Below, piece after piece: positions 1 to 64,000 of a stretch of 64,000 bases of DNA. The stretch is from Endomicrobiales bacterium. GTDB taxonomy: Bacteria; Elusimicrobiota; Endomicrobiia; Endomicrobiales; JAFGGC01. Each line of letters starts with the position of its first letter. The stretch's first letter is position 1. The notes beneath the pieces are model-generated. The model worked only from the letters and a program-made list of their open reading frames with translations. It made no database searches and had not been told where the DNA came from. The stretch lies in contig JAFGGC010000034.1 in the NCBI GenBank assembly GCA_016930715.1, positions 1 through 64,000 of the forward strand. The letters run 5' to 3'. The translations under genes and the position numbers were made by a program.

Positions 1-444
1 CTCAGGCAAAAGACGTTTACACCTTAATACAGGTCAAAGACTGGCCTTGACAAACCCGACTACTTTATGGGATACAACATAGCGGAAGTGGAATACGATA
101 AGCCGAAGAGAAAGAAAGGGAGAACGTCAAGCAGCTTTTACAGGCTTTATGACGTTGCGATGCTTGGAATAGTGAACAACTCCAAGTTGCCGTTGAGGCT
201 GTCGATCTTCGCGGGGTCAATAATCGGAATAATGAGTCTGTTCGTTGCTTTTGCATACCTGATATATAAGCTGGTGTTCTGGAGTTCGTTCCAGCTGGGT
301 CAGGCTCCTCTGGTGATTGGATTGTTCTTCTTTGCGGCGGTCCAGTTATTTTTTATTGGTATTATCGGAGAATATATCGGAGCAATATATACCCAGGTTA
401 AAAAGAGGCCTTTGGTCATCGAAAAGGAAAGAATAAACTTCTAA
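1..444 (+). CDS. Glycosyltransferase family 2 (DPM1/ArnC-like), C-terminal part with two TM helices; 5' end outside the window; apparent frameshift at ~27-50
   Basis: The C-terminal ORF (67-444) has the typical GT2 tail (two hydrophobic helices, GIIGEYIGAIYTQVKKRP). Upstream similarity continues in another frame. Confidence 0.7.
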
Positions 445-454
445 AAGGCGGGTT

Positions 455-3268
455 ATGAGCAGAAAAACACTGTTGATTTTGGCTGTTGCCGTTGCAATAA
501 TCGCGTCCGTTAAGACGTATTTCGGCAGGTACGATTACCTTTCGGATTTGCAGGATTATTACGCGACGGGTTACCTTCACGACCAGAACGGTAAGCCGGC
601 TAATTTTAAAAACATACCGTACTACGCGCCGGACAAAAGAAGAGGAATGCTGTTAGGCGACAAGACGTTCACGAAAAAGTACATTTTAATAACCCCGAAG
701 TACGAAAAATCGGAACCGGCACAGATAACGTACTATTTGAGCGGTAATTATTCCTCCGTCAGTTTTAAGGCGGGGTTCTCCAGAATGGAGGAAATGACTG
801 AAGAATACCTGAAATGGAGTTTTTACGAAGTGTATTCAGACGGCAGGCAGTTACTGCGGTCGGGTTTTACCGCAACGGACGACGTGAACATCGAGAAATT
901 ATCGATGAAGAATAGCAAAAAAATAATGATAGCAGCGAACGCTCCCGTAATACTGGCGAACGCTAAGCTCAAAAAAGGTTTTAAAGCGACGTTATACGAG
1001 CTAATTTCAAATATACTGCTGGGTTTTGCGGGTTTCGGCGGGTTGTCCCTTCTGGTAAAAAGATTCAAGGAAAAGGCCACGAAAGGGATAGTTTACGCTG
1101 GTATGGCGCTCGGCGCAGCGATAATGGCATCTAACATCTACCTGTTCAACAGGAATCCGAATTTTGCTTTTTCAATAGCACTGGCACTGACATTGATATT
1201 TGCGGTCGTAATGACCGCGGCGGAATATGCAATAAGCAGGCACAAGGTAGGCGCGAATAACATATTTGTGTATGCAATATTGTTCGGCTTGGTATTCGCC
1301 AAATGGCCGTTTATAAACGCGGTGGTCATTTCGAGTGTTATTGAAACACTTTTAATCATCCTATTGGTACTGGTTCCGCCGGGTTATCTTATAGTAAGAA
1401 ATATGAATGGAATAGATTTCAAAGAGAAGTTGTTCATTTCAATGCCTCTGGGCCTGGTTGTTAATAACGTGCTGTTTATGTTATGCGGGGTATTTAATGT
1501 AAGCTATATCCTAATCGTGGCGGCGGTCACGGTGCTAACAGCGTTCTTGGTTATAAAAGAATGGAAAATGCACGTAAACGGGATATCGCATTCTTTTAGC
1601 AGGTTAATGAGAAACGATTATTTGATTAATGACATCATAAACGCAAAAAGCGTTTCGATTATCATCTTGATAGCCTTATCATATATTCTTTTCGGGTATC
1701 AAAACACCTTTGCCCACAGGGACGGTATGGCTTTCGCCGGCATGGTAAACGAGATAGCGCGCGGGTTCCCGCTTCAGGCATTGCCGAGCATCATAGGGGT
1801 CAAACCGTCGGAATATCACTATTTTAACCCGATAACAGAGTACATATTCATCCTTTTTTCAGGCTACGATTATCACACGATAGCAGGTACGATATTTCCG
1901 TTGATAAGGCATTCGTGGATATTGCTGGCCCTTTATTTCATTTACAGGTCCTATCATAAGTCGCTGCTGCCTCTGGCGATATTCATTATACTGGCGTATT
2001 TCATGCCATACGATATACTTGGCAAGGGGTTTTCAAAAACAAGCCCGCTCGCCACGCTGCTCTACGGCGGTAGCAATTCATATAACGGCATAATGATAAC
2101 GATACTCGTAATAATGTGCATGTTGAAGTATAGTCTGACGAGAACGAACGGTTACGCCCTACTGTGCGGGATATTTCTGGCTGCGCTCTATCAGTTCAAG
2201 GCGAATCTGTTCATGGTCGTTGCCCCTTCGGCAGGTGTTTATTTCGCCGTCCAGGCGGTAAGAAACATGAAGTTCAAAGGGTTGGTATGGTTCACGGTTT
2301 CATCGGCGGGCCTGTTCGCGGCGCTTTTCGTTATAATGAAGCAGAATTTCACTACGGCCACTGCCCCGGTAATTATAATCGCGCCGGGAGAGTTCTTAAA
2401 AAGCGTTTTACCGATAGTAAACCAGAACGGACTTTTAATGAATATTGCCAATATATTCCGGAATGTGGAGTATTTCGATCTTATAGCGGTATTTGCAGCG
2501 GTTTTGTTCGTTGTTCTAGGGCTGGGGAATTTAATCTGGCTGTATATTGCCTATGCGTATAAGAACGCCAGCCACAATGCTTCGGCCGTTTTTCTTACGA
2601 TATTTTTCATTCTCGTGTCGCTGATTATGATTATGGTTTCGGGAAAGCTGGCAACGGGAATAAACTGTGCCGGAATGTTCGTAGGGCCTATTTTGGATGC
2701 AATAACTTATATTACGTACATATTCATCCCTTTGCTGATATATCCGCACATAAAGAGTATATACGAAAAAAACAAAAGTGTTTTAGCTGTTGGCGCGGTG
2801 ATATTCGCGTTTGCGTATTTTCTTTTCTGGGCTCAAGGTATTACGGAAACGTATTTTGTCACCAAAAGGCAGCACATCAATGTCACTTATTACGACCAGA
2901 GGATGCTTGATTACATAAACGCTCAGCCGAACAAAGGGAATTTGAACGTACTATACAATAACGAGAAGTATTTCACCGACGGTTATTATGAAGGCGCTTT
3001 CATGGCGGCGTTCTCTAACAAGCGGACTGTTTTCGAATACGCGTTGTCTCACCTGGATTTCTATCCGGCGGCGAAAGACATATACAGGGATTACAAACAG
3101 TTCTTTACGGCAGAAAACAAGGACTATGCGAGGAAATACCTTAAAGACAATAAAGTCGGCTGGATCGTCGACTATCAATCTTTAAAGCTGATGCGGTATT
3201 ACGAAACAGCGGGATTGATAAAGAAAGAAGCGCTATACGGACCGATAGTGATATACAAGGTTATTTAA
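455..3268 (+). CDS. Large polytopic membrane protein, possibly GT-C-like
   Basis: 937-aa ORF with many hydrophobic segments and a soluble C-terminal tail; lies in the glycan locus. Confidence 0.6.
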   Translation: MSRKTLLILAVAVAIIASVKTYFGRYDYLSDLQDYYATGYLHDQNGKPANFKNIPYYAPDKRRGMLLGDKTFTKKYILITPKYEKSEPAQITYYLSGNYSSVSFKAGFSRMEEMTEEYLKWSFYEVYSDGRQLLRSGFTATDDVNIEKLSMKNSKKIMIAANAPVILANAKLKKGFKATLYELISNILLGFAGFGGLSLLVKRFKEKATKGIVYAGMALGAAIMASNIYLFNRNPNFAFSIALALTLIFAVVMTAAEYAISRHKVGANNIFVYAILFGLVFAKWPFINAVVISSVIETLLIILLVLVPPGYLIVRNMNGIDFKEKLFISMPLGLVVNNVLFMLCGVFNVSYILIVAAVTVLTAFLVIKEWKMHVNGISHSFSRLMRNDYLINDIINAKSVSIIILIALSYILFGYQNTFAHRDGMAFAGMVNEIARGFPLQALPSIIGVKPSEYHYFNPITEYIFILFSGYDYHTIAGTIFPLIRHSWILLALYFIYRSYHKSLLPLAIFIILAYFMPYDILGKGFSKTSPLATLLYGGSNSYNGIMITILVIMCMLKYSLTRTNGYALLCGIFLAALYQFKANLFMVVAPSAGVYFAVQAVRNMKFKGLVWFTVSSAGLFAALFVIMKQNFTTATAPVIIIAPGEFLKSVLPIVNQNGLLMNIANIFRNVEYFDLIAVFAAVLFVVLGLGNLIWLYIAYAYKNASHNASAVFLTIFFILVSLIMIMVSGKLATGINCAGMFVGPILDAITYITYIFIPLLIYPHIKSIYEKNKSVLAVGAVIFAFAYFLFWAQGITETYFVTKRQHINVTYYDQRMLDYINAQPNKGNLNVLYNNEKYFTDGYYEGAFMAAFSNKRTVFEYALSHLDFYPAAKDIYRDYKQFFTAENKDYARKYLKDNKVGWIVDYQSLKLMRYYETAGLIKKEALYGPIVIYKVI

Positions 3269-4276
3269 ATGACGAAGCTAAACGTGGCAATATTAACTGA
3301 GGGTGGAAGCGCGATAGGATGGGGGCATATAATGCGCTGTCTTTCGCTGTACCAGGCGTGTGTAACAAAGGGCCACAGGGCGAGGATGTTCGTTCACGCC
3401 GACAAAAGCGTGAGTCCGATTGTGCCGAAAGGAACTCTCCGCTTCAACTGGCTGTCAGACAGCAAAAGGACAAGATCGGCCCTGAAGGGAACGGATATAG
3501 CCATCGTGGATTCTTACCTTACTAAAAGATCCGACTGCGGTTACATATCCCATCTGGTTCCGATGACGGCTTTCATCGACGACAACGTCAGGATGGCCTA
3601 CCCTGGCGATTTTGTCATCAACGGCACCGTTTATTCCGAGAGGTATCCGTATGTAAGGTCCAAAAACCAGAGATATATGCTCGGCGCGAGATACATGCCG
3701 TTGAGAAAAGAGTATTGGCGGACGAAAACCGCTGTGATCAAAAAGGAAGTAAAACGGATATTAGTATCGTTCGGCGGCAATCAACACGGCACGATGATTG
3801 ATAAAGTGCTTTCCCAGGTTGTGCGCGTGTTCCCGAAGGCGCGCAAGACCATTATTGCGGGTGTCGGAGCGCGCGATTTGAAAAAGATTCTGAGACACCG
3901 CGACAAAAATACAAAAATAGTCCAAAATTTCAACGCTCGAGAAATGCACCGCGAGATATGCCGCACGGATATAATGATTTCGGCCGGCGGGCAGACCCTG
4001 TATGAGCTGGCGCGCGTAGGCGTGCCGACGATAGCCATCGCGGTGGCGGACAACCAGTTCAACAACGTAAAGGGCTGGAGCAAAGCGGGATCGATAAAAT
4101 ACGCCGGGTATAAAACGGATAAAACGCTGTACAGGAAACTGGCCAAGACCCTCAACGACATGAAGAATTACTCGTTGCGGGCAAAAATGAACAGGGCCGG
4201 ACGCTCTATGGTGGACGGCAAAGGCGCGCAAAGGATAATAGAAGAGCTTGCGAGGGCTTATGAAAAGAAAAACTGA
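3269..4276 (+). CDS. pseG: UDP-2,4-diacetamido-2,4,6-trideoxy-beta-L-altropyranose hydrolase (PseG-like)
   Basis: GWGHIMRCLSLYQA N-terminus, SFGG and MISAGGQTLYELARVGVPTI motifs; adjacent to pseH/pseI-like genes. Confidence 0.85.
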   Translation: MTKLNVAILTEGGSAIGWGHIMRCLSLYQACVTKGHRARMFVHADKSVSPIVPKGTLRFNWLSDSKRTRSALKGTDIAIVDSYLTKRSDCGYISHLVPMTAFIDDNVRMAYPGDFVINGTVYSERYPYVRSKNQRYMLGARYMPLRKEYWRTKTAVIKKEVKRILVSFGGNQHGTMIDKVLSQVVRVFPKARKTIIAGVGARDLKKILRHRDKNTKIVQNFNAREMHREICRTDIMISAGGQTLYELARVGVPTIAIAVADNQFNNVKGWSKAGSIKYAGYKTDKTLYRKLAKTLNDMKNYSLRAKMNRAGRSMVDGKGAQRIIEELARAYEKKN

Positions 4277-4793
4277 CAACATCGCGTTCAAAAACCACAA
4301 GATGATTAATTTCGTTAATATGAACGCTGGGCAGTCGTCGATGGTGCGTTTATGGCGAAATTCGAAGAGCGTGAAGGCCTGGATGTACCAGGACCACGCG
4401 ATATCCGCGTCCGAGCACAAGGCTTTTATAAAACGCCTCGCTTCCGACAAAAAGAATTCATGCTGGCTTGTTCGGTCGAAGTCAGGGGAATACATCGGTG
4501 TTGTGGCGCTAAACAAGATCGACGGTCACAACAAGCACGCGTACCTCGGCATATACGCAAATCCCGTGGCAAAAAGACCCGGAATGGGGTCCATGCTTAT
4601 TAATGCGGTCAAGCATGCGGCGTTTAAGGTGCTTAAACTGCATACGCTAAAGCTCGAAGTGCTTAACATTAACGAAAAAGCCTCGCGTTTTTACCTGAAA
4701 CACGGTTTTAAGAAAGAGGGGATTTTAAAAGAATATGTTAACAAAAAAGGGAGATGGATAGACGTCACGGTCATGGGGTGCAAAAAAACATGA
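4260..4793 (+). CDS. pseH: GNAT N-acetyltransferase, PseH-like
   Basis: GNAT fold motifs (YANPVAKRPGMGSMLINAVKHAAF, LEVLNINEKASRFYLKHGFKKEGILKEYV); sits between pseG and pseI. Confidence 0.75.
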   Translation: MKRKTDNIAFKNHKMINFVNMNAGQSSMVRLWRNSKSVKAWMYQDHAISASEHKAFIKRLASDKKNSCWLVRSKSGEYIGVVALNKIDGHNKHAYLGIYANPVAKRPGMGSMLINAVKHAAFKVLKLHTLKLEVLNINEKASRFYLKHGFKKEGILKEYVNKKGRWIDVTVMGCKKT

Positions 4794-5830
4794 AGATCTC
4801 GAAAAGGTCTGTTGGCGCGAACGCGCCGGTATTCATCATCGCGGAAATGTCCGCTAACCACAATCAGGACCTGAAAGTAGCGCTAAAGACGATAAAAGCG
4901 GCGAAAGAGGCGGGCGCCGACGCGGTCAAGCTTCAGACGTATACCGCCGATACCCTGACGATTGACTGCAAAAACAAGTATTTCCGCATAAGGGGTGGCA
5001 CACTTTGGGATGGGAAAACACTGTATAACCTCTATAAACAGGCGTGTACCCCTTGGGAATGGCATCAGAGGTTATTCAGGTACGCCAAAAAACTCGGCCT
5101 TGTCTGTTTTTCAACGCCGTTCGACAGATCAGCAGTCGATTTCCTTGAAAAACTCAAAACTCCCGCGCACAAGATAGCTTCTTTTGAAATAACCGATATA
5201 CCGCTTATAGAATACGCGGCTTCGAAGAAGAAGCCGATGATAATTTCCACCGGCATTGCGGCGCTTTCCGAGATATGGGACGCCGTCTCCGCGTGCAGAC
5301 GCAAAGGGAACAACAAGTTAGCGCTTTTAAAATGCACTTCGGCGTATCCCGCGAGACCCGAGGACATGAACCTTAAAACCATTCCGGATATGATAAAGAG
5401 GTTCGGCGTTATAGTAGGGCTTTCTGACCACACGCTCGGACCGTCGGCGGCGGTAGCAGCCGTATCGCTCGGTGCGAAGATTATCGAAAAGCATTTCATA
5501 CTGGACAGGAAGCTCGGCGGGCCCGACGCCGCGTTTTCGATGGAGCCGGCCGAGTTTAACGGCATGGTCAGGGCTATAAGGGAGACTGAAAAGGCGCTGG
5601 GTAACGTAACGTACAAGCTATCAGGAAGCGTGAGAGCTTCGAGAAGATTCTGTCGGTCTCTTTTCGCCGTAAAGGACATAAAGAAGGGTGAAACAATAAC
5701 CGAAATAAACGTGAGGTCCATACGTCCCGGAGACGGGCTTTCGCCTAAATACCTTAAGAAAATACTCAAAAGAAGGGCTAAAAGGTCCGTAAAAAGAGGG
5801 ACGCCGATAAAGCTTGGCATGATAAGATGA
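4790..5830 (+). CDS. pseI: Pseudaminic acid synthase (NeuB family)
   Basis: FIIAEMSANHNQDLKVALKTIKAAKEAGADAVKLQTYTADTLTID; C-terminal SAF-like domain; ATGA overlap with the upstream gene. Confidence 0.9.
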   Translation: MKISKRSVGANAPVFIIAEMSANHNQDLKVALKTIKAAKEAGADAVKLQTYTADTLTIDCKNKYFRIRGGTLWDGKTLYNLYKQACTPWEWHQRLFRYAKKLGLVCFSTPFDRSAVDFLEKLKTPAHKIASFEITDIPLIEYAASKKKPMIISTGIAALSEIWDAVSACRRKGNNKLALLKCTSAYPARPEDMNLKTIPDMIKRFGVIVGLSDHTLGPSAAVAAVSLGAKIIEKHFILDRKLGGPDAAFSMEPAEFNGMVRAIRETEKALGNVTYKLSGSVRASRRFCRSLFAVKDIKKGETITEINVRSIRPGDGLSPKYLKKILKRRAKRSVKRGTPIKLGMIR

Positions 5831-5845
5831 TCCGGAGGAAAATAA

Positions 5846-7039
5846 ATGAAAAGATGCACCAAATGCATCACGCCTGAAACGCACGAAACCATTCATTTTG
5901 ACGAAAAAGGCGTCTGCAGTATATGCCGACAGCACGAATTCAAAAAGGAAAAAATAGACTGGGCCAGGAAGAAAAAGGACCTGGACGCGCTGGTGACCGA
6001 ATACAGGGGTAAATACCAGTACGACTGCATAGTTCCCTTCAGCGGAGGAAAGGACAGCACCTGGACGCTGTACTATCTCATCAAGGAATACAAGATAAAG
6101 CCGCTCGTGGTGCAGTTTGACCATGGTTTCATGCGCCCGAACCTCCATGAAAATAACAAAAAGACGATGAGGACGCTGGGCGTTGATTTTCATACCTTCA
6201 CGCCCAACTGGGACGTGGTGCGGAAGCTGATGCTTCAATCATTCCTTGAAAAGGGTGATTTCTGCTGGCACTGCCACACGGGGATCTTCGCCTATCCCAT
6301 GTGGGTCGCGATAAGGCAGCAGGTTCCCCTTGTGTTCTGGGGGGAACCTTCCGCGGAATACACGTCGTACTACAGCTACGAACAGGCCGAAGAAGTCGAT
6401 GAAAAGAGGTTCAACAGGTTCGTTAATCTCGGGATAACGGCGGATGATATGCTCATACGCCTTGAAGGAAAAGTGGACGAGCGGGACCTTCAGCCGTTCA
6501 AGTACCCTCCGTTAAAAGAGCTCAGAAAGCTTAACTACAAATCGGTTTGCTTAGGGTCATATATACCGTGGGACGTAAAAAATCAGGTCGAAATAATCCA
6601 GAAAGAGCTGGGATGGCAGGGCGACGAGGTGGAAAATGTCCCTCCGGGGTATAAATACGAAAAGATAGAGTGCATGATGCAGGGAGTCAGGGACTATATC
6701 AAGTATATCAAGCGGGGTTATACACGCCCCACTCACCTTGCTTCCATTGATATAAGAAATAAAAGGATGACCAGGGATGAAGCGCTTGAATTGATAAAGA
6801 AATATGAAGGCAAGCGCCCGCCGAGCCTCGACATATTCCTTGGATTCGTCGGCCTGACCGAAGAGGAATTCGTGCAGATAGCGGCCAGTCACGCGGTTTC
6901 ACCCTGGAAGTACGACCATTCTAAGACCGGGCTGGGCGTAAAAACCCACGATTTTGACAAATGGTGCAAGGCGGGTGCAATGCCGAGGAAAGAAGCGGAA
7001 GAGCAGCTCAAGCGGTACCATGTCAGAACGGTTAAATGA
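5846..7039 (+). CDS. N-acetyl sugar amidotransferase (WbpG/PseA family)
   Basis: N-terminal CTKC...CSIC, PP-loop PFSGGKDSTWTLYYL, FCWHCHTG motif; followed by hisH/hisF-like genes. Confidence 0.88.
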   Translation: MKRCTKCITPETHETIHFDEKGVCSICRQHEFKKEKIDWARKKKDLDALVTEYRGKYQYDCIVPFSGGKDSTWTLYYLIKEYKIKPLVVQFDHGFMRPNLHENNKKTMRTLGVDFHTFTPNWDVVRKLMLQSFLEKGDFCWHCHTGIFAYPMWVAIRQQVPLVFWGEPSAEYTSYYSYEQAEEVDEKRFNRFVNLGITADDMLIRLEGKVDERDLQPFKYPPLKELRKLNYKSVCLGSYIPWDVKNQVEIIQKELGWQGDEVENVPPGYKYEKIECMMQGVRDYIKYIKRGYTRPTHLASIDIRNKRMTRDEALELIKKYEGKRPPSLDIFLGFVGLTEEEFVQIAASHAVSPWKYDHSKTGLGVKTHDFDKWCKAGAMPRKEAEEQLKRYHVRTVK

Positions 7040-7674
7040 AAATGGCTACGATAGGCATAGTAGATTACGGAATGGGCAACATACTTTCGGTCAAGAACGC
7101 TTTTGAATACTGCGGCGCCGGGGTCGAAGTGTGTTCCAGTCCGGAAAACCTTAAGGTTGTTGAAAAGCTCGTTCTGCCCGGGGTAGGCGCGTTCGGGGAC
7201 TGCATAAAAAACATAAAAGAGCGGGGTTTCAAAGACGCTCTCGATGAAGAAGTAATAAAGAAGAAGACACCTATACTCGGCATATGCCTTGGTATGCAGG
7301 TGATGGCAAAAAAGGGGTATGAAAACGGGGAGAATGAAGGGTTGGGATGGTTTGACGCAGAGGTGGTGCGCATTGAACCCGCCGACAAAAAACTAAGGAT
7401 ACCGCACGTCGGATGGAACGACCTGGATTTCAGGGAAGATTGTTTTCTTTTCCGAGGTATGCCGGAGCACATAGACGCGTATTTCGTACATTCATACTAC
7501 ATGAAGTGCGTGAACAAATCCGACATAGCCGCGAGCTTCGATTATTCCGGTAGTTTCACGGCCGCGGTGATGAAAGGAAACATTATTGCCACGCAGTTTC
7601 ACCCGGAAAAGAGCCAGGATTACGGGCGAAAAATGCTTGAGAATTTTATCGCATGGAACCCAAAAAGTGCTTAA
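7036..7674 (+). CDS. hisH: HisH-type glutamine amidotransferase
   Basis: IGIVDYGMGNILSVKNAF; nucleophile motif GICLGMQ; HPEKSQ. Confidence 0.9.
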   Translation: MKMATIGIVDYGMGNILSVKNAFEYCGAGVEVCSSPENLKVVEKLVLPGVGAFGDCIKNIKERGFKDALDEEVIKKKTPILGICLGMQVMAKKGYENGENEGLGWFDAEVVRIEPADKKLRIPHVGWNDLDFREDCFLFRGMPEHIDAYFVHSYYMKCVNKSDIAASFDYSGSFTAAVMKGNIIATQFHPEKSQDYGRKMLENFIAWNPKSA

Positions 7675-8458
7675 AAAGAGAATAATACCGAAGCTTCAAC
7701 TGAAAGCAAGAAGAATAGGCGGAAAAACCCGACTCGTCCTTGTTACATCGATAAAATTCAGCGAATACATCGAGATAGGGGACGCCGTTTCTCAGGCGAA
7801 GATATACCAGAGCCAGGCCGCGGATGAGCTGATATTCGTTGATATAGACGCTTCGTTGGATGACAAGGTGAATCTGCTGGTTGACGTTATCAGGAGCGCG
7901 GCGGAAGAGATATTCATGCCGTTTTGCGTGGGAGGAGGAGTTAAAACGATAGACGATTTCAGGGCGCTCCTGCTGAACGGGGCCGACAAGGTGTCGATAA
8001 ATACGTCCGCCGTGGACAATCCGGATTTCATTAACGAGGCGTCAGGGATGTTCGGCGCCCAGTGCGTAGTTTTAAGCATAGATTTCAAAAAATCGAGAGA
8101 CGGCAATTACAGGGTCTGGACGAATTGCGGTACCAAAGAAACGTCCCTGGACCCGGTAGAGTGGTCCGTGGAAGGTGAGAAAAGGGGCGCTGGCGAGATA
8201 CTACTCACCTCGATCGACAGGGACGGTACGAGGTCCGGCCTCGACATAGAAACGGTTAAGAGGGTCGTTGATTCGGTTTCCATACCGGTTATTGCCTCAG
8301 GCGGATGCGGCCTGGCAAGCCATTTTGCCGAGGGTTTCACGAAGGGCAGGGCAGATGCCGTATCAGCGGGTACGTATTTCAGCTTCAAGGACGAAAATCT
8401 AATGCAGGTGCGCTCGCAGGTCAAGAACGCCGGCGTGCCGATAAGGCTGCATTTATAA
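7667..8458 (+). CDS. HisF-like (beta/alpha)8 subunit, probably sugar-amidotransferase associated
   Basis: GTG start overlapping hisH; RIIPKLQLK..., VVLSIDFKK, GGCGLASHFAEGF; HisF family, but the D11 position is not Asp. Confidence 0.85.
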   Translation: MLKKRIIPKLQLKARRIGGKTRLVLVTSIKFSEYIEIGDAVSQAKIYQSQAADELIFVDIDASLDDKVNLLVDVIRSAAEEIFMPFCVGGGVKTIDDFRALLLNGADKVSINTSAVDNPDFINEASGMFGAQCVVLSIDFKKSRDGNYRVWTNCGTKETSLDPVEWSVEGEKRGAGEILLTSIDRDGTRSGLDIETVKRVVDSVSIPVIASGGCGLASHFAEGFTKGRADAVSAGTYFSFKDENLMQVRSQVKNAGVPIRLHL

Positions 8459-8484
8459 TGGCCTGCAAGAGACAGGAGGAAAAA

Positions 8485-9315
8485 ATGAAAAAGTACAGTT
8501 ATGTTTTGAAAACCGTTGTATATATTTTAGCCATAAGCTATCTTCTATCAGCTATCAGCATAGTTTACGCCGAAGTCCCTAACGAGATAACCTATACGGG
8601 TCGCCTTCGCGAATACGGCCAGCCCGCGAGCGGGACAAAGACTATGTGCTTTAAGATATTTGACGCCTCAAGCGCAGGTAATCAAGTATGGACATCCGGA
8701 AATCAATCTGTGACTATTTCAAATGGAGTGTTTACCTATAAGCTTCAGCCGACCGGCGTGGACTGGAGGGTCAAGGACTACTGGCTGGAGACAATAATAT
8801 CCGACAAAATACTGTCGCCCCGCGAGAAGCTGACTTCACAGGTGTACGCTCTGCATTCAAAAACCGCTGAGGATATTGAAAGATCTAACGGAACAATACA
8901 TTTCAGCATCGGTACAAGTACTTATGCTTCACTAAGCACTGATGGTGGATTGGAAACGGCATATGGATTTTTTCATGATAGGGGACCCGTAACAACCGTT
9001 GACTATACTCAGGCAGATTTAACGATTGATGGATCCTATTATGATTTGAGTCTCTCTACGGTTCCAAGTGGTGCTAAAGCGGTTTTATTGCGAGTCATCG
9101 TGAAAAACACCGAGGCGGGACGTTATATACAATTTCAAAATAAATATGGGATGTCAAACTTAAACAATATTTCAGAGATATACACACAAGCGCCGGATGC
9201 CTATATCGGGAATGATGTAATTGTTCCGTGTAATGCTGACAGGAAAATACAATGCAGAGTGGAAAACTCCGGCACATGGACAATTCAAATTGTTATCAAA
9301 GGTTGGTGGAAATAG
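8485..9315 (+). CDS. Secreted modular protein, paralog 1 (EVPNEITYTGRLREYG module plus KGWWK-type C-terminal domain)
   Basis: Signal peptide, then a conserved N-terminal module shared with the proteins at 15378 and 36445. Confidence 0.75.
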   Translation: MKKYSYVLKTVVYILAISYLLSAISIVYAEVPNEITYTGRLREYGQPASGTKTMCFKIFDASSAGNQVWTSGNQSVTISNGVFTYKLQPTGVDWRVKDYWLETIISDKILSPREKLTSQVYALHSKTAEDIERSNGTIHFSIGTSTYASLSTDGGLETAYGFFHDRGPVTTVDYTQADLTIDGSYYDLSLSTVPSGAKAVLLRVIVKNTEAGRYIQFQNKYGMSNLNNISEIYTQAPDAYIGNDVIVPCNADRKIQCRVENSGTWTIQIVIKGWWK

Positions 9316-9337
9316 ATTATTTAAAGTACTATGAAAA

Positions 9338-10507
9338 ATGCGAAATAGAATATATTTATTACTAATTGGATTACTAATTCTATCTGGATGCACAGCATTT
9401 TCGGAAAGATTGATAAAGGATAAATACGGTTATCCTTTTGGGATAGCTGTTGCCGATATAGATGGAGACGGGGACAATGATTTAACCAGTTCAGATGCGG
9501 ATAAACGCTGTATTTACTGGTTGGAAAATGACGGAATGGAGAACTTTAAAAGTTATTATGTTAAAGAAAAACATGAAGTGTCCTTTCTGGAACGTCATGT
9601 TGTTGGAGATATTAATAATGACGGGCATCCAGATGTAGTTATCGTAGATAATTTGAATGGGAATATATTATGGTATGAAAACAATGGTAAGCCAGGAGAT
9701 AAAATAGTATGGAAGCAGCATTATATCACGATCGGAGGAATGCCCGGAGCATATGACGTTGCGATAGGCGATTTGGATAAAGATGGCGATGTGGATATAG
9801 CGGCAACAGGTTGGCGAAGCAATACAGTTGCATGGTTTGAAAACTGTGCTAAAGGCGACAAAGAGGGGTGGGCAAGACATTCGATAGATGATGATCTAAA
9901 AACATCAAGGTGCATTAGAATTGTTGATTTTGATAAAGACGGAAACATGGATATTCTGGCCGGAGGGCAGGAATCAGCATTGGTAGCATGGTATAAGAAT
10001 CCCGGAGATACAAATAAAAATAAATGGGAAAGAATAGTAATTGATGAATTTACATTCTATCCAAACGGGGGGCAAGCTATTGATATTGATAATGACGGAG
10101 ATCTTGACGTAGTGATGGCGGGTTCCGAAAAACCAGGTTCAAACACGGGTAATGTTGTATGGTACGAAAACAACGGTAATCCTGAGAAAGGGTTGTGGAG
10201 TAAGCATAAAATCTATTCCTCTCTTGAAGGTTGCTTTGAAGCATCTGCAGGTGACTTGGACAATGATGGTGATATTGATGTTGCCGTAACAGCATGGGGA
10301 GACGATGGCTGGATAGCATGGTTTGAAAATTGCGGGAATCCTAAGAAAAAATGGAAGAAACATGTGCTTAAGAATAATTGGAAGAAGGCAAATCAGGTTA
10401 TTGTACGTGATCTCAACAAAGATGGAGCCCTTGATTTATTAGCAATTGCAGAGAGAGGGTCAGCAGAGTTTCGTTGGTGGAAAAACATGAAAAAAGGTAA
10501 AAAATGA
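9338..10507 (+). CDS. FG-GAP/VCBS-repeat lipoprotein
   Basis: Lipobox LILSGC; repeated D-x-D-x-DGDxD motifs (DIDGDGDND, DINNDGHPD, DLDKDGDVD, DFDKDGNMD, DIDNDGDLD, DLDNDGDID). Confidence 0.85.
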   Translation: MRNRIYLLLIGLLILSGCTAFSERLIKDKYGYPFGIAVADIDGDGDNDLTSSDADKRCIYWLENDGMENFKSYYVKEKHEVSFLERHVVGDINNDGHPDVVIVDNLNGNILWYENNGKPGDKIVWKQHYITIGGMPGAYDVAIGDLDKDGDVDIAATGWRSNTVAWFENCAKGDKEGWARHSIDDDLKTSRCIRIVDFDKDGNMDILAGGQESALVAWYKNPGDTNKNKWERIVIDEFTFYPNGGQAIDIDNDGDLDVVMAGSEKPGSNTGNVVWYENNGNPEKGLWSKHKIYSSLEGCFEASAGDLDNDGDIDVAVTAWGDDGWIAWFENCGNPKKKWKKHVLKNNWKKANQVIVRDLNKDGALDLLAIAERGSAEFRWWKNMKKGKK

Positions 10508-10526
10508 AAATAAACAGGGGGTAAAA

Positions 10527-11051
10527 ATGAAAGTCGCCGGAGACAGGATCTATATCAAGCGTTTGACGCCAGAGGACGTCACGCAGGATTACGTCAACTG
10601 GATGAACGATGCGGAAGTGACGCAGTTCCTCGAAAGCAGGTGGAAAACATATACCCTGCAGGATGTCAAGGACTACGTCAAGCACGTCAATTCGACTTCC
10701 ACGGAATTCATGTTCGGTATATTTTTGAAAGAAGGTGACAAGCACATCGGCAACATCAAGATAGGCGGCTTGAACCAGATGCACAAATACGCCGATATCG
10801 GGTTGATTATCGGGGAAAAGAGCATGTGGGGCAAAGGTTTTGCGGCGGAAGCCATAAAACTCGCGACAGAATACGCTTTCAAGGAAATGGGCCTGAACAA
10901 GATAATCGCCGGCATATATGAACCGAATGTGGGCTCGTACAAGGCGTTTTTAAAATGCGGTTACAAGGACGCCGCTAGGCTCAGGAAACACAGGATGTAC
11001 AAGGATAATTATGTCGATGAGTTCATAGTGGAGAAACTGAGGGAATGGTAA
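10527..11051 (+). CDS. GNAT acetyltransferase (RimJ/RimL-like)
   Basis: IGLIIGEKSMWGKGFAAEAIKLATEYAF and YEPNVGSYKAFLKCGYKDAAR motifs. Confidence 0.8.
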   Translation: MKVAGDRIYIKRLTPEDVTQDYVNWMNDAEVTQFLESRWKTYTLQDVKDYVKHVNSTSTEFMFGIFLKEGDKHIGNIKIGGLNQMHKYADIGLIIGEKSMWGKGFAAEAIKLATEYAFKEMGLNKIIAGIYEPNVGSYKAFLKCGYKDAARLRKHRMYKDNYVDEFIVEKLREW

Positions 11052-11052
11052 C

Positions 11053-12093
11053 ATGGGAACGATAAGGCTTCCGAAGATAAAAAAGCTCATAATATTCAGC
11101 GGTGGTGCTCTGCTTCTGGATTTTATAAGGGAAGCGGAGAAGAGAAACATTGAGGCGGTACTCTTTGCTGTAAGGCGCCACTTGGAAGAGAGGATCTATC
11201 CCGGTGACAACAGAACGCTGGAGCAGGTCCTGGAGGAAAAGAAAGTACGTTATTATCAGGAAAGTGATATCAATAGATCGAAAGAGCTTTTTAAGTTGAT
11301 AGATGAAAACACCCTTGGTGTCGGCTTGGGAGAGGCGTACACGTTCGCTCAGAAAACAATAGACGCTTTCGGCGGCAAGTTGTTCGATTTCATGGTAATA
11401 AACCTGCCGGAATACCGCGGAGGCGCGCATTTTACCTGGCAGATACTCAGGAAATCAACAAAGGGCTGCTGGAACATACAGGTCATAAATAAGGATATGG
11501 TTCCGGGCGTCTTTGATTCCGGAGCGGTGATAAAAAGAAGGGAATATGTCATTTCGGTGAACTGCCGTGTTCCATCGGATATCTACGCGTTATCCGACAA
11601 AGAGGGGCTTCAGCTTTTCAAGGATTTCTTGGATGACATAGAAGCAGGAATGGCATTCGTGCCGAAGCCGCTTGATGAAGGCAAAAGCTCTTACTTCCCG
11701 AGGATGTACACGCTTAAGCACGGATATATTAACTGGAGCTGGTCAGCCGAGGAGATAGATAGGTTCATATGCGCCTTTGACGATCCGTACCCCGGCGCTT
11801 CGACGTATTTAGGCGGGAAAAAGGTATTCATCAAGAAATGCAGGATGGACCGTTCCGAGGGCGGTTTTCACCCGTTCATTTCGGGGTTGATATTCAGGAT
11901 ACAAGATGGCAAGGTCTTCGCCGCGGCGAACGGCGGGGCTCTTGAAATAGGCCGGATATGCGATGAGACAGGCAAGGATTGCGTAAAAAACCTGAAACCG
12001 GGACAGAGACTGTATACGCCCGTGAAATATATCGAGGAAGCGATGTTATTTGACGCGGAATATGACAGTGAAGGACTGAAAACAGGCAAATAG
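11053..12093 (+). CDS. Formyltransferase-like protein (sugar N-formyltransferase family) with atypical catalytic residues
   Basis: GKLFDFMVINLPEYRGGAHFTWQI...VPGVFDSGAVI fits the formyltransferase fold signature. Confidence 0.65.
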   Translation: MGTIRLPKIKKLIIFSGGALLLDFIREAEKRNIEAVLFAVRRHLEERIYPGDNRTLEQVLEEKKVRYYQESDINRSKELFKLIDENTLGVGLGEAYTFAQKTIDAFGGKLFDFMVINLPEYRGGAHFTWQILRKSTKGCWNIQVINKDMVPGVFDSGAVIKRREYVISVNCRVPSDIYALSDKEGLQLFKDFLDDIEAGMAFVPKPLDEGKSSYFPRMYTLKHGYINWSWSAEEIDRFICAFDDPYPGASTYLGGKKVFIKKCRMDRSEGGFHPFISGLIFRIQDGKVFAAANGGALEIGRICDETGKDCVKNLKPGQRLYTPVKYIEEAMLFDAEYDSEGLKTGK

Positions 12094-12096
12094 ATG

Positions 12097-12572
12097 ATAG
12101 CTTATAGCAAATAGCCAATGGCAAAAGTCATAAGCGATTGACAATAAGCGGAATCACAATGAGAGACTATAAAAAATTGATTGTTTTTCAGAAAGCACAT
12201 AGATTTGTTATTGCTATCTATAAAATAACTAAAGCATTTCCTAAACATGAACAATATGCATTGACTTCTCAACTACGAAGAGCAGCTATTTCAGTTCCTG
12301 CAAATATTGTTGAAGGTTCAAGAAGGAATTCGGAAAAGGAATATTTGCAGTTTCTTAATATCTCGCTTTCGTCGTTGTCGGAAGTGGAGTACTATATAGA
12401 ATTGTCAAATGAACTAAAATATATTGATTCCAAAGAATATGCAGGACTGATTTCAAGTTGCAATGATATATTTGCTATGCTTCATGGTTTAATGAAGACT
12501 ATAAAAGACAGTAGTAAACAGTAAGCAATTATCAATAAGCAATGAGCAATTAGCTATAAGCAAATAGCAATG
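12097..12572. repeat. Short degenerate direct repeats bracketing the four-helix-bundle gene
   Basis: tagcttatagcaaatagccaatg (12098-12120) vs tagctataagcaaatagcaatg (12551-12572); taagcgattgacaataagc (12131-12149) vs taagcaattatcaataagc (12522-12540). Confidence 0.75.
12159..12524 (+). CDS. Four-helix-bundle protein (23S rRNA intervening-sequence protein family)
   Basis: MRDYKKLIVFQKAHRFVIAIYKITKAFPKHEQYALTSQLRRAAISVPANIVEGSRRNSEKEYLQFLNISLSSLSEVEYYI is characteristic of the IVP/four-helix-bundle family. Confidence 0.92.
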   Translation: MRDYKKLIVFQKAHRFVIAIYKITKAFPKHEQYALTSQLRRAAISVPANIVEGSRRNSEKEYLQFLNISLSSLSEVEYYIELSNELKYIDSKEYAGLISSCNDIFAMLHGLMKTIKDSSKQ

Positions 12573-12593
12573 TGTAATTTTAGGAGTGATAAA

Positions 12594-13898
12594 ATGTCAA
12601 ACATGTTGGAATTATTGAAACAAATCTACCCCCTGCAGCTTGCGCCGATATCTTCTGACACGGAAAAGGCGTTTGATATCATAAAACGGCAGCTTCCCGG
12701 TGAAGTAGAACTGCACGAGTATCCTTCGGGGATGGAATTCAACGGCTGGATAGTACCGCAGTCATGGGGAATAAAGAAAGCGGAGATACGAAAGAACGGG
12801 AAACTCATATACGACGGCACTAAGCACGTCCTTGGTGTAATGAGCTATTCAAAATCATTTACCGGCGACGTCAGTCTGGACGAATTGAAGAAACACCTGA
12901 CATTCAGGAAGGACCAGCCCGCGGCAGTCGGGTATCACTGTGATTATTTCATCAAACAGTGGACGGCCGACTGGGGCATGAGCGTGCCGTATAACTTGTA
13001 CAAAAAGCTGCAGAAAGGGACCTATAACGTTGACCTTCAGACGGTCTTTAGGGACGGTAGAATGAAGGTCCTGGACTGCTTCCTGCCGGGTAAAAGTCCT
13101 GAGACGGTAATATTGAACGCTCACAGCTGCCACGCAGGCCAGGCAAACGACGGGGCATCAGGCATAGCGGTCGGCATGGAACTGATGAACCGCCTTTCAA
13201 AAAGGAAGAACAAGTACTCGTACCGGTTTATAATAACGGCCGAACACCTCGGGACGGTGTTTTATCTTTCAAAAATTCCGAAAGAAACTCTTAAAACCTT
13301 CAAGCACGGCATATTCCTTGAGATGCTGGGGAACAATAACCGCCTGATAGTGCAAAAAAGCCTTTTGGGGGACAATCTGATAGACAAGATAGCCGAGCAC
13401 TACGTGGAAACTTATGAAAAACGCGGGCAGACAGCGCCTTTCAGGAAGGTCGTCGGCAATGACGAGACGGTCTGGGAGGCAGCCGGCTACGAAGTGCCTA
13501 TGATATCGGTTTCCAGATGGCCGTACAAGGAATACCATACTTCGCTGGATGACGAGAAAATAATATCAGAAAAGAAACTGGAGGAGTCGGCGGCCGCGAT
13601 AGAAGAGATGCTGTTCATTTTGGATACCAACTGCCGGATGATCAGGAAATTCGAAGGCCTAATCGCGCTCAGTAACCCTAAATACGACCTTTACATGAAG
13701 CCGGGCACGGACCCCTCGATACCGGAAACCGTACCCGAAGAAGGGCGCAAGTTCAACTACATGATGGATTTTCTCCCGCGGTATTTTGACGGCAAAACGA
13801 CCGTGCTTGATATCGCGGTGAAGCACGGTTTAAGATACAGGTCTGTTTACAATTACATATGCAAATTTAAGGGAAAGGGGCTCGTGGAATTCGTATGA
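12594..13898 (+). CDS. DUF4910/DUF2172-type aminopeptidase-like (M28-like) protein
   Basis: Architecture NGWIVPQSWGIKKAEIRKNGKLIYDG ... LNAHSCHAGQANDGASGIAVGMELM ... ITAEHLGTVFYLS, with C-terminal winged-helix-like segment. Confidence 0.75.
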   Translation: MSNMLELLKQIYPLQLAPISSDTEKAFDIIKRQLPGEVELHEYPSGMEFNGWIVPQSWGIKKAEIRKNGKLIYDGTKHVLGVMSYSKSFTGDVSLDELKKHLTFRKDQPAAVGYHCDYFIKQWTADWGMSVPYNLYKKLQKGTYNVDLQTVFRDGRMKVLDCFLPGKSPETVILNAHSCHAGQANDGASGIAVGMELMNRLSKRKNKYSYRFIITAEHLGTVFYLSKIPKETLKTFKHGIFLEMLGNNNRLIVQKSLLGDNLIDKIAEHYVETYEKRGQTAPFRKVVGNDETVWEAAGYEVPMISVSRWPYKEYHTSLDDEKIISEKKLEESAAAIEEMLFILDTNCRMIRKFEGLIALSNPKYDLYMKPGTDPSIPETVPEEGRKFNYMMDFLPRYFDGKTTVLDIAVKHGLRYRSVYNYICKFKGKGLVEFV

Positions 13899-15355
13899 CG
13901 AAGTACAAGATCTGTTACCTTGACCATCACGGAGCTAACGAGATATATATTAAACTGCACAAGAGATTCGTGGATGCCGGTATCGTGCAGGAAAACCCGG
14001 CGTTTTTTTCGATGAGCATGTACTACAAGAGTAAGTTCAGGAAAGCGTTCAAGAACGCCGAAATAGTGGATGTTCCGAACATACTTGACTGGATGAGGTT
14101 AAAATTCACTAACAAGAACGGTAAAATCGAACCGTACGTTTTCGGGAACGAATATTTCGAGCGGGGATGGAAACTTGACAAGGTGTTGAGATTTAAAAAA
14201 AGGGAAGACGTCCTTTTGCTTTGGAACGAGATCGTGAAGCGTTCACTTGAATTTCTGGAAAGAACAAGGCCTGACTTCATAATCGGCGAGCAGATGCAGG
14301 TTATGCCTTATTACGCCGTATTCCTGTGCGCGGTGAAGCTGAAAATACCCTATATACACTATGCCACCGCACGTCTTGAAGAAGGCACGGAAATCTATAA
14401 CAGCGTTTCGAACATACCGTTGGATTTCAACATGGATACGGATGCACCGAAGGAGATAGTCGAAAGGGCAAAAGGGCATATTGAAAGGATAAGGTCCAAA
14501 TTCTACAAAAGCCCGCTATATGGCGAAACAGAACCCCCGAAGGTAAAGAACGAGGATATCAGGAAGTATTTCAAATACCTGTATGAACAGTTCAACGGCG
14601 GTATGCTGGAGACCACCGGCAGGGGATTGTTCAGCCCTGTCAGGAGCAAGCTTACCGGGATGAAGCTTTATAAAGTATTGCAAAAAGGAAAATATTTCAA
14701 GCATATCGATGCAGTAAAGGAGTTGAAGGGCAAAAAGAAGCTTTTCTTCCCGCTGCATGTCACGCCCGAGGCAAGTACCGACCTTTGGGCGCCGAAGTAC
14801 AATGACATGTACGAAACGGCAAGAATGATAACCGACAAACTGCCCGGGAATTGGGTGCTGGTTATAAAGGAACATCCTTCGGTCGTGACGCTTCAAAGGC
14901 CCATTGAAGAAATAGAAAAGATATCAAGACTGCCGAATTCCGTGTTTTTAGGGCCGTACGAGTCGAACGCCGAGCTGTTCAAACTATGCGACGCCGGGAT
15001 AATGATACTGGGGACGCTGGGTATGGAGATGATAATAAACGGATTTCCGACCATCACGATAGCCGACGCCGTTTACAATGCCACGGGCAACACCGTTTAT
15101 TGCCCGGACCTTGAAAACCTGCCGAAGGCCCTGAACGATGTACTTAAAAAGAAGATAGATGAAGATAAGAATATTAGATTCGTCGCGGGATTCATCAACT
15201 GCATTGCAAAAGGCGTGCCTATCAACCCGGATTTCTATCCGGAATATCTAAATGACGATAATATTTCAGTAATAGCGGATAGTTTTAAAGCCCGGGTGCT
15301 TGATAAGAAACAATACCTTTTGAGTTACATTGATCAAGGGATACCAACTATATAA
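13895..15355 (+). CDS. Surface carbohydrate biosynthesis protein (Kps/CDP-glycerol transferase-like fold)
   Basis: VIKEHPSV...GPYESNAELFKLCDAGIMILGTLGMEMIINGFPTITI resembles capsule transferase C-terminal halves. Confidence 0.5.
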   Translation: MTKYKICYLDHHGANEIYIKLHKRFVDAGIVQENPAFFSMSMYYKSKFRKAFKNAEIVDVPNILDWMRLKFTNKNGKIEPYVFGNEYFERGWKLDKVLRFKKREDVLLLWNEIVKRSLEFLERTRPDFIIGEQMQVMPYYAVFLCAVKLKIPYIHYATARLEEGTEIYNSVSNIPLDFNMDTDAPKEIVERAKGHIERIRSKFYKSPLYGETEPPKVKNEDIRKYFKYLYEQFNGGMLETTGRGLFSPVRSKLTGMKLYKVLQKGKYFKHIDAVKELKGKKKLFFPLHVTPEASTDLWAPKYNDMYETARMITDKLPGNWVLVIKEHPSVVTLQRPIEEIEKISRLPNSVFLGPYESNAELFKLCDAGIMILGTLGMEMIINGFPTITIADAVYNATGNTVYCPDLENLPKALNDVLKKKIDEDKNIRFVAGFINCIAKGVPINPDFYPEYLNDDNISVIADSFKARVLDKKQYLLSYIDQGIPTI

Positions 15356-15377
15356 TTCAAGCGGGAGGGAAGATCAG

Positions 15378-16220
15378 ATGAAAAAGTACCTATGTGCCTT
15401 ATTTTTTGTTCTTGCAATTAGCTGTATGCCATCGGCCATCTGCGGCGTATTTGCGGAGGTCCCGAACGAAATAACCTACACGGGGAGGCTGCGGGAATAC
15501 GGTCAGGCCGCAAGCGGGACAAAGACAATTCGTTTTACGATTTATGACGCGTCGTCGGGGGGCAACCAGAAATGGACCAGCGGCGATGTCAGCGTTACGG
15601 TGACGAACGGCGTGTTCACACAAACTCTTTCGCCGAATGTGGACTGGAGAGGCGGCTCTTTCTGGATAGAAACCATAATAAGCGGCAAAGTGTTGTCGCC
15701 ACGCGAAAAACTGACGACACAGGTATTCGCTCTTCATTCGAGGACAGCTGAAGATGTTGAAAAAGCATCAGGCCAAAACATTCATTTTTCGGTAGGGAAC
15801 AGCACTTATGTGGTGATCCTGGCCACTGGAACTGTACAGATAAACGGTTCATTGGAAGTGTCAAATTATATGAATTCATTCTGGGATAGGGGAGATCCTT
15901 CTAGCGCTGATTTTACAGCTGCAAGCTTTACGACAGATAATACTTGGCGCACAATGGATTTGTCGTCTATTGTTCCGACTGGTACAAAAGCAGTATTGCT
16001 TTATATTACCGCAAGAAATGATAGTGGTTTAAGAATAATGAAATTCAGAAAGAAAGGGAACAGCAATGAGTATAATGTTAGCGAAATGCAGGCTCTTGCT
16101 GGTGAATATAGGTCTGGTGATTATATTGTCCCAGTTTCAACCGCAAGAGAAATTGAATACAAAATTCCTTCCGCGACAAACTGGTTAATTAATGTAGCAG
16201 TCAAAGGATGGTGGAAATAG
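15378..16220 (+). CDS. Secreted modular protein, paralog 2 (EVPNEITYTGRLREYG module plus KGWWK-type C-terminal domain)
   Basis: Signal peptide; N-terminal module nearly identical to the 8485 and 36445 proteins; C-terminus ends VAVKGWWK as in paralog 1. Confidence 0.75.
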   Translation: MKKYLCALFFVLAISCMPSAICGVFAEVPNEITYTGRLREYGQAASGTKTIRFTIYDASSGGNQKWTSGDVSVTVTNGVFTQTLSPNVDWRGGSFWIETIISGKVLSPREKLTTQVFALHSRTAEDVEKASGQNIHFSVGNSTYVVILATGTVQINGSLEVSNYMNSFWDRGDPSSADFTAASFTTDNTWRTMDLSSIVPTGTKAVLLYITARNDSGLRIMKFRKKGNSNEYNVSEMQALAGEYRSGDYIVPVSTAREIEYKIPSATNWLINVAVKGWWK

Positions 16221-16222
16221 CA

Positions 16223-16978
16223 ATGAAAAGGATCGAGCACAGATACAACGATGTAGTAATATCAAAAACTGAATGGGCTATTAAGGGAAGAGATATTCTT
16301 TTATCAGTAGTGAAAAATATCGTTAAGACCAATTGGGGAAAGCAATTAGAATCTACAAATAAGAATAGTGCCCTTGACATTGGTTTTGGGCCCGGATTGT
16401 TCATTGAAGCGTATAAAGACATGGGATTTAAGCAGGTAACCGGCATTGACCGTTCAAATGACTGCGTTGAAAAGGCAAAAAATAACGTAAAAAAGGAAGG
16501 AATCGATTTTATATGCTCGGATGCCAATGAGTATCTTGAGAAAACAAGCGGTAAATACTCGTTGATCTCGGCATTTCACGTAATCGAACACATGGATACG
16601 GAGTATTTGAACAGGTTCATTGAACTTACCTACGGCAGGCTGGAGAACGGCGGAATGTTGCTGCTTGAAACCCCTAACATGAATTATCTTCTTGCGAATT
16701 ACCACCGATACGGAGACATAACGCACAAGAACGGTTTTACGGCAAACTCACTGACGCAGCTGCTTGAAGGGTATGGTTTCAAGCAGGTCATTGCGGGCGA
16801 AAAAAATGTGCAGGCCATGTCTCTTTTTCATGTAATAAGAAAGATTCTGGGTGAGAGCATTGTCCGCAGTATTTACAAAGCGGCTATACTGTTTTTAGAA
16901 GGCTTTGAGGAATTAAAAGCGAGAAGAGGTATATTTTCAACTTACTTTTGGGTTATAGGGAAGAAAAATGAAGAATGA
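16223..16978 (+). CDS. SAM-dependent methyltransferase (class I)
   Basis: ALDIGFGPGLFIEAYKDMGFKQVTGIDRS, ISAFHVIEHM, LENGGMLLLETPN. Confidence 0.85.
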   Translation: MKRIEHRYNDVVISKTEWAIKGRDILLSVVKNIVKTNWGKQLESTNKNSALDIGFGPGLFIEAYKDMGFKQVTGIDRSNDCVEKAKNNVKKEGIDFICSDANEYLEKTSGKYSLISAFHVIEHMDTEYLNRFIELTYGRLENGGMLLLETPNMNYLLANYHRYGDITHKNGFTANSLTQLLEGYGFKQVIAGEKNVQAMSLFHVIRKILGESIVRSIYKAAILFLEGFEELKARRGIFSTYFWVIGKKNEE

Positions 16979-18611
16979 TATAAAAACGTTTCTTAATACG
17001 ATTCTATCAGCTTTGGGATTATACAATACTGTTAAAGACATCTATAGGGTAAACATTTTAAACAGATTTGCGAAAGAAGGTTTTGAAAAAACACTAGATA
17101 TGTTAGAGAGAACGAATAAGATTGGGTTAAAAAAGAACTGTGGAATGTCTATTCTGCACTTTTATCCTGAGTTGAACTATGGTTTTAGCCTATATATTAA
17201 CTTGTTCATTGATTATATGCTGAAGATTAGAGGGGCAAATGTTGAAGCATTGATTTGCGAAGGGGAGATGACTTTTTGTACTACTTGCAATGATGCTAGA
17301 GAAGGACGTTTAACGTGTTACTGTAAAAACTGTATGAGGTGGGGGCAAAGATATCTAGATTTGTTTAAAATAAACGTGAAAAAGTATAGAGAATACATAA
17401 CAAAAGATGAAATTAAGGGAATTGAAGAAGAAACAAAGAAAATTATCAGAGTCATGTATGAATACAAATATAAGGGAATTAATGTAGGATATCACGCAAT
17501 AAATTCCGCTGATAGATACTTCATGGGTAAAAAACCGATAAAAAATGAATACCTTGATATATACAAGGAAGAGTTAAGAAATGCCATGATTTCTGTAAAA
17601 GTGGCCGAAACGATATTTAAAGAAAATAAATATGACCTTGTAATAATGCAGCATGGGATATATGCATCATGGGGGAGCTTTGTTGAATATGCGAAGAATG
17701 TTGGAATAAAGGATAGAGTATATGCGTTTGCAGATTTCTATGATTGCGGACTTGTTTTTGACATATTTAAAGCTGGAAGTGAGTATGAAAAGTATTTAGA
17801 GCTTAGAGGTAATCGCGAGTTAAATGAAAAGGAAAAAAAGGAATTAAATGCATTTTTGTCTAAAAGAAAAAAATCTTTGTTAGGGCAAATAAAGCTTTAT
17901 AAGAATGTGAAGAACCTGCCTCAGGGGTTTATGGAATCGTTAAAATCGTATAAAAGGGTTTATATGATATTTCCAAATCTTACATGGGATCCCGGGATAG
18001 AAAACCTGAATACAATTTATAGCAATATATGGGAATGGATAAGTCACACGATAGAATTATTCAAGGACAAACCGGAGTATAAGTTGATACTGAAGCCTCA
18101 TCCTTCAGACATACTTTCTCAAGAATCTCTAGAGCAAAAAATAAAGCATAAATATGCCGATATAAAAGAAAACATAACGATACTGCCCGCTGATGTGAAG
18201 CTTAAGGCATATGATTTTTTTCCGCATATCCATCGCGGTATCGTTTACAGCGGCACGGTCGGCATAGAGATGTCGCTGGACAATATCCCGGTAATTACGG
18301 CCGGTATGGCGCGCTATAAGGGCCTGGGATTCACGTTTGACGCGAAAGACAAAAAGGATTATGAACGGTTGCTGTTTTCGGATGAGCTGAAAATAACGGA
18401 CGAGATGAGAAAACAGCTTGAATTGTTCGCGGATTTCTACTTTATCAAGTCAACCGTCGATTTCCCGGTATTTAAAACGCTTCTGTCCTATCCGATAGAG
18501 CTGACCATAGATAATCTAAACGTGTTTAACCCTGGCGAGAACAGGGACATAGACCACATATGCGATTTTCTTATGGGCAAGAAAGAGATCATTCAATACA
18601 GGGATTACTGA
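16968..18611 (+). CDS. Surface polysaccharide transferase-like protein with Cys-rich segment
   Basis: FCTTCNDAREGRLTCYCKNC; LILKPHPSDIL...IHRGIVYSGTVGIEMSLDNIPVITAGMARY. Confidence 0.5.
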   Translation: MKNDIKTFLNTILSALGLYNTVKDIYRVNILNRFAKEGFEKTLDMLERTNKIGLKKNCGMSILHFYPELNYGFSLYINLFIDYMLKIRGANVEALICEGEMTFCTTCNDAREGRLTCYCKNCMRWGQRYLDLFKINVKKYREYITKDEIKGIEEETKKIIRVMYEYKYKGINVGYHAINSADRYFMGKKPIKNEYLDIYKEELRNAMISVKVAETIFKENKYDLVIMQHGIYASWGSFVEYAKNVGIKDRVYAFADFYDCGLVFDIFKAGSEYEKYLELRGNRELNEKEKKELNAFLSKRKKSLLGQIKLYKNVKNLPQGFMESLKSYKRVYMIFPNLTWDPGIENLNTIYSNIWEWISHTIELFKDKPEYKLILKPHPSDILSQESLEQKIKHKYADIKENITILPADVKLKAYDFFPHIHRGIVYSGTVGIEMSLDNIPVITAGMARYKGLGFTFDAKDKKDYERLLFSDELKITDEMRKQLELFADFYFIKSTVDFPVFKTLLSYPIELTIDNLNVFNPGENRDIDHICDFLMGKKEIIQYRDY

Positions 18612-20065
18612 TGTCGGAACACGTAAAAAACTCATTATTCTTCGCGAGCAGCTCATACCTGGCGCGGTTCGTGGGCGTTATAGCGGGCATATTCATGAAA
18701 AATATACTCGGGCCCACGGTGATAGGAAGCGCGGCGTTCATAACCGTCGTTGACAGCTACGTTAACTATACGTACGGGGTGGTGCGCGGTGCCGTGGCGA
18801 GGGAGATCCCGGTCTTGAGGGGCGCGGGCGACGCTGGCGGAGTGAAGGATCTATACAATACCTCATACGGCTGGATAGTCATCAACACGATAATAGGAAG
18901 CGTCGTGTTCCTTGTTTTCGGTTTACTTGGCAATTACAACCCGGTTATTAAATTCGGGTTCTTTGTTTATGCCGCGATAAATGTTTTTCAGAGTTTCAGC
19001 AATTATTACTCGATATGCCTGTCTGTCGAGAAGAAATTCAAGCAGATAAGCATAATATATTTTGCTTCGAGCGTGTTCCAGCACATGGCGATGCTCAGCC
19101 TTTCGTATTATTTCAATTACAGGGGCTATTTCGTAGGTTTTCTTCTGGGTGTCGCGGTCCAGGGGGCGTGGTACAGGCTGGTCCTCAAGGTAGGTTTCAA
19201 ATTCGAGATAAAATGGGAGGAAATAAAACGTATCGTCGTGCTCGGGGCCCCGCTGCTGGTGTACGGTTTCATTCAGGTATCGTTCCAGAACATCGACAAG
19301 ATATTCATACAGGCGAATTACCCGATTGAGTACCTCGGATACTACAACACCGGGGTAGGTATATGCATATTAAGCGTGCTTCTTCCCGAATCGATATATT
19401 CGGTTTACACGCCGAAGTATCTCGAATACTTGGGTGCTAAGCAGATCGAAATTGCCAAACAGAAAGCGGTGGAATTGTTCGATATAATACGGACTATAAT
19501 GCCTTTCGCGCTCGGCGTGGTGTGGGTCAGCCTCACGCCATTGATTCAATACCTGTTGCCGAAGTTCGTGCCGGGCATAATGCCGGCAAAAATCCTGATA
19601 TTGGGGATATATTTCAATTCGCTTTTCATGATGTACTATTATTACCTTGTCGGAACGCATCAGTTCAGGTATGTCCTGTATATATCCGCGGTGGCATTGG
19701 CGGCCACCATAATGCTGAATTACACAGCGGTGAAGCTTCCCTACGGCATAAACGGCGTGGCGGCGGCCGTCGCGACCGCGTACTTTCTGTATTCATTGAT
19801 GTTCGTGTTCGTAGGAAATTGGAGGATGGGCAACAGGATTTTAGTTTCCGTCAAAGCGTTATCCCGAAACATATTCTACGCGATACCGTTGATAATGCTT
19901 TTCCCCGTCAGCAAGTATGTGAGGATAGAGAATACACTTATGAAGGCCACGGCAGAACTGCTCATATTCCTGGGAATGAACGCGTTGTTCATGTATCGCA
20001 TTAACCGAAAGAGCCAGGCGGTGCAGAAAGTGTACGCGATTATCAGTAAAAGGAGCGTGAAATGA
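18611..20065 (+). CDS. Polysaccharide flippase (Wzx/MATE-like oligosaccharide flippase)
   Basis: ~12 hydrophobic segments; SEHVKNSLFFASSSYLARFVGVIAGIFMKNILGPTVIGSAAFI. Confidence 0.8.
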   Translation: MSEHVKNSLFFASSSYLARFVGVIAGIFMKNILGPTVIGSAAFITVVDSYVNYTYGVVRGAVAREIPVLRGAGDAGGVKDLYNTSYGWIVINTIIGSVVFLVFGLLGNYNPVIKFGFFVYAAINVFQSFSNYYSICLSVEKKFKQISIIYFASSVFQHMAMLSLSYYFNYRGYFVGFLLGVAVQGAWYRLVLKVGFKFEIKWEEIKRIVVLGAPLLVYGFIQVSFQNIDKIFIQANYPIEYLGYYNTGVGICILSVLLPESIYSVYTPKYLEYLGAKQIEIAKQKAVELFDIIRTIMPFALGVVWVSLTPLIQYLLPKFVPGIMPAKILILGIYFNSLFMMYYYYLVGTHQFRYVLYISAVALAATIMLNYTAVKLPYGINGVAAAVATAYFLYSLMFVFVGNWRMGNRILVSVKALSRNIFYAIPLIMLFPVSKYVRIENTLMKATAELLIFLGMNALFMYRINRKSQAVQKVYAIISKRSVK

Positions 20066-20832
20066 AAGTAGTGATACTCGCAGGAGGAAAAGGGACGCGC
20101 CTCAGCGAAGAGACGGAAACAATCCCGAAACCGATGCTTGAGGTCGGCGGCAAACCGATGCTCTGGCACATAATGAAAGCGTATTCGCACTATGGCTTCA
20201 ACGATTTCGTGCTGTGCCTCGGTTACAAAGGGTATATCATAAAAGAATATTTTTCGCACTATTTCCTGCACACGAGCGACGTGATGATAGACATTGGGAA
20301 AAACACCATAAAAACCCTTTTCAGCGAATCGGAGCCCTGGAAGATAACGATGGTGGATACCGGGGTCGATACGATGACCGGCGGCCGGCTCAAAAGGATA
20401 GAGAAGTACGTGAAGGATGAGCCGTTCATGATGACGTATGGCGACGGTGTATCGGACATAGACATCAAGAAGCTGGTTGAATTCCACAAGAAGGGCGGAA
20501 AGATGGCCACAGTGACGGCGGTCCAGCCGCTGGGGCGCTTCGGGAGCCTTGAGATAGACAAAAACAGAGTCACTTCGTTCCTTGAAAAACCCAAGGGGGA
20601 CAACGGCTGGATAAACGGCGGTTTTTTCGTCCTTGAGCCGGGAATTTTCAAGTATATCAAGGGAGACCAGGCCATCTGGGAGCAGGAGCCGATGAGGAAC
20701 ATCGCGAAGGATGACAAACTGATAGCGTATAAACATACTGGTTTCTGGAAGCCCATGGACACGTTGAGGGACAAAAGGGAGCTGGAAGAACTTTGGTCGG
20801 GCGGCCGTGCGCCCTGGAAAGTGTGGAGATAG
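20062..20832 (+). CDS. rfbF: Glucose-1-phosphate cytidylyltransferase
   Basis: VVILAGGKGTRLSEETETIPKPMLEVGGKPMLWHIMKAYSHYGFNDFVLCLGYKGYIIKEYF. Confidence 0.93.
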   Translation: MKVVILAGGKGTRLSEETETIPKPMLEVGGKPMLWHIMKAYSHYGFNDFVLCLGYKGYIIKEYFSHYFLHTSDVMIDIGKNTIKTLFSESEPWKITMVDTGVDTMTGGRLKRIEKYVKDEPFMMTYGDGVSDIDIKKLVEFHKKGGKMATVTAVQPLGRFGSLEIDKNRVTSFLEKPKGDNGWINGGFFVLEPGIFKYIKGDQAIWEQEPMRNIAKDDKLIAYKHTGFWKPMDTLRDKRELEELWSGGRAPWKVWR

Positions 20833-20835
20833 AAA

Positions 20836-21807
20836 ATGAACAGCAAGATGTGGAAAAACAGAGTAGTTCTTGTGACCGGCTATGAAGGGTTTCTGGGGTC
20901 CAACCTCACGAAGGAACTGATATCATTCGGCGCTAGAGTCGTAGGCATAGATATAAAGACCGGCAGAAAAGACACGGTGTTGACAAGGGAAGAAATAAAG
21001 CGGATGAATGTGATAAAAGGCGACGTGGCTGATCACGCTCTGGTAAAAGGAGCCGTAAAAAGGCATAAGCCTTCGGTGATATTTCATCTTGCGGCGGAAT
21101 CCCTTGTGAACGAGTGCAACAGGAAACCAGTCCGGGGTTTTGAGACTAACATCGAAGGCACATGGAACGTGCTCGAGTCCGCCAGGCTCAATAAATGCAT
21201 GAAGGCGGTAGTAGTAGCTTCAAGCGACAAGGCGTACGGGAGCCAGAAAATACTACCGTACACAGAACAAACACCCCTTCAGGGGAAGCATCCGTATGAC
21301 GTATCGAAAAGCTGCGCCGACCTGATATCGCTGGCTTATCACAACACGTACGGCCTGCCGGTTTCGGTCACGAGGTGCGGCAACATATACGGTGCCGGCG
21401 ATTTCAATTTCTCGCGCATTATTCCCGACGCGATAAGGTGCGCGGTAAAGGGCAGGACACTGGTTATCCGCAGCGACGGTAAGTTCGTCAGGGATTATGT
21501 ATATGTTGACGACATAGTGAGCGGCTACGTTCTGATAGCCGAACGAATGCTGAAAAGAAAAGTATTCGGAGAAACATTCAACTTGAGCGACGAGAACCCG
21601 ATAAGCGTCCTTGGACTCCTGAAGAAAATGTACAAGCTGATGCGCAGGAAGCCGGATTATGTAATTCTAAACAAGGCTAAGTACGAAATAAAGGAACAGT
21701 ACCTTGACTCGAAAAAGGCAAGAAGGCTCCTGAATTGGAAACCGAGGTTCAGCCTTTCGGAAGGCCTGTCAAGGACGATAGAGTGGTACAGACAAATAAT
21801 CAACTAA
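20836..21807 (+). CDS. rfbG: CDP-glucose 4,6-dehydratase-like SDR
   Basis: VLVTGYEGFLGSNL, ASSDKAYGS, YDVSKSCADLISLAY; directly downstream of rfbF. Confidence 0.8.
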   Translation: MNSKMWKNRVVLVTGYEGFLGSNLTKELISFGARVVGIDIKTGRKDTVLTREEIKRMNVIKGDVADHALVKGAVKRHKPSVIFHLAAESLVNECNRKPVRGFETNIEGTWNVLESARLNKCMKAVVVASSDKAYGSQKILPYTEQTPLQGKHPYDVSKSCADLISLAYHNTYGLPVSVTRCGNIYGAGDFNFSRIIPDAIRCAVKGRTLVIRSDGKFVRDYVYVDDIVSGYVLIAERMLKRKVFGETFNLSDENPISVLGLLKKMYKLMRRKPDYVILNKAKYEIKEQYLDSKKARRLLNWKPRFSLSEGLSRTIEWYRQIIN

Positions 21808-21819
21808 CGGGAAGAAACA

Positions 21820-23148
21820 ATGAAAACAGAGAAACAGCTGAGGAAGGAAATATCCTCGAAGGTCAGGGATATCGCGAAGCTCAGGGAAAAAGGCAGAAGG
21901 TTCACTCCGGGCAAGGACCCGGTGAACTACGCCGGCAGGATCTATGACGCAGAGGAAATGATAAACCTTGTGGATTCTTCCGTGGATTTCTGGCTTACGG
22001 CCGGCAAATACGCCAAGGAATTCGAAACAAAAATGGCGGCTTTTCTCGGCGCCAGGCACTGCCTGATGGTCAATTCCGGTTCATCGGCGAATCTTTTGGC
22101 GATATCAGCTCTGACTTCGCCTCTTTTGGGAAACAGGCGGCTCAGGCCGGGGGACGAAGTCATAACCACCGCATGTGGTTTTCCGACGACATTGAACCCG
22201 ATCCTGCAATGCGGTTTGGTGCCGGTGTTCGTTGACGTCGAACTCGGGACTTACAACATCGATTCACGCAAGCTGGAAGGCGCGGTTTCGGCGAAGACAA
22301 AGGCGATATTCGTTCCTCACACGCTGGGGAACCCGGCGAACATGTCGAAGATAACTGAGATAACAAAAAAATATAATCTGTGGCTGATAGAAGACAATTG
22401 CGACGCGCTGGGCTCAAGGTACGGAGGAAGGTTCACGGGTACTTTCGGGGATATCGGCACGCTGAGTTTCTATCCGGCGCATCACATAACGATGGGCGAA
22501 GGCGGGGCGGTAGTCACTAACGATACGCTTCTGAAGAAGGTCCTGCTGTCCATGAGGGACTGGGGGAGGGACTGCTGGTGCGAGCCGGGTGCCGACGATA
22601 CCTGCCGCAAGCGGTTCTCGCAGAAATTCGCGGGGCTGCCCGAAGGATACGACCACAAGTACGTATATTCACATATAGGGTATAACCTCAAGGCGACTGA
22701 CATGCAGGCGGCCATCGGGGTAGCGCAGCTGAAGAAACTCAACAGGTTCATAGAAGCGAGGAAAAGAAACTTCGAACGTCTCAATGGCTGTTTAGGGAAA
22801 TATGAAGAGCATTTCATGCTGCCGATAGCGGAAGCGGGTTCGGATCCGAGCTGGTTCGGCTTCCCGATTTTAGTCCGAAAAGAAGCCGCATTCGGAAGGA
22901 ATGATATAGTGAACTTCCTTGAAGACAATAAAGTGGCCACGCGCATGCTTTTCGGCGGGAACCTGTTGAAACAGCCGGCTTACAGGGAGATTGATTGCCG
23001 AGTTCACGGCTCGCTCGAGAACACGGATATGGTAATGAACAACCTGTTCTGGATAGGCGTGTATCCGGGGATTGACGAAAGAAGGATAGAATACGTGATA
23101 AGTAAATTCGAGGAGTTCATAAAAAAGTATGAAAATCAAAAAAACTAA
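21820..23148 (+). CDS. rfbH: CDP-6-deoxy-L-threo-D-glycero-4-hexulose-3-dehydrase (E1/RfbH)
   Basis: DegT-like fold, with YPAHHITMGEGGAVVTND where His replaces the PLP Lys (E1 hallmark); WLTAGKYAKEFETKMAAFLGARHCLMVNSGSSANLLA. Confidence 0.92.
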   Translation: MKTEKQLRKEISSKVRDIAKLREKGRRFTPGKDPVNYAGRIYDAEEMINLVDSSVDFWLTAGKYAKEFETKMAAFLGARHCLMVNSGSSANLLAISALTSPLLGNRRLRPGDEVITTACGFPTTLNPILQCGLVPVFVDVELGTYNIDSRKLEGAVSAKTKAIFVPHTLGNPANMSKITEITKKYNLWLIEDNCDALGSRYGGRFTGTFGDIGTLSFYPAHHITMGEGGAVVTNDTLLKKVLLSMRDWGRDCWCEPGADDTCRKRFSQKFAGLPEGYDHKYVYSHIGYNLKATDMQAAIGVAQLKKLNRFIEARKRNFERLNGCLGKYEEHFMLPIAEAGSDPSWFGFPILVRKEAAFGRNDIVNFLEDNKVATRMLFGGNLLKQPAYREIDCRVHGSLENTDMVMNNLFWIGVYPGIDERRIEYVISKFEEFIKKYENQKN

Positions 23149-23665
23149 GCTACCCGGCGTGCTGATCGTGGAACCAAGAACCTTCAAAGACAGAAGGGGG
23201 AGTTTCGTCAAAACGTTCAATGACGCCGTTTACAGGAAGCACGGAATAAAAACCGCTTTCAAGGAAACCTTCTATTCCGTGAATAAGAAAAATGTTGTCA
23301 GGGGGATGCATTTCCATACGACTCCGTTCGAACATGAAAAGCTGGTTTACGTTCCTAAAGGCGAGATAATTGATGTTGTGCTTGACTTGAGGAGGAAACT
23401 CCCGACATACGGCAAATACTTAAGCATTAAGATATCAGAACAGAACAAGAAGGCGGTTTTTGTCCCGAAAGGGTGCGCGCACGGCTTTCTTTCTCTGAAG
23501 GACGGAACGATAGTCGTCTATGAGCAGACATCGGAATATTCGAAAGTGCACGATTCAGGCATACGCTGGGATTCGTTCGGAATGAAATGGGGAATAAAAA
23601 GGCCGGTGATGTCCGAAAAGGACAGTCACCTGCAGGCGTTCAGGAGATTCAAATCGCCGTTTTAA
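23129..23665 (+). CDS. RmlC-like cupin sugar epimerase
   Basis: VVRGMHFHTTPFEHEKLVYVPKGEIIDVVLDLRRKLPTYGKYLSIKISEQNKKAVFVPKGCAHGFLSL. Confidence 0.85.
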   Translation: MKIKKTKLPGVLIVEPRTFKDRRGSFVKTFNDAVYRKHGIKTAFKETFYSVNKKNVVRGMHFHTTPFEHEKLVYVPKGEIIDVVLDLRRKLPTYGKYLSIKISEQNKKAVFVPKGCAHGFLSLKDGTIVVYEQTSEYSKVHDSGIRWDSFGMKWGIKRPVMSEKDSHLQAFRRFKSPF

Positions 23666-23684
23666 TAAAAGGAGCACGTTAAAA

Positions 23685-24560
23685 GTGAAGATATTGATAA
23701 CGGGCATTAACGGGTTTGTGGGAAGAAATCTGGCAGAGGCATTGGCAAGGGCCGGGCATACCGTATGCGGCGTGGACAAGGCCGGTAACAAGGTCGGAGG
23801 CGCAAAGACATACGAAAATAAAACAGGTGGCATTGACGAGATAAGCGGATTCATAAAGGTCGAGTTGCCAGACGGTATCATACACCTGGCTTCGGTTTTC
23901 ATAGCGGAGCATACGAAAGAGGAAATAGACGCGCTGATAGAGTCGAATGTGGCATTCCCCTCCAAGGTAATGCAGGCGGCGTCGGAAAACAAGGTAAGGT
24001 GGTTCATCAACACTGGTTCGATCTGGCAGAACTACGGGAACAACGAGTACCTGCCGGTTAACCTGTACGCCGCGACGAAACAGGCGTTCGAAGATATAGC
24101 CAAATACTATTATGATTCGTGTGATATTAATTTCATAACGTTAAGGTTGAGCGATACTTACGGCCCGGGCGATCCAAGGCCAAAGATTATAAACAAGTGG
24201 ATAGAAATGTCTCAAAAAGGCGCGGAAATCGATATGTCCGAAGGGCGGCAGGTCATAGATTTTTCGTACATCGACGATGTCGTGTCCGCCTACCTAAAGG
24301 CGGTCGAATATGTTTCGTCCGAAAAGAAGGTAAAAGGAGAGGTATTTAACGTTTTGAGCGGAGACCCGCACACGATGCAGGAAGCGGCGGAAATATTCCA
24401 GAAGGCGTCGGGAAGGATGCTGAAAATCAATTGGGGAAAAAAGGAGTATCGCAGGAGGGAGATGATGACGCCGGCTGATGTCAACAGGAGGGTGCCTGGC
24501 TGGGAGCCGAAAATAAAGCTTGAAGAAGGATTGAGAAGGGTCTTAAAGAAAAATCAATGA
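23685..24560 (+). CDS. NAD(P)-dependent epimerase/reductase (SDR; nucleotide-dideoxyhexose reductase candidate)
   Basis: GTG start; ILITGINGFVGRNLAEAL; NLYAATKQAFEDIAKYY; LRLSDTYGPGDPRPKII. Confidence 0.8.
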   Translation: MKILITGINGFVGRNLAEALARAGHTVCGVDKAGNKVGGAKTYENKTGGIDEISGFIKVELPDGIIHLASVFIAEHTKEEIDALIESNVAFPSKVMQAASENKVRWFINTGSIWQNYGNNEYLPVNLYAATKQAFEDIAKYYYDSCDINFITLRLSDTYGPGDPRPKIINKWIEMSQKGAEIDMSEGRQVIDFSYIDDVVSAYLKAVEYVSSEKKVKGEVFNVLSGDPHTMQEAAEIFQKASGRMLKINWGKKEYRRREMMTPADVNRRVPGWEPKIKLEEGLRRVLKKNQ

Positions 24561-25462
24561 AAGCCAGTATCTGCGTGCCTGTTTTCAACCAAGCCAAATA
24601 TATCGAGAGCGCGTTGAATAGCGCCCTTAAACAGGATTACGATGATTTTGAGATAGTGGTATCGGAGAATTGGTCCACCGACGATACTCCGGAAATACTG
24701 AAAAGATACGATGATTCCAGAATCAAGCTTCATAAACCCGAGAGACACCTGAACATGGCTGAAAACTGGAATTACTGCATATCCAAAAGCAGGGGGGAAT
24801 ACATTAACCTGCTTTCGGGTGATGATACTCTCGCGGCTGAGTTCCTTAAGGAACAAGCGGCCGTTCTTGACGGTAATGAAGAAGTCTTGTTCACAAGCAG
24901 CGGTGTAAATATTATTAATGAATCCGGCACGATAACGGGCAGATACTTCCCAAGGCTGAAAAAGGGAGTCAACAAGGGAAAGGAAGTTTACGGGCAATAT
25001 GTTGATTCGAACAGATCGTCTTTGATATCTACGCTGTTCCGTAGAAAAGCCTATGAAAGGACAGGAGGGTTCCCGGGTAAGTATAAAATCTGTCTGGATT
25101 GGCTAGTGTGGCTGAGGATGCTGAAATCCGGAGATATGTACTACAATCCGAAAATACTGGCGTCGTACAGGGTGCCGGACAACAGGCATTACGGGGCTTA
25201 CGCGTATTATGGAGAGATATTCGACTCCATAAAGGAGATAATGAGCGAAGGTAGCGCGTCATCGAGCAAAGACCGCTGCAAAAGGGCGCTCAGGAACAAC
25301 GCGTACAGGGCAATGCTGTACGCGCTGAGATCGGATAACGAGCCGATAGAGCCAGTTTTGGACATGATCAACAGGAACGTCGACGATGTGCCGGTCAGGG
25401 CGGTCAGCGGTTTATTGAGGCGAAAAACGATATACGGCGCGTTAAAGATGCTCCTGGGATGA
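24557..25462 (+). CDS. Glycosyltransferase family 2
   Basis: ASICVPVFNQAKYIESALNSALKQDYDDFEIVVSENWSTDDTPEIL. Confidence 0.85.
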   Translation: MKASICVPVFNQAKYIESALNSALKQDYDDFEIVVSENWSTDDTPEILKRYDDSRIKLHKPERHLNMAENWNYCISKSRGEYINLLSGDDTLAAEFLKEQAAVLDGNEEVLFTSSGVNIINESGTITGRYFPRLKKGVNKGKEVYGQYVDSNRSSLISTLFRRKAYERTGGFPGKYKICLDWLVWLRMLKSGDMYYNPKILASYRVPDNRHYGAYAYYGEIFDSIKEIMSEGSASSSKDRCKRALRNNAYRAMLYALRSDNEPIEPVLDMINRNVDDVPVRAVSGLLRRKTIYGALKMLLG

Positions 25463-25465
25463 ACT

Positions 25466-26527
25466 ATGAATAAAAAAGCGACGATATTTCTCACTTCCGG
25501 CCTGGGCGACAACCTGCTGGCACTACCCCTGCTTTTGGAACTCGAGGCGTTCGCGGATCTTTACGTGGTGGTAAACGATCCCGCATACAAAAGATTGTTT
25601 GAAAAATGCCTTGAAAATGCGAAAATAAGTGTTTACAACGGTTCTCTAGGTTCGCTAGCGGCAATACTAAAGGACAATTTCAAAAATGACTACTGGCTAT
25701 ACCCTGTAGGTTCCTGCTCAAGGAAAACAAGATTGCTGAATCTTATATCTTTTGCTGATAAAAAATATGGATTTACGTCGCTGAACTCTGAAAATACGTG
25801 GCAAGCGGAAATAGGCCTGGACATTTGCCTTACGCCTAACCTGGCTAAAAGAGCTTGGCAGAACAATCTTAGACTGTTGACTCTCATTGACGAAAAATTG
25901 CCAGATCCGGGAAGGACATGGGACTATTATTCGGGGATTTTAAGAGAGAGAATGATTGGAAAGGAATATAAGAATAAGGAGAAGTCGCTTTTCGTTCATG
26001 CCGGGTCAAGGAAATATCCCGGTAAGCTTGAGGAGCTCAAGAGATGGCCGCTGGAAAAGTATATCAATGTGACAAGAGCATTGCTGGGCAAGGGGCTATT
26101 CGACAGTGTCACGTACTTTGTCGGCCCGGATGACGACAACATTGAAGACTATCTAAAGAATAAGGATGCCGTCAAGAGAATTGAAGTATTGAAAGCTTCC
26201 GCGTTGGGAGAAGATCTGCTTTTGCTCGCTCAAAAAATCGCGTCACATTCGTATTTTCTGGGCAATGATTCAGGGGTAGCGCATCTCGCGAGCGTTCTGG
26301 GCGTGCCTTCAACGGTTATCATAAGCGGGATATGCGAGCCATCGTACGTGGGACAAAGCGGCGGTAGGACGAAACTTGTATCGTTTCCCGTAGAATGCGG
26401 CGGCTGCACGGTAGGTATTTCTCACGAAATGGCCTTGAAGTTCAATTGCAGGTTTGATAATAAGTGCGTAAAAATGATAACTGAAGATATGGTAAAAGAA
26501 AGTGTCTTGGGGAATAGAAATGGATAA
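25466..26527 (+). CDS. Glycosyltransferase family 9-like (heptosyltransferase)
   Basis: IFLTSGLGDNLLALPLLLEL; FLGNDSGVAHLASVLGVPSTVI. Confidence 0.75.
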   Translation: MNKKATIFLTSGLGDNLLALPLLLELEAFADLYVVVNDPAYKRLFEKCLENAKISVYNGSLGSLAAILKDNFKNDYWLYPVGSCSRKTRLLNLISFADKKYGFTSLNSENTWQAEIGLDICLTPNLAKRAWQNNLRLLTLIDEKLPDPGRTWDYYSGILRERMIGKEYKNKEKSLFVHAGSRKYPGKLEELKRWPLEKYINVTRALLGKGLFDSVTYFVGPDDDNIEDYLKNKDAVKRIEVLKASALGEDLLLLAQKIASHSYFLGNDSGVAHLASVLGVPSTVIISGICEPSYVGQSGGRTKLVSFPVECGGCTVGISHEMALKFNCRFDNKCVKMITEDMVKESVLGNRNG

Positions 26528-27809
26528 ACTGTCCAAGATAAAGGTCAATTACAATCTTGTAGTACTTCTTGTAATATCGATGATATTATTCTCGAGGAAT
26601 TTCGCGCACTTGTCGGTAAACACCGGCATGCTGAGCGTGTACACGACGGAACTAGCGCTTATAATTGTAGTGGCAGTATTCTTGATGCGGGCGCTGATTT
26701 TAGGGAAAGTAAAGTATTTAAAGCACCCGCTATTGCCCTGGTTTGCCGCGCTTTACGCAGTTATGTTTTTCTCGTTGTGCAGGGGTTTTATTGATTACAA
26801 TGACAGGATATTCGTTTTACGGCAGAGCAGCCTGTTTTACTATTCTCTGTTTTTCTTTATAATGCCTCTGTTCGTTGACAATATAAAAAAAGTGAAAATA
26901 CTTTTCAAGTGGTATGTCTATTCATGTGTCGTGATATCCGTGGCGATTTTGCTGAAAATAACATTTTATGGTTTGGGACATTACGGTTACTACTACCTCG
27001 GAATGGCGATAGCGGCGCTCTGTTATTTGATAGCGACAAAAAGGAAAAAGAGCGTGATATTCGGTATATTGGTGTTGATATTTTTTATGGCCTTTATTAA
27101 GGGGATGGCGCGGGCGTCGTGGGTAGGACTGTTATGCGCGATGCTGGCTATATATTGGCTAAATGCAAGGAAGCTGATCAGGATAGTAACTATAAAAAGG
27201 ACTTTTTACTCGCTGATAGTGATAGTCGCTTTGGTAACGTGCGCGATGGCGATAGTATCGCCGAAGAGCGTTGAAAGGATAATGAGCAAAGCATTAAGCA
27301 TTGCAATGGTACAGACGGAAGAAAGCACGAACAGGGGCGCGATATTGAACGCCAAATGGAGGCTGCTGGTTTGGAAGGACATAATAAACGAATCGATGCG
27401 AAAACCTCTGCTGGGCTGGGGGTTCGGAAAGAAATTCGTGCCGGAAACAGTCAAAAGCATGGGATGGGGCGGCGCTTTCAGGGACGAAGAAGTCGGTTTT
27501 CAGGACCCGCACAATTCCTTCTTGAGCGTGTTGCACAGGACCGGAATAGTGGGATTCACCATATTCGCCGTGATATTGGGGAAATTTTTAAGAAGGACGT
27601 TCTTGATGCTGGGGAAAATGCGGGAGGGCGAGATAAAAGATTACGTCGCGATACTTTTTTTATGCGTGATATATATGCTCGCGACGTCATTTTTCATGGT
27701 CGTTCTTGAAGGCCCGTATCTGGGTATATTTTTGTGGATTGCCATGGGGCTGGTAGTGTCACTTGAAAGGATATACGAGAGTCAGGAGTATGCGTCCGAA
27801 TCAAAATAA
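26520..27809 (+). CDS. O-antigen ligase/polymerase-like membrane protein
   Basis: Polytopic; periplasmic-loop motif PLLGWGFGKKF...QDPHNSFLSVLHRTGIVG. Confidence 0.8.
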   Translation: MDKLSKIKVNYNLVVLLVISMILFSRNFAHLSVNTGMLSVYTTELALIIVVAVFLMRALILGKVKYLKHPLLPWFAALYAVMFFSLCRGFIDYNDRIFVLRQSSLFYYSLFFFIMPLFVDNIKKVKILFKWYVYSCVVISVAILLKITFYGLGHYGYYYLGMAIAALCYLIATKRKKSVIFGILVLIFFMAFIKGMARASWVGLLCAMLAIYWLNARKLIRIVTIKRTFYSLIVIVALVTCAMAIVSPKSVERIMSKALSIAMVQTEESTNRGAILNAKWRLLVWKDIINESMRKPLLGWGFGKKFVPETVKSMGWGGAFRDEEVGFQDPHNSFLSVLHRTGIVGFTIFAVILGKFLRRTFLMLGKMREGEIKDYVAILFLCVIYMLATSFFMVVLEGPYLGIFLWIAMGLVVSLERIYESQEYASESK

Positions 27810-28959
27810 AAGAAAGGTGCTTGTTCTCGGCTACCTGCCTCCGCCGTACGAAGGAACGGCCAAGCTGACGGAGCTTGTAGTGAACTCCGGTCTGCTCAAG
27901 GATGAATTTGACGTGAGTTTCCTGCCGTACTTCAAAAGAAAGAAAACGGAAGGGCGCGGCAAACTGGGGCCTGTCGGTGTTGTCAATAATGTCTTTAATA
28001 TAGCGTCTCTGCTGTGGCGGCTTCTGACCGTCCATCCGGACGCGGTTTACATGCCCGTTGCGCAAAACAGGTACGGTTTTTTCAGGGATTCGATAGTAAT
28101 ACTTATCGGCAAAATGTTCGGTGCCAAAATATGCGCACATTTCCACGGAGGTGATTTCAGGTCTTTCTATGATTCCCTTGGAGGTATTTATAAGCTCTAC
28201 GTCAGGCGGGTTTTGGCCCTGGTTGACCGGTTGATCCTGCTGGGAAACAGGATAGTAGAGAGGTTCAGAGGTCTGGTCAAAGATGAACAAATCAGAGTAC
28301 TGTATAATTGCGTTCCCTACCAGGTGGAGAGGGCAAAAGCCGGCAGGATCCACGGCAAGCGGTTCAACGTGCTGTTTATGGGGTATTTGTCAAAGGCAAA
28401 GGGGGCCCTGGACCTTGTAAAAGCGGCTGAAATAGTCCTCAAGGAGCATAATAAAGATATTTTGTTCGTGATGTGCGGGGAACCGGTGGAAATAGAGCGC
28501 AATATCGTGTTTATCGAAGATCCGCACCGCGGATATTCGAGAATGATGGAGATAATAGAGAAAAACGGTATTTCTGGATATTTCAAGATGCCGGGCCCTG
28601 TTAGCGGCGAAGCAAAGAAGGAGTATTTCACAAATGCCGACTTGTTTGTCTATCCAAGCTACGCCGAAGGGTGCCCGGTGGCAGTCCTCGAGGCGATGGC
28701 CTACGGCCTTCCGGTTATAACAACACCGGTGGGTGCCCTGGGCGAAATGCTTAAAGAAGGCCAAAATTGCTTTTTTGTCGAGCCGGGCGACTACGAGGGG
28801 TTGAGCCGTCTAATAATGAACTGTCGAAGCGACAGGGTCAGGCTCGAGGACATGGGTAGGAGGAACATGGAACTTGTGAGGGATCGATACAACAGCCAGG
28901 AATTCCTGCGCGGGCTGAAAAATATATTCAATGAAATACTTTCAACGGACGGAGTTTAA
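27790..28959 (+). CDS. Glycosyltransferase family 4
   Basis: VLGYLPPPYEGTAKLTELV; VYPSYAEGCPVAVLEAMAYGLPVITTPVGALGEML. Confidence 0.88.
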   Translation: MRPNQNKRKVLVLGYLPPPYEGTAKLTELVVNSGLLKDEFDVSFLPYFKRKKTEGRGKLGPVGVVNNVFNIASLLWRLLTVHPDAVYMPVAQNRYGFFRDSIVILIGKMFGAKICAHFHGGDFRSFYDSLGGIYKLYVRRVLALVDRLILLGNRIVERFRGLVKDEQIRVLYNCVPYQVERAKAGRIHGKRFNVLFMGYLSKAKGALDLVKAAEIVLKEHNKDILFVMCGEPVEIERNIVFIEDPHRGYSRMMEIIEKNGISGYFKMPGPVSGEAKKEYFTNADLFVYPSYAEGCPVAVLEAMAYGLPVITTPVGALGEMLKEGQNCFFVEPGDYEGLSRLIMNCRSDRVRLEDMGRRNMELVRDRYNSQEFLRGLKNIFNEILSTDGV

Positions 28960-29703
28960 ATGAAAAAAACGGAATACGATGTCAGCATAGTACTGCCCGT
29001 GTACAACGAAGAAAAACGCATAAAATACACTGTCGACAGGATCGTGGAGTATTTTATCTCAAGAAATCTTAATTATGAGATTATCGTAGTTGACGACGGT
29101 TCGCGGGATAAGACGCTGGATATAGTAAAGGAAGTATGCGAGGGAAGGTCCGAAAACCTTCATTTTCTGCATAACCACGTCAACATGGGCAAGGGTTTTT
29201 CGGTCAAGAGGGGGATAATGTTCGCGAGGGGCGATATAATTCTGTTTTCGGACGCGGACCTTTCCACTCCTATCGAAGAATACGAAAAACTCGAAAAGGC
29301 CCTGAAAGAGGGAGAATACGACGCGGCGATAGCTTCAAGGGCAATGCCGGATTCAATCAAAACGGTGCCGCAGGGGTTTTTCCGTGACAGGATGGGCAAG
29401 CTTTTCGGAAAAATAGTGCAGATCCTCGTCCTTCCTGACATAGAGGATTCCCAGTGCGGGTTCAAGGCCTTCAAGAAAGAGTGCGCGCATTTTGTTTTCT
29501 ACTGGCAGACCATTTTCGGGTTCGGTTTCGACCCGGAAATACTGTATCTGTGCAAGAAACACGGGTATAAGGTCAAACAGATACCCGTGAAGTGGGAAAA
29601 CAGCTTTGATTCGAAGCTCAACCCCTTTACGGACACGCTGAAAATCGGATTTGAACTTTTTAAGATACGCCTGAAGATTTTGCTGGGGCATTACGATGTG
29701 TGA
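28960..29703 (+). CDS. Dolichyl-phosphate glucosyltransferase-like GT2
   Basis: VSIVLPVYNEEKRIKYTVDRI; IVVDDGSRDKT; FSDADLSTPIEEYEKL; DSQCGFKAFKKE. Confidence 0.88.
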   Translation: MKKTEYDVSIVLPVYNEEKRIKYTVDRIVEYFISRNLNYEIIVVDDGSRDKTLDIVKEVCEGRSENLHFLHNHVNMGKGFSVKRGIMFARGDIILFSDADLSTPIEEYEKLEKALKEGEYDAAIASRAMPDSIKTVPQGFFRDRMGKLFGKIVQILVLPDIEDSQCGFKAFKKECAHFVFYWQTIFGFGFDPEILYLCKKHGYKVKQIPVKWENSFDSKLNPFTDTLKIGFELFKIRLKILLGHYDV

Positions 29704-32073
29704 TCAAAGCGTTATGAGTAAAAAGTTATTGCACAATAAGTATTTTCTTTTGTTGGTTATCGTTCTTGGTTCGTTCTGTGTCCGTTACGCTTACATCGAC
29801 AAAGCGAACTTTGCCTCGATACAGGGAGGCGACCAGGCGATATACGTTCAAATAGCCGATAAAATCGTAAGAGACCACGTGTTCTCGCAGGAGCCGGGCT
29901 TGAGGTCGTTTATGCCGCCCATGCTTCCGTGGATTCTTGCCGGCCTGATGGCGTTGTTTGGACAGAACATGTACGTATTCTACATGTTCTTTTTCATTAT
30001 GAGCGCCGCGACGGCCGTGCTTGTATATGACCTTGTAAGACGGTTGTCAAATAACTGGACGGCGCTTTTAGCGGCGGTCATCTTTGCAGTTTACGAGGAG
30101 TTCATTTACTGGACAACGCATATATACACCGAAACGCCGTTTCTTTTCCTTTTCGCCCTGACGCTGGTTTTTGCGGTGAGATACGTAGAAAATAAGAAAA
30201 TGACGGACGTGTTTTTTACGGCGTTGTTCTCGGTGTGCACGTTTTACACGCGTTCTACAATGCTGCTTATTTATCCTTTCATACTCCTCTACTGGTGGAT
30301 TAATAATGATGAAGAGTGGCGAAGAAAACTCAGGGCCGCGCTGGTTTTTACTGGGATGGTAGGTATATTGCTTCTTCCCTGGAGCTTGAGGAACTACTCG
30401 ATACACAAAAAGCTGATACTCGGCAGCACAAACGGCGGCATGAACTTTCTGCAGGGCAATAACCAGTGGGCGTACGGGGAAAAGACCCTCCCGCCGCAGC
30501 TGTTCCCGGAACCGAATTACTGGCAAAGGCCCGAAATGACCGAAGCGGGCCAGGAGGAGTATTTTTACGGGGAAGGATGGAAATGGATAAAAAGCAACAA
30601 AAAAGGTTTCTATGGCTCGTAACGCAAAAATTGAAGTATATGCTGGAATACAAAATCGACGAAGCAAGTTATCCGGGCAAGGTAGCCGGAAACCGTCTCG
30701 GACCGCTGCTAAACTGGCCATATATCGGCATACTGGGCCTGGCGGGCGTGCTGTTGAGTTTCAAGCAATGGAAGAAACTTGTAATATTTTACGGGGTCAT
30801 AGCCGCGGTGATAGCGACGAACGCGTTGTACTACCCGGCGCAACGGTACCGCCTGCCGATGGATTTCGTGCTGATTTATTTCTCGGCCTGGGCGCTGTTT
30901 TACGCGATTGGGAACTTAATCAGGGTGACCGGAATAAGGCAATATTTCAGGGATTGCGCGATAAACGAATATACATTAAACGAGATATTCGGCAGGGAAA
31001 ACGGTTGGAAGATAAAATACGCGCTGATATCGCTTCTTGTCGCTGGTGTTTTTATCGCGTGGATCGGAGGAAAGGCCGTTCACGTGCAGGGAGTGCTTAG
31101 CGGGAAAAATATGTATTATGACGCGAGGACCCTGGTACACGGTCCCGCGAAGCTCGAGATGGACCGGCTATTCCTCCCGTGGGCTTCGTGGCTTCAGAAA
31201 AGGATGTGGCTAAAAGACGGCAAGTACCGCATAGGTATCGAGGGATACGGAGAGGAGTGCGAGGGTGAGCTTCCGTTGTTCAAGCTGAACGTGGACGGGC
31301 AGAAGGTGGGCGAGCTCACCTTTACAAAAAAACTTGAAGAGCATTACTTTGACGATGTTGAGATCAAGGGTGGTGAAAGGCTGATAGAACTGTTGTTTAC
31401 CAGAATAAAACCTTCAATGGCTCATGTCTATAACGTAAGCATAAAAAGGACCGGCGATATCAATGCGGAAAAGGCGACTTGGTACGGAGTTTTCATCGGC
31501 AGTCCTGCATACATATTTATCTTTCCCGTGCTTCTATCCGGGATTGCGTGCTGGTTCATGTACTTGCTGTACAAGAACCGGGATTCCTTGGATCTAATAC
31601 TAAAAAAATCGTTGCCTGTTGCGGCAGCGGCATTTTTGCTGATTGTCTTTAAGGTGTTCATATGGGGGAAAATAGTCGTGCCGTTTTACTCGAGCGTAGA
31701 ACGTATCGCGTCGGGTGGCGTTCTTGAATTCAATCCTTTGGACTGGGAACACGGCCCATTGAAGGAAGAAACGGGCAGAATATACATGCCATGGCCATCG
31801 TATCTGGAAAAGAGAATCTATTTGCCAAAAGGTGATTACAGGTTGACCATGTTCGGCTATGGCGAGGAGAGCCGGGGTAATATGCCCGCATTGGATGTCA
31901 GAATTGACGATAACCCGGTTGGAAAGATACTTCTGACCAAGCGGGATGAGGAAACATCAGTTGAATTTCACAGTGAAGGCGGGCAAAGGAATATCGCGAT
32001 AGTGTTTAAAAGGACGAAGGAAGAAATACCGAATATCTATTCGATTAGAATACAAAGGATTGCGAGGCCATGA
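29696..32073 (+). CDS. GT39-like membrane glycosyltransferase split by an apparent -1 frameshift at the A6 run 30599-30604; two tandem C-terminal domains
   Basis: ORF 29696-30622 ends ...GWKWIKSNKK|GFYGS*. The homologous continuation RFLWLVTQKLKYMLEYK... is in the -1 frame (ORF ending 32073). Confidence 0.75.
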
Positions 32074-32816
32074 AAGGGTTCAAGTTGTTCGGGCTGAATT
32101 TTAGCAATATAAGTCTTGACGAATCTATCGTCGAGATCGAGAAAATGATAAAAGACAAAACGCCGTCGATGCTGTTTTCTTTATCTGCGGAGCTGATAGT
32201 AAGGTCGGATAAGGACGGATTCCTCAAAAAGGTCTATGACGAGGCAAAAATACTAACGCTTGACGGGAACGTGGTGCACAACGCTGCAAGGTTATTAGGT
32301 TCCCCTGCGGCCGAGCCGGTAAGCGCGTCAAGAATTATGCTTAGGTTCATGGAAACGGCGGCAAAAAGGAATTATTCCGTTTATCTTCTAGGAGCTTCTG
32401 AAGAGGTGGTCAAGGAAACAGCGGAAACCCTCAGAAATAAGCATCCGGGAATCAATATCGCAGGAATGCATAACGGTTATTTTGATATAGAAAACGACCG
32501 GGACGTGGTAAGCGATATAAAGGTCAGTAATCCGGACATACTGTTCGTGGCGATGAGCAGTCCTCTAAAGGAGAGGTTCATATACAGAAATCTGCGCGAA
32601 ATGAATGTGCCTGTTTGTGTCGGGGTCGGCGGAATATTTGATATAATAGCTGGCAAGTGCAAACTTGCGCCGGAATGGATAAGCAGGATAGGATTGGAAT
32701 GGTTTTACAGGTTCATTCAGGAACCAAAGAGGCTGTGGAAAAGATATTTAATAACCAATACAAAGTTCATATTTTTAGTGGTAAAAGAGTTATTTGCTAG
32801 GAAAGGCGGGCAATGA
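32070..32816 (+). CDS. WecG/TagA/CpsF family glycosyltransferase
   Basis: LTLDGNVVHNAARLLG; YLLGASEEVVKETAETLRNKHPGINIAGMHNGYF; EWFYRFIQEPKRLWKRYL. Confidence 0.92.
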   Translation: MKGFKLFGLNFSNISLDESIVEIEKMIKDKTPSMLFSLSAELIVRSDKDGFLKKVYDEAKILTLDGNVVHNAARLLGSPAAEPVSASRIMLRFMETAAKRNYSVYLLGASEEVVKETAETLRNKHPGINIAGMHNGYFDIENDRDVVSDIKVSNPDILFVAMSSPLKERFIYRNLREMNVPVCVGVGGIFDIIAGKCKLAPEWISRIGLEWFYRFIQEPKRLWKRYLITNTKFIFLVVKELFARKGGQ

Positions 32817-33928
32817 AAAAGATACTAGTTACCGGATCCAACGGTTTCATGGGGAAAAATCTCATTGAGACGCTTGCCAGAAATGAAAATATAAGCTATT
32901 TCGGGTACGACTTGGATAAACCGAAAGAGGAATTAAAAAAATACCTGAAAGAAGCCGATATAATATTCCATTTCGCGGGAGTGAACAGGCCCGTGGACGT
33001 AAAGGAATTCGAAGAAGGCAACACGGCGTTCACGAAGGAAATGTTGGAGGATCTAAAAAAGAGCGGAAATACGGCAACGGTTGTCTTTATATCGTCGATA
33101 CAGGTTCATCTCGAGAATCCGTACGGTGTCAGCAAGAAAAAAGCGGAGGACCTGCTTATTGAATACGGCAAGAAGAACAAGGCTAAAGTATACCTGTACA
33201 GGCTGACAAACGTATTCGGGAAGTGGAGCAGGCCGAACTACAATTCCGTTGTGGCCACTTTCTGCCATAATGTCTCAAGGGGGATAGAGATAAAGATATC
33301 CGACCCTCAAAAGCAGATGGAGTTCAACTATATTGATGACGTTATAGCCGAGTTCACGGCGATAATCGACAAGGACGACAAAGACACGGAGAACTACTAT
33401 TACGACGTAAAGCCGGTCTACAGGATAAAGCTCAAGGACCTGGCGGAAACGATAGAAGGATTCAGGAAGACGCGCGAAAACCTGCGCGTACCTGACATGT
33501 CCGACAAGCTGACAAAATACCTCTACGCGACTTACCTGTCGTACCTGGAAAAGGATGATTTCAAGTACAAGCTCGATATGAAAACTGACCAGAGGGGAAT
33601 GCTGGCCGAACTGCTGAAATCGGAAAACTCTGGCCAGATATTCGTGTCTAAAACACACAAAGGCATAACGAGGGGTAACCACTACCATAACACGAAAGTG
33701 GAAAAATTCTGTGTTATCCAGGGGAAAGCAGTGATACGCTTCAGGAACGTTCTTTCAAAAGACGTGATAGAATATATGGTTTCAGGAGAAAAGATCGAAA
33801 TCGTGGACATACCGCCCGGCTACACGCATTCGATCCGGAATACAGGCGAAGGTGAGATGATAGTGTTGTTCTGGGCCAGTGAGATATTCAACGCAGATAA
33901 TCCCGACACGTACTTCAAGGAGGTCTGA
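32813..33928 (+). CDS. WbjC/CapF-type bifunctional SDR-cupin reductase
   Basis: SDR N-terminus (ILVTGSNGFMGKNL) plus C-terminal cupin (THKGITRGNHYHNTKVEKFCVIQGKAVIRFRNV...IPPGYTHSIRNTGEGEMIVLFWASEIFN). Confidence 0.88.
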   Translation: MKKILVTGSNGFMGKNLIETLARNENISYFGYDLDKPKEELKKYLKEADIIFHFAGVNRPVDVKEFEEGNTAFTKEMLEDLKKSGNTATVVFISSIQVHLENPYGVSKKKAEDLLIEYGKKNKAKVYLYRLTNVFGKWSRPNYNSVVATFCHNVSRGIEIKISDPQKQMEFNYIDDVIAEFTAIIDKDDKDTENYYYDVKPVYRIKLKDLAETIEGFRKTRENLRVPDMSDKLTKYLYATYLSYLEKDDFKYKLDMKTDQRGMLAELLKSENSGQIFVSKTHKGITRGNHYHNTKVEKFCVIQGKAVIRFRNVLSKDVIEYMVSGEKIEIVDIPPGYTHSIRNTGEGEMIVLFWASEIFNADNPDTYFKEV

Positions 33929-33933
33929 TAATA

Positions 33934-35064
33934 ATGAGCAAACTGAAAGTTATGACTGTACTAGGCACGAGGCCGGAAATAATAAGGCTCGCGAGAGTGA
34001 TGGCGAAACTTGACAAGTACACGAATCACATAACTTTGCACACAGGACAGAACTACGACTACGAACTTAACCAGATATTCTACAGGGATCTCGGCATAAG
34101 GAAACCGGATTATTTTCTAGGAGTTAAGAGCGCGTTGTTCGGCGAGGTGATAGGGAAGATAATTATTGAGGCGGAAAAGATATTAAGGTCGGAAAAACCT
34201 GACGCCGTCCTGATACTCGGGGATACCAATAGCGCGCTTTCCGCCGTGATAGCGAAAAGGCTTAAAATACCGATTTACCATATGGAAGCCGGGAACAGGT
34301 GCTTCGATTTCAATGTTCCGGAAGAAATAAACAGGAGAATAGTCGACCACATAAGCGATTTCAATCTTGTCTACACCGAAAACGCCAGAAGGAACCTTTT
34401 AAGGGAGGGGCTTCATCCAAGAAAGATATACCTCACTGGTTCGCCGATGAAGGAAGTCTTGACTCACTTCCGGGATAAAATTGAGAGATCGGATATACTG
34501 AAAAAACAGGGTTTAAGGGAAGGCAAATATTTCGTCCTGAGCACTCACAGAGAAGAGAACGTGGATTATCCCGCTAATCTCGAGAAAATAATGAAGGCGG
34601 TTAACCGTATAGCAGCAAAATACAAGCTTCCGATAATCGTTTCCACTCATCCGCGGACAAAAAAAAGGCTTTCGCAGCTGAAATCCGTAAGGATAAACAA
34701 AAACGTAATATTCGCGAAACCCTTCGGATTTTTCGACTATGTTAAACTGCAGAAATCATCGCTGTGCGTGCTCTCGGATAGCGGGACGATAAGCGAGGAG
34801 TCGTCAATATTGTCATTCCCGGCGATTACCATACGTAACGCGATGGAAAGGCCGGAGGCGATGGATGCCGGGAGCATAATACTAACCGGGCTTGATACCG
34901 ACACGATACTAAGGTCCGTTGAACTATCTGTGACGGAGAGAGGCGGAAAGAAGCCGATACCGACGGAATACGAGATAGAGAATACGTCGGACAGGGTCGT
35001 CAAGCTTATTCTCGGGACGACGAAGCTGGCGCACCACTGGGAAGGCGTGACAAAGATACTTTAA
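33934..35064 (+). CDS. UDP-N-acetylglucosamine 2-epimerase family (WbjD/CapG-like)
   Basis: KVMTVLGTRPEIIRLARVMAKLDKYTNHITLHTGQNYDYELNQIFY; LSTHREENVDYPANLEKI; LSDSGTISEESSIL. Confidence 0.9.
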   Translation: MSKLKVMTVLGTRPEIIRLARVMAKLDKYTNHITLHTGQNYDYELNQIFYRDLGIRKPDYFLGVKSALFGEVIGKIIIEAEKILRSEKPDAVLILGDTNSALSAVIAKRLKIPIYHMEAGNRCFDFNVPEEINRRIVDHISDFNLVYTENARRNLLREGLHPRKIYLTGSPMKEVLTHFRDKIERSDILKKQGLREGKYFVLSTHREENVDYPANLEKIMKAVNRIAAKYKLPIIVSTHPRTKKRLSQLKSVRINKNVIFAKPFGFFDYVKLQKSSLCVLSDSGTISEESSILSFPAITIRNAMERPEAMDAGSIILTGLDTDTILRSVELSVTERGGKKPIPTEYEIENTSDRVVKLILGTTKLAHHWEGVTKIL

Positions 35065-35116
35065 AATAATTCCTTATAAGCTGGAAGACCGGAAGAAAAA
35101 CCGACCAAAGCAAACA

Positions 35117-36448
35117 ATGAGCAATACGCTGATATACCTGCTAATAGGACTCATCCCTTTTCAATTCTATTGCACCTTCTATAAAACGTTATCGATATCA
35201 GCCGCGCAGATACTGGCAATCATAGTTATCGCGATAGCAATCGTATCTTTGATAAGGAACAAGGCAAAATACGAGAAGTCGACGATGGATTACTGCGTTT
35301 TAGGGCTGATAATAGTGATGTTTTGCAGCATACTGTTCGCTCATGACAGGATGACAAGCGTTAAGTACTTCCTGAAATGGGCAAGCTTTATTTTGCTGTT
35401 CTTCGCCGTGAAGGTCGCAGTTACAAGGAAAGAGATAATAAAAAAGACGCTGAAAGTCGCGCTTATTACGGGATTTGTCGTTTCAGTGATAGGCATCATC
35501 GAATATGAAATCGGTGTTGAGAAGATGTACTACATGGTAAATACGAGCAAATTAATGCCGGTGGTAATGGAACCAGATACCTTGAAGGACCTTTCATCCA
35601 CGGACAGCCTGAACTGGACCCAGTGGAAAGACGGTAAAAGGCACCTAAGGGTGCCGAGCACGTTCGAGAACGTGATAGATTTCAGCGCGTACCTGGGACT
35701 GATGCTGCCGTTTTTTCTGCTGGCATTGAATTACTCCGGAAGACCTGTACGTTTGATATATATGATCTTCATGACGACAATGCTAATTGCGCTATTTCTG
35801 ACATTTACCAGGAGCGCGTATATCGCGCTGGGTTTGATGTCGGTGGTAATGCTGGTATTCTCGCTGACTAAAACGAAAAACCGAAGGAACGCCTTGATAT
35901 TCGTGTTCGTGTGCCTTATCTCGATGGGTTTCATTATGGGAACGAAGGGTACGTCAGGGCTGGTGCGGGAAAGGTTCTCAGATTTCATCAAAAAGCAGGA
36001 CAGGGTCCCGTTTTGGACCAACGGGTTAAAGATATTCATTGCAAGACCGCTTTTGGGCGTGGGTATTGCGAATTACGGTACCGGCCTGGAAAAACACGCC
36101 GGTAACGACGCTCCGCGTTCACCGGCGCACAACCAGTACATCACGATGGCGGCTGAAACGGGTATCGCCGGGCTTGTGGTTTATCTGCTGATACTGTATT
36201 TCGGTTTCAGGTATTCTTATTTGATATTCGACAGGTCCGAAGGCGAAGAGGAGAAGTTGATCGGTCTGGGTTTTCTGGGTATGTGGACCTGGTATTCGTT
36301 CCAGACGATGTTTTCCGACCATTTCTTCAGCGATAAATTCGGGATGATGTTCTGGCTGATGGTGGGGTTGAACGCGAAACTTTATGAGTTGACTGTGGCG
36401 AAAAAAGATGCTATTATGCACGGAAATGAGGGAGGGGTTAAGGTATGA
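35117..36448 (+). CDS. O-antigen ligase/polymerase-like membrane protein (second)
   Basis: Polytopic; PLLGVGIANYG...RSPAHNQYITMAAETGIAGLVVYLLIL. Confidence 0.8.
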   Translation: MSNTLIYLLIGLIPFQFYCTFYKTLSISAAQILAIIVIAIAIVSLIRNKAKYEKSTMDYCVLGLIIVMFCSILFAHDRMTSVKYFLKWASFILLFFAVKVAVTRKEIIKKTLKVALITGFVVSVIGIIEYEIGVEKMYYMVNTSKLMPVVMEPDTLKDLSSTDSLNWTQWKDGKRHLRVPSTFENVIDFSAYLGLMLPFFLLALNYSGRPVRLIYMIFMTTMLIALFLTFTRSAYIALGLMSVVMLVFSLTKTKNRRNALIFVFVCLISMGFIMGTKGTSGLVRERFSDFIKKQDRVPFWTNGLKIFIARPLLGVGIANYGTGLEKHAGNDAPRSPAHNQYITMAAETGIAGLVVYLLILYFGFRYSYLIFDRSEGEEEKLIGLGFLGMWTWYSFQTMFSDHFFSDKFGMMFWLMVGLNAKLYELTVAKKDAIMHGNEGGVKV

Positions 36449-37359
36449 AAAGGTTATTCCTGTTATTGTGTATTCAAATAATAGTAACGGCGGCTGTTTT
36501 TGCAGAGGTACCGAACGAGATAACCTACACCGGAAGACTTAGGGAGTACGGGCAGCCGGCAAGCGGGACAAAGACGATGTGCTTTAAAATTTACGATGCG
36601 GCTACTGCCGGCAGCGAGAAGTGGACGTCCGGCAATGTATCGGTTACTGTGTCGAACGGCGTTTTCACCTACACGCTCGAACCCAATATTGACTGGCGAG
36701 GCAAGGATTATTGGATAGAGACGATGATATCAAACAAGACGCTTAGTCCCCGCGAGAAGCTGACTGCCAGCGCATATGCCTTTCATTCAAGGACGGCCGA
36801 AGATATCGAAAAATCATCAGGGCAAAATATTCATTTTGCAATAGGCGGAAGTACATTGGCAACGATAACCACCGACGGCAGGATAAAGGACAAAACAGGG
36901 TTTGTCATGCCGGTTGGAACGATTCTTTCATATGGTGGTGCAACGGCGCCTGAAGGATGGTTTTTGTGTGATGGTACAGTAAAACCGAAGAATACCTATC
37001 TTGAATTGTTTGACGCAATTGGCTACGCATTCGGTGGCAGCGGAGACAATTTTAACCTTCCTGATTTGAGAGGGAGATTTTTAAGAGGCTGGGATAATGG
37101 TGCCGGAAGGGATCCTGATTCAGGGAATAGAACAGAAATGAATTCCGGGGGTAATGATGGAGACAATATCGGATCCATCCAAGTATCTACAATTACAGCA
37201 CATTCACACACAGGGTCCGTTGGAACTTCGAGTTTACAAGTTGAAGAAACGATAGGTGTGAGTTACAGCCAACCCGTAGGTGTGACTTCTATCAATACTG
37301 TTGGCGGAAAAGAAACGCGGCCTATAAATGCTTATGTGAATTACATAATCAAGTATTAG
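36445..37359 (+). CDS. Secreted modular protein, paralog 3 (EVPNEITYTGRLREYG module plus phage tail-collar-like C-terminal domain)
   Basis: Same N-terminal module as 8485 and 15378; C-terminus VMPVGTILSYGGATAPEGWFLCDG...LPDLRGRFLRGWDNGAG is a tail-collar signature. Confidence 0.85.
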   Translation: MKRLFLLLCIQIIVTAAVFAEVPNEITYTGRLREYGQPASGTKTMCFKIYDAATAGSEKWTSGNVSVTVSNGVFTYTLEPNIDWRGKDYWIETMISNKTLSPREKLTASAYAFHSRTAEDIEKSSGQNIHFAIGGSTLATITTDGRIKDKTGFVMPVGTILSYGGATAPEGWFLCDGTVKPKNTYLELFDAIGYAFGGSGDNFNLPDLRGRFLRGWDNGAGRDPDSGNRTEMNSGGNDGDNIGSIQVSTITAHSHTGSVGTSSLQVEETIGVSYSQPVGVTSINTVGGKETRPINAYVNYIIKY

Positions 37360-37376
37360 GGAAGAACAAAAATATA

Positions 37377-38495
37377 ATGATAAAACTCACCGATCTGAAC
37401 GAACAGTATTTATCGATAAAAACCGAAATAGACGCGGCGGTGAAAAAGGTCATCGACGAGGCGAATTTCATACTGGGGCCCCAGGTCAGGGAGCTTGAGT
37501 CGGGCGTTGCCAAATACTGCGAATGCAAATACGCGGTAGGCGTCGCTTCCGGCACGGATGCCCTGCTCCTTGCTCTTATAGCTTCGGGTATCAAACCCGG
37601 AGATGAAGTAATAACCACTCCCGTTACGTTTGTAGCGACAACAGAGGCGATAATGCGGTGCGGCGCGGTGCCGGTTTTCTGCGATATCGACCCTAAAACC
37701 AACAACATCGACCCGCAACACATAGAAAAGAAAATAACAAAAAAGACAAAGGCCATACTGCCCGTTCATCTCTACGGGCAGCCCTGCGACATCGACGGGA
37801 TAAAGGCCGCCGCACAGAAACACGGCCTAAAAATTATAGAGGACTGCGCGCAGTCCATAGGTACGCTGTACAAGGGTAAGAAAGCCGGTTCGCTCGGCGA
37901 CGCGGGCTGTCTCAGCTTTTTCCCGGCAAAAACGCTCGGATGTTACGGCGACGGCGGAATGATAGTGACGAACAACGCCGATATCGCCGAAAAGGCCGTG
38001 CTTCTGCGCAACCACGGCTCGAAAGTCAAGAACTTCCTTGACACGCACGGTTTTAACTCGCGTCTTGACACGCTTCAGGCCGCGATCCTTGTCGTAAAAC
38101 TAAAACATCTCGACAAATGGATAGAAATGAGGAGAAAGAACGCGGCAATCTACGACAAGCTACTTTCTGAAGTAAAAGGGATCGAGATCATACCCGAGGC
38201 CCCTTACGGCCGCCATTCATACAACTACTATACGCTCAAGGTTAAAGCCGGCAAAGAAAAGCGTGACGCCCTTGAGAAACACCTGATCGAAAAAGGCGTT
38301 GCCTGCGGCGTTTACTATCCGCTCGCCTTGCATCTGCAGAAAATTTACGGACATCTCGGACATAAGAAGGGCGATTTCCCTGTCTCCGAGAAATTCCAGG
38401 ATGAGACCCTTTCTCTTCCGCTCTACCCGGAGCTGGACAAGGACAAGATGGGGAAAGTAGTCGCGGCGATAAGCGGGTTTCTTGCCGGATCCTGA
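37377..38495 (+). CDS. DegT/DnrJ/EryC1/StrS aminotransferase (WbpE-like)
   Basis: VGVASGTDALLLALIASGIKPGDEVITTPVTFVAT; FFPAKTLGCYGDGGMIVTNN. Confidence 0.92.
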   Translation: MIKLTDLNEQYLSIKTEIDAAVKKVIDEANFILGPQVRELESGVAKYCECKYAVGVASGTDALLLALIASGIKPGDEVITTPVTFVATTEAIMRCGAVPVFCDIDPKTNNIDPQHIEKKITKKTKAILPVHLYGQPCDIDGIKAAAQKHGLKIIEDCAQSIGTLYKGKKAGSLGDAGCLSFFPAKTLGCYGDGGMIVTNNADIAEKAVLLRNHGSKVKNFLDTHGFNSRLDTLQAAILVVKLKHLDKWIEMRRKNAAIYDKLLSEVKGIEIIPEAPYGRHSYNYYTLKVKAGKEKRDALEKHLIEKGVACGVYYPLALHLQKIYGHLGHKKGDFPVSEKFQDETLSLPLYPELDKDKMGKVVAAISGFLAGS

Positions 38496-38527
38496 ACCGC
38501 CGACCGCATAAAATCACGAGGAAACTG

Positions 38528-39832
38528 ATGGCTAACGCGAAAAAATTGTATAACGAGATACAGCGAAAAAAAACTGGTATCGGCATAATCGGGCTCGGTT
38601 ACGTAGGTCTTCCCCTGGCGCTGACAGTGGAAAAGAAGGGGTTTGAGGTCCTTGGTTTCGATGTGGACAAGAGGAAGATAGACCTTTTGAACGCCGGCAG
38701 GTCCTATATCGCGCATATTCCGCCGAAAAGGATCAAAAATGCCGCCAAATTTTCGGCCACCGATGATTTCTCAAGGCTCAGTGAGTGCGGCGTGATAATA
38801 ATATGCGTCCCAACGCCCACGACGCCGGCAAACAGGCCCGACCTTTCTTTCATAATAGGCACAGGCAGGACTATATCTAAACATCTCAGGGCGGGCCAGC
38901 TGATAGTTCTTGAAAGCACGACCTACCCCACCACAACAAGGGACGTTCTGAAGCCTTTGCTCGACAGGAAAGGCCTTGTATGCGGCCGGGATTATTTCCT
39001 CGCGTTTTCGCCCGAAAGGGAAGACCCGGGCAACAAGAAGTACGACACGGAGTCTATAACGAAAGTGGTCGGCGGGATAAACGCGCCGTCAACGCGGCTT
39101 GCGAGCCTGTTCTATTCAAAAGTGGTCAGGAAGGTGCAAGTCGTACCGAGCGCGGAGATAGCCGAATCCACGAAAATGCTCGAGAACACCTTCAGGGCGG
39201 TCAACATCGCTCTTGTCAACGAGCTCAAGATGCTTTTCGACAGGATGGGCATAGACGTGTGGGAAGTGATAAAGGCCTCGAAGACGAAGCCTTTCGGTTT
39301 CATGCCGTTCTATCCCGGGCCGGGCTGGGGCGGGCACTGCATACCGCTTGACCCTTTCTATCTTTCCTACATAGGAGAAAAATACGGTTTCAAGACGAAG
39401 TTCGTTGAGCTTGCCGGAAAGATAAACGTCCACATGCCGCGCTATGTTTCCGGAAAAGTCGCGGCGGCTTTAAGAAAGCTCGGCAAGTCCTTGAAAGGTT
39501 CAAAGATACTCATTCTCGGCGCGGCGTACAAGAAGGACATCGGCGATCCCAGGGAATCGCCGTTCTTCGAGATTGTCAAGGTGCTTGAGCGGAAGGGCTG
39601 CAGGGTGTCCTATAACGACCCTTATATCCCGGTGCTCCCCAAGATGAGGAAGTATTCGCTTTCCAAGAAGTCCGTGCCGCTGAGCCCGTCGAACATCAGG
39701 AAATATGACTGCGTGCTTATCGTAACGGACCACTCAAAATACGATTACCGTTTGGTATTCAGGAACGCGAAAATGGTTGTCGATACCAGAAACCGCGTAG
39801 AGTACGACCCCGAAAAAGTCATAAAAGCTTGA
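38528..39832 (+). CDS. Nucleotide sugar dehydrogenase (WbpA/UDP-GlcNAc 6-dehydrogenase-like)
   Basis: GIIGLGYVGLPLALTVEKKGFEVLGFDVD; PGPGWGGHCIPLDPFYLSYI. Confidence 0.92.
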   Translation: MANAKKLYNEIQRKKTGIGIIGLGYVGLPLALTVEKKGFEVLGFDVDKRKIDLLNAGRSYIAHIPPKRIKNAAKFSATDDFSRLSECGVIIICVPTPTTPANRPDLSFIIGTGRTISKHLRAGQLIVLESTTYPTTTRDVLKPLLDRKGLVCGRDYFLAFSPEREDPGNKKYDTESITKVVGGINAPSTRLASLFYSKVVRKVQVVPSAEIAESTKMLENTFRAVNIALVNELKMLFDRMGIDVWEVIKASKTKPFGFMPFYPGPGWGGHCIPLDPFYLSYIGEKYGFKTKFVELAGKINVHMPRYVSGKVAAALRKLGKSLKGSKILILGAAYKKDIGDPRESPFFEIVKVLERKGCRVSYNDPYIPVLPKMRKYSLSKKSVPLSPSNIRKYDCVLIVTDHSKYDYRLVFRNAKMVVDTRNRVEYDPEKVIKA

Positions 39833-39857
39833 CATAACAGGGTCATAGTTATAAAAT
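39829..39857 (+). promoter_or_regulatory. Sigma70-like recA promoter (-35 TTGACA 39829-39834; -10 TAAAAT 39852-39857; 17-nt spacer)
   Basis: Direct sequence match and canonical spacing; 47 nt upstream of the recA ATG. Confidence 0.65.
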
Positions 39858-39904
39858 ACCTTAGTATTTAACGGCCAGGAATAACCTAAAACAAGGAGAA
39901 AAAC

Positions 39905-40966
39905 ATGGCAACTGACGGACGCTCAAAGGCGCTTGACCTTGCGCTGGCTCAAATCGAAAAAGACTTCGGAAAAGAGGCGATAATGAGGCTCGGAGAAAAA
40001 CACGCGAAGATGCCCGTTGAAGTAATACCAACGGGGGCGCTTCCGCTCGACATAGCTATAGGCGTGGGCGGGATACCGAGGGGCAGGGTCATCGAGATAT
40101 ACGGGCCTGAATCTTCGGGCAAGACCACTCTCGCGCTCTGCATGGTGGCCCAGACACAGAAAAAGGGAGGTGTCGCTGCCTACATTGACGCCGAGCACGC
40201 GATGGACCCGGAGTACGCCAAAAAGCTCGAAGTGGACATAGAGAACCTTCTCATCTCCCAGCCGGATTCAGGCGAACAGGCGCTTGAGATTGCCGACAAG
40301 CTTGTCCGCTCGGGCGCGGTGGACGTGATAGTCATCGATTCGGTGGCCGCGCTTGTTCCGAGAGCCGAAATAGAAGGCGAGATGGGCGACTCCCACGTGG
40401 GGCTTCAGGCGCGCCTGATGAGCCAGGCGTTAAGAAAGCTCACTTCCAACATTTCAAAGTCAAAAACGTCTATAATTTTTATAAACCAGATACGCCAGAA
40501 GATAGGCGTGATGTGGGGAAACCCCGAAACCACGCCCGGAGGGCTTGCCCTGAAATTCTACGCTTCGGTGCGCCTTGACATAAGAAGGGTAGAAGCCGTC
40601 AAGAAGGGCGACGAGATAGTGGGCAACAGGGTCAGGGTCAAGGTCGTCAAGAACAAGATCGCGGCCCCTTTCAGGCAGGCGGAGTTCGAAATATTGTTCG
40701 GCAGCGGTATTGACAGGAACGGCTACCTCGTGGACATGGGAGTAAGCGAGAACCTGATAGAGAAGTCGGGGGCTTTCTTTTCGTACAAGGGCGAGCGGCT
40801 CGGACAGGGAAGGGACAACGCGAAGTTTTTCCTTGAACAAAATCCTCAAGTCAGGGACGAAATAGAATCAACGATAAGACGGAAATACATTGCGAACGGC
40901 GAGGATAAACAGGAAAAGCAGGAAGCGCCGGAAGAAAAAACCAAACCTAAACAACCGAAGAAATAA
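39905..40966 (+). CDS. recA: Recombinase A
   Basis: [54 protein letters not shown]. Confidence 0.98.
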
Positions 40967-40982
40967 AGGTCTTCGACCCTCT

Positions 40983-41070
40983 GATTACGCGGATTTAAAA
41001 AAAGATTACACAGATTCTGAATTATTTGTGTATCTGCGTAATCGGTTCGGTTTGAGAAATCTGTGTAATC
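40983..41070. repeat. GATTACACAGATT-type inverted repeats between the convergent recA and GT39-PAP2 genes
   Basis: GATTACACAGATT (41004-41016) and its exact reverse complement AATCTGTGTAATC (41058-41070); GATTACGCGGAT (40983) vs ATCTGCGTAATC (41032-41043). Confidence 0.8.
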
Positions 41071-41077
41071 TTGTTCG

Positions 41078-43186
41078 TTAAATCTTGATGTACTTTGTCA
41101 TCAGCCAGGCGACGCCGGAACCTATGATGGCTCCGCCGACCACGTCAACGGGAAAGTGCACCCCTATATAAACCCTGGAGAGCCCGGCCATTAGCGCCAT
41201 CAAATAATACGCCCACCAGTACCTTTTAAACCTCGAAGCGAGATAAGTCGCCACGCCGAACGCTATCTGCGTGTGGCCCGAAGGAAATGAGCCGAGCGTC
41301 AGCTTCTCGTGGAATACCCTCACCGAATCCCCGAAAATGAGAAGAGGCCTCCACCTGTCGAAAGTGTCCTTGAGGACGTGGATGATTATCCCGCCGACGC
41401 TCACTATCCCGATGAGGAGTATCAGTTCGGCGTAAAACTTCTCTCTTTTCGCGTGCCACAGAACAAAACCCACGGCGACTATGACGATCACGAGCATCGT
41501 GTTCACGTTGATCCGCGTGTCGAGCTCCGTGAATTTCCACATGAAGAAATCGACGATGTCTGAGTGAAAATCCCTGTTTATCAACCAGAAAACCTTGTAG
41601 TCCGCCTTCCTTATGCCGGCCATGGACGTCGTTTTGTGGCCGACCAGATTCGACGTGCATTCAGGCGGAAGGTCATTAAGTGAAAACGACGTTCCCCGCC
41701 ATATCCAGAATATCCGCACCTTCCTGCCGTTCCTGTATATTTCTATGGGCTCGAGCTTTTCCCATTTCTTGCAGGGAAAAAGTTGTTGCGGCTCGGCGTA
41801 GAAATAGTCGTTTGTGACGAAGAGCGCGTCCCTGCCGTCCAGGTCAGATAAGTCCCTCTGCCAGAAATCGTAAGCGTCGGCCCTGTCGCTTAAAGTGTAT
41901 ATGCGCGGGTGTTTAGGGGTGTAGAAGCTCAGCTGGCTCGATATGTAGTGCCTGTGCGTGAAAATGAAAGGCCTTTTCTCCCCGGGCGCGGCCAGCAGCC
42001 CGTCAAGCTTATTTCCTACCTCGTGCCAGCCGTAAAGCTCGTTGGTCACGTCTATCTTTTCGGCCCTCGTGATACCATCCTCAATCCTGCGGGCCTCGTC
42101 TTTCGGGAGGAACGCTTCGGGCGGCAGTACCTTGAATATTGCCTGAAGCGGGATAAGAACGGTGATAATGAGCCCAATAGCCCAGGAGACGTAGGTAAAG
42201 TACCTGAACCAGGCCCTGTTCCAGGATTTTATGGTAAGGTCCGTGACGGCTGCCGCAAGGATGAGGTAGCCCATAGCGGGCCAGTGCGGAAGGATTTCGT
42301 TGAAGCTTGCTATGAAATTGAACAGGAAAAGGGTCGGGAATGAAAAAGAAAGAATAAACAGAAAGGCATCGCTCTTTTCCTTCAAATACTTTTTTCCCGC
42401 GTAATAAAGCGAAGCCCAGAACGTGAGGAATAAAAGGGGCGAAACGTACCCGGCCTGCGCGCCGAGGCATTTTCCGAGCAGCGCGAGCGAAAAGTGGGGC
42501 GCGGCATTTCCGAAGCCGTGCCGCAGCTGAAAACCGAAGGACGCGAAATTATTTTGAAGGTTCCATATTATGACGGGCAGAAACACGATGCCTGCGATGG
42601 CGAGCGCGGCGTAGGGTTCGAAGCGCCTGAACCAGTGGCGGTTGTCCTTCGAAAGCGCGAGATAAAAAGCGGCTGAAACCGCCATCAGGACGGCGTTGTA
42701 TTTGCTCAAAAGTCCGAGGCCGAGCAGCGCTCCGAGAGCGTACCACAGGTATCCTTTCTGGTTCCTGGTGAGCTTCCAGAACAGGTAAACGTAGAGCATC
42801 CAGAACACGGAAAGGGGCGTATCGGGTATGGTAAGCACCGAGCCGACGAAAGAAAAAACGGGGGTAACGTTCAAAAGGACGACCGTCCAGAAGGCGGTTT
42901 TTTCGTCGAAGGCGTCTTTCGTCCAGAGGTAGATTATCCAGCATAGGACGAAGAATGCCGCAACGGCTGGAAAACGCACGCCGAATTCGTTATTGCCGAA
43001 TATCAGCGTGAAAAACTTGATAACCCAGGCGACAAAAGGCGGGTGGTCAAAATAGGACAGTTCCGGGTATTGAGTGTAGGTCCAGTAATGGGCCTCGTCT
43101 CCGCTCAGGCCGATGAAACCTATGATCGAGAGCCTCAACAAAGCGGCAGCCGCATTGACTATCCAGAAAAGAGAATAATAGTTCAT
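41078..43186 (-). CDS. Fusion of GT39-like glycosyltransferase and PAP2 phosphatase
   Basis: N-terminus LSGDEAHYWTYTQYPELSYFDHPPFVAW. C-terminus carries the PAP2 triad KDTFDRWRP, FPSGH, SRVYIGVHFPVD. Confidence 0.88.
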   Translation of the reverse strand: MNYYSLFWIVNAAAALLRLSIIGFIGLSGDEAHYWTYTQYPELSYFDHPPFVAWVIKFFTLIFGNNEFGVRFPAVAAFFVLCWIIYLWTKDAFDEKTAFWTVVLLNVTPVFSFVGSVLTIPDTPLSVFWMLYVYLFWKLTRNQKGYLWYALGALLGLGLLSKYNAVLMAVSAAFYLALSKDNRHWFRRFEPYAALAIAGIVFLPVIIWNLQNNFASFGFQLRHGFGNAAPHFSLALLGKCLGAQAGYVSPLLFLTFWASLYYAGKKYLKEKSDAFLFILSFSFPTLFLFNFIASFNEILPHWPAMGYLILAAAVTDLTIKSWNRAWFRYFTYVSWAIGLIITVLIPLQAIFKVLPPEAFLPKDEARRIEDGITRAEKIDVTNELYGWHEVGNKLDGLLAAPGEKRPFIFTHRHYISSQLSFYTPKHPRIYTLSDRADAYDFWQRDLSDLDGRDALFVTNDYFYAEPQQLFPCKKWEKLEPIEIYRNGRKVRIFWIWRGTSFSLNDLPPECTSNLVGHKTTSMAGIRKADYKVFWLINRDFHSDIVDFFMWKFTELDTRINVNTMLVIVIVAVGFVLWHAKREKFYAELILLIGIVSVGGIIIHVLKDTFDRWRPLLIFGDSVRVFHEKLTLGSFPSGHTQIAFGVATYLASRFKRYWWAYYLMALMAGLSRVYIGVHFPVDVVGGAIIGSGVAWLMTKYIKI

Positions 43187-43890
43187 AGCGGGTCGTTCCC
43201 CGAAAATTTCAGTTTCAATACCCTGAACAGGTATTTTACCAGGGTGGAAGATTTAAGCTTGGACTCGCCGCGCGCGCGGGGCAGGAACTCGATGGGGACT
43301 TCCTTTATCTTCAAACCGTATTGTTTCGCGTAAAAGAGCACTTCGGTCACTATGAAGGGGTCCCGGGCATTCAGGCGGGGCACTATCTTTCCGAGCGCTT
43401 CTCTCGTGAAAACCCTGAAACCGGACGTCGGGTCGGAGACCTTGATGCCGAGGATCGCGCTCAGATACCTCCGCGCGAACATGCTGACCGCCTGCCGGGC
43501 GAACGACCTGTGTTCGTCCTTTCCGCCGGCCACGTATCTTGAACCCACGACAATGTCGTTTCCTTCGGTTTGCGCGTGCAGCACGGGTATGAATCTCGGG
43601 GAGTGGGAACCGTCGCCGTCCATTTCCACCACGAATTCCGCCCCCATTTCAAGCGCCTTTTTGAAGCCGTCTATGCCGGCCCATCCGCGCCCCCGCCTTT
43701 CTTTCCTTAGCAGCAGGTGCACCCGGTTGTCGTTTTTCGACATCTCTTCCACTATTTTTGACGTGCCGTCCGGTGAATCGTCGTCCGCGACCAGGACGTG
43801 GATATCCAGAGGCAGGGCAAGTATCTCATCGATAAGGTTTTTAATGTTTTCCGACTCGTTGTAAGTCGGTATCACCGCGGTTATCAGCAT
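43183..43890 (-). CDS. Polyprenol monophosphomannose synthase-like GT2
   Basis: AVIPTYNESENIKNLIDEIL; VADDDSPDGTSKIVEEM; MDGDGSHSPRFIPVL; DPTSGFRVFTREAL. Confidence 0.93.
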   Translation of the reverse strand: MLITAVIPTYNESENIKNLIDEILALPLDIHVLVADDDSPDGTSKIVEEMSKNDNRVHLLLRKERRGRGWAGIDGFKKALEMGAEFVVEMDGDGSHSPRFIPVLHAQTEGNDIVVGSRYVAGGKDEHRSFARQAVSMFARRYLSAILGIKVSDPTSGFRVFTREALGKIVPRLNARDPFIVTEVLFYAKQYGLKIKEVPIEFLPRARGESKLKSSTLVKYLFRVLKLKFSGNDPL

Positions 43891-43894
43891 AAGT

Positions 43895-45019
43895 TCATTT
43901 CTTAAGGAGCTTTTCGGCGGCTTTAATTACCGTTTGAGGTGAAATCCGCTTCATGCAATCCGGCTTGACGCCGCATCTCGGAAGATAGCAGCATACGCAT
44001 TTCGCGGGGGAAACTATCTTCTTTCCGAGGCCGTACATTTCGATTTCCGGGGCGGAAGTCGGGCCAAAGAAAGCAAGGACCTTTTTACCGAGTCCCAGCG
44101 CCGCGTGAAGCGCCAAAGTGTCCCCGGTCACGACAAGGTCGCACAGGTTCAAAAGGGCGAAAAAATCGGGTATTGAATTGTGAGTCCCCGCCGAGACCGC
44201 TTTTCCGCGGGCCGTGCTTATTAGCTTTTTGACAAGGCCGGCTTCTTCGGGCCCGCCGAAAAGGAGGACCTTGTAACCTTTGGAATGAAGATGATCGATT
44301 AATTTCACGTAGCCCTTGTCGGTCCACTTCTTGTGCTTCCACCGCCTTCCCGCCCCGGGGTTTATGCCTATGACCTTTTTTCCTTTAAGGGCGTGCCTGC
44401 GGGCGAACGCGCGGGCCTTTTTCCTGGACGTTCTTGAAAGCGGCGTGCAGATGGGATAATCGGATTTCGGAAGGCCGGCGATCCTTGACATCCAGTATTG
44501 ATAGGTTTTTCTGTTGGCCTTTTTTTTGTCGTCGAACGCGCTCATTTCGAGCCATTTCTCCGCGTATGAGTTGGAACAGGCGATCTTTCTTGTGCCGTCG
44601 AGCCAGAACCCGTATTTTTTGGAGGCCTGCGCCAGGGACTGAAGCTGAAGGCTTTCGGGGGCTAGGTCGAGGTTTATCGAAACGTCGAAGAATTCCGCAG
44701 CGAGTTTCGAAAGTATGTTCTTGTCCGGGAACCAGATACGCTTTATTAGGGGGTTGCCTTTGAGAATATCAGCGGACTCTTTAAAAACCAGCCAGGTTAT
44801 CTCCGATTTCGGGGATTTTTTCTTGAGGCCGTCGGCGAGGAAGGTCGTCCTCAGGACGTCGCCCATCGCTCCGAGCTTGATTATGAGGATCTTCTGGCGC
44901 GCGCGGTTATCCCCGCGGACGCTCTTGAAATGTCCGCAGCCGCGGCAATGGACCCCGCTTTTTTTATGGAAAACGCAGGGCCTGTCGAGCGGAAAATGGG
45001 CGCAGTCGGTTTTGATCAT
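43895..45019 (-). CDS. Glycosyltransferase family 9 with Cys-rich N-terminus
   Basis: ILIIKLGAMGDVLRTTFLADGL; VTGDTLALHAALGLGKKVLAFFGPTSAPEIE. Confidence 0.88.
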   Translation of the reverse strand: MIKTDCAHFPLDRPCVFHKKSGVHCRGCGHFKSVRGDNRARQKILIIKLGAMGDVLRTTFLADGLKKKSPKSEITWLVFKESADILKGNPLIKRIWFPDKNILSKLAAEFFDVSINLDLAPESLQLQSLAQASKKYGFWLDGTRKIACSNSYAEKWLEMSAFDDKKKANRKTYQYWMSRIAGLPKSDYPICTPLSRTSRKKARAFARRHALKGKKVIGINPGAGRRWKHKKWTDKGYVKLIDHLHSKGYKVLLFGGPEEAGLVKKLISTARGKAVSAGTHNSIPDFFALLNLCDLVVTGDTLALHAALGLGKKVLAFFGPTSAPEIEMYGLGKKIVSPAKCVCCYLPRCGVKPDCMKRISPQTVIKAAEKLLKK

Positions 45020-45180
45020 CCGCCAATCCTAATGGGTTTCATTTTTGCCGAGAAATTATGCCGGCGGATGCCGCCGCAAGCGCATAGGGAAATTATAATA
45101 TAGTTATTGTTATGCGGCTTCATCGAGGAAAGATTAGCAAATTTTTATTTTTCCGTCAAATATGATACAATACACCAGCC

Positions 45181-45984
45181 ATGAAGAAATTGCTGAAACT
45201 TGACGGCCTTTTGAACCGGTACGGCAGGGTGCTGGTGGCTTTTTCAGGAGGGGTTGATTCCTCTTTTCTTCTGGCGAGAGCCGTGAAGGTGCTGGGCGTA
45301 AAAAACGTGCTCGCGGCTACCGCGGTAAGCGAAACATATCCTGAAGACGAGCTTGATTTATCCAGAAAGGTTGCGCGAAAAATAGGCGCGAGGCAGTTGT
45401 TCGTTGTCACGCGGGAATTGAAAAACAGGAAGTTCAGCGCGAATCCCAGGAACCGCTGCTTCTACTGCAAGGACGAGCTGTTCTCCAGGCTGTCAAAAAT
45501 AGCCGGAAATAAAGGGATGGCGCTCTGCGACGGCACGAACGCTTCCGACGCCTTCGATTTCAGGCCCGGGCGGCTTGCAGCCAGAAAATGGGGGGTGCGT
45601 TCTCCCATGCTCGATGCTGGTCTGACGAAGGACGATATAAGGAAGGAAAGCAGGAAGATGCGGCTTCCTACCTGGAACCTTCCCGCTCAGGCGTGCCTTG
45701 CCTCTCGCTTTCCGTACGGCAGCCGTTTGAGCGCCGGTGAGCTTGAAAAGGTCGAGAAAGGGGAGAAATACCTTAAAAAAAAGGGTTTCAGGGTCGTCCG
45801 AATCAGGCATCACGGCGAAACGGCGAGAATCGAGACGGGAAAGAACGAATTGGGCAGGCTTTTGCGATTGAAGTATGACGTTTCAAGGAGGCTGAAAAGG
45901 CTCGGGTGGGGCTGTGTTACGGTTGACCCCCGCGGTTACAGGACAGGAAGCCTCAATGCTTCCGGCGGGATAAAAGGAAAGTGA
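45181..45984 (+). CDS. larE: ATP-dependent sacrificial sulfur transferase LarE
   Basis: VLVAFSGGVDSSFLLARAV; NRCFYCKDELFSRL; CDGTNASD; PAQACLASRFPYG. Confidence 0.92.
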   Translation: MKKLLKLDGLLNRYGRVLVAFSGGVDSSFLLARAVKVLGVKNVLAATAVSETYPEDELDLSRKVARKIGARQLFVVTRELKNRKFSANPRNRCFYCKDELFSRLSKIAGNKGMALCDGTNASDAFDFRPGRLAARKWGVRSPMLDAGLTKDDIRKESRKMRLPTWNLPAQACLASRFPYGSRLSAGELEKVEKGEKYLKKKGFRVVRIRHHGETARIETGKNELGRLLRLKYDVSRRLKRLGWGCVTVDPRGYRTGSLNASGGIKGK

Positions 45985-46106
45985 AATATTTTCAATAAAT
46001 ATCTTGAAAAAGCGGAAAAAACAAGTAGAATATTGGTGATGCAAATGGAGCATTCGGATACAAATAGCGGTTCTTTGCAAAAATTTATATTCAAATACGT
46101 GAAAAT

Positions 46107-46262
46107 GACCCGCCCGCGCTGAACGCGCCATCAATAATCACGGCTACTTGTCATATTGATGCCACGATTTCGGCGGGTCAAACGAGCGCGCTGTTGAACT
46201 TGAATTTGCAGCCCTTTAAGTATCTGCGCGGTCACCAATGCAAAATACGAGAGGTATTTTCG
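46107..46262 (+). ncRNA. Candidate structured leader RNA upstream of the Orn/Lys/Arg decarboxylase
   Basis: GACCCGCC/GGCGGGTC (46107-46114/46172-46179) encloses CGCG-CTGAA-CGCG (46115-46127) and CATCAATA/TATTGATG (46129-46136/46154-46161). AAAATAC-GAGAG-GTATTTT (46242-46260) presents the SD. Confidence 0.5.
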
Positions 46263-46263
46263 T

Positions 46264-47718
46264 TTGAAAAAACAGATAAAGGCACCTCTTTTTGAAACTC
46301 TTCTTTCTCACGCCAAAAGGGACGTCGTTTCGTTCCACACGCCTGGGCACAAGAACGGCAGGAGCATAGATTCGAAACTGAAATCCTTCACGGGTGAGGA
46401 CGTGTACTCTTTCGACGTCACGGTTTTTCCCGAAGTCGATTCCCTTCACGATCCGACCGGCCCGATAAAAAAGGCGCAGGAGCTTATGGCTCAGGCTTAC
46501 GGGGTGAAGAATTCTTTTTTTCTCGTGAACGGTTCCTCGCAGGGCAACATCGCCATGTTCATGGCGGCTTGCGACCCCGGGGATTCAGTTATAATCTCAA
46601 GGAGCTCCCATAAATCCATAATGTCGGGCGTCATACTTTCAGGCGTTTGGCCGATCTGGATACAGCCGAAGATAGACCAGAACCTCGACATAATTTTCAA
46701 TTCATCAGCCGACGAGATAAAGGACGCTCTCGACAAGTTCCCGGAAGCGAAGGCGGTGTTCGTCACAAGCCCCACGTACAACGGCGTGACTATGGACCTT
46801 TTCAAGATAGCGGAACTCTGTCACTCGCGGGGTAAAATACTGCTTGTTGACGAAGCGCACGGGCCGCATCTTAAATTCCATCAGGACCTTCCGGTTTCCG
46901 CCGTGGAAGCGGGAGCTGACCTTTGCGTGCAGTCGACGCACAAGATACTTTCCGCGATGAGCCAGGGTTCGGTGCTTCACTTCAACTCGGACCTGATTGA
47001 CTTCAACAGGGTCAGGAAGATAGTTTCTCTTCTTCAGACCACAAGCCCGAATTACCTCGTCCTTGCCAGCATAGACCTTGCGCGCCGCCAGGCTTTTGTA
47101 CAGGGTGAAGCGATGCTTGAAAAGGTGATGCAGGCGGCTGACTACGGCAGGAAAAAAATAAACCAACTCGGGAAATTCACGTGTTTCACCAGGCAGCACA
47201 TAATGAGCCTCGGCTATGACCTTGACCCCACCAAGCTTACCATAAACGTGACGCGCACGGGTTTTTCCGGATACCAGATTGAAGATATCCTCGCCAAGGA
47301 GTATAATGTCCAGGTTGACTGCGCCGACATCTTCAATGTGATAGCCATAATGGGTATGGGGTCCGACAAGAGCGACGTCAACGCCCTCGTGGACGCGCTC
47401 GAAGAGATAGAGGACAAGTACCAGGGGCAGCAGCAGAACTGGATACTCCAGATACCTTCGCTTTCCACCGAGATGGTCATGATGCCGAGGGACGTTTATT
47501 TCGCCGCGAAAACGAAACGCGTTCCCTTGAGCAAAGCGGTCGGATACATTTCGGCGCAGACGCTCACGCCGTACCCTCCGGGAATTCCGGTCCTAATACC
47601 GGGGGAGAGAATAACCAAGGAGATTTCTGATTACCTCACGGACATGTCCGCAAAGGACATCAGGGTAAGCGGTCAGGAAACGGAAACGTTGAGGACGCTA
47701 AAAGTGGTTGTCACATAA
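46264..47718 (+). CDS. Orn/Lys/Arg decarboxylase, probably arginine decarboxylase
   Basis: FHTPGHKNGRS; STHKILSAMSQGS PLP-Lys motif; TTG start with GAGAGG SD. Confidence 0.9.
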   Translation: MKKQIKAPLFETLLSHAKRDVVSFHTPGHKNGRSIDSKLKSFTGEDVYSFDVTVFPEVDSLHDPTGPIKKAQELMAQAYGVKNSFFLVNGSSQGNIAMFMAACDPGDSVIISRSSHKSIMSGVILSGVWPIWIQPKIDQNLDIIFNSSADEIKDALDKFPEAKAVFVTSPTYNGVTMDLFKIAELCHSRGKILLVDEAHGPHLKFHQDLPVSAVEAGADLCVQSTHKILSAMSQGSVLHFNSDLIDFNRVRKIVSLLQTTSPNYLVLASIDLARRQAFVQGEAMLEKVMQAADYGRKKINQLGKFTCFTRQHIMSLGYDLDPTKLTINVTRTGFSGYQIEDILAKEYNVQVDCADIFNVIAIMGMGSDKSDVNALVDALEEIEDKYQGQQQNWILQIPSLSTEMVMMPRDVYFAAKTKRVPLSKAVGYISAQTLTPYPPGIPVLIPGERITKEISDYLTDMSAKDIRVSGQETETLRTLKVVVT

Positions 47719-47741
47719 TTCAACTAAAAAGGGAGATAGAA

Positions 47742-48080
47742 ATGAACAAAAGGGAGATGGAAAAATTCAAAAAGATTCTTATCGAGAAAAGGAACGACCT
47801 GCTTGACGTGGTAAAAAAGAAAAAGGAACAGGACCTTACCGAGGGCGAGATCGGAGACGAGATAGACAACGCGCTTCAGAATATCGAAAAGGAAATGTTG
47901 TTCGAGCTTGCCGACAATGAAAAAGTGATACTTGACGCCATAGAGTCCGCTTTGAGACGCATCGAGAAAGGGACCTACGGGCACTGCGAGTCCTGCAAGG
48001 ACAAGATAAAGGAAAAACGCCTCAAGGCCATACCCTGGGTTAGATACTGCATAGAATGCCAGGAGAAACTGGAGGGCTAA
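47742..48080 (+). CDS. TraR/DksA-type zinc-finger regulator
   Basis: GTYGHCESCKDKIKEKRLKAIPWVRYCIECQEKLE. Confidence 0.93.
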   Translation: MNKREMEKFKKILIEKRNDLLDVVKKKKEQDLTEGEIGDEIDNALQNIEKEMLFELADNEKVILDAIESALRRIEKGTYGHCESCKDKIKEKRLKAIPWVRYCIECQEKLEG

Positions 48081-48087
48081 GAAAAAA

Positions 48088-48187
48088 ATGATTACACCGG
48101 TTTTTTACGTCGATTGCACAGATGAACCTGATACAACGTATTTTAACTGTCAATCCGTGTAATCGTTTTTGAAATCCGTGTAATCAT
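48088..48187. repeat. GATTACAC/AATCCGTGTAATC repeat unit between convergent genes
   Basis: ATGATTACAC (48088-48097) and its reverse complement GTGTAATCAT (48178-48187); AATCCGTGTAATC copies at 48152-48164 and 48173-48185. Confidence 0.8.
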
Positions 48188-48699
48188 TATTTGTGGAGTT
48201 CGAACCACCTGACCGCCAGGCCTGCTGAAAGAAAAACGGCATAGGGCAGAAAGGTGGTTTTTCCTTTGTCGAATTTAAGGCCGTCCGGTATCTTGAAAGT
48301 GACAAGCATATAAAGCCCGGCGAACACCTGCTTTAGCGTCGTTAGGAAACGCTTTTCCTTTATGAGCACGAACACGGCCGCGATACCGGCTATCGCGGCG
48401 CCGTAGAACCCGCCCCAGAGCGCGGATTCGGCTCCAAGAAGACTGCCGGCCCCCATCATGAACTTAACGTCACCGGCCCCGACGCCGCCGAAAAGATAAA
48501 AGGCGAACAAGAAAAGAAATCCCGCGCATATGCCGAAGAACGGATCCTTCAGCCCGTTCAAGCCGCCCTCGAGAAAACCCATCAGCAGTCCCGCCGCCAT
48601 TGCCGGAAATGAAACCGCGTTATAGACCTTTCTCTTGCTGGTATCAGTGTAGGCGCAGGCGGCTATGTAGATGAAGAACACGATATCCTTGATTTCCAA
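48187..48699 (-). CDS. A24 prepilin peptidase (short form)
   Basis: YTDTSKRKVYN and GVGAGDVKFMMGAGSLLG; no N-terminal methylase domain. Confidence 0.88.
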   Translation of the reverse strand: MEIKDIVFFIYIAACAYTDTSKRKVYNAVSFPAMAAGLLMGFLEGGLNGLKDPFFGICAGFLFLFAFYLFGGVGAGDVKFMMGAGSLLGAESALWGGFYGAAIAGIAAVFVLIKEKRFLTTLKQVFAGLYMLVTFKIPDGLKFDKGKTTFLPYAVFLSAGLAVRWFELHK

Positions 48700-48703
48700 T
48701 ATT

Positions 48704-49825
48704 CTATTCCTTTTCGATGACGATTCTTGTTATCTCGTTTTTTGAAAAAAGCCGCATCGGAGGGCCCCAGTAGTTTGTACCGGGAGACGTGTAGCACCAT
48801 GAATCACCTTTCTTGTACAGGCCGATCGGGTACTTGAACGCCAACCGCACGATGATGTCCATTGGCGGTATCTGCCCGGCGTGGGTGTGCCCCGAGAGCT
48901 GCAGGAGAACGCCGAGCTTCTGCGCGGCATCGAAGGTGTCCGGTCTGTGCGAAAGAAGTATTGCCGGAAGCCTTTTGTCCTCAGGCGCGATTTTTGCGAA
49001 TACTTCTTCCAGGACGGGCAGCGCTCCGGGCCCCCTAGAGCTTATGTCGTCGTCGATACCCATTATTATGAGGCCGCCGGCCTTTTCAAACGAATTCCTT
49101 ATCGCCTTGATGCCTGATGACTCCGCAAGGCATATGAAATTTTCCATTCCCGCGTAGAATTCGTGGTTCCCGGTAACGGCGAACACGCCGTATCTTGCTC
49201 TTAATTCTTTCAGGACATTGGAGAAGGTTTTGGTCTCGCACAGGTTCGCGTCAACCAGGTCGCCGGTTATGAACACCGCGTCTGGATCCAGCGAATTCGT
49301 CATCTCGACGATTTTGGCGACCCGTGTCGGAGAGGTATAATTATTTATGTGGATATCGGTGAGATGCACGATCGAGAGCGGTTCCGGCCGCGCGAGCCTT
49401 CCGGTCTTGATTTTTATTTCTCTTATGGAAGGCAGCCTGGTGCCGTTAAAAAGCGCGTAGGACGATAAAACGGTTATCAATAGGACGCAGAACAGGGTGC
49501 CCTGCCTGATAAAAGCCTGCGAGCGGAAGAATATTCTCAAAATGTCGAAAACAAGGAAAACGCTCACCGCTATCGAAAGCGTGCCAAGCCACACGGTTCC
49601 GGAAAACTCAAAGAACTTGAGGAACACGTTATAGGCGCGCCTTGAGATGAATTCGCCCAGTACGAACGAAAGCCCCGCGGAGAGAAAGAACAGCCGCAGC
49701 AGCCATCTCGCGTTACCCGCAAGGAGGAAACCTTTCGCGACGTGAATGTATGCATAGTAATGCATGCCGAAAAAAACGGACAAAAAAACAGTCAGAAAAA
49801 CAACGAAGGCAATGGTATTATGCAT
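48704..49825 (-). CDS. Membrane-anchored metallophosphoesterase (YkuE/YaeI-like)
   Basis: IVHLTDIHIN, ITGDLVD, VTGNHEFYAG, LSHRPDTFD, LSGHTHAGQIPP. Confidence 0.93.
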   Translation of the reverse strand: MHNTIAFVVFLTVFLSVFFGMHYYAYIHVAKGFLLAGNARWLLRLFFLSAGLSFVLGEFISRRAYNVFLKFFEFSGTVWLGTLSIAVSVFLVFDILRIFFRSQAFIRQGTLFCVLLITVLSSYALFNGTRLPSIREIKIKTGRLARPEPLSIVHLTDIHINNYTSPTRVAKIVEMTNSLDPDAVFITGDLVDANLCETKTFSNVLKELRARYGVFAVTGNHEFYAGMENFICLAESSGIKAIRNSFEKAGGLIIMGIDDDISSRGPGALPVLEEVFAKIAPEDKRLPAILLSHRPDTFDAAQKLGVLLQLSGHTHAGQIPPMDIIVRLAFKYPIGLYKKGDSWCYTSPGTNYWGPPMRLFSKNEITRIVIEKE

Positions 49826-51017
49826 GGTTCAGTATCCTTTTTTTCAGAATGATTGCCGAAAGCCCCAGGGAAAACCCGCCGAGCGCTATGGTCAGAGGCG
49901 CCGAGATGTAATGCGCCAGGGAGCCGGCCACGAGGCTTCCTACGGGCATGAAACCCATGAAGGCCATTACGAAAAAGCCCATAATGCGCCCGCGCATTTT
50001 TTCGGGCGAGGTCATTTGTATCAGAGTGTTGGAAAAGCCGAGCTGTATCACCATCGCGTATCCCGCGACCGCAAGCGTCAACAGGGCGAACGGGACGTTC
50101 CGCACCAGCGCGAATACGCTCATGCACGCGGCGATTCCCCAGGCGCCTGCGTAAATTACCTTTGGCAGGCCTTCGGTCGTTTTTCTGGACGCTATCTGAA
50201 ACGTCGCAAGCACCGCGCCGGTCCCGAGCGCGGCCATGAACATGCCAAAGCCCTTGGCTCCGAGGCCGTAGATATCCTTGGCGAATATGGGCATCAGCGT
50301 GACTGGAAAGACGCCTACAAGCCCGGTGACGGAGAGCAGGAGAAGTATCGAAGAAATATGCGGAGTGCCCTTGACGTAGGAAATGCCCTCGCGGAATTTC
50401 TCGACAATTGAAATTTCCCGGGAGTCGTCGTGAACCCTCGCGGGTACTATGTAGTAAAGAGCGATTATCGCGGCTATGTAGGTGACGCCGTTTAATACGA
50501 AGCAGAGGCCTTCGCCGAATTTGCTGATGAGCAGTCCGCCGATGGCGGGCCCGACCAGACGGGCGCTGTTGAAAAGCATGCCGTTAAGGCCTATGGCGTT
50601 CATCAGGTCGTTCTTGGGGACTATTTCCATGAGGAACGCCTGCCTGAACGGCATGTCGAACGCGGCGACGACGCCCAAAAAAGTCGATATGGCGAATATG
50701 TGCCACATCTGTACAGTACCCGAATACACTAGCACGCCCAAAAGGAGGGCCTGAAGCATGGCGAAGAATTCTATCACTATCAGCGCTTTTCTTTTGTCTA
50801 TGTGGTCGGCTATCGCGCCGGTGAACGGGGAAAAAAGGACGAATATCTGGGTCACGAAACTGATGAACCCGAGAAGGAACGCCGAGCCGGTCAGCCTGTA
50901 AACCAGCCAGGGCGTCGCCACCATCTGGAGCCATATGCCCACGACCGAAATGAACTGGCCGGCGTAAAAAAACTGGTAGTTCCTGTGCCTGAACGATTTA
51001 AATATGGAATCCTTCAT
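49818..51017 (-). CDS. MFS transporter
   Basis: ~12 TM segments; FRHRNYQFFYAGQFISVVGIWLQMVATPWLVYRLTGSAFLLGFISF. Confidence 0.92.
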   Translation of the reverse strand: MKDSIFKSFRHRNYQFFYAGQFISVVGIWLQMVATPWLVYRLTGSAFLLGFISFVTQIFVLFSPFTGAIADHIDKRKALIVIEFFAMLQALLLGVLVYSGTVQMWHIFAISTFLGVVAAFDMPFRQAFLMEIVPKNDLMNAIGLNGMLFNSARLVGPAIGGLLISKFGEGLCFVLNGVTYIAAIIALYYIVPARVHDDSREISIVEKFREGISYVKGTPHISSILLLLSVTGLVGVFPVTLMPIFAKDIYGLGAKGFGMFMAALGTGAVLATFQIASRKTTEGLPKVIYAGAWGIAACMSVFALVRNVPFALLTLAVAGYAMVIQLGFSNTLIQMTSPEKMRGRIMGFFVMAFMGFMPVGSLVAGSLAHYISAPLTIALGGFSLGLSAIILKKRILNHA

Positions 51018-51109
51018 TAGTTTTTCCTTAAAAACATATCGTTGAATATACTACAATTCTCTTGAAAAATCAATACGTCCGACGGTATGAAGAGGCCGGC
51101 GGGCGCGGA

Positions 51110-51138
51110 TTGACATTAACGGGCTACTTTAGTACAAT
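51110..51138 (+). promoter_or_regulatory. Promoter for the HD-GYP regulator (TTGACA 51110-51115; TACAAT 51133-51138; 17-nt spacer)
   Basis: Direct match; the -10 ends 12 nt before the ATG at 51151. Confidence 0.65.
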
Positions 51139-51150
51139 TTATCCAGCGAC

Positions 51151-52107
51151 ATGGACAAAAAACCGCTGATACTGATAGCAGATGACGACGCCCAGGCGCT
51201 CGGCGTGCTTGAGCAGATAATGACCGCCCATGGGTACGAGGTCGTCACCGCCAGCGAAGGCGTGAGCGCCCAGCAGAAGGTACTCGAAAGAACCCCCGAT
51301 CTGGTGATCCTCGACAACTACATGCCCGGCATTTCCGGAAGCGAAATAACAAGGCAGATAAAAAACAATCCGGCAACGCAGTTCGTGCCGGTCATAATGC
51401 TCACCGGGTTCACGGAAACGCCCGACAAGGTGGAAGCCATTGAATCAGGCGCCGACGATTTTGTCAACAAGCCGTACAAATCCGTGGAGCTTACAACCCG
51501 CATAAAATCGCTTCTTAAAGTCAAGGCTCTTCACGATGAGCTTGATTCCGCCGAAAGCGTTATTTTCGCCCTTGCCCGCGCGATCGAAGCCAAGGACAAT
51601 TACACGGTGGGCCATACCGAAAGGGTGAGCCAGTTCGCGCTCGTTGTCGGCTACAGGCTGGGATTGAGCACGGAAGAGATAGACGCCTTGAGAAAAGGCG
51701 GAATACTGCACGATATCGGAAAGATAGCCATACCGGATTCGATACTCAACAAGCCCGGCCGGCTCACGCCCGAGGAATTCGACACTATACGCACGCATCC
51801 GGACAGGGGCGAAAAGATCTGCAAGCCGCTCAATTCCGTGCAGTCGGCGCTCAAGATCGTCCGCCACCACCACGAGAAAATGGACGGGTCCGGATATCCG
51901 GACGGCCTCAGGGAAGACCAGATACCGGTCATTGCCCGGATAATGTCCATAGTTGACGTGTACGACGCCCTCACCACGACCCGTTCGTACAGGGCGGCGC
52001 TCTCGCACGATATAGCCATGTCTATCTTGGAAGAAGAAGCCCGCAAGGGCTGGTGGGACTGGGAAATTCTCGAGGAGTTCAGGGAAGTCGCCGGATCCCA
52101 TAACTGA
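51151..52107 (+). CDS. Response regulator with HD-GYP domain
   Basis: REC domain (LIADDDAQALGVL, LVILDNYMPGISG) plus HTERV, LHDIGKIAIP, HHEKMDGSGYP, YDALTTTRSYR. Confidence 0.95.
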   Translation: MDKKPLILIADDDAQALGVLEQIMTAHGYEVVTASEGVSAQQKVLERTPDLVILDNYMPGISGSEITRQIKNNPATQFVPVIMLTGFTETPDKVEAIESGADDFVNKPYKSVELTTRIKSLLKVKALHDELDSAESVIFALARAIEAKDNYTVGHTERVSQFALVVGYRLGLSTEEIDALRKGGILHDIGKIAIPDSILNKPGRLTPEEFDTIRTHPDRGEKICKPLNSVQSALKIVRHHHEKMDGSGYPDGLREDQIPVIARIMSIVDVYDALTTTRSYRAALSHDIAMSILEEEARKGWWDWEILEEFREVAGSHN

Positions 52108-52202
52108 CCTTGCCGTCTTGAAAATCCATTCAAAAAAAGGTATCATTTTTAATCCGTAAAAAATGAAGCTCCGTTTATTTACCGTTGTGTTATCCTAATA
52201 TT

Positions 52203-52316
52203 CTTCGGTGTAGCGGAATCCCCCGAAGCATCCGCGTACGCTAAACATCCGTCACGGAATCAATGGCGGGCAGCTTCGGCAAATCCCATCCTTCGTGTTC
52301 AACTGCGAAGGGGGAT
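52203..52316 (+). other. Structured intergenic element upstream of pfkA (RNA leader or palindromic repeat)
   Basis: CTTCGG/CCGAAG (52203-52208/52223-52228) with GCGGA/TCCGC (52213-52217/52231-52235) pseudoknot potential; CCTTCG/CGAAGG (52290-52295/52306-52311) flanked by ATCC/GGAT. Confidence 0.4.
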
Positions 52317-52339
52317 AAACGATTTATTGTAATTACGAT

Positions 52340-53299
52340 ATGAAAACGATTGGCGTTATCACATCAGGAGGGGACGCGCCCGGCATGAACGCCGTCATAA
52401 GGGCGGTGGTCAGGACAGCGGTCGCGTCCGGCCTTGAGGTCATAGGAATAGAGCGCGGTTTCGCGGGGTTGATAGAACAGCGCTACGTTCACCTTAACGC
52501 CCGGTCGGTGAGCGGCATTATTAACCGCGGGGGGACGATACTAAAGACCGTCCGGTGCGCGGAGATAAAGAGCGCTTCCGGAATGAAACGAGCCGTGGAC
52601 ACGCTAAAAGAAATCGGCGTTGACGGTCTTGTTATAATAGGCGGCGACGGCTCTCTGGCGGCGGGGAACGCTCTTTCAAAGCACGGCGTGAACGTCGTCA
52701 ACATACCGGCGTCTATCGACAATGACGTTTACGGCACCGACGAGACGGTTGGTTTCGATACGGCCCTTGACACGGCGGTGGACGCCGTCGACAAGATACG
52801 CGACACGGCCACCAGCCACGAGAGAATATTCATCGTCGAGGTGATGGGCAGGGAGCACGGTTTCCTGGCGCTTTCCATCGGGGTCGCGGCCGGGGCTGAG
52901 TTCGTGCTCATACCCGAGATGAGGTACGACCTGTCCGCGATCTGCGGGAAGTTGAAGGAAGCAAGGCAGCGCGGCAAGACGTCGCTTGTGATGATTTTTG
53001 CCGAAGGCGCGGGCAATCCGCAGGAATTCGCTTCAAGGATAACCAAGCGCACGGGTTTTGAAACGCGCGTCAGCGCGCTCGGTTATATTCAGAGAGGGGG
53101 TACTCCAACGGGAAGGTCGAGGATACTTGCCAGCCGTTTCGGAACCAGGGCGGTCGAACTCCTTCTTGGCGGCAGGAAAAACAGGCTCGTCGTCGTGTCC
53201 CGCGGCAGGATTTCCGACATACCCATATCGACCGCGATTCATAACGAAAAAAAACTCGACTTGTCCTTTTACAGGATGGCGAAGGAATTGTCGAAATAG
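52340..53299 (+). CDS. pfkA: 6-phosphofructokinase
   Basis: IGVITSGGDAPGMNAVIRAVV; IIGGDGSLAAG; IPASIDNDVYGTDETVGFDTAL; VEVMGREHGFLAL. Confidence 0.95.
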   Translation: MKTIGVITSGGDAPGMNAVIRAVVRTAVASGLEVIGIERGFAGLIEQRYVHLNARSVSGIINRGGTILKTVRCAEIKSASGMKRAVDTLKEIGVDGLVIIGGDGSLAAGNALSKHGVNVVNIPASIDNDVYGTDETVGFDTALDTAVDAVDKIRDTATSHERIFIVEVMGREHGFLALSIGVAAGAEFVLIPEMRYDLSAICGKLKEARQRGKTSLVMIFAEGAGNPQEFASRITKRTGFETRVSALGYIQRGGTPTGRSRILASRFGTRAVELLLGGRKNRLVVVSRGRISDIPISTAIHNEKKLDLSFYRMAKELSK

Positions 53300-53367
53300 C
53301 ATAAATGAAAAATTGAAGCCTGCCACTGAATATTTGGCGGGCCCCGCCGGCGGCGGGGGAGGAAAGA

Positions 53368-53832
53368 ATGGAACTGAACGAAATTGATGTTCAATGGGCG
53401 AAAGACACCCTGCGCAAGATCGATATCTTTTGCGGCTGTTCGGAATCCGAATTCACTCAGCTTGTCGGCGGCCTTGAGAAGAAGGAGTACAAGGCCAATT
53501 CGACCGTGCTTTTCCAGGGCGAGATATCGTGCCGGCTCTGCATAGTCAAATCCGGCAAGGTCTCGATAAACGTCCGCAAGGGCAAGGACAAGCTAAAAGT
53601 CGCGGAGCTTGAGCCAAACGCGTATTTCGGCGAGATATCCCTTCTGATGCCGCGCGCGGCTACCGCGACGGTAAAAGCAGAGATAGACAGCGAGATAGTA
53701 TTCCTCCCGGGGGAGGTCGTGCAGGCGCTGGTGAAAAACAATCCTTCGCTTGCCGGTACCATCAACAAAAAAATTCAGGAGCGCCTTGATTCGCACAAGG
53801 ACCCCGAGCATAAATCCGAACAGGGCAGTTAA
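53368..53832 (+). CDS. Cyclic nucleotide-binding domain protein
   Basis: STVLFQGEISCRLCIVKSGKVSINVRKG...FGEISLLMPRAATATVKA. Confidence 0.88.
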   Translation: MELNEIDVQWAKDTLRKIDIFCGCSESEFTQLVGGLEKKEYKANSTVLFQGEISCRLCIVKSGKVSINVRKGKDKLKVAELEPNAYFGEISLLMPRAATATVKAEIDSEIVFLPGEVVQALVKNNPSLAGTINKKIQERLDSHKDPEHKSEQGS

Positions 53833-53835
53833 TCG

Positions 53836-55008
53836 ATGAACAAGCAGCTTGACAGGATACGACGTGGGGTAAACGAGATAATATCCGAAGACGAGCTAAA
53901 GAAGAAGCTCGCCAGGGGTAAGCCCTTGAGGATAAAGCTCGGAGTAGACCCGACCGCGCCGGACATTCACCTAGGGCATACCGTCTTGCTGAACAAGCTG
54001 AGAGTTTTCCAGGAACTGGGCCACCAGGTAGTGTTCCTCGTCGGCGATTTCACGGCCCGGATAGGCGATCCGTCAGGACGTTCTGAAACCCGCACCATGA
54101 TGGGCGAGGACGAAATCGCCAAGAACGCCAAGACCTATCAGGACCAGGTTTTCAAGATTCTCGACCGGTCGAAAACCGAGGTGGTCTTTAACAGCCACTG
54201 GCTCTATCCGCTTGGCATAGAAGGCCTTCTGAAGCTTGCCGGAAAATACACCGTGTCCCAGATGCTCGAGCGGGACGATTTTCACAAGCGGTTCGATTCC
54301 GAAAATCCGATATCCATAGTCGAGTTTTTGTATCCCCTGCTTCAGGGGTACGATTCGGTAGCGGTCAACGCCGACGTGGAACTCGGCGGCAACGACCAGA
54401 AATTCAACCTGCTTGTCGGCAGGGAGCTCCAGCGCGACGCCGGCCAGGAGCCGCAGGTGGTAATGACCCTGCCGCTCCTTGAGGGAACCGACGGCGTCAG
54501 GAAGATGTCAAAATCGTACGACAACTACATTGCCTTGAACGACTCGCCGAAGGACATGTTCGGCAAGATAATGTCCATACCGGACGCCGTGATGTTCAAG
54601 TATTTCGAGCTCCTGACCGACAGGGACATCGGCGAAGTAAAAAAACTTCATCCCCGCCAGGCGAAAGCCGAGCTCGCCGAGGAAGTGACGGCGCGCTACC
54701 ACGGCGCCGGCGCCGCCGGTACCGCGCGGGAAGAGTTTGACAGTTTTTTTTCACGAAAACAAATAAATACCGATACTATACCTGTATTTGAACTTCCGGA
54801 TGAACCTGTTGCATTTTCTGCGGCCATAACCAAGGCAAACCTTGCCGCAAGTAGAAAAGAAGCAAAGAGATTGATTGAGCAAGGGGCTTTTGAAATCAAT
54901 GGGCAGAAAATTACGGATGATAAGGTATTCACGCTTGAAAAAGAACAGATATGGAGGGTCGGAAAGAGGAAAATTAAAAGGATTATTCCTCAGAAACACA
55001 GAAAATGA
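53836..55008 (+). CDS. tyrS: Tyrosyl-tRNA synthetase
   Basis: [37 protein letters not shown]-terminal S4 domain. Confidence 0.95.
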
Positions 55009-55043
55009 AAAATTATGGATTTTGAATCAGTATTTAGCTGATC

Positions 55044-55567
55044 TTGGAGAAATTTAAGAAAGAGAATATTGATTTCGGCTGATAGGTGGATTTGCTGTTC
55101 ATTCCGCTGGTTATACCAGGGCCACTGACGACATCGATTTTCTAATAAAATCGGAAGATATGAAGAAGGTCAAGGAGATTATGCTGTCTTACGGATACAG
55201 TTTGCTAAATGAGGACGAGGACATATCGAATTATTTGGGGAAAATGGAGGACCTCGGTAAAGTCGACTTCTTGCATGCTCATAGAAAATATTCCAGAGCA
55301 ATGCTTGTTAGGGCTGTTGACAAAGACATACTCGGCGGTAGTTTTAGAACAAAAGTAGTAATTCCCGAAGATATTATTGGTCTAAAGCTGCAGTCCGGCG
55401 TGAATGACCCGAAGAGACTCAAGAAGGATATGCTGGATATTGAGGCTTTGATAAGGATCAATCATAAAACACTTGATATGAATCTCGCGGGGGAATATTT
55501 TGACTTGTTTGAAAAAAAAGACGAGTTAAACCGGATTCTTGAAGGGATGGAAAATGTTGAGCGCTGA
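55044..55567 (+). pseudogene. Nucleotidyltransferase-like gene with an apparent 1-nt frameshift near 55079
   Basis: LEKFKKENIDFG in frame 0, then LIGGFAVHSAGYTRATDDIDFLI... in frame 2, ending 55567. Stops in both frames occur at the junction. Confidence 0.6.
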
Positions 55568-55760
55568 AGAAAAAAAGGAACTAATTGCCGACGCACGTAA
55601 TATGCATCGAAGAAAGGCGTTTGCAAGATGCAAGGACGTTAACGTCAATAAATCAAATTCCTTGGATATATACATTAGGTTCTTGGCTGGTATCCAGAAG
55701 GTTTTCGGGCCTTTTAAAATTAGAAAAGAAAAATCTGTTACGGGCAATAACAAAATGTAA
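55554..55760 (+). CDS. Small hypothetical protein overlapping the nucleotidyltransferase
   Basis: MLSAEEKKELIADARNMHRRKAFARC...; 4-codon overlap suggests translational coupling. Confidence 0.6.
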   Translation: MLSAEEKKELIADARNMHRRKAFARCKDVNVNKSNSLDIYIRFLAGIQKVFGPFKIRKEKSVTGNNKM

Positions 55761-55778
55761 AAATTTAAGAAAATAAAA

Positions 55779-55796
55779 TCCGGACGAAAGTCCGGA
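55779..55796 (+). terminator. Perfect 7-bp hairpin with GAAA tetraloop (TCCGGAC-GAAA-GTCCGGA)
   Basis: Direct sequence. No U-tract, so attenuator or processing element is equally possible. Confidence 0.35.
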
Positions 55797-55812
55797 AACA
55801 AGGAGGTTGAAC

Positions 55813-56427
55813 ATGGTTTTGAGACGTTTGTTCGTTTTTGCGGTTTTTGCGGCTGTGGCGGCGATGGGTTTGAGTTCGTGCGCTTCGACGCCTAAGGTCT
55901 CCCGAGTCGAAGTGGGCGAGCAGATAGACCTTTCGGGCGAATGGAACGACACGGATTCGCAGATGGTCTCCGCCGAGATGGTGCCGGATTCCTTAAGCTG
56001 GCCGTGGATCAAGGAATTCACGGAAAAGAAAGGGACCAAGCCCCGCGTCATAGTAGGAACGGTCGCCAACAAGAGCCACGAGCACATCAACACGGAAACT
56101 TTCGTAAAGGACCTTGAACGCGAGCTCATTAAATCGGGAAAGGTGGCTTTCGTGGCGTCGAAAGAGCAGAGAGGCGAGGTCCGCGAGGAGCGTATGGACC
56201 AGCAGGACAACGCCCGGGCTGATACAGTAAAGAGCATGGGGCAGGAGTACGGCGCCGACTACATGCTTAAAGGGCAGATAAACACGATACTTGACCAGGC
56301 GGGCAAGAAGCAGGTCAGGTTCTACCAGATAGAACTCGAGATGATAGACATGCTCTCGAACGAAAAGGTGTGGATAGGCCAGAAAAAAATAAAAAAAGAA
56401 GTGAAAAGGCCGAAATCGAAATTCTAG
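55813..56427 (+). CDS. LpoB-like lipoprotein
   Basis: Lipobox LSSCAS; PRVIVGTVANKSHEHINTETFVKDLERELIKSGKVAFVASKEQR...GADYMLKGQI. Confidence 0.85.
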   Translation: MVLRRLFVFAVFAAVAAMGLSSCASTPKVSRVEVGEQIDLSGEWNDTDSQMVSAEMVPDSLSWPWIKEFTEKKGTKPRVIVGTVANKSHEHINTETFVKDLERELIKSGKVAFVASKEQRGEVREERMDQQDNARADTVKSMGQEYGADYMLKGQINTILDQAGKKQVRFYQIELEMIDMLSNEKVWIGQKKIKKEVKRPKSKF

Positions 56428-56487
56428 TTAAGGCGGTTCGTAGTCCTTAGTTCGTGGTTCGTAGTTCATCATCCGGAGAATGATTAA

Positions 56488-57891
56488 ATGGTTTTTTCCT
56501 TCAGGAAAATGTCGTCTTTTCTCGTATGCGCGTTGCTGCTCGCGTCCTGCGCGACCAAAACCGCCTACTACAACGACCTGGGAAACCTCGTTTCTAACCG
56601 GAAATACTCCGAAGCTGCAAACCTCATAGAACAATCCAAGGAAAAAGAGTACGGCAAGAAGAACGCTCTCCTGTACTATCTTGACAGGGGAATGCTGCTT
56701 CATATTGCAGGCGATTACGCCGCAAGCAACGCCGCTTTCGAAAGGGCCAAACAGCTCGCCGCGGAATATTTCACGAAAAGCGTGACGACCGAGGCTTCTA
56801 CCCTCCTGGTGTCGGACAACATGCGCCCGTATTACGGGGAGGATTTTGAACGGGCGCTCATCAATGTCTTTTCCGCGCTGAATTACGTTTTCCTGGGCAA
56901 GGAATCCGAGGCGCTTGTCGAGGCCCGTCAGGTCGACCATTTCCTGAAGACCCTGCAGGTGGACTACGGCCACAAGAACACGTATCAGGAGGACGCCTTC
57001 GCCAGGTATCTGATGGGTATGCTCTATGAGAACCAGGGCCAGATCAATGACGCGTTCATCTCCTACAGGAAAGCGCTCGACGCCTACAGGATGTACGAAA
57101 AAGCATTCGGCGTGCCCTGCCCGAAGGACCTGCCGGGCGACGCGGTCAGGACCGCCCGCCGGATGGGTTTCAACGCCGAGATAAAGGAGATAGAAAAGAC
57201 CTGGGGCAGGACCGAAAGCAGCGCTGACGCCGGGGGTGAAGCTGTTGTTGTCGTGTATAACGGTTTTTCGCCGGAAAAAATCGACAGTTTTTTCGAAATA
57301 AGTTTCGGAAGGGGCTGGATTTACGTTGACCAGGTCAACGCGAAAGGAGAGGAAGCTCAGAAGGTGGAACAGGCAAGGGGCATAGCGAGGTCCATACTCT
57401 CCAAGGAAATAGTCAGGATGGCATTCCCGAAGTACACGCCCATCGGCTACAGGGTTAAGAATATAGGCGTATATTCCGGAGGTTCAAGCGTTCCCGGGAC
57501 GGTAGTAGAGGACATAGGCGCGATCGCCGAAAAAGGCCTGGAAGACAGGATAGGAAGGATAAGGGCAAGGACGATTGCCCGGTCGGTGATAAAGTTCGCG
57601 CTCGCGAAAAACATAAGCCAGAAGGTTGGGGACAAGAAAGGCGAGGTAGCCGGATGGCTGGCTAAAAAACTCCTGACAGTGGCGGCGACGGCCACCGAAC
57701 TCGCGGACAAGAGGTCGTGGCGTTCGCTTCCGGATAAGATAATCCTCGCGAGGATGCCGCTGCCCGAAGGCGAGCACGAAATAGTTTTAAAGCTTGCTGA
57801 CTCGCGGGGTGTCGAGGTGGCGTCAATGCCCGTGAAAGTGAGAATAAAAGACGGTAAAAAGACATTTGTCGTGGCCAGGGTGGCTCAATGA
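56488..57891 (+). CDS. COG3014-like lipoprotein
   Basis: Lipobox LLLASCAT; TPR-like LLYYLDRGMLLHIAGDYAASNAAFERAKQL; ALSEAL/EARQVD region. Confidence 0.75.
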   Translation: MVFSFRKMSSFLVCALLLASCATKTAYYNDLGNLVSNRKYSEAANLIEQSKEKEYGKKNALLYYLDRGMLLHIAGDYAASNAAFERAKQLAAEYFTKSVTTEASTLLVSDNMRPYYGEDFERALINVFSALNYVFLGKESEALVEARQVDHFLKTLQVDYGHKNTYQEDAFARYLMGMLYENQGQINDAFISYRKALDAYRMYEKAFGVPCPKDLPGDAVRTARRMGFNAEIKEIEKTWGRTESSADAGGEAVVVVYNGFSPEKIDSFFEISFGRGWIYVDQVNAKGEEAQKVEQARGIARSILSKEIVRMAFPKYTPIGYRVKNIGVYSGGSSVPGTVVEDIGAIAEKGLEDRIGRIRARTIARSVIKFALAKNISQKVGDKKGEVAGWLAKKLLTVAATATELADKRSWRSLPDKIILARMPLPEGEHEIVLKLADSRGVEVASMPVKVRIKDGKKTFVVARVAQ

Positions 57892-57931
57892 GTTTTCTGT
57901 TCGCCCAGCGCGCGCGCGGAAGGAAGGTAAT

Positions 57932-58099
57932 ATGAGCAAGGTAAAGATGGTGGGCGGAATTATGCTGGTTTTGTCCGTGCTTTTCATCGTGGCCCTTGTC
58001 GTTCAAAGCAGGGTATTCTTTTTTATTCTTGATTTCGTGACGATAGCTGTCTGCGGTATCGGCGGCGCGCTGCTTTTTGTGGAGAAAAAACAGGGTTAG
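57932..58099 (+). CDS. Small two-TM membrane protein
   Basis: 55-aa ORF MSKVKMVGGIMLVLSVLFIVALVVQSRVFFFILDFVTIAVCGIGGALLFVEKKQG with an upstream aggaagg SD. Confidence 0.6.
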   Translation: MSKVKMVGGIMLVLSVLFIVALVVQSRVFFFILDFVTIAVCGIGGALLFVEKKQG

Positions 58100-58115
58100 A
58101 ACGCGGAGTTATCAG

Positions 58116-59105
58116 ATGAAGAGGTTATTTTTGACGGGGATGTTGTTGTTTGCGGTGTCGGGGCAATGCCTTGCCGGTGACGATAAACCCGGCTGGATAA
58201 ACGGGAAAAGCAAAGACTATCCTCCCGATGGTTTCATTATGGGTGTCGGAACGGGCGCGGACGAAGGCCAGGCAAAGGCCGCTTCGCGGGAGAAGCTGAT
58301 TCTTGCCGCAAAAAAACAGATTGCAAAGTATTCGGCGAAAAACCGGAAATACATCAAGAAGAACAAGCTTTCAAAGGATAATTTATTCTCTTCGCAGGAT
58401 TTCGTACAGGTGTTTTCTGTCGAGATATCTTCGGAGGTCTCTGTGCAGGAAAAGTGGCTTCATCCCAAGAAGAACTACTGGTACGCGTTATCGGTTTTTG
58501 ACAGGGAACAATATTCCGGGAAACTTGCTAAAGCGCTTGAAGAGAATTCGTCGGAAATAACCCGTCTTACCGACGAAATAATGTCGGACGATTCTCAGGT
58601 CAGAAGGGTTAGGCTTGCCCTGGGCGTGAAAGAATCAGTCAAGCGGCGTTTTGCCCTGGCTGAGAAAAAGAATTTCGCTGAAAATGCTTGGAACGCCGGT
58701 GACGCCGGCGAGCTTATGGCCGGCGCCGATACGCTTTATAAAGACGCGATCTCGAAAATACTTTACACAGTTAATACAGGCACCGATGAAACAGGCCTGA
58801 AGGCAGAAGTCGAAAGGGCGCTCGAATCGTCTGGTTTTAAAGTAATACGTTCGACGTCGGAAGCCGCGCCGGATTCGACTATCGTAGTCGTGCGGAGCGG
58901 GATGGAAATATCGGGCTCGAACGGCGGTTATGGATGGAGCGCGAGAGCCGAAATCAGGGAATACGGCACCTCGGCAGGGTCGTTTATAAGCGCCGCGAGG
59001 AAAGGTTCCGGAGAAACTTCGGAAGGCGAAGCCATTGGAAGCGCCCAGAAAGCAATATCCGAACGGATAACGGCGGAACTGAAAAAATACCTCGGCATTG
59101 ACTGA
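58116..59105 (+). CDS. LPP20-like secreted protein
   Basis: Signal peptide; PPDGFIMGVGTGADEGQAKAASREKLILAAKKQIAKYSAK. Confidence 0.65.
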   Translation: MKRLFLTGMLLFAVSGQCLAGDDKPGWINGKSKDYPPDGFIMGVGTGADEGQAKAASREKLILAAKKQIAKYSAKNRKYIKKNKLSKDNLFSSQDFVQVFSVEISSEVSVQEKWLHPKKNYWYALSVFDREQYSGKLAKALEENSSEITRLTDEIMSDDSQVRRVRLALGVKESVKRRFALAEKKNFAENAWNAGDAGELMAGADTLYKDAISKILYTVNTGTDETGLKAEVERALESSGFKVIRSTSEAAPDSTIVVVRSGMEISGSNGGYGWSARAEIREYGTSAGSFISAARKGSGETSEGEAIGSAQKAISERITAELKKYLGID

Positions 59106-59118
59106 CCGGAGAAAGACG

Positions 59119-59874
59119 ATGATATTACTGCGTTTTGAGGCCGGAGGCAGGAAAAGGCACGGGATGCTTGAGAAAAAGACCGTGCACGAGATAAAATCTG
59201 ATTTTTTTTCGAAGTTAAGCAAGACCGGGAAGCAATATCCGTTATCCAAGGTTAAACTGCTTGCTCCGGTGGAGCCGTCAAAAATAGTGGCAATGGGGCT
59301 CAATTACATAGACCACGCAAGGGAACTCAAGATGCCCATACCCTTGAGGCCGCTTTTCTTTTTAAAGGCCCAGTCCGCGGTGGCGGGGCCGGGGGACGCC
59401 ATTGTCTATCCGGAGGCGTCGAATCAGGTGGACTATGAAGCGGAACTGGCCGTGGTGATAAAGAAGAAAACAAGGAATGTTTCGCCGAAAGAGGCGATGG
59501 GCTGCGTCCTCGGTTACACCTGCCTGAACGACGTGACCGCGAGGGACCTTCAGAGGGAGGACGGACAGTGGGCGCGGTCAAAATCTTTCGACACGTTCTC
59601 TCCGATAGGGCCCTGGATAGTAACGGGGATAGACCCGCACCGGCTGAAAGTTGAAACGTTCCTGAACGGGCGCAAGAAACAGTCCTCGAACACGTCCGAG
59701 CTTATTTTCAAGATAGACGAGCTCGTTTCGTTCGTGTCGCGCGTGATGACGCTTCTTCCCGGGGACGTGATATCCACGGGAACGCCGCCGGGCGTCGGGC
59801 CGATGAAGCCCGGTGACCGCGTCGAGGTCAAGATAGAAAAGATAGGAACGCTCAGGAATGCGGTGGTGAAATGA
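59119..59874 (+). CDS. Fumarylacetoacetate hydrolase family protein
   Basis: IVAMGLNYIDHARELKMPIPLRPLFFLKAQSAVAGPGDAIVYP; DYEAELAVVIKK; STGTPPGVGPMKPGDRVEV. Confidence 0.93.
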   Translation: MILLRFEAGGRKRHGMLEKKTVHEIKSDFFSKLSKTGKQYPLSKVKLLAPVEPSKIVAMGLNYIDHARELKMPIPLRPLFFLKAQSAVAGPGDAIVYPEASNQVDYEAELAVVIKKKTRNVSPKEAMGCVLGYTCLNDVTARDLQREDGQWARSKSFDTFSPIGPWIVTGIDPHRLKVETFLNGRKKQSSNTSELIFKIDELVSFVSRVMTLLPGDVISTGTPPGVGPMKPGDRVEVKIEKIGTLRNAVVK

Positions 59875-60269
59875 ATAGGTTTTTCGAGGAAATAAAGGAG
59901 TTTTTCCTGGATATCGAGGACCCGGCCGAGCCTAAGTATGACCCCGTCCACGTGGCCGGGATGATAGTGATAGTGCTTCTGGCCAACACCGTGCTTTTCT
60001 GGCTTCTTTGGTCTCTGCTGGTTTTCGGCGGAGGGATACAGGCGAAGGTTTTGCCGTTTTTGGCCGTTCTTTTCACGTCAAAGACCGCGGGGGATTTCGG
60101 TTACGTGGGCTATCCGTATGAAATGGGGGTGTTCGAGGGCTGGGTGACTAACGTCGTAGCGCTCGCGCTTGCCGTGTTCGTCCTGTGGGCGTTCTGGTAC
60201 GCGTACAACAACAGTTATACTGGAAAGAGGAAAGACATCAATGAAGACAAGAAGCAACAAGAAACTTGA
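59871..60269 (+). CDS. Small membrane protein of unknown function
   Basis: 132-aa ORF with three hydrophobic helices; ATGA overlap with the upstream gene. Confidence 0.6.
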   Translation: MNRFFEEIKEFFLDIEDPAEPKYDPVHVAGMIVIVLLANTVLFWLLWSLLVFGGGIQAKVLPFLAVLFTSKTAGDFGYVGYPYEMGVFEGWVTNVVALALAVFVLWAFWYAYNNSYTGKRKDINEDKKQQET

Positions 60270-61404
60270 AAAACTTCCGCCGTACTTGTTCGTGGAAATA
60301 GACAGAAAGAAAAAGGCCGCCATGGAGAGAGGTGTTGATATCATATCTCTGGGGGTGGGCGACCCCGACAGGCCGACGCCCGCGCACATAATAAAGGCCG
60401 GGCAAAAGGCGCTTGAAAAGCCCGCCAACCATCAGTATCCGTTCGGCGCGGGGCTAATCTCCTTCAGAAAGGCCGTGGCCGGATGGTACAAGTCAAGGTT
60501 CAACGTCACGCTTGATCCTGAAACAGAGATATGGACCCTGCTCGGTTCCAAGGAGGGCATAGGGCATTTCCATCTTGCCTTCGTTGACCCCGGCGACGTG
60601 GTCCTTATACCCGAACCCGGGTATCCCGTCTACAACACCGGGACGATATTCACGGACGGCGAGCCGTACTTCATGCCGCTTGTTGAAGAAAACGGTTTTC
60701 TCCCGGACCTGAAAAAAATACCAGAAAGCGTCGCCAGGAAGGCGAAGGTGATATTCGTCAATTCTCCCTGCAACCCGACCGCCGCCGTGGCGCCGAGGAG
60801 TTTTTTTGAGGAGCTCGTAGCGTTCGCGAAGAAATACGGTATAATAGTCGCGCACGACGCCGCCTACTCCGAAATATTCTACGAGGAAAAACCGATGAGC
60901 TTTCTTGAAGTTCCGGGCGCGATGGAAGTCGGCGTCGAGTTTCATTCGCTTTCGAAAACCTACAACATGACCGGCTGGAGGCTCGGATGGGTGTGCGGGA
61001 ATGCCGGCATCGTGAAAGGCCTTGGCACCGTCAAGGATAACTACGATTCGGGGGTTTTCCAAGCGGTGCAGGAAGCGGGAACGGAAGCCCTTAACGGCAG
61101 TCAGCAGTGCGTGGAAGAGATGAGGAATCTTTACAGGGAAAGAAGGGACGTTTTCGTTGATGGGCTCCGGAAGCTCGGTTGGAAAGTGAACAAGCCGAAG
61201 GCGACGTTTTACGTCTGGGCGCGCACGCCGCAGGGCTACGGCTCGGAGGAAACGGTCGGCAAGCTTCTTGACGAAGCCGGCATAGTGTGCACGCCGGGTA
61301 ACGGGATGGGGCCGTCCGGAGAGGGCTACGTCAGGTTCGCCCTCACGGTGGACGTCCCGCGCCTCAAGGAAGCGCTCGGGCGAATGTCAAAGATAAAGTG
61401 GTAA
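60241..61404 (+). CDS. dapL: LL-diaminopimelate aminotransferase
   Basis: KLEKLPPYLFVEIDRKKKAAMERGVDIISLGVGDPDRPTPAHI; HSLSKTYNMTGWRLGWVCGN. Confidence 0.92.
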   Translation: MKTRSNKKLEKLPPYLFVEIDRKKKAAMERGVDIISLGVGDPDRPTPAHIIKAGQKALEKPANHQYPFGAGLISFRKAVAGWYKSRFNVTLDPETEIWTLLGSKEGIGHFHLAFVDPGDVVLIPEPGYPVYNTGTIFTDGEPYFMPLVEENGFLPDLKKIPESVARKAKVIFVNSPCNPTAAVAPRSFFEELVAFAKKYGIIVAHDAAYSEIFYEEKPMSFLEVPGAMEVGVEFHSLSKTYNMTGWRLGWVCGNAGIVKGLGTVKDNYDSGVFQAVQEAGTEALNGSQQCVEEMRNLYRERRDVFVDGLRKLGWKVNKPKATFYVWARTPQGYGSEETVGKLLDEAGIVCTPGNGMGPSGEGYVRFALTVDVPRLKEALGRMSKIKW

Positions 61405-61410
61405 TCCGCA

Positions 61411-61965
61411 GTGAGTCAAGCGATAGCGTTCATCGCGCTCGGTTCCAACGCCGGCAACAGGGCGTTTAACATAAAAAAGGCGGTTGACGGTATTTCAAGA
61501 TTTTCCGGCACGCGGATAATAAAAGCCTCTCCTCTGTACGAAACTTCGCCGGTCGGCCCGAAACAGAGGGATTTCTTGAACGCGGTGATAAAGCTTGAAA
61601 CGCCGGACGGGCCGCAGGCTCTCTTGAAAAGGCTTAAAAAACTCGAAACCCTGCTTGGAAGGAACAAAAACCCGTTCAGGTGGGGCCCGAGGACGATAGA
61701 CCTGGACATACTCTTTTACGGCGGGAAGGCCTTCGCGACGAAAGTTCTCACGGTTCCGCACAGGGAAATAGAGAACAGGATGTTCGTTCTCCGGCCTTTT
61801 TGCGACATAGCCCCGGAATTCGTACATCCGGTTATCAAAAAGACCATTAAAGAGCTGTTATACGAGGCAAAAAAAAGACGCCCGGAGCAAAGAATAAGGA
61901 AAACAAGATTTAATCTGTGTCCCGCAAATGCGGGATTTCATCGAAATAGATTAAGGAAGTCATAA
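61411..61965 (+). CDS. folK: 2-amino-4-hydroxy-6-hydroxymethyldihydropteridine pyrophosphokinase
   Basis: AFIALGSNAGNRAFNIKKAV; LYETSPVGPKQRDFLNAVIKLET; FRWGPRTIDLDILFYGG; VPHREIENRMFVLRPF. Confidence 0.93.
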   Translation: MSQAIAFIALGSNAGNRAFNIKKAVDGISRFSGTRIIKASPLYETSPVGPKQRDFLNAVIKLETPDGPQALLKRLKKLETLLGRNKNPFRWGPRTIDLDILFYGGKAFATKVLTVPHREIENRMFVLRPFCDIAPEFVHPVIKKTIKELLYEAKKRRPEQRIRKTRFNLCPANAGFHRNRLRKS

Positions 61966-62005
61966 TCGCATTAGGGAATCCGTGTAATCTTGATTGTAGT
62001 GTTTT

Positions 62006-62800
62006 ATGGAAAAAATAACCACGACCAGGCTCATCGAGATGAAGCAGCGGGGCGAGAAGATAACCGCGCTCACCGCTTATGACTGCCCCACGGCAAGGCT
62101 TCTCAACGAGGCTGGCATAGACGTCGTTCTCGTCGGGGATTCCGTGGGCATGGTGAAGCTCGGTTACGAGTCCACCTTGTCCGTCAACATGGAGGACATG
62201 CTCTACCACGCGAGGTCAGTCAAGAAGGGCAATTCAAGGGCGTTTCTTGCGGTGGACATGCCTTTTCTTTCATACGAATCAAAACCGTCCGACGCGGTTT
62301 ATAACGCCGGGCTTCTCGTCAAGATCGGCGGGGCCGAAGCGGTGAAGCTCGAGGGCGGAAGGGAAATGCTGAAGAGCATAAGAGCCGTGATCGAAGCCAA
62401 GATACCCGTCATCGGGCACCTCGGGCTGACCCCTCAGGGCATACACAAGTTCGGCGGGTACAAGGTGCAGGGCAGGGACCCGAAATCCGCGCAGAAGATG
62501 ATAGACGATGCGTTGGCGCTCGAGGAATCCGGCGTGTTCATGTTAGTGCTTGAATGCATACCGGCCGGCCTCGCGAAAAAAATAACGTCTCTTCTGTCGA
62601 TCCCGACGATTGGCATAGGCGCGGGCCCCCACTGCGACGGACAGGTCCTCGTGACGGACGACCTGCTCGGGCTTTCGGGAATGTCTCCGAAATTCGTCAA
62701 AAAGTACGCGAACCTGCAAGGCGATATATCAAAAGCGGTCAAAAAATACAGAAAGGAAGTCAGGGCGTCGAGGTTTCCTTCGAGGTCCAACTCATATTGA
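62006..62800 (+). CDS. panB: 3-methyl-2-oxobutanoate hydroxymethyltransferase
   Basis: ALTAYDCPTARLLNEAGIDVVLVGDSVGMVKLGYESTLSVNMEDMLYHARSV; GLTPQGIHKFGGYKVQG; IGIGAGPHCDGQVLV. Confidence 0.96.
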   Translation: MEKITTTRLIEMKQRGEKITALTAYDCPTARLLNEAGIDVVLVGDSVGMVKLGYESTLSVNMEDMLYHARSVKKGNSRAFLAVDMPFLSYESKPSDAVYNAGLLVKIGGAEAVKLEGGREMLKSIRAVIEAKIPVIGHLGLTPQGIHKFGGYKVQGRDPKSAQKMIDDALALEESGVFMLVLECIPAGLAKKITSLLSIPTIGIGAGPHCDGQVLVTDDLLGLSGMSPKFVKKYANLQGDISKAVKKYRKEVRASRFPSRSNSY

Positions 62801-62802
62801 AC

Positions 62803-63279
62803 ATGAACTATTCAAAAACGCCAGGAAAACGCGGAAAATCCGGGAAGGTCGTCTATAAGGTAGTCCACGGAAGAGGCAAGTTCGAAATCAAAAGCCTTTG
62901 GGAGAAGCTAAACGCCATACACAGGAAGGAATCGGTGTACTTCAAGAGGTACTTCGAGAAACTGCATTTCAGGCAGAGGATGAAGGTGCTTACCGGAAAG
63001 AGGCTGAGGGTGGAGACCGCGGAGCTTAAAGGCCGGATGATAGGTTACTGTGTTTCTTCGATGCACCGCGGGACAGGAGAAATAGAATCGCTGATAGTGG
63101 ACTCGAAATACAGGGGCTACGGCGTCGGCAAGCGGCTGGTGTCGAACGCCTTGAGGTGGTTCAAGAAAAATCATTCCAAGAAAGAGCAGCTGCGCGTTGT
63201 TTTCGGACACGAAAGCGTCCTGCCTTTCTATATGAGCCAGGGTTTTTTCCCCAGAGAAATCGAACTTCGCAAGAAATAA
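62803..63279 (+). CDS. GNAT acetyltransferase between panB and panC
   Basis: IESLIVDSKYRGYGVGKRLVSNALRWFKKNHSKKEQLRVVFGHESVLPFYMSQGF. Confidence 0.8.
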   Translation: MNYSKTPGKRGKSGKVVYKVVHGRGKFEIKSLWEKLNAIHRKESVYFKRYFEKLHFRQRMKVLTGKRLRVETAELKGRMIGYCVSSMHRGTGEIESLIVDSKYRGYGVGKRLVSNALRWFKKNHSKKEQLRVVFGHESVLPFYMSQGFFPREIELRKK

Positions 63280-63294
63280 CAGGAGCGCTCCCGC

Positions 63295-64000
63295 TTGAAG
63301 ACCATTTCGTTCCCGCGAAAAATTCAAAAACACCTGTCAAAGCTTAAAAGGGCCGGCAAGACGGTGGGGCTCGTGCCGACTATGGGGGCGCTGCACGGCG
63401 GCCATTTGTCCCTCATAAGAAGGGCGCGCAGGGAAAATGACGTCGTGGTGGTTTCCGTTTTCGTCAACCCGTCCCAGTTCGGCCAAGGAGAGGACTTCAG
63501 GAGATACCCCAGGCCTTTCGCGAGGGACAAAAAGCTCTGCGAAAAAGAAAAAGTAGACGTGATATTCAACCCGCCGCCGCAAACGATGTATCCGAAAGGA
63601 TATCTTACTTATATCAGCGTGGACAGGATGTCGGACGTCCTGTGCGGAAAGCACAGGCCCGGGCATTTCAAGGGCGTGGCGACGGTGGTGGCGAAGCTCT
63701 TCAATATCGTTCAGCCAGACAGGGCATACTTCGGCCTGAAGGATTTCCAACAGGCCAGAATTATCGGGCGCATGACCGCTGACCTCAACGTGCCCGTGGA
63801 TGTCGTAACCTGTCCGACCGTAAGGGAAAAAGACGGCCTTGCGATGTCCAGCAGGAACGTCTATCTTGGAAAAAGTCAGCGCAAAAACAGTGTGCTGATA
63901 TCGGAAGCTTTACATTCGGCGGTCGATATGGTAAAATGTCGAAAAGCAAAAAATGCCGATAAAATCATAGAGAAAGTTAAAAAGGATATCAGGCGGATTG
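63295..64000 (+). CDS. panC: Pantothenate synthetase, truncated by the window end
   Basis: TTG start with AGGAG SD. Translation KTVGLVPTMGALHGGHLSLIRRARRENDVVVVSVFVNPSQFGQGEDFRRYPR...CPTVREKDGLAMSSRNVYL. Absent from the ORF track because it is open at the end. Confidence 0.95.
   Translation, partial: MKTISFPRKIQKHLSKLKRAGKTVGLVPTMGALHGGHLSLIRRARRENDVVVVSVFVNPSQFGQGEDFRRYPRPFARDKKLCEKEKVDVIFNPPPQTMYPKGYLTYISVDRMSDVLCGKHRPGHFKGVATVVAKLFNIVQPDRAYFGLKDFQQARIIGRMTADLNVPVDVVTCPTVREKDGLAMSSRNVYLGKSQRKNSVLISEALHSAVDMVKCRKAKNADKIIEKVKKDIRRI

Follow-up and report, generated by a model that had tools for sequence, protein, structure and literature searches.

Secreted fibre proteins with a conserved N-module and phage-like tips in an Elusimicrobiota glycan locus resemble mosaic adhesive trimers

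A 64,000-nucleotide stretch of a contig from an Endomicrobiales bacterium (the window) encodes, within a cluster of glycan genes, three secreted proteins that begin alike and end differently. What are these proteins, and how did they come by their different ends? All three genes are on the forward strand. The p1 gene (8485..9315) encodes a signal peptide (8485-8568), an N-module (8569-8874), a neck (8875-8934) and a GWWK-type tip domain (8968-9312). The p2 gene (15378..16220) has the same plan, with a signal peptide (15378-15452), N-module (15453-15755), neck (15756-15818) and GWWK-type tip domain (15876-16217). In p3 (36445..37359) the signal peptide (36445-36501), N-module (36502-36804) and neck (36805-36867) are followed by a tail-collar tip (36868-37359), which matches Pfam Collar (PF07484) at 7.9e-20 and 71 bits versus a curated cut-off of 24, and the tail collar fibre family phrog_523 at 7.8e-29. 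The three proteins have the signal peptide and a module of about 102 residues in common, are about 280-300 residues long and contain little shaft. A first-pass annotation had described three secreted proteins with a conserved N-module, the first two sharing a divergent C-terminal domain and the third ending in a tail-collar domain, and we confirmed this description at the coordinates given here; the tips of p1, ending in IKGWWK, and p2, ending in VKGWWK, show 38% identity. A fourth close copy with a GWWK tip, p4, is found elsewhere in the genome. It is split between two contigs, with one part at an end of C24 and the other at an end of C35, and we joined these through an exact 39-nt overlap and the conserved trpF/kdsD gene order. 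Two distant cousins of the module are present in the same genome, on C10 and C24.

The mosaic adhesive trimer (MAT) fibres of Bdellovibrio consist of a signal peptide, a conserved beta domain of about 130 residues and exchanged tips that include phage-like and lectin folds, and C-terminal exchange is seen between the otherwise alike Bd2133 and Bd1334. These fibres have been described as prey-recognition tools of the predatory Bdellovibrio, and the fold of the Bd2133 tip was termed previously uncharacterised (PMC10769870). Two independent leads suggest that p1-p4 are best read as MAT-type fibres. The first is the module. NF053851 (Bdello_MAT_N) weakly matched 27 of 51 module-bearing proteins at E <= 0.01, with a best value of 1.6e-7 and none above the 60-bit cut-off; p3 was matched at 0.002, and p1 and p2 gave no match. 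The other NCBIfam families produced only three matches on the same 51 proteins, to two EgtB/SenA-type models. The module is predicted to be beta-rich at moderate confidence, and PDB sequence searches with its profile returned nothing useful.

The second lead is the fold of the p2 tip. In Foldseek the complete two-domain model yielded nothing beyond flexible jelly-roll and CBM matches of low TM, and the tip was therefore folded by itself. The resulting model, built from three sequences, has a pLDDT of 91.7 and a pTM of 0.83. When it was compared with 350,542 PDB chains, only 8ond_A, 8ond_B and 8ok3 fell under E 0.001, and all of them are the Bd2133 MAT tip (TM about 0.6, as a predicted monomer). 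The tip sequence profile had no match among PDB sequences, so the link to Bd2133 is at the level of fold only.

The module was found in 146 of the 295 Elusimicrobiota genomes searched, on proteins of about 240 to 3,000 residues. The closest named genome carrying it is Elusimicrobia bacterium RIFOXYA2_FULL_47_53, apparently identical with G037, and a scan of genome contigs with the alignment of the close copies extended to no more than one further species. The C-termini of the 51 module proteins fall into several Pfam families: Collar (16 proteins), Gp10_C (7), FGE-sulfatase (2), and S74, K1-lyase_C, Gp53-like_C and others with one protein each. Such varied phage-like and lectin-like tips (Collar, Gp10_C, FGE-sulfatase, S74, Gp53-like_C) are a MAT feature, seen there as S74, TNF-like, C-type lectin and beta-sandwich folds. 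A signal peptide placed directly before the N-domain is another, with which the family agrees in architecture while its matches to the N-domain model are weak. The fibre-like C-termini anticipated at first pass are represented by Collar, Gp10_C, Gp53-like_C and S74. The GWWK tip is rare, occurring in just 3 of the 295 genomes. In layout, both systems have a signal peptide, a conserved N-terminal part and then variable phage-like tips, and the tip of p1, p2 and p4 is predicted to have the Bd2133 tip fold. They differ in that the window family belongs to Elusimicrobiota, which are not known as predators; its fibres, with their little shaft, are much shorter than Bdellovibrio MATs of roughly 600-1,100 residues; its genes are in glycan operons and join a GC-rich module to an AT-rich tip; and its family matches stay under the curated NF053851 cut-off.

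We consider it likely that p1-p4 are short MAT-type surface fibres in which a conserved N-module carries receptor-binding tips captured from phages. The signal peptide would direct export, and the N-module, judging from MATs, is most probably what anchors the protein at the surface of the cell. The neck would lead into a receptor-binding tip taken from phage tail or virion proteins, a GWWK beta-sandwich in p1, p2 and p4 and a tail-collar domain in p3. The tips, in p1 and p2 together with one or two downstream genes, were probably acquired afterwards from DNA richer in AT, and entire fibre genes appear to have been inserted into existing operons. By analogy with MATs the fibres are probably trimeric and would be displayed on the surface, where we infer an adhesive role for tips that would bind glycans, either those of other cells or the cell's own.

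The neighbouring genes bear on the last point. Upstream of p1 are genes for NeuB (4754), a HisH-like protein (7036) and a HisF-like protein (7670), together spanning 4754..8458 on the forward strand. Genes for a WecB-type epimerase and a Wzy_C O-antigen ligase/polymerase (33934..36448, forward strand) are directly upstream of p3, whose ATG overlaps the stop codon of the Wzy gene by 4 nt. The gene order WecG-epimerase-WecB-Wzy-fibre is common to the p3 locus and genome G078. In G078, G070 and G116, as in the window, a Wzy gene immediately precedes a fibre gene. Among the matches listed for 12 genomes, at least 7 of 21 copies have a GT2 or Wzy_C gene no more than 5 kb away, versus an expectation of at most 2.3 (p about 0.006), a rough statistic, as paralogs are not independent. 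The association with glycan loci claimed earlier is supported in part: it applies to these copies and to three of the four copies of this genome, but p4 and several relatives are elsewhere.

These arrangements would suit fibres whose tips recognise the product of the adjacent polysaccharide genes, with fibre and glycan type swapped together for cell-cell cohesion or coat anchoring. Phage tail tips are often O-antigen binders, and some tips are accompanied by an AT-rich methyltransferase gene or other cargo. However, p4 is in the trp operon, and no glycan polymerase gene adjoins copies such as L051, L058 and L061. Moreover, glycan loci are general hot spots of gene transfer, so proximity can be explained without a shared function. 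We regard binding to the cell's own glycan as a tentative possibility that is less probable than the capture of phage tips by MAT-type fibres. A narrower version adds a downstream enzyme. The genes that follow the copies encode an FG-GAP lipoprotein, a methyltransferase, an aminotransferase or KdsD, and a SAM methyltransferase gene is directly 3' of the fibre gene at p2, L050:5839, L051, L054 and L056 (counted post hoc). It seems doubtful that a single cassette, made up of the fibre gene with its phage-derived tip and a downstream gene for a glycan-modifying enzyme (in many cases a SAM methyltransferase), is transferred into glycan operons and matches the fibre to the cell's own sugar for self-recognition or coat anchoring.

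The p4 locus is the example of insertion into an existing operon. Its fibre gene lies between trpF and kdsD, with spacings of 21 and 8 nt, and trpF and kdsD are adjacent with no fibre gene in G037, G078, G088 and G029. In some Elusimicrobiaceae of genus g2 the neighbourhood of kdsD contains a fibre gene with a collar tip.

Could the family instead be ordinary ancient paralogs with fast-evolving tips, no exchange, and a GC step that reflects codon selection on the module? The modules are indeed old. Those of p1-p3 are 75-80% identical in amino acids and 69-72% in nucleotides, and module dS among the copies is 1.7-1.9 or beyond estimation. The synonymous sites are therefore diverged, in fact saturated, while the protein is conserved, as the first-pass annotation had noted, and the modules are long-established residents on which purifying selection acts. 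The same annotation had taken the module for an anchor of homologous recombination. This idea is not supported: at 69-72% nucleotide identity the longest exact run common to the copies is 20 nt, so present-day homologous recombination between paralogs appears unlikely from their sequences. On the saturated dS and the same 20-nt run we rejected recent gene conversion, and likewise recent homologous recombination across the module. Tip exchange between strains at one locus is possible.

The composition of the genes is harder to reconcile with paralogy alone. GC3 falls from 0.57, 0.61 and 0.62 in the modules of p1, p2 and p3 to 0.36, 0.32 and 0.37 in their tips; with p4 included, the ranges are 0.57-0.75 and 0.26-0.37, and the fall is at the module end in all four genes (30-codon windows). 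Among 496 adjacent segment pairs from the window's other genes, which served as the null, the largest drop was 0.18. The AT-richer C-terminal parts seen by eye at first pass are thus real. No such step is present in the cousins on C10 and C24 (module/tip 0.83/0.71 and 0.74/0.68) or in the AT-rich copies from Elusimicrobiaceae; the architecture by itself therefore does not produce it. As had also been proposed, AT-rich DNA continues beyond p1 and p2. Directly downstream of p1 is a gene for an FG-GAP repeat lipoprotein (9338..10507, forward strand; PF13517, 2.4e-42) with a GC3 of 0.32 versus about 0.6 in its neighbours. The end of p2 is overlapped by a SAM methyltransferase gene (16208..16978, forward strand; PF13489, 4.2e-17; GC3 0.45), followed by a gene for a capsule-synthesis-like protein (16968..18611, forward strand; PF05159, 1.2e-5; GC3 0.40) that is AT-rich in its 5' two thirds, with a GC of 0.32-0.38 up to about position 18400. 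The lipoprotein gene is possibly co-acquired cargo of p1, and the methyltransferase and capsule-like genes possibly cargo of p2. Genes 3' of p3 (GC3 0.62) and of p4 look native in composition. A defence system was rejected as a reading: the fibre genes matched no PADLOC model, and a match of the 16208 methyltransferase to mad2 looks like generic SAM-domain similarity.

Modules and tips have different histories. The N-modules cluster by genome and the tips do not, and a single clade of the four GWWK-tipped modules was rejected (AU test, p = 7e-5). The conflict bears out the proposal of a conserved N-module with exchangeable tips, and tip exchange between proteins of like N-part is again a MAT feature. 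Besides p1, p2, p4, G037 and G035, the GWWK tip occurs on two phage contigs, beside SU10-adaptor-like and internal-virion-like genes on one and among genes resembling virion genes on the other. The nearest sequence relative of the p2 tip is the tip of the first phage (L070), at 49% identity, and the p4 tip is 50% identical to that of the second phage; p1, p2 and p4 tips are only 38-41% identical to one another. Hence p2 and p4 are each nearer to a phage tip than to one another. The p1 tip is 45% identical to that of G037. The p3 tip is nearest the L053 tip of G070 (53% identity), and the L053 module groups with other G070 modules. Fast tip evolution would likewise make tips look mutually distant. 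The tip tree is poorly resolved, which, with the age of the modules, leaves ancient paralogy some room, but the AU test, the phage-nearer tips, the GC3 step above the null and missing in native cousins, and the AT-rich downstream genes speak against it, and we find it unlikely.

Close relatives on phage contigs, and tips that belong to phage tail families, also raise the question whether the genes are leftover tail-fibre genes of prophages or tailocins rather than host surface proteins. Their signal peptides and the purifying selection on an old module argue otherwise. The N-module was absent from 50,697 phage records and was not found in viral contigs in a pattern-limited scan, and no phage genes lie beside the copies. 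We judge such an origin very unlikely.

Polymorphic delivery proteins of the Rhs/CDI type, to which the family had been likened, have a similar conserved N-part, exchangeable C-part and composition step, but this reading is highly improbable, since the C-termini here are receptor-binding folds, no toxin- or immunity-like C-terminus, neighbour or small downstream immunity gene was found, and p1-p3 matched no Rhs or TpsA feature in Pfam or NCBIfam, leaving the family with binding tips and without toxin, immunity gene, Rhs repeats or two-partner secretion. The swapping of tips on a core is supported as following the logic of MATs and phage fibres, not that of Rhs/CDI.

This core-plus-tip layout, already known from Bdellovibrio, is here found across another phylum, often beside surface-sugar genes, and suggests a general bacterial route by which phage receptor-binding tips enter surface proteins. 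For the Bd2133 tip fold, the GWWK tips suggest a phage connection. With the composition boundary, the empty trpF-kdsD site and the phage-nearer tips, the capture of tips can be tested directly in populations sampled by metagenomics. The p3 tip is a member of the family of phage collars and short tail fibres (PF07484, phrog_523), but it is carried on a secreted cellular N-module, whereas the phage tip is carried on a baseplate-binding part. Its phage homologs are up to 39% identical and include one from Bdellovibrio phage phi1402.

A gene for a SAM methyltransferase lies directly 3' of the fibre gene, the gene carrying the N-module, in five places. These are the window paralog p2, which is followed by the methyltransferase at window 16208-16978, and loci L050, L051, L054 and L056, with methyltransferase stretches at L050:3953-5811, L051:8410-9159, L054:7808-8491 and L056:12282-13775. 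In two of the five an FkbM-type methyltransferase comes next, and the majority of the methyltransferase genes behind these fibre genes are AT-rich.

The fourth paralog, p4, with a GWWK tip, lies between trpF and kdsD on contigs C35 and C24 (L008:2-724 and L009:11841-11995), and its module is the point at which the assembly breaks. The trpF-kdsD site has no fibre gene in genomes G037, G078, G088 and G029.

Genes for NeuB, HisH/HisF-like and formyltransferase-like proteins (window 4754-8458 and 11053-12093) suggest that the window glycan contains a nonulosonic acid or an amidinated, formylated sugar. An AT-rich patch within the glycan cluster encodes a small protein (window 12138-12524) which, judged by eye, resembles the four-helix-bundle S23 family.

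Genome G037 has a broken collar-tipped copy (L050:15265-16192), in which the module is read in one frame and the collar tip in another that overlaps it, owing to either a frameshift or an assembly error. The G037 region L051:7535-10719, distant from glycan genes, holds a fibre gene with a Gp53-like tip in an island-like setting: its flanks carry a gene for an IS200-type transposase and a small RusA-like gene, both AT-rich. In G026, a sulfatase-family membrane protein (PF00884; L062:6613-8580) is encoded immediately 3' of a collar-tipped fibre gene. L173:10057-12475 belongs to a phage contig with the GWWK tip; there the opposite strand encodes, as judged by eye, an O-antigen ligase/polymerase-like protein and a QueE-like protein.
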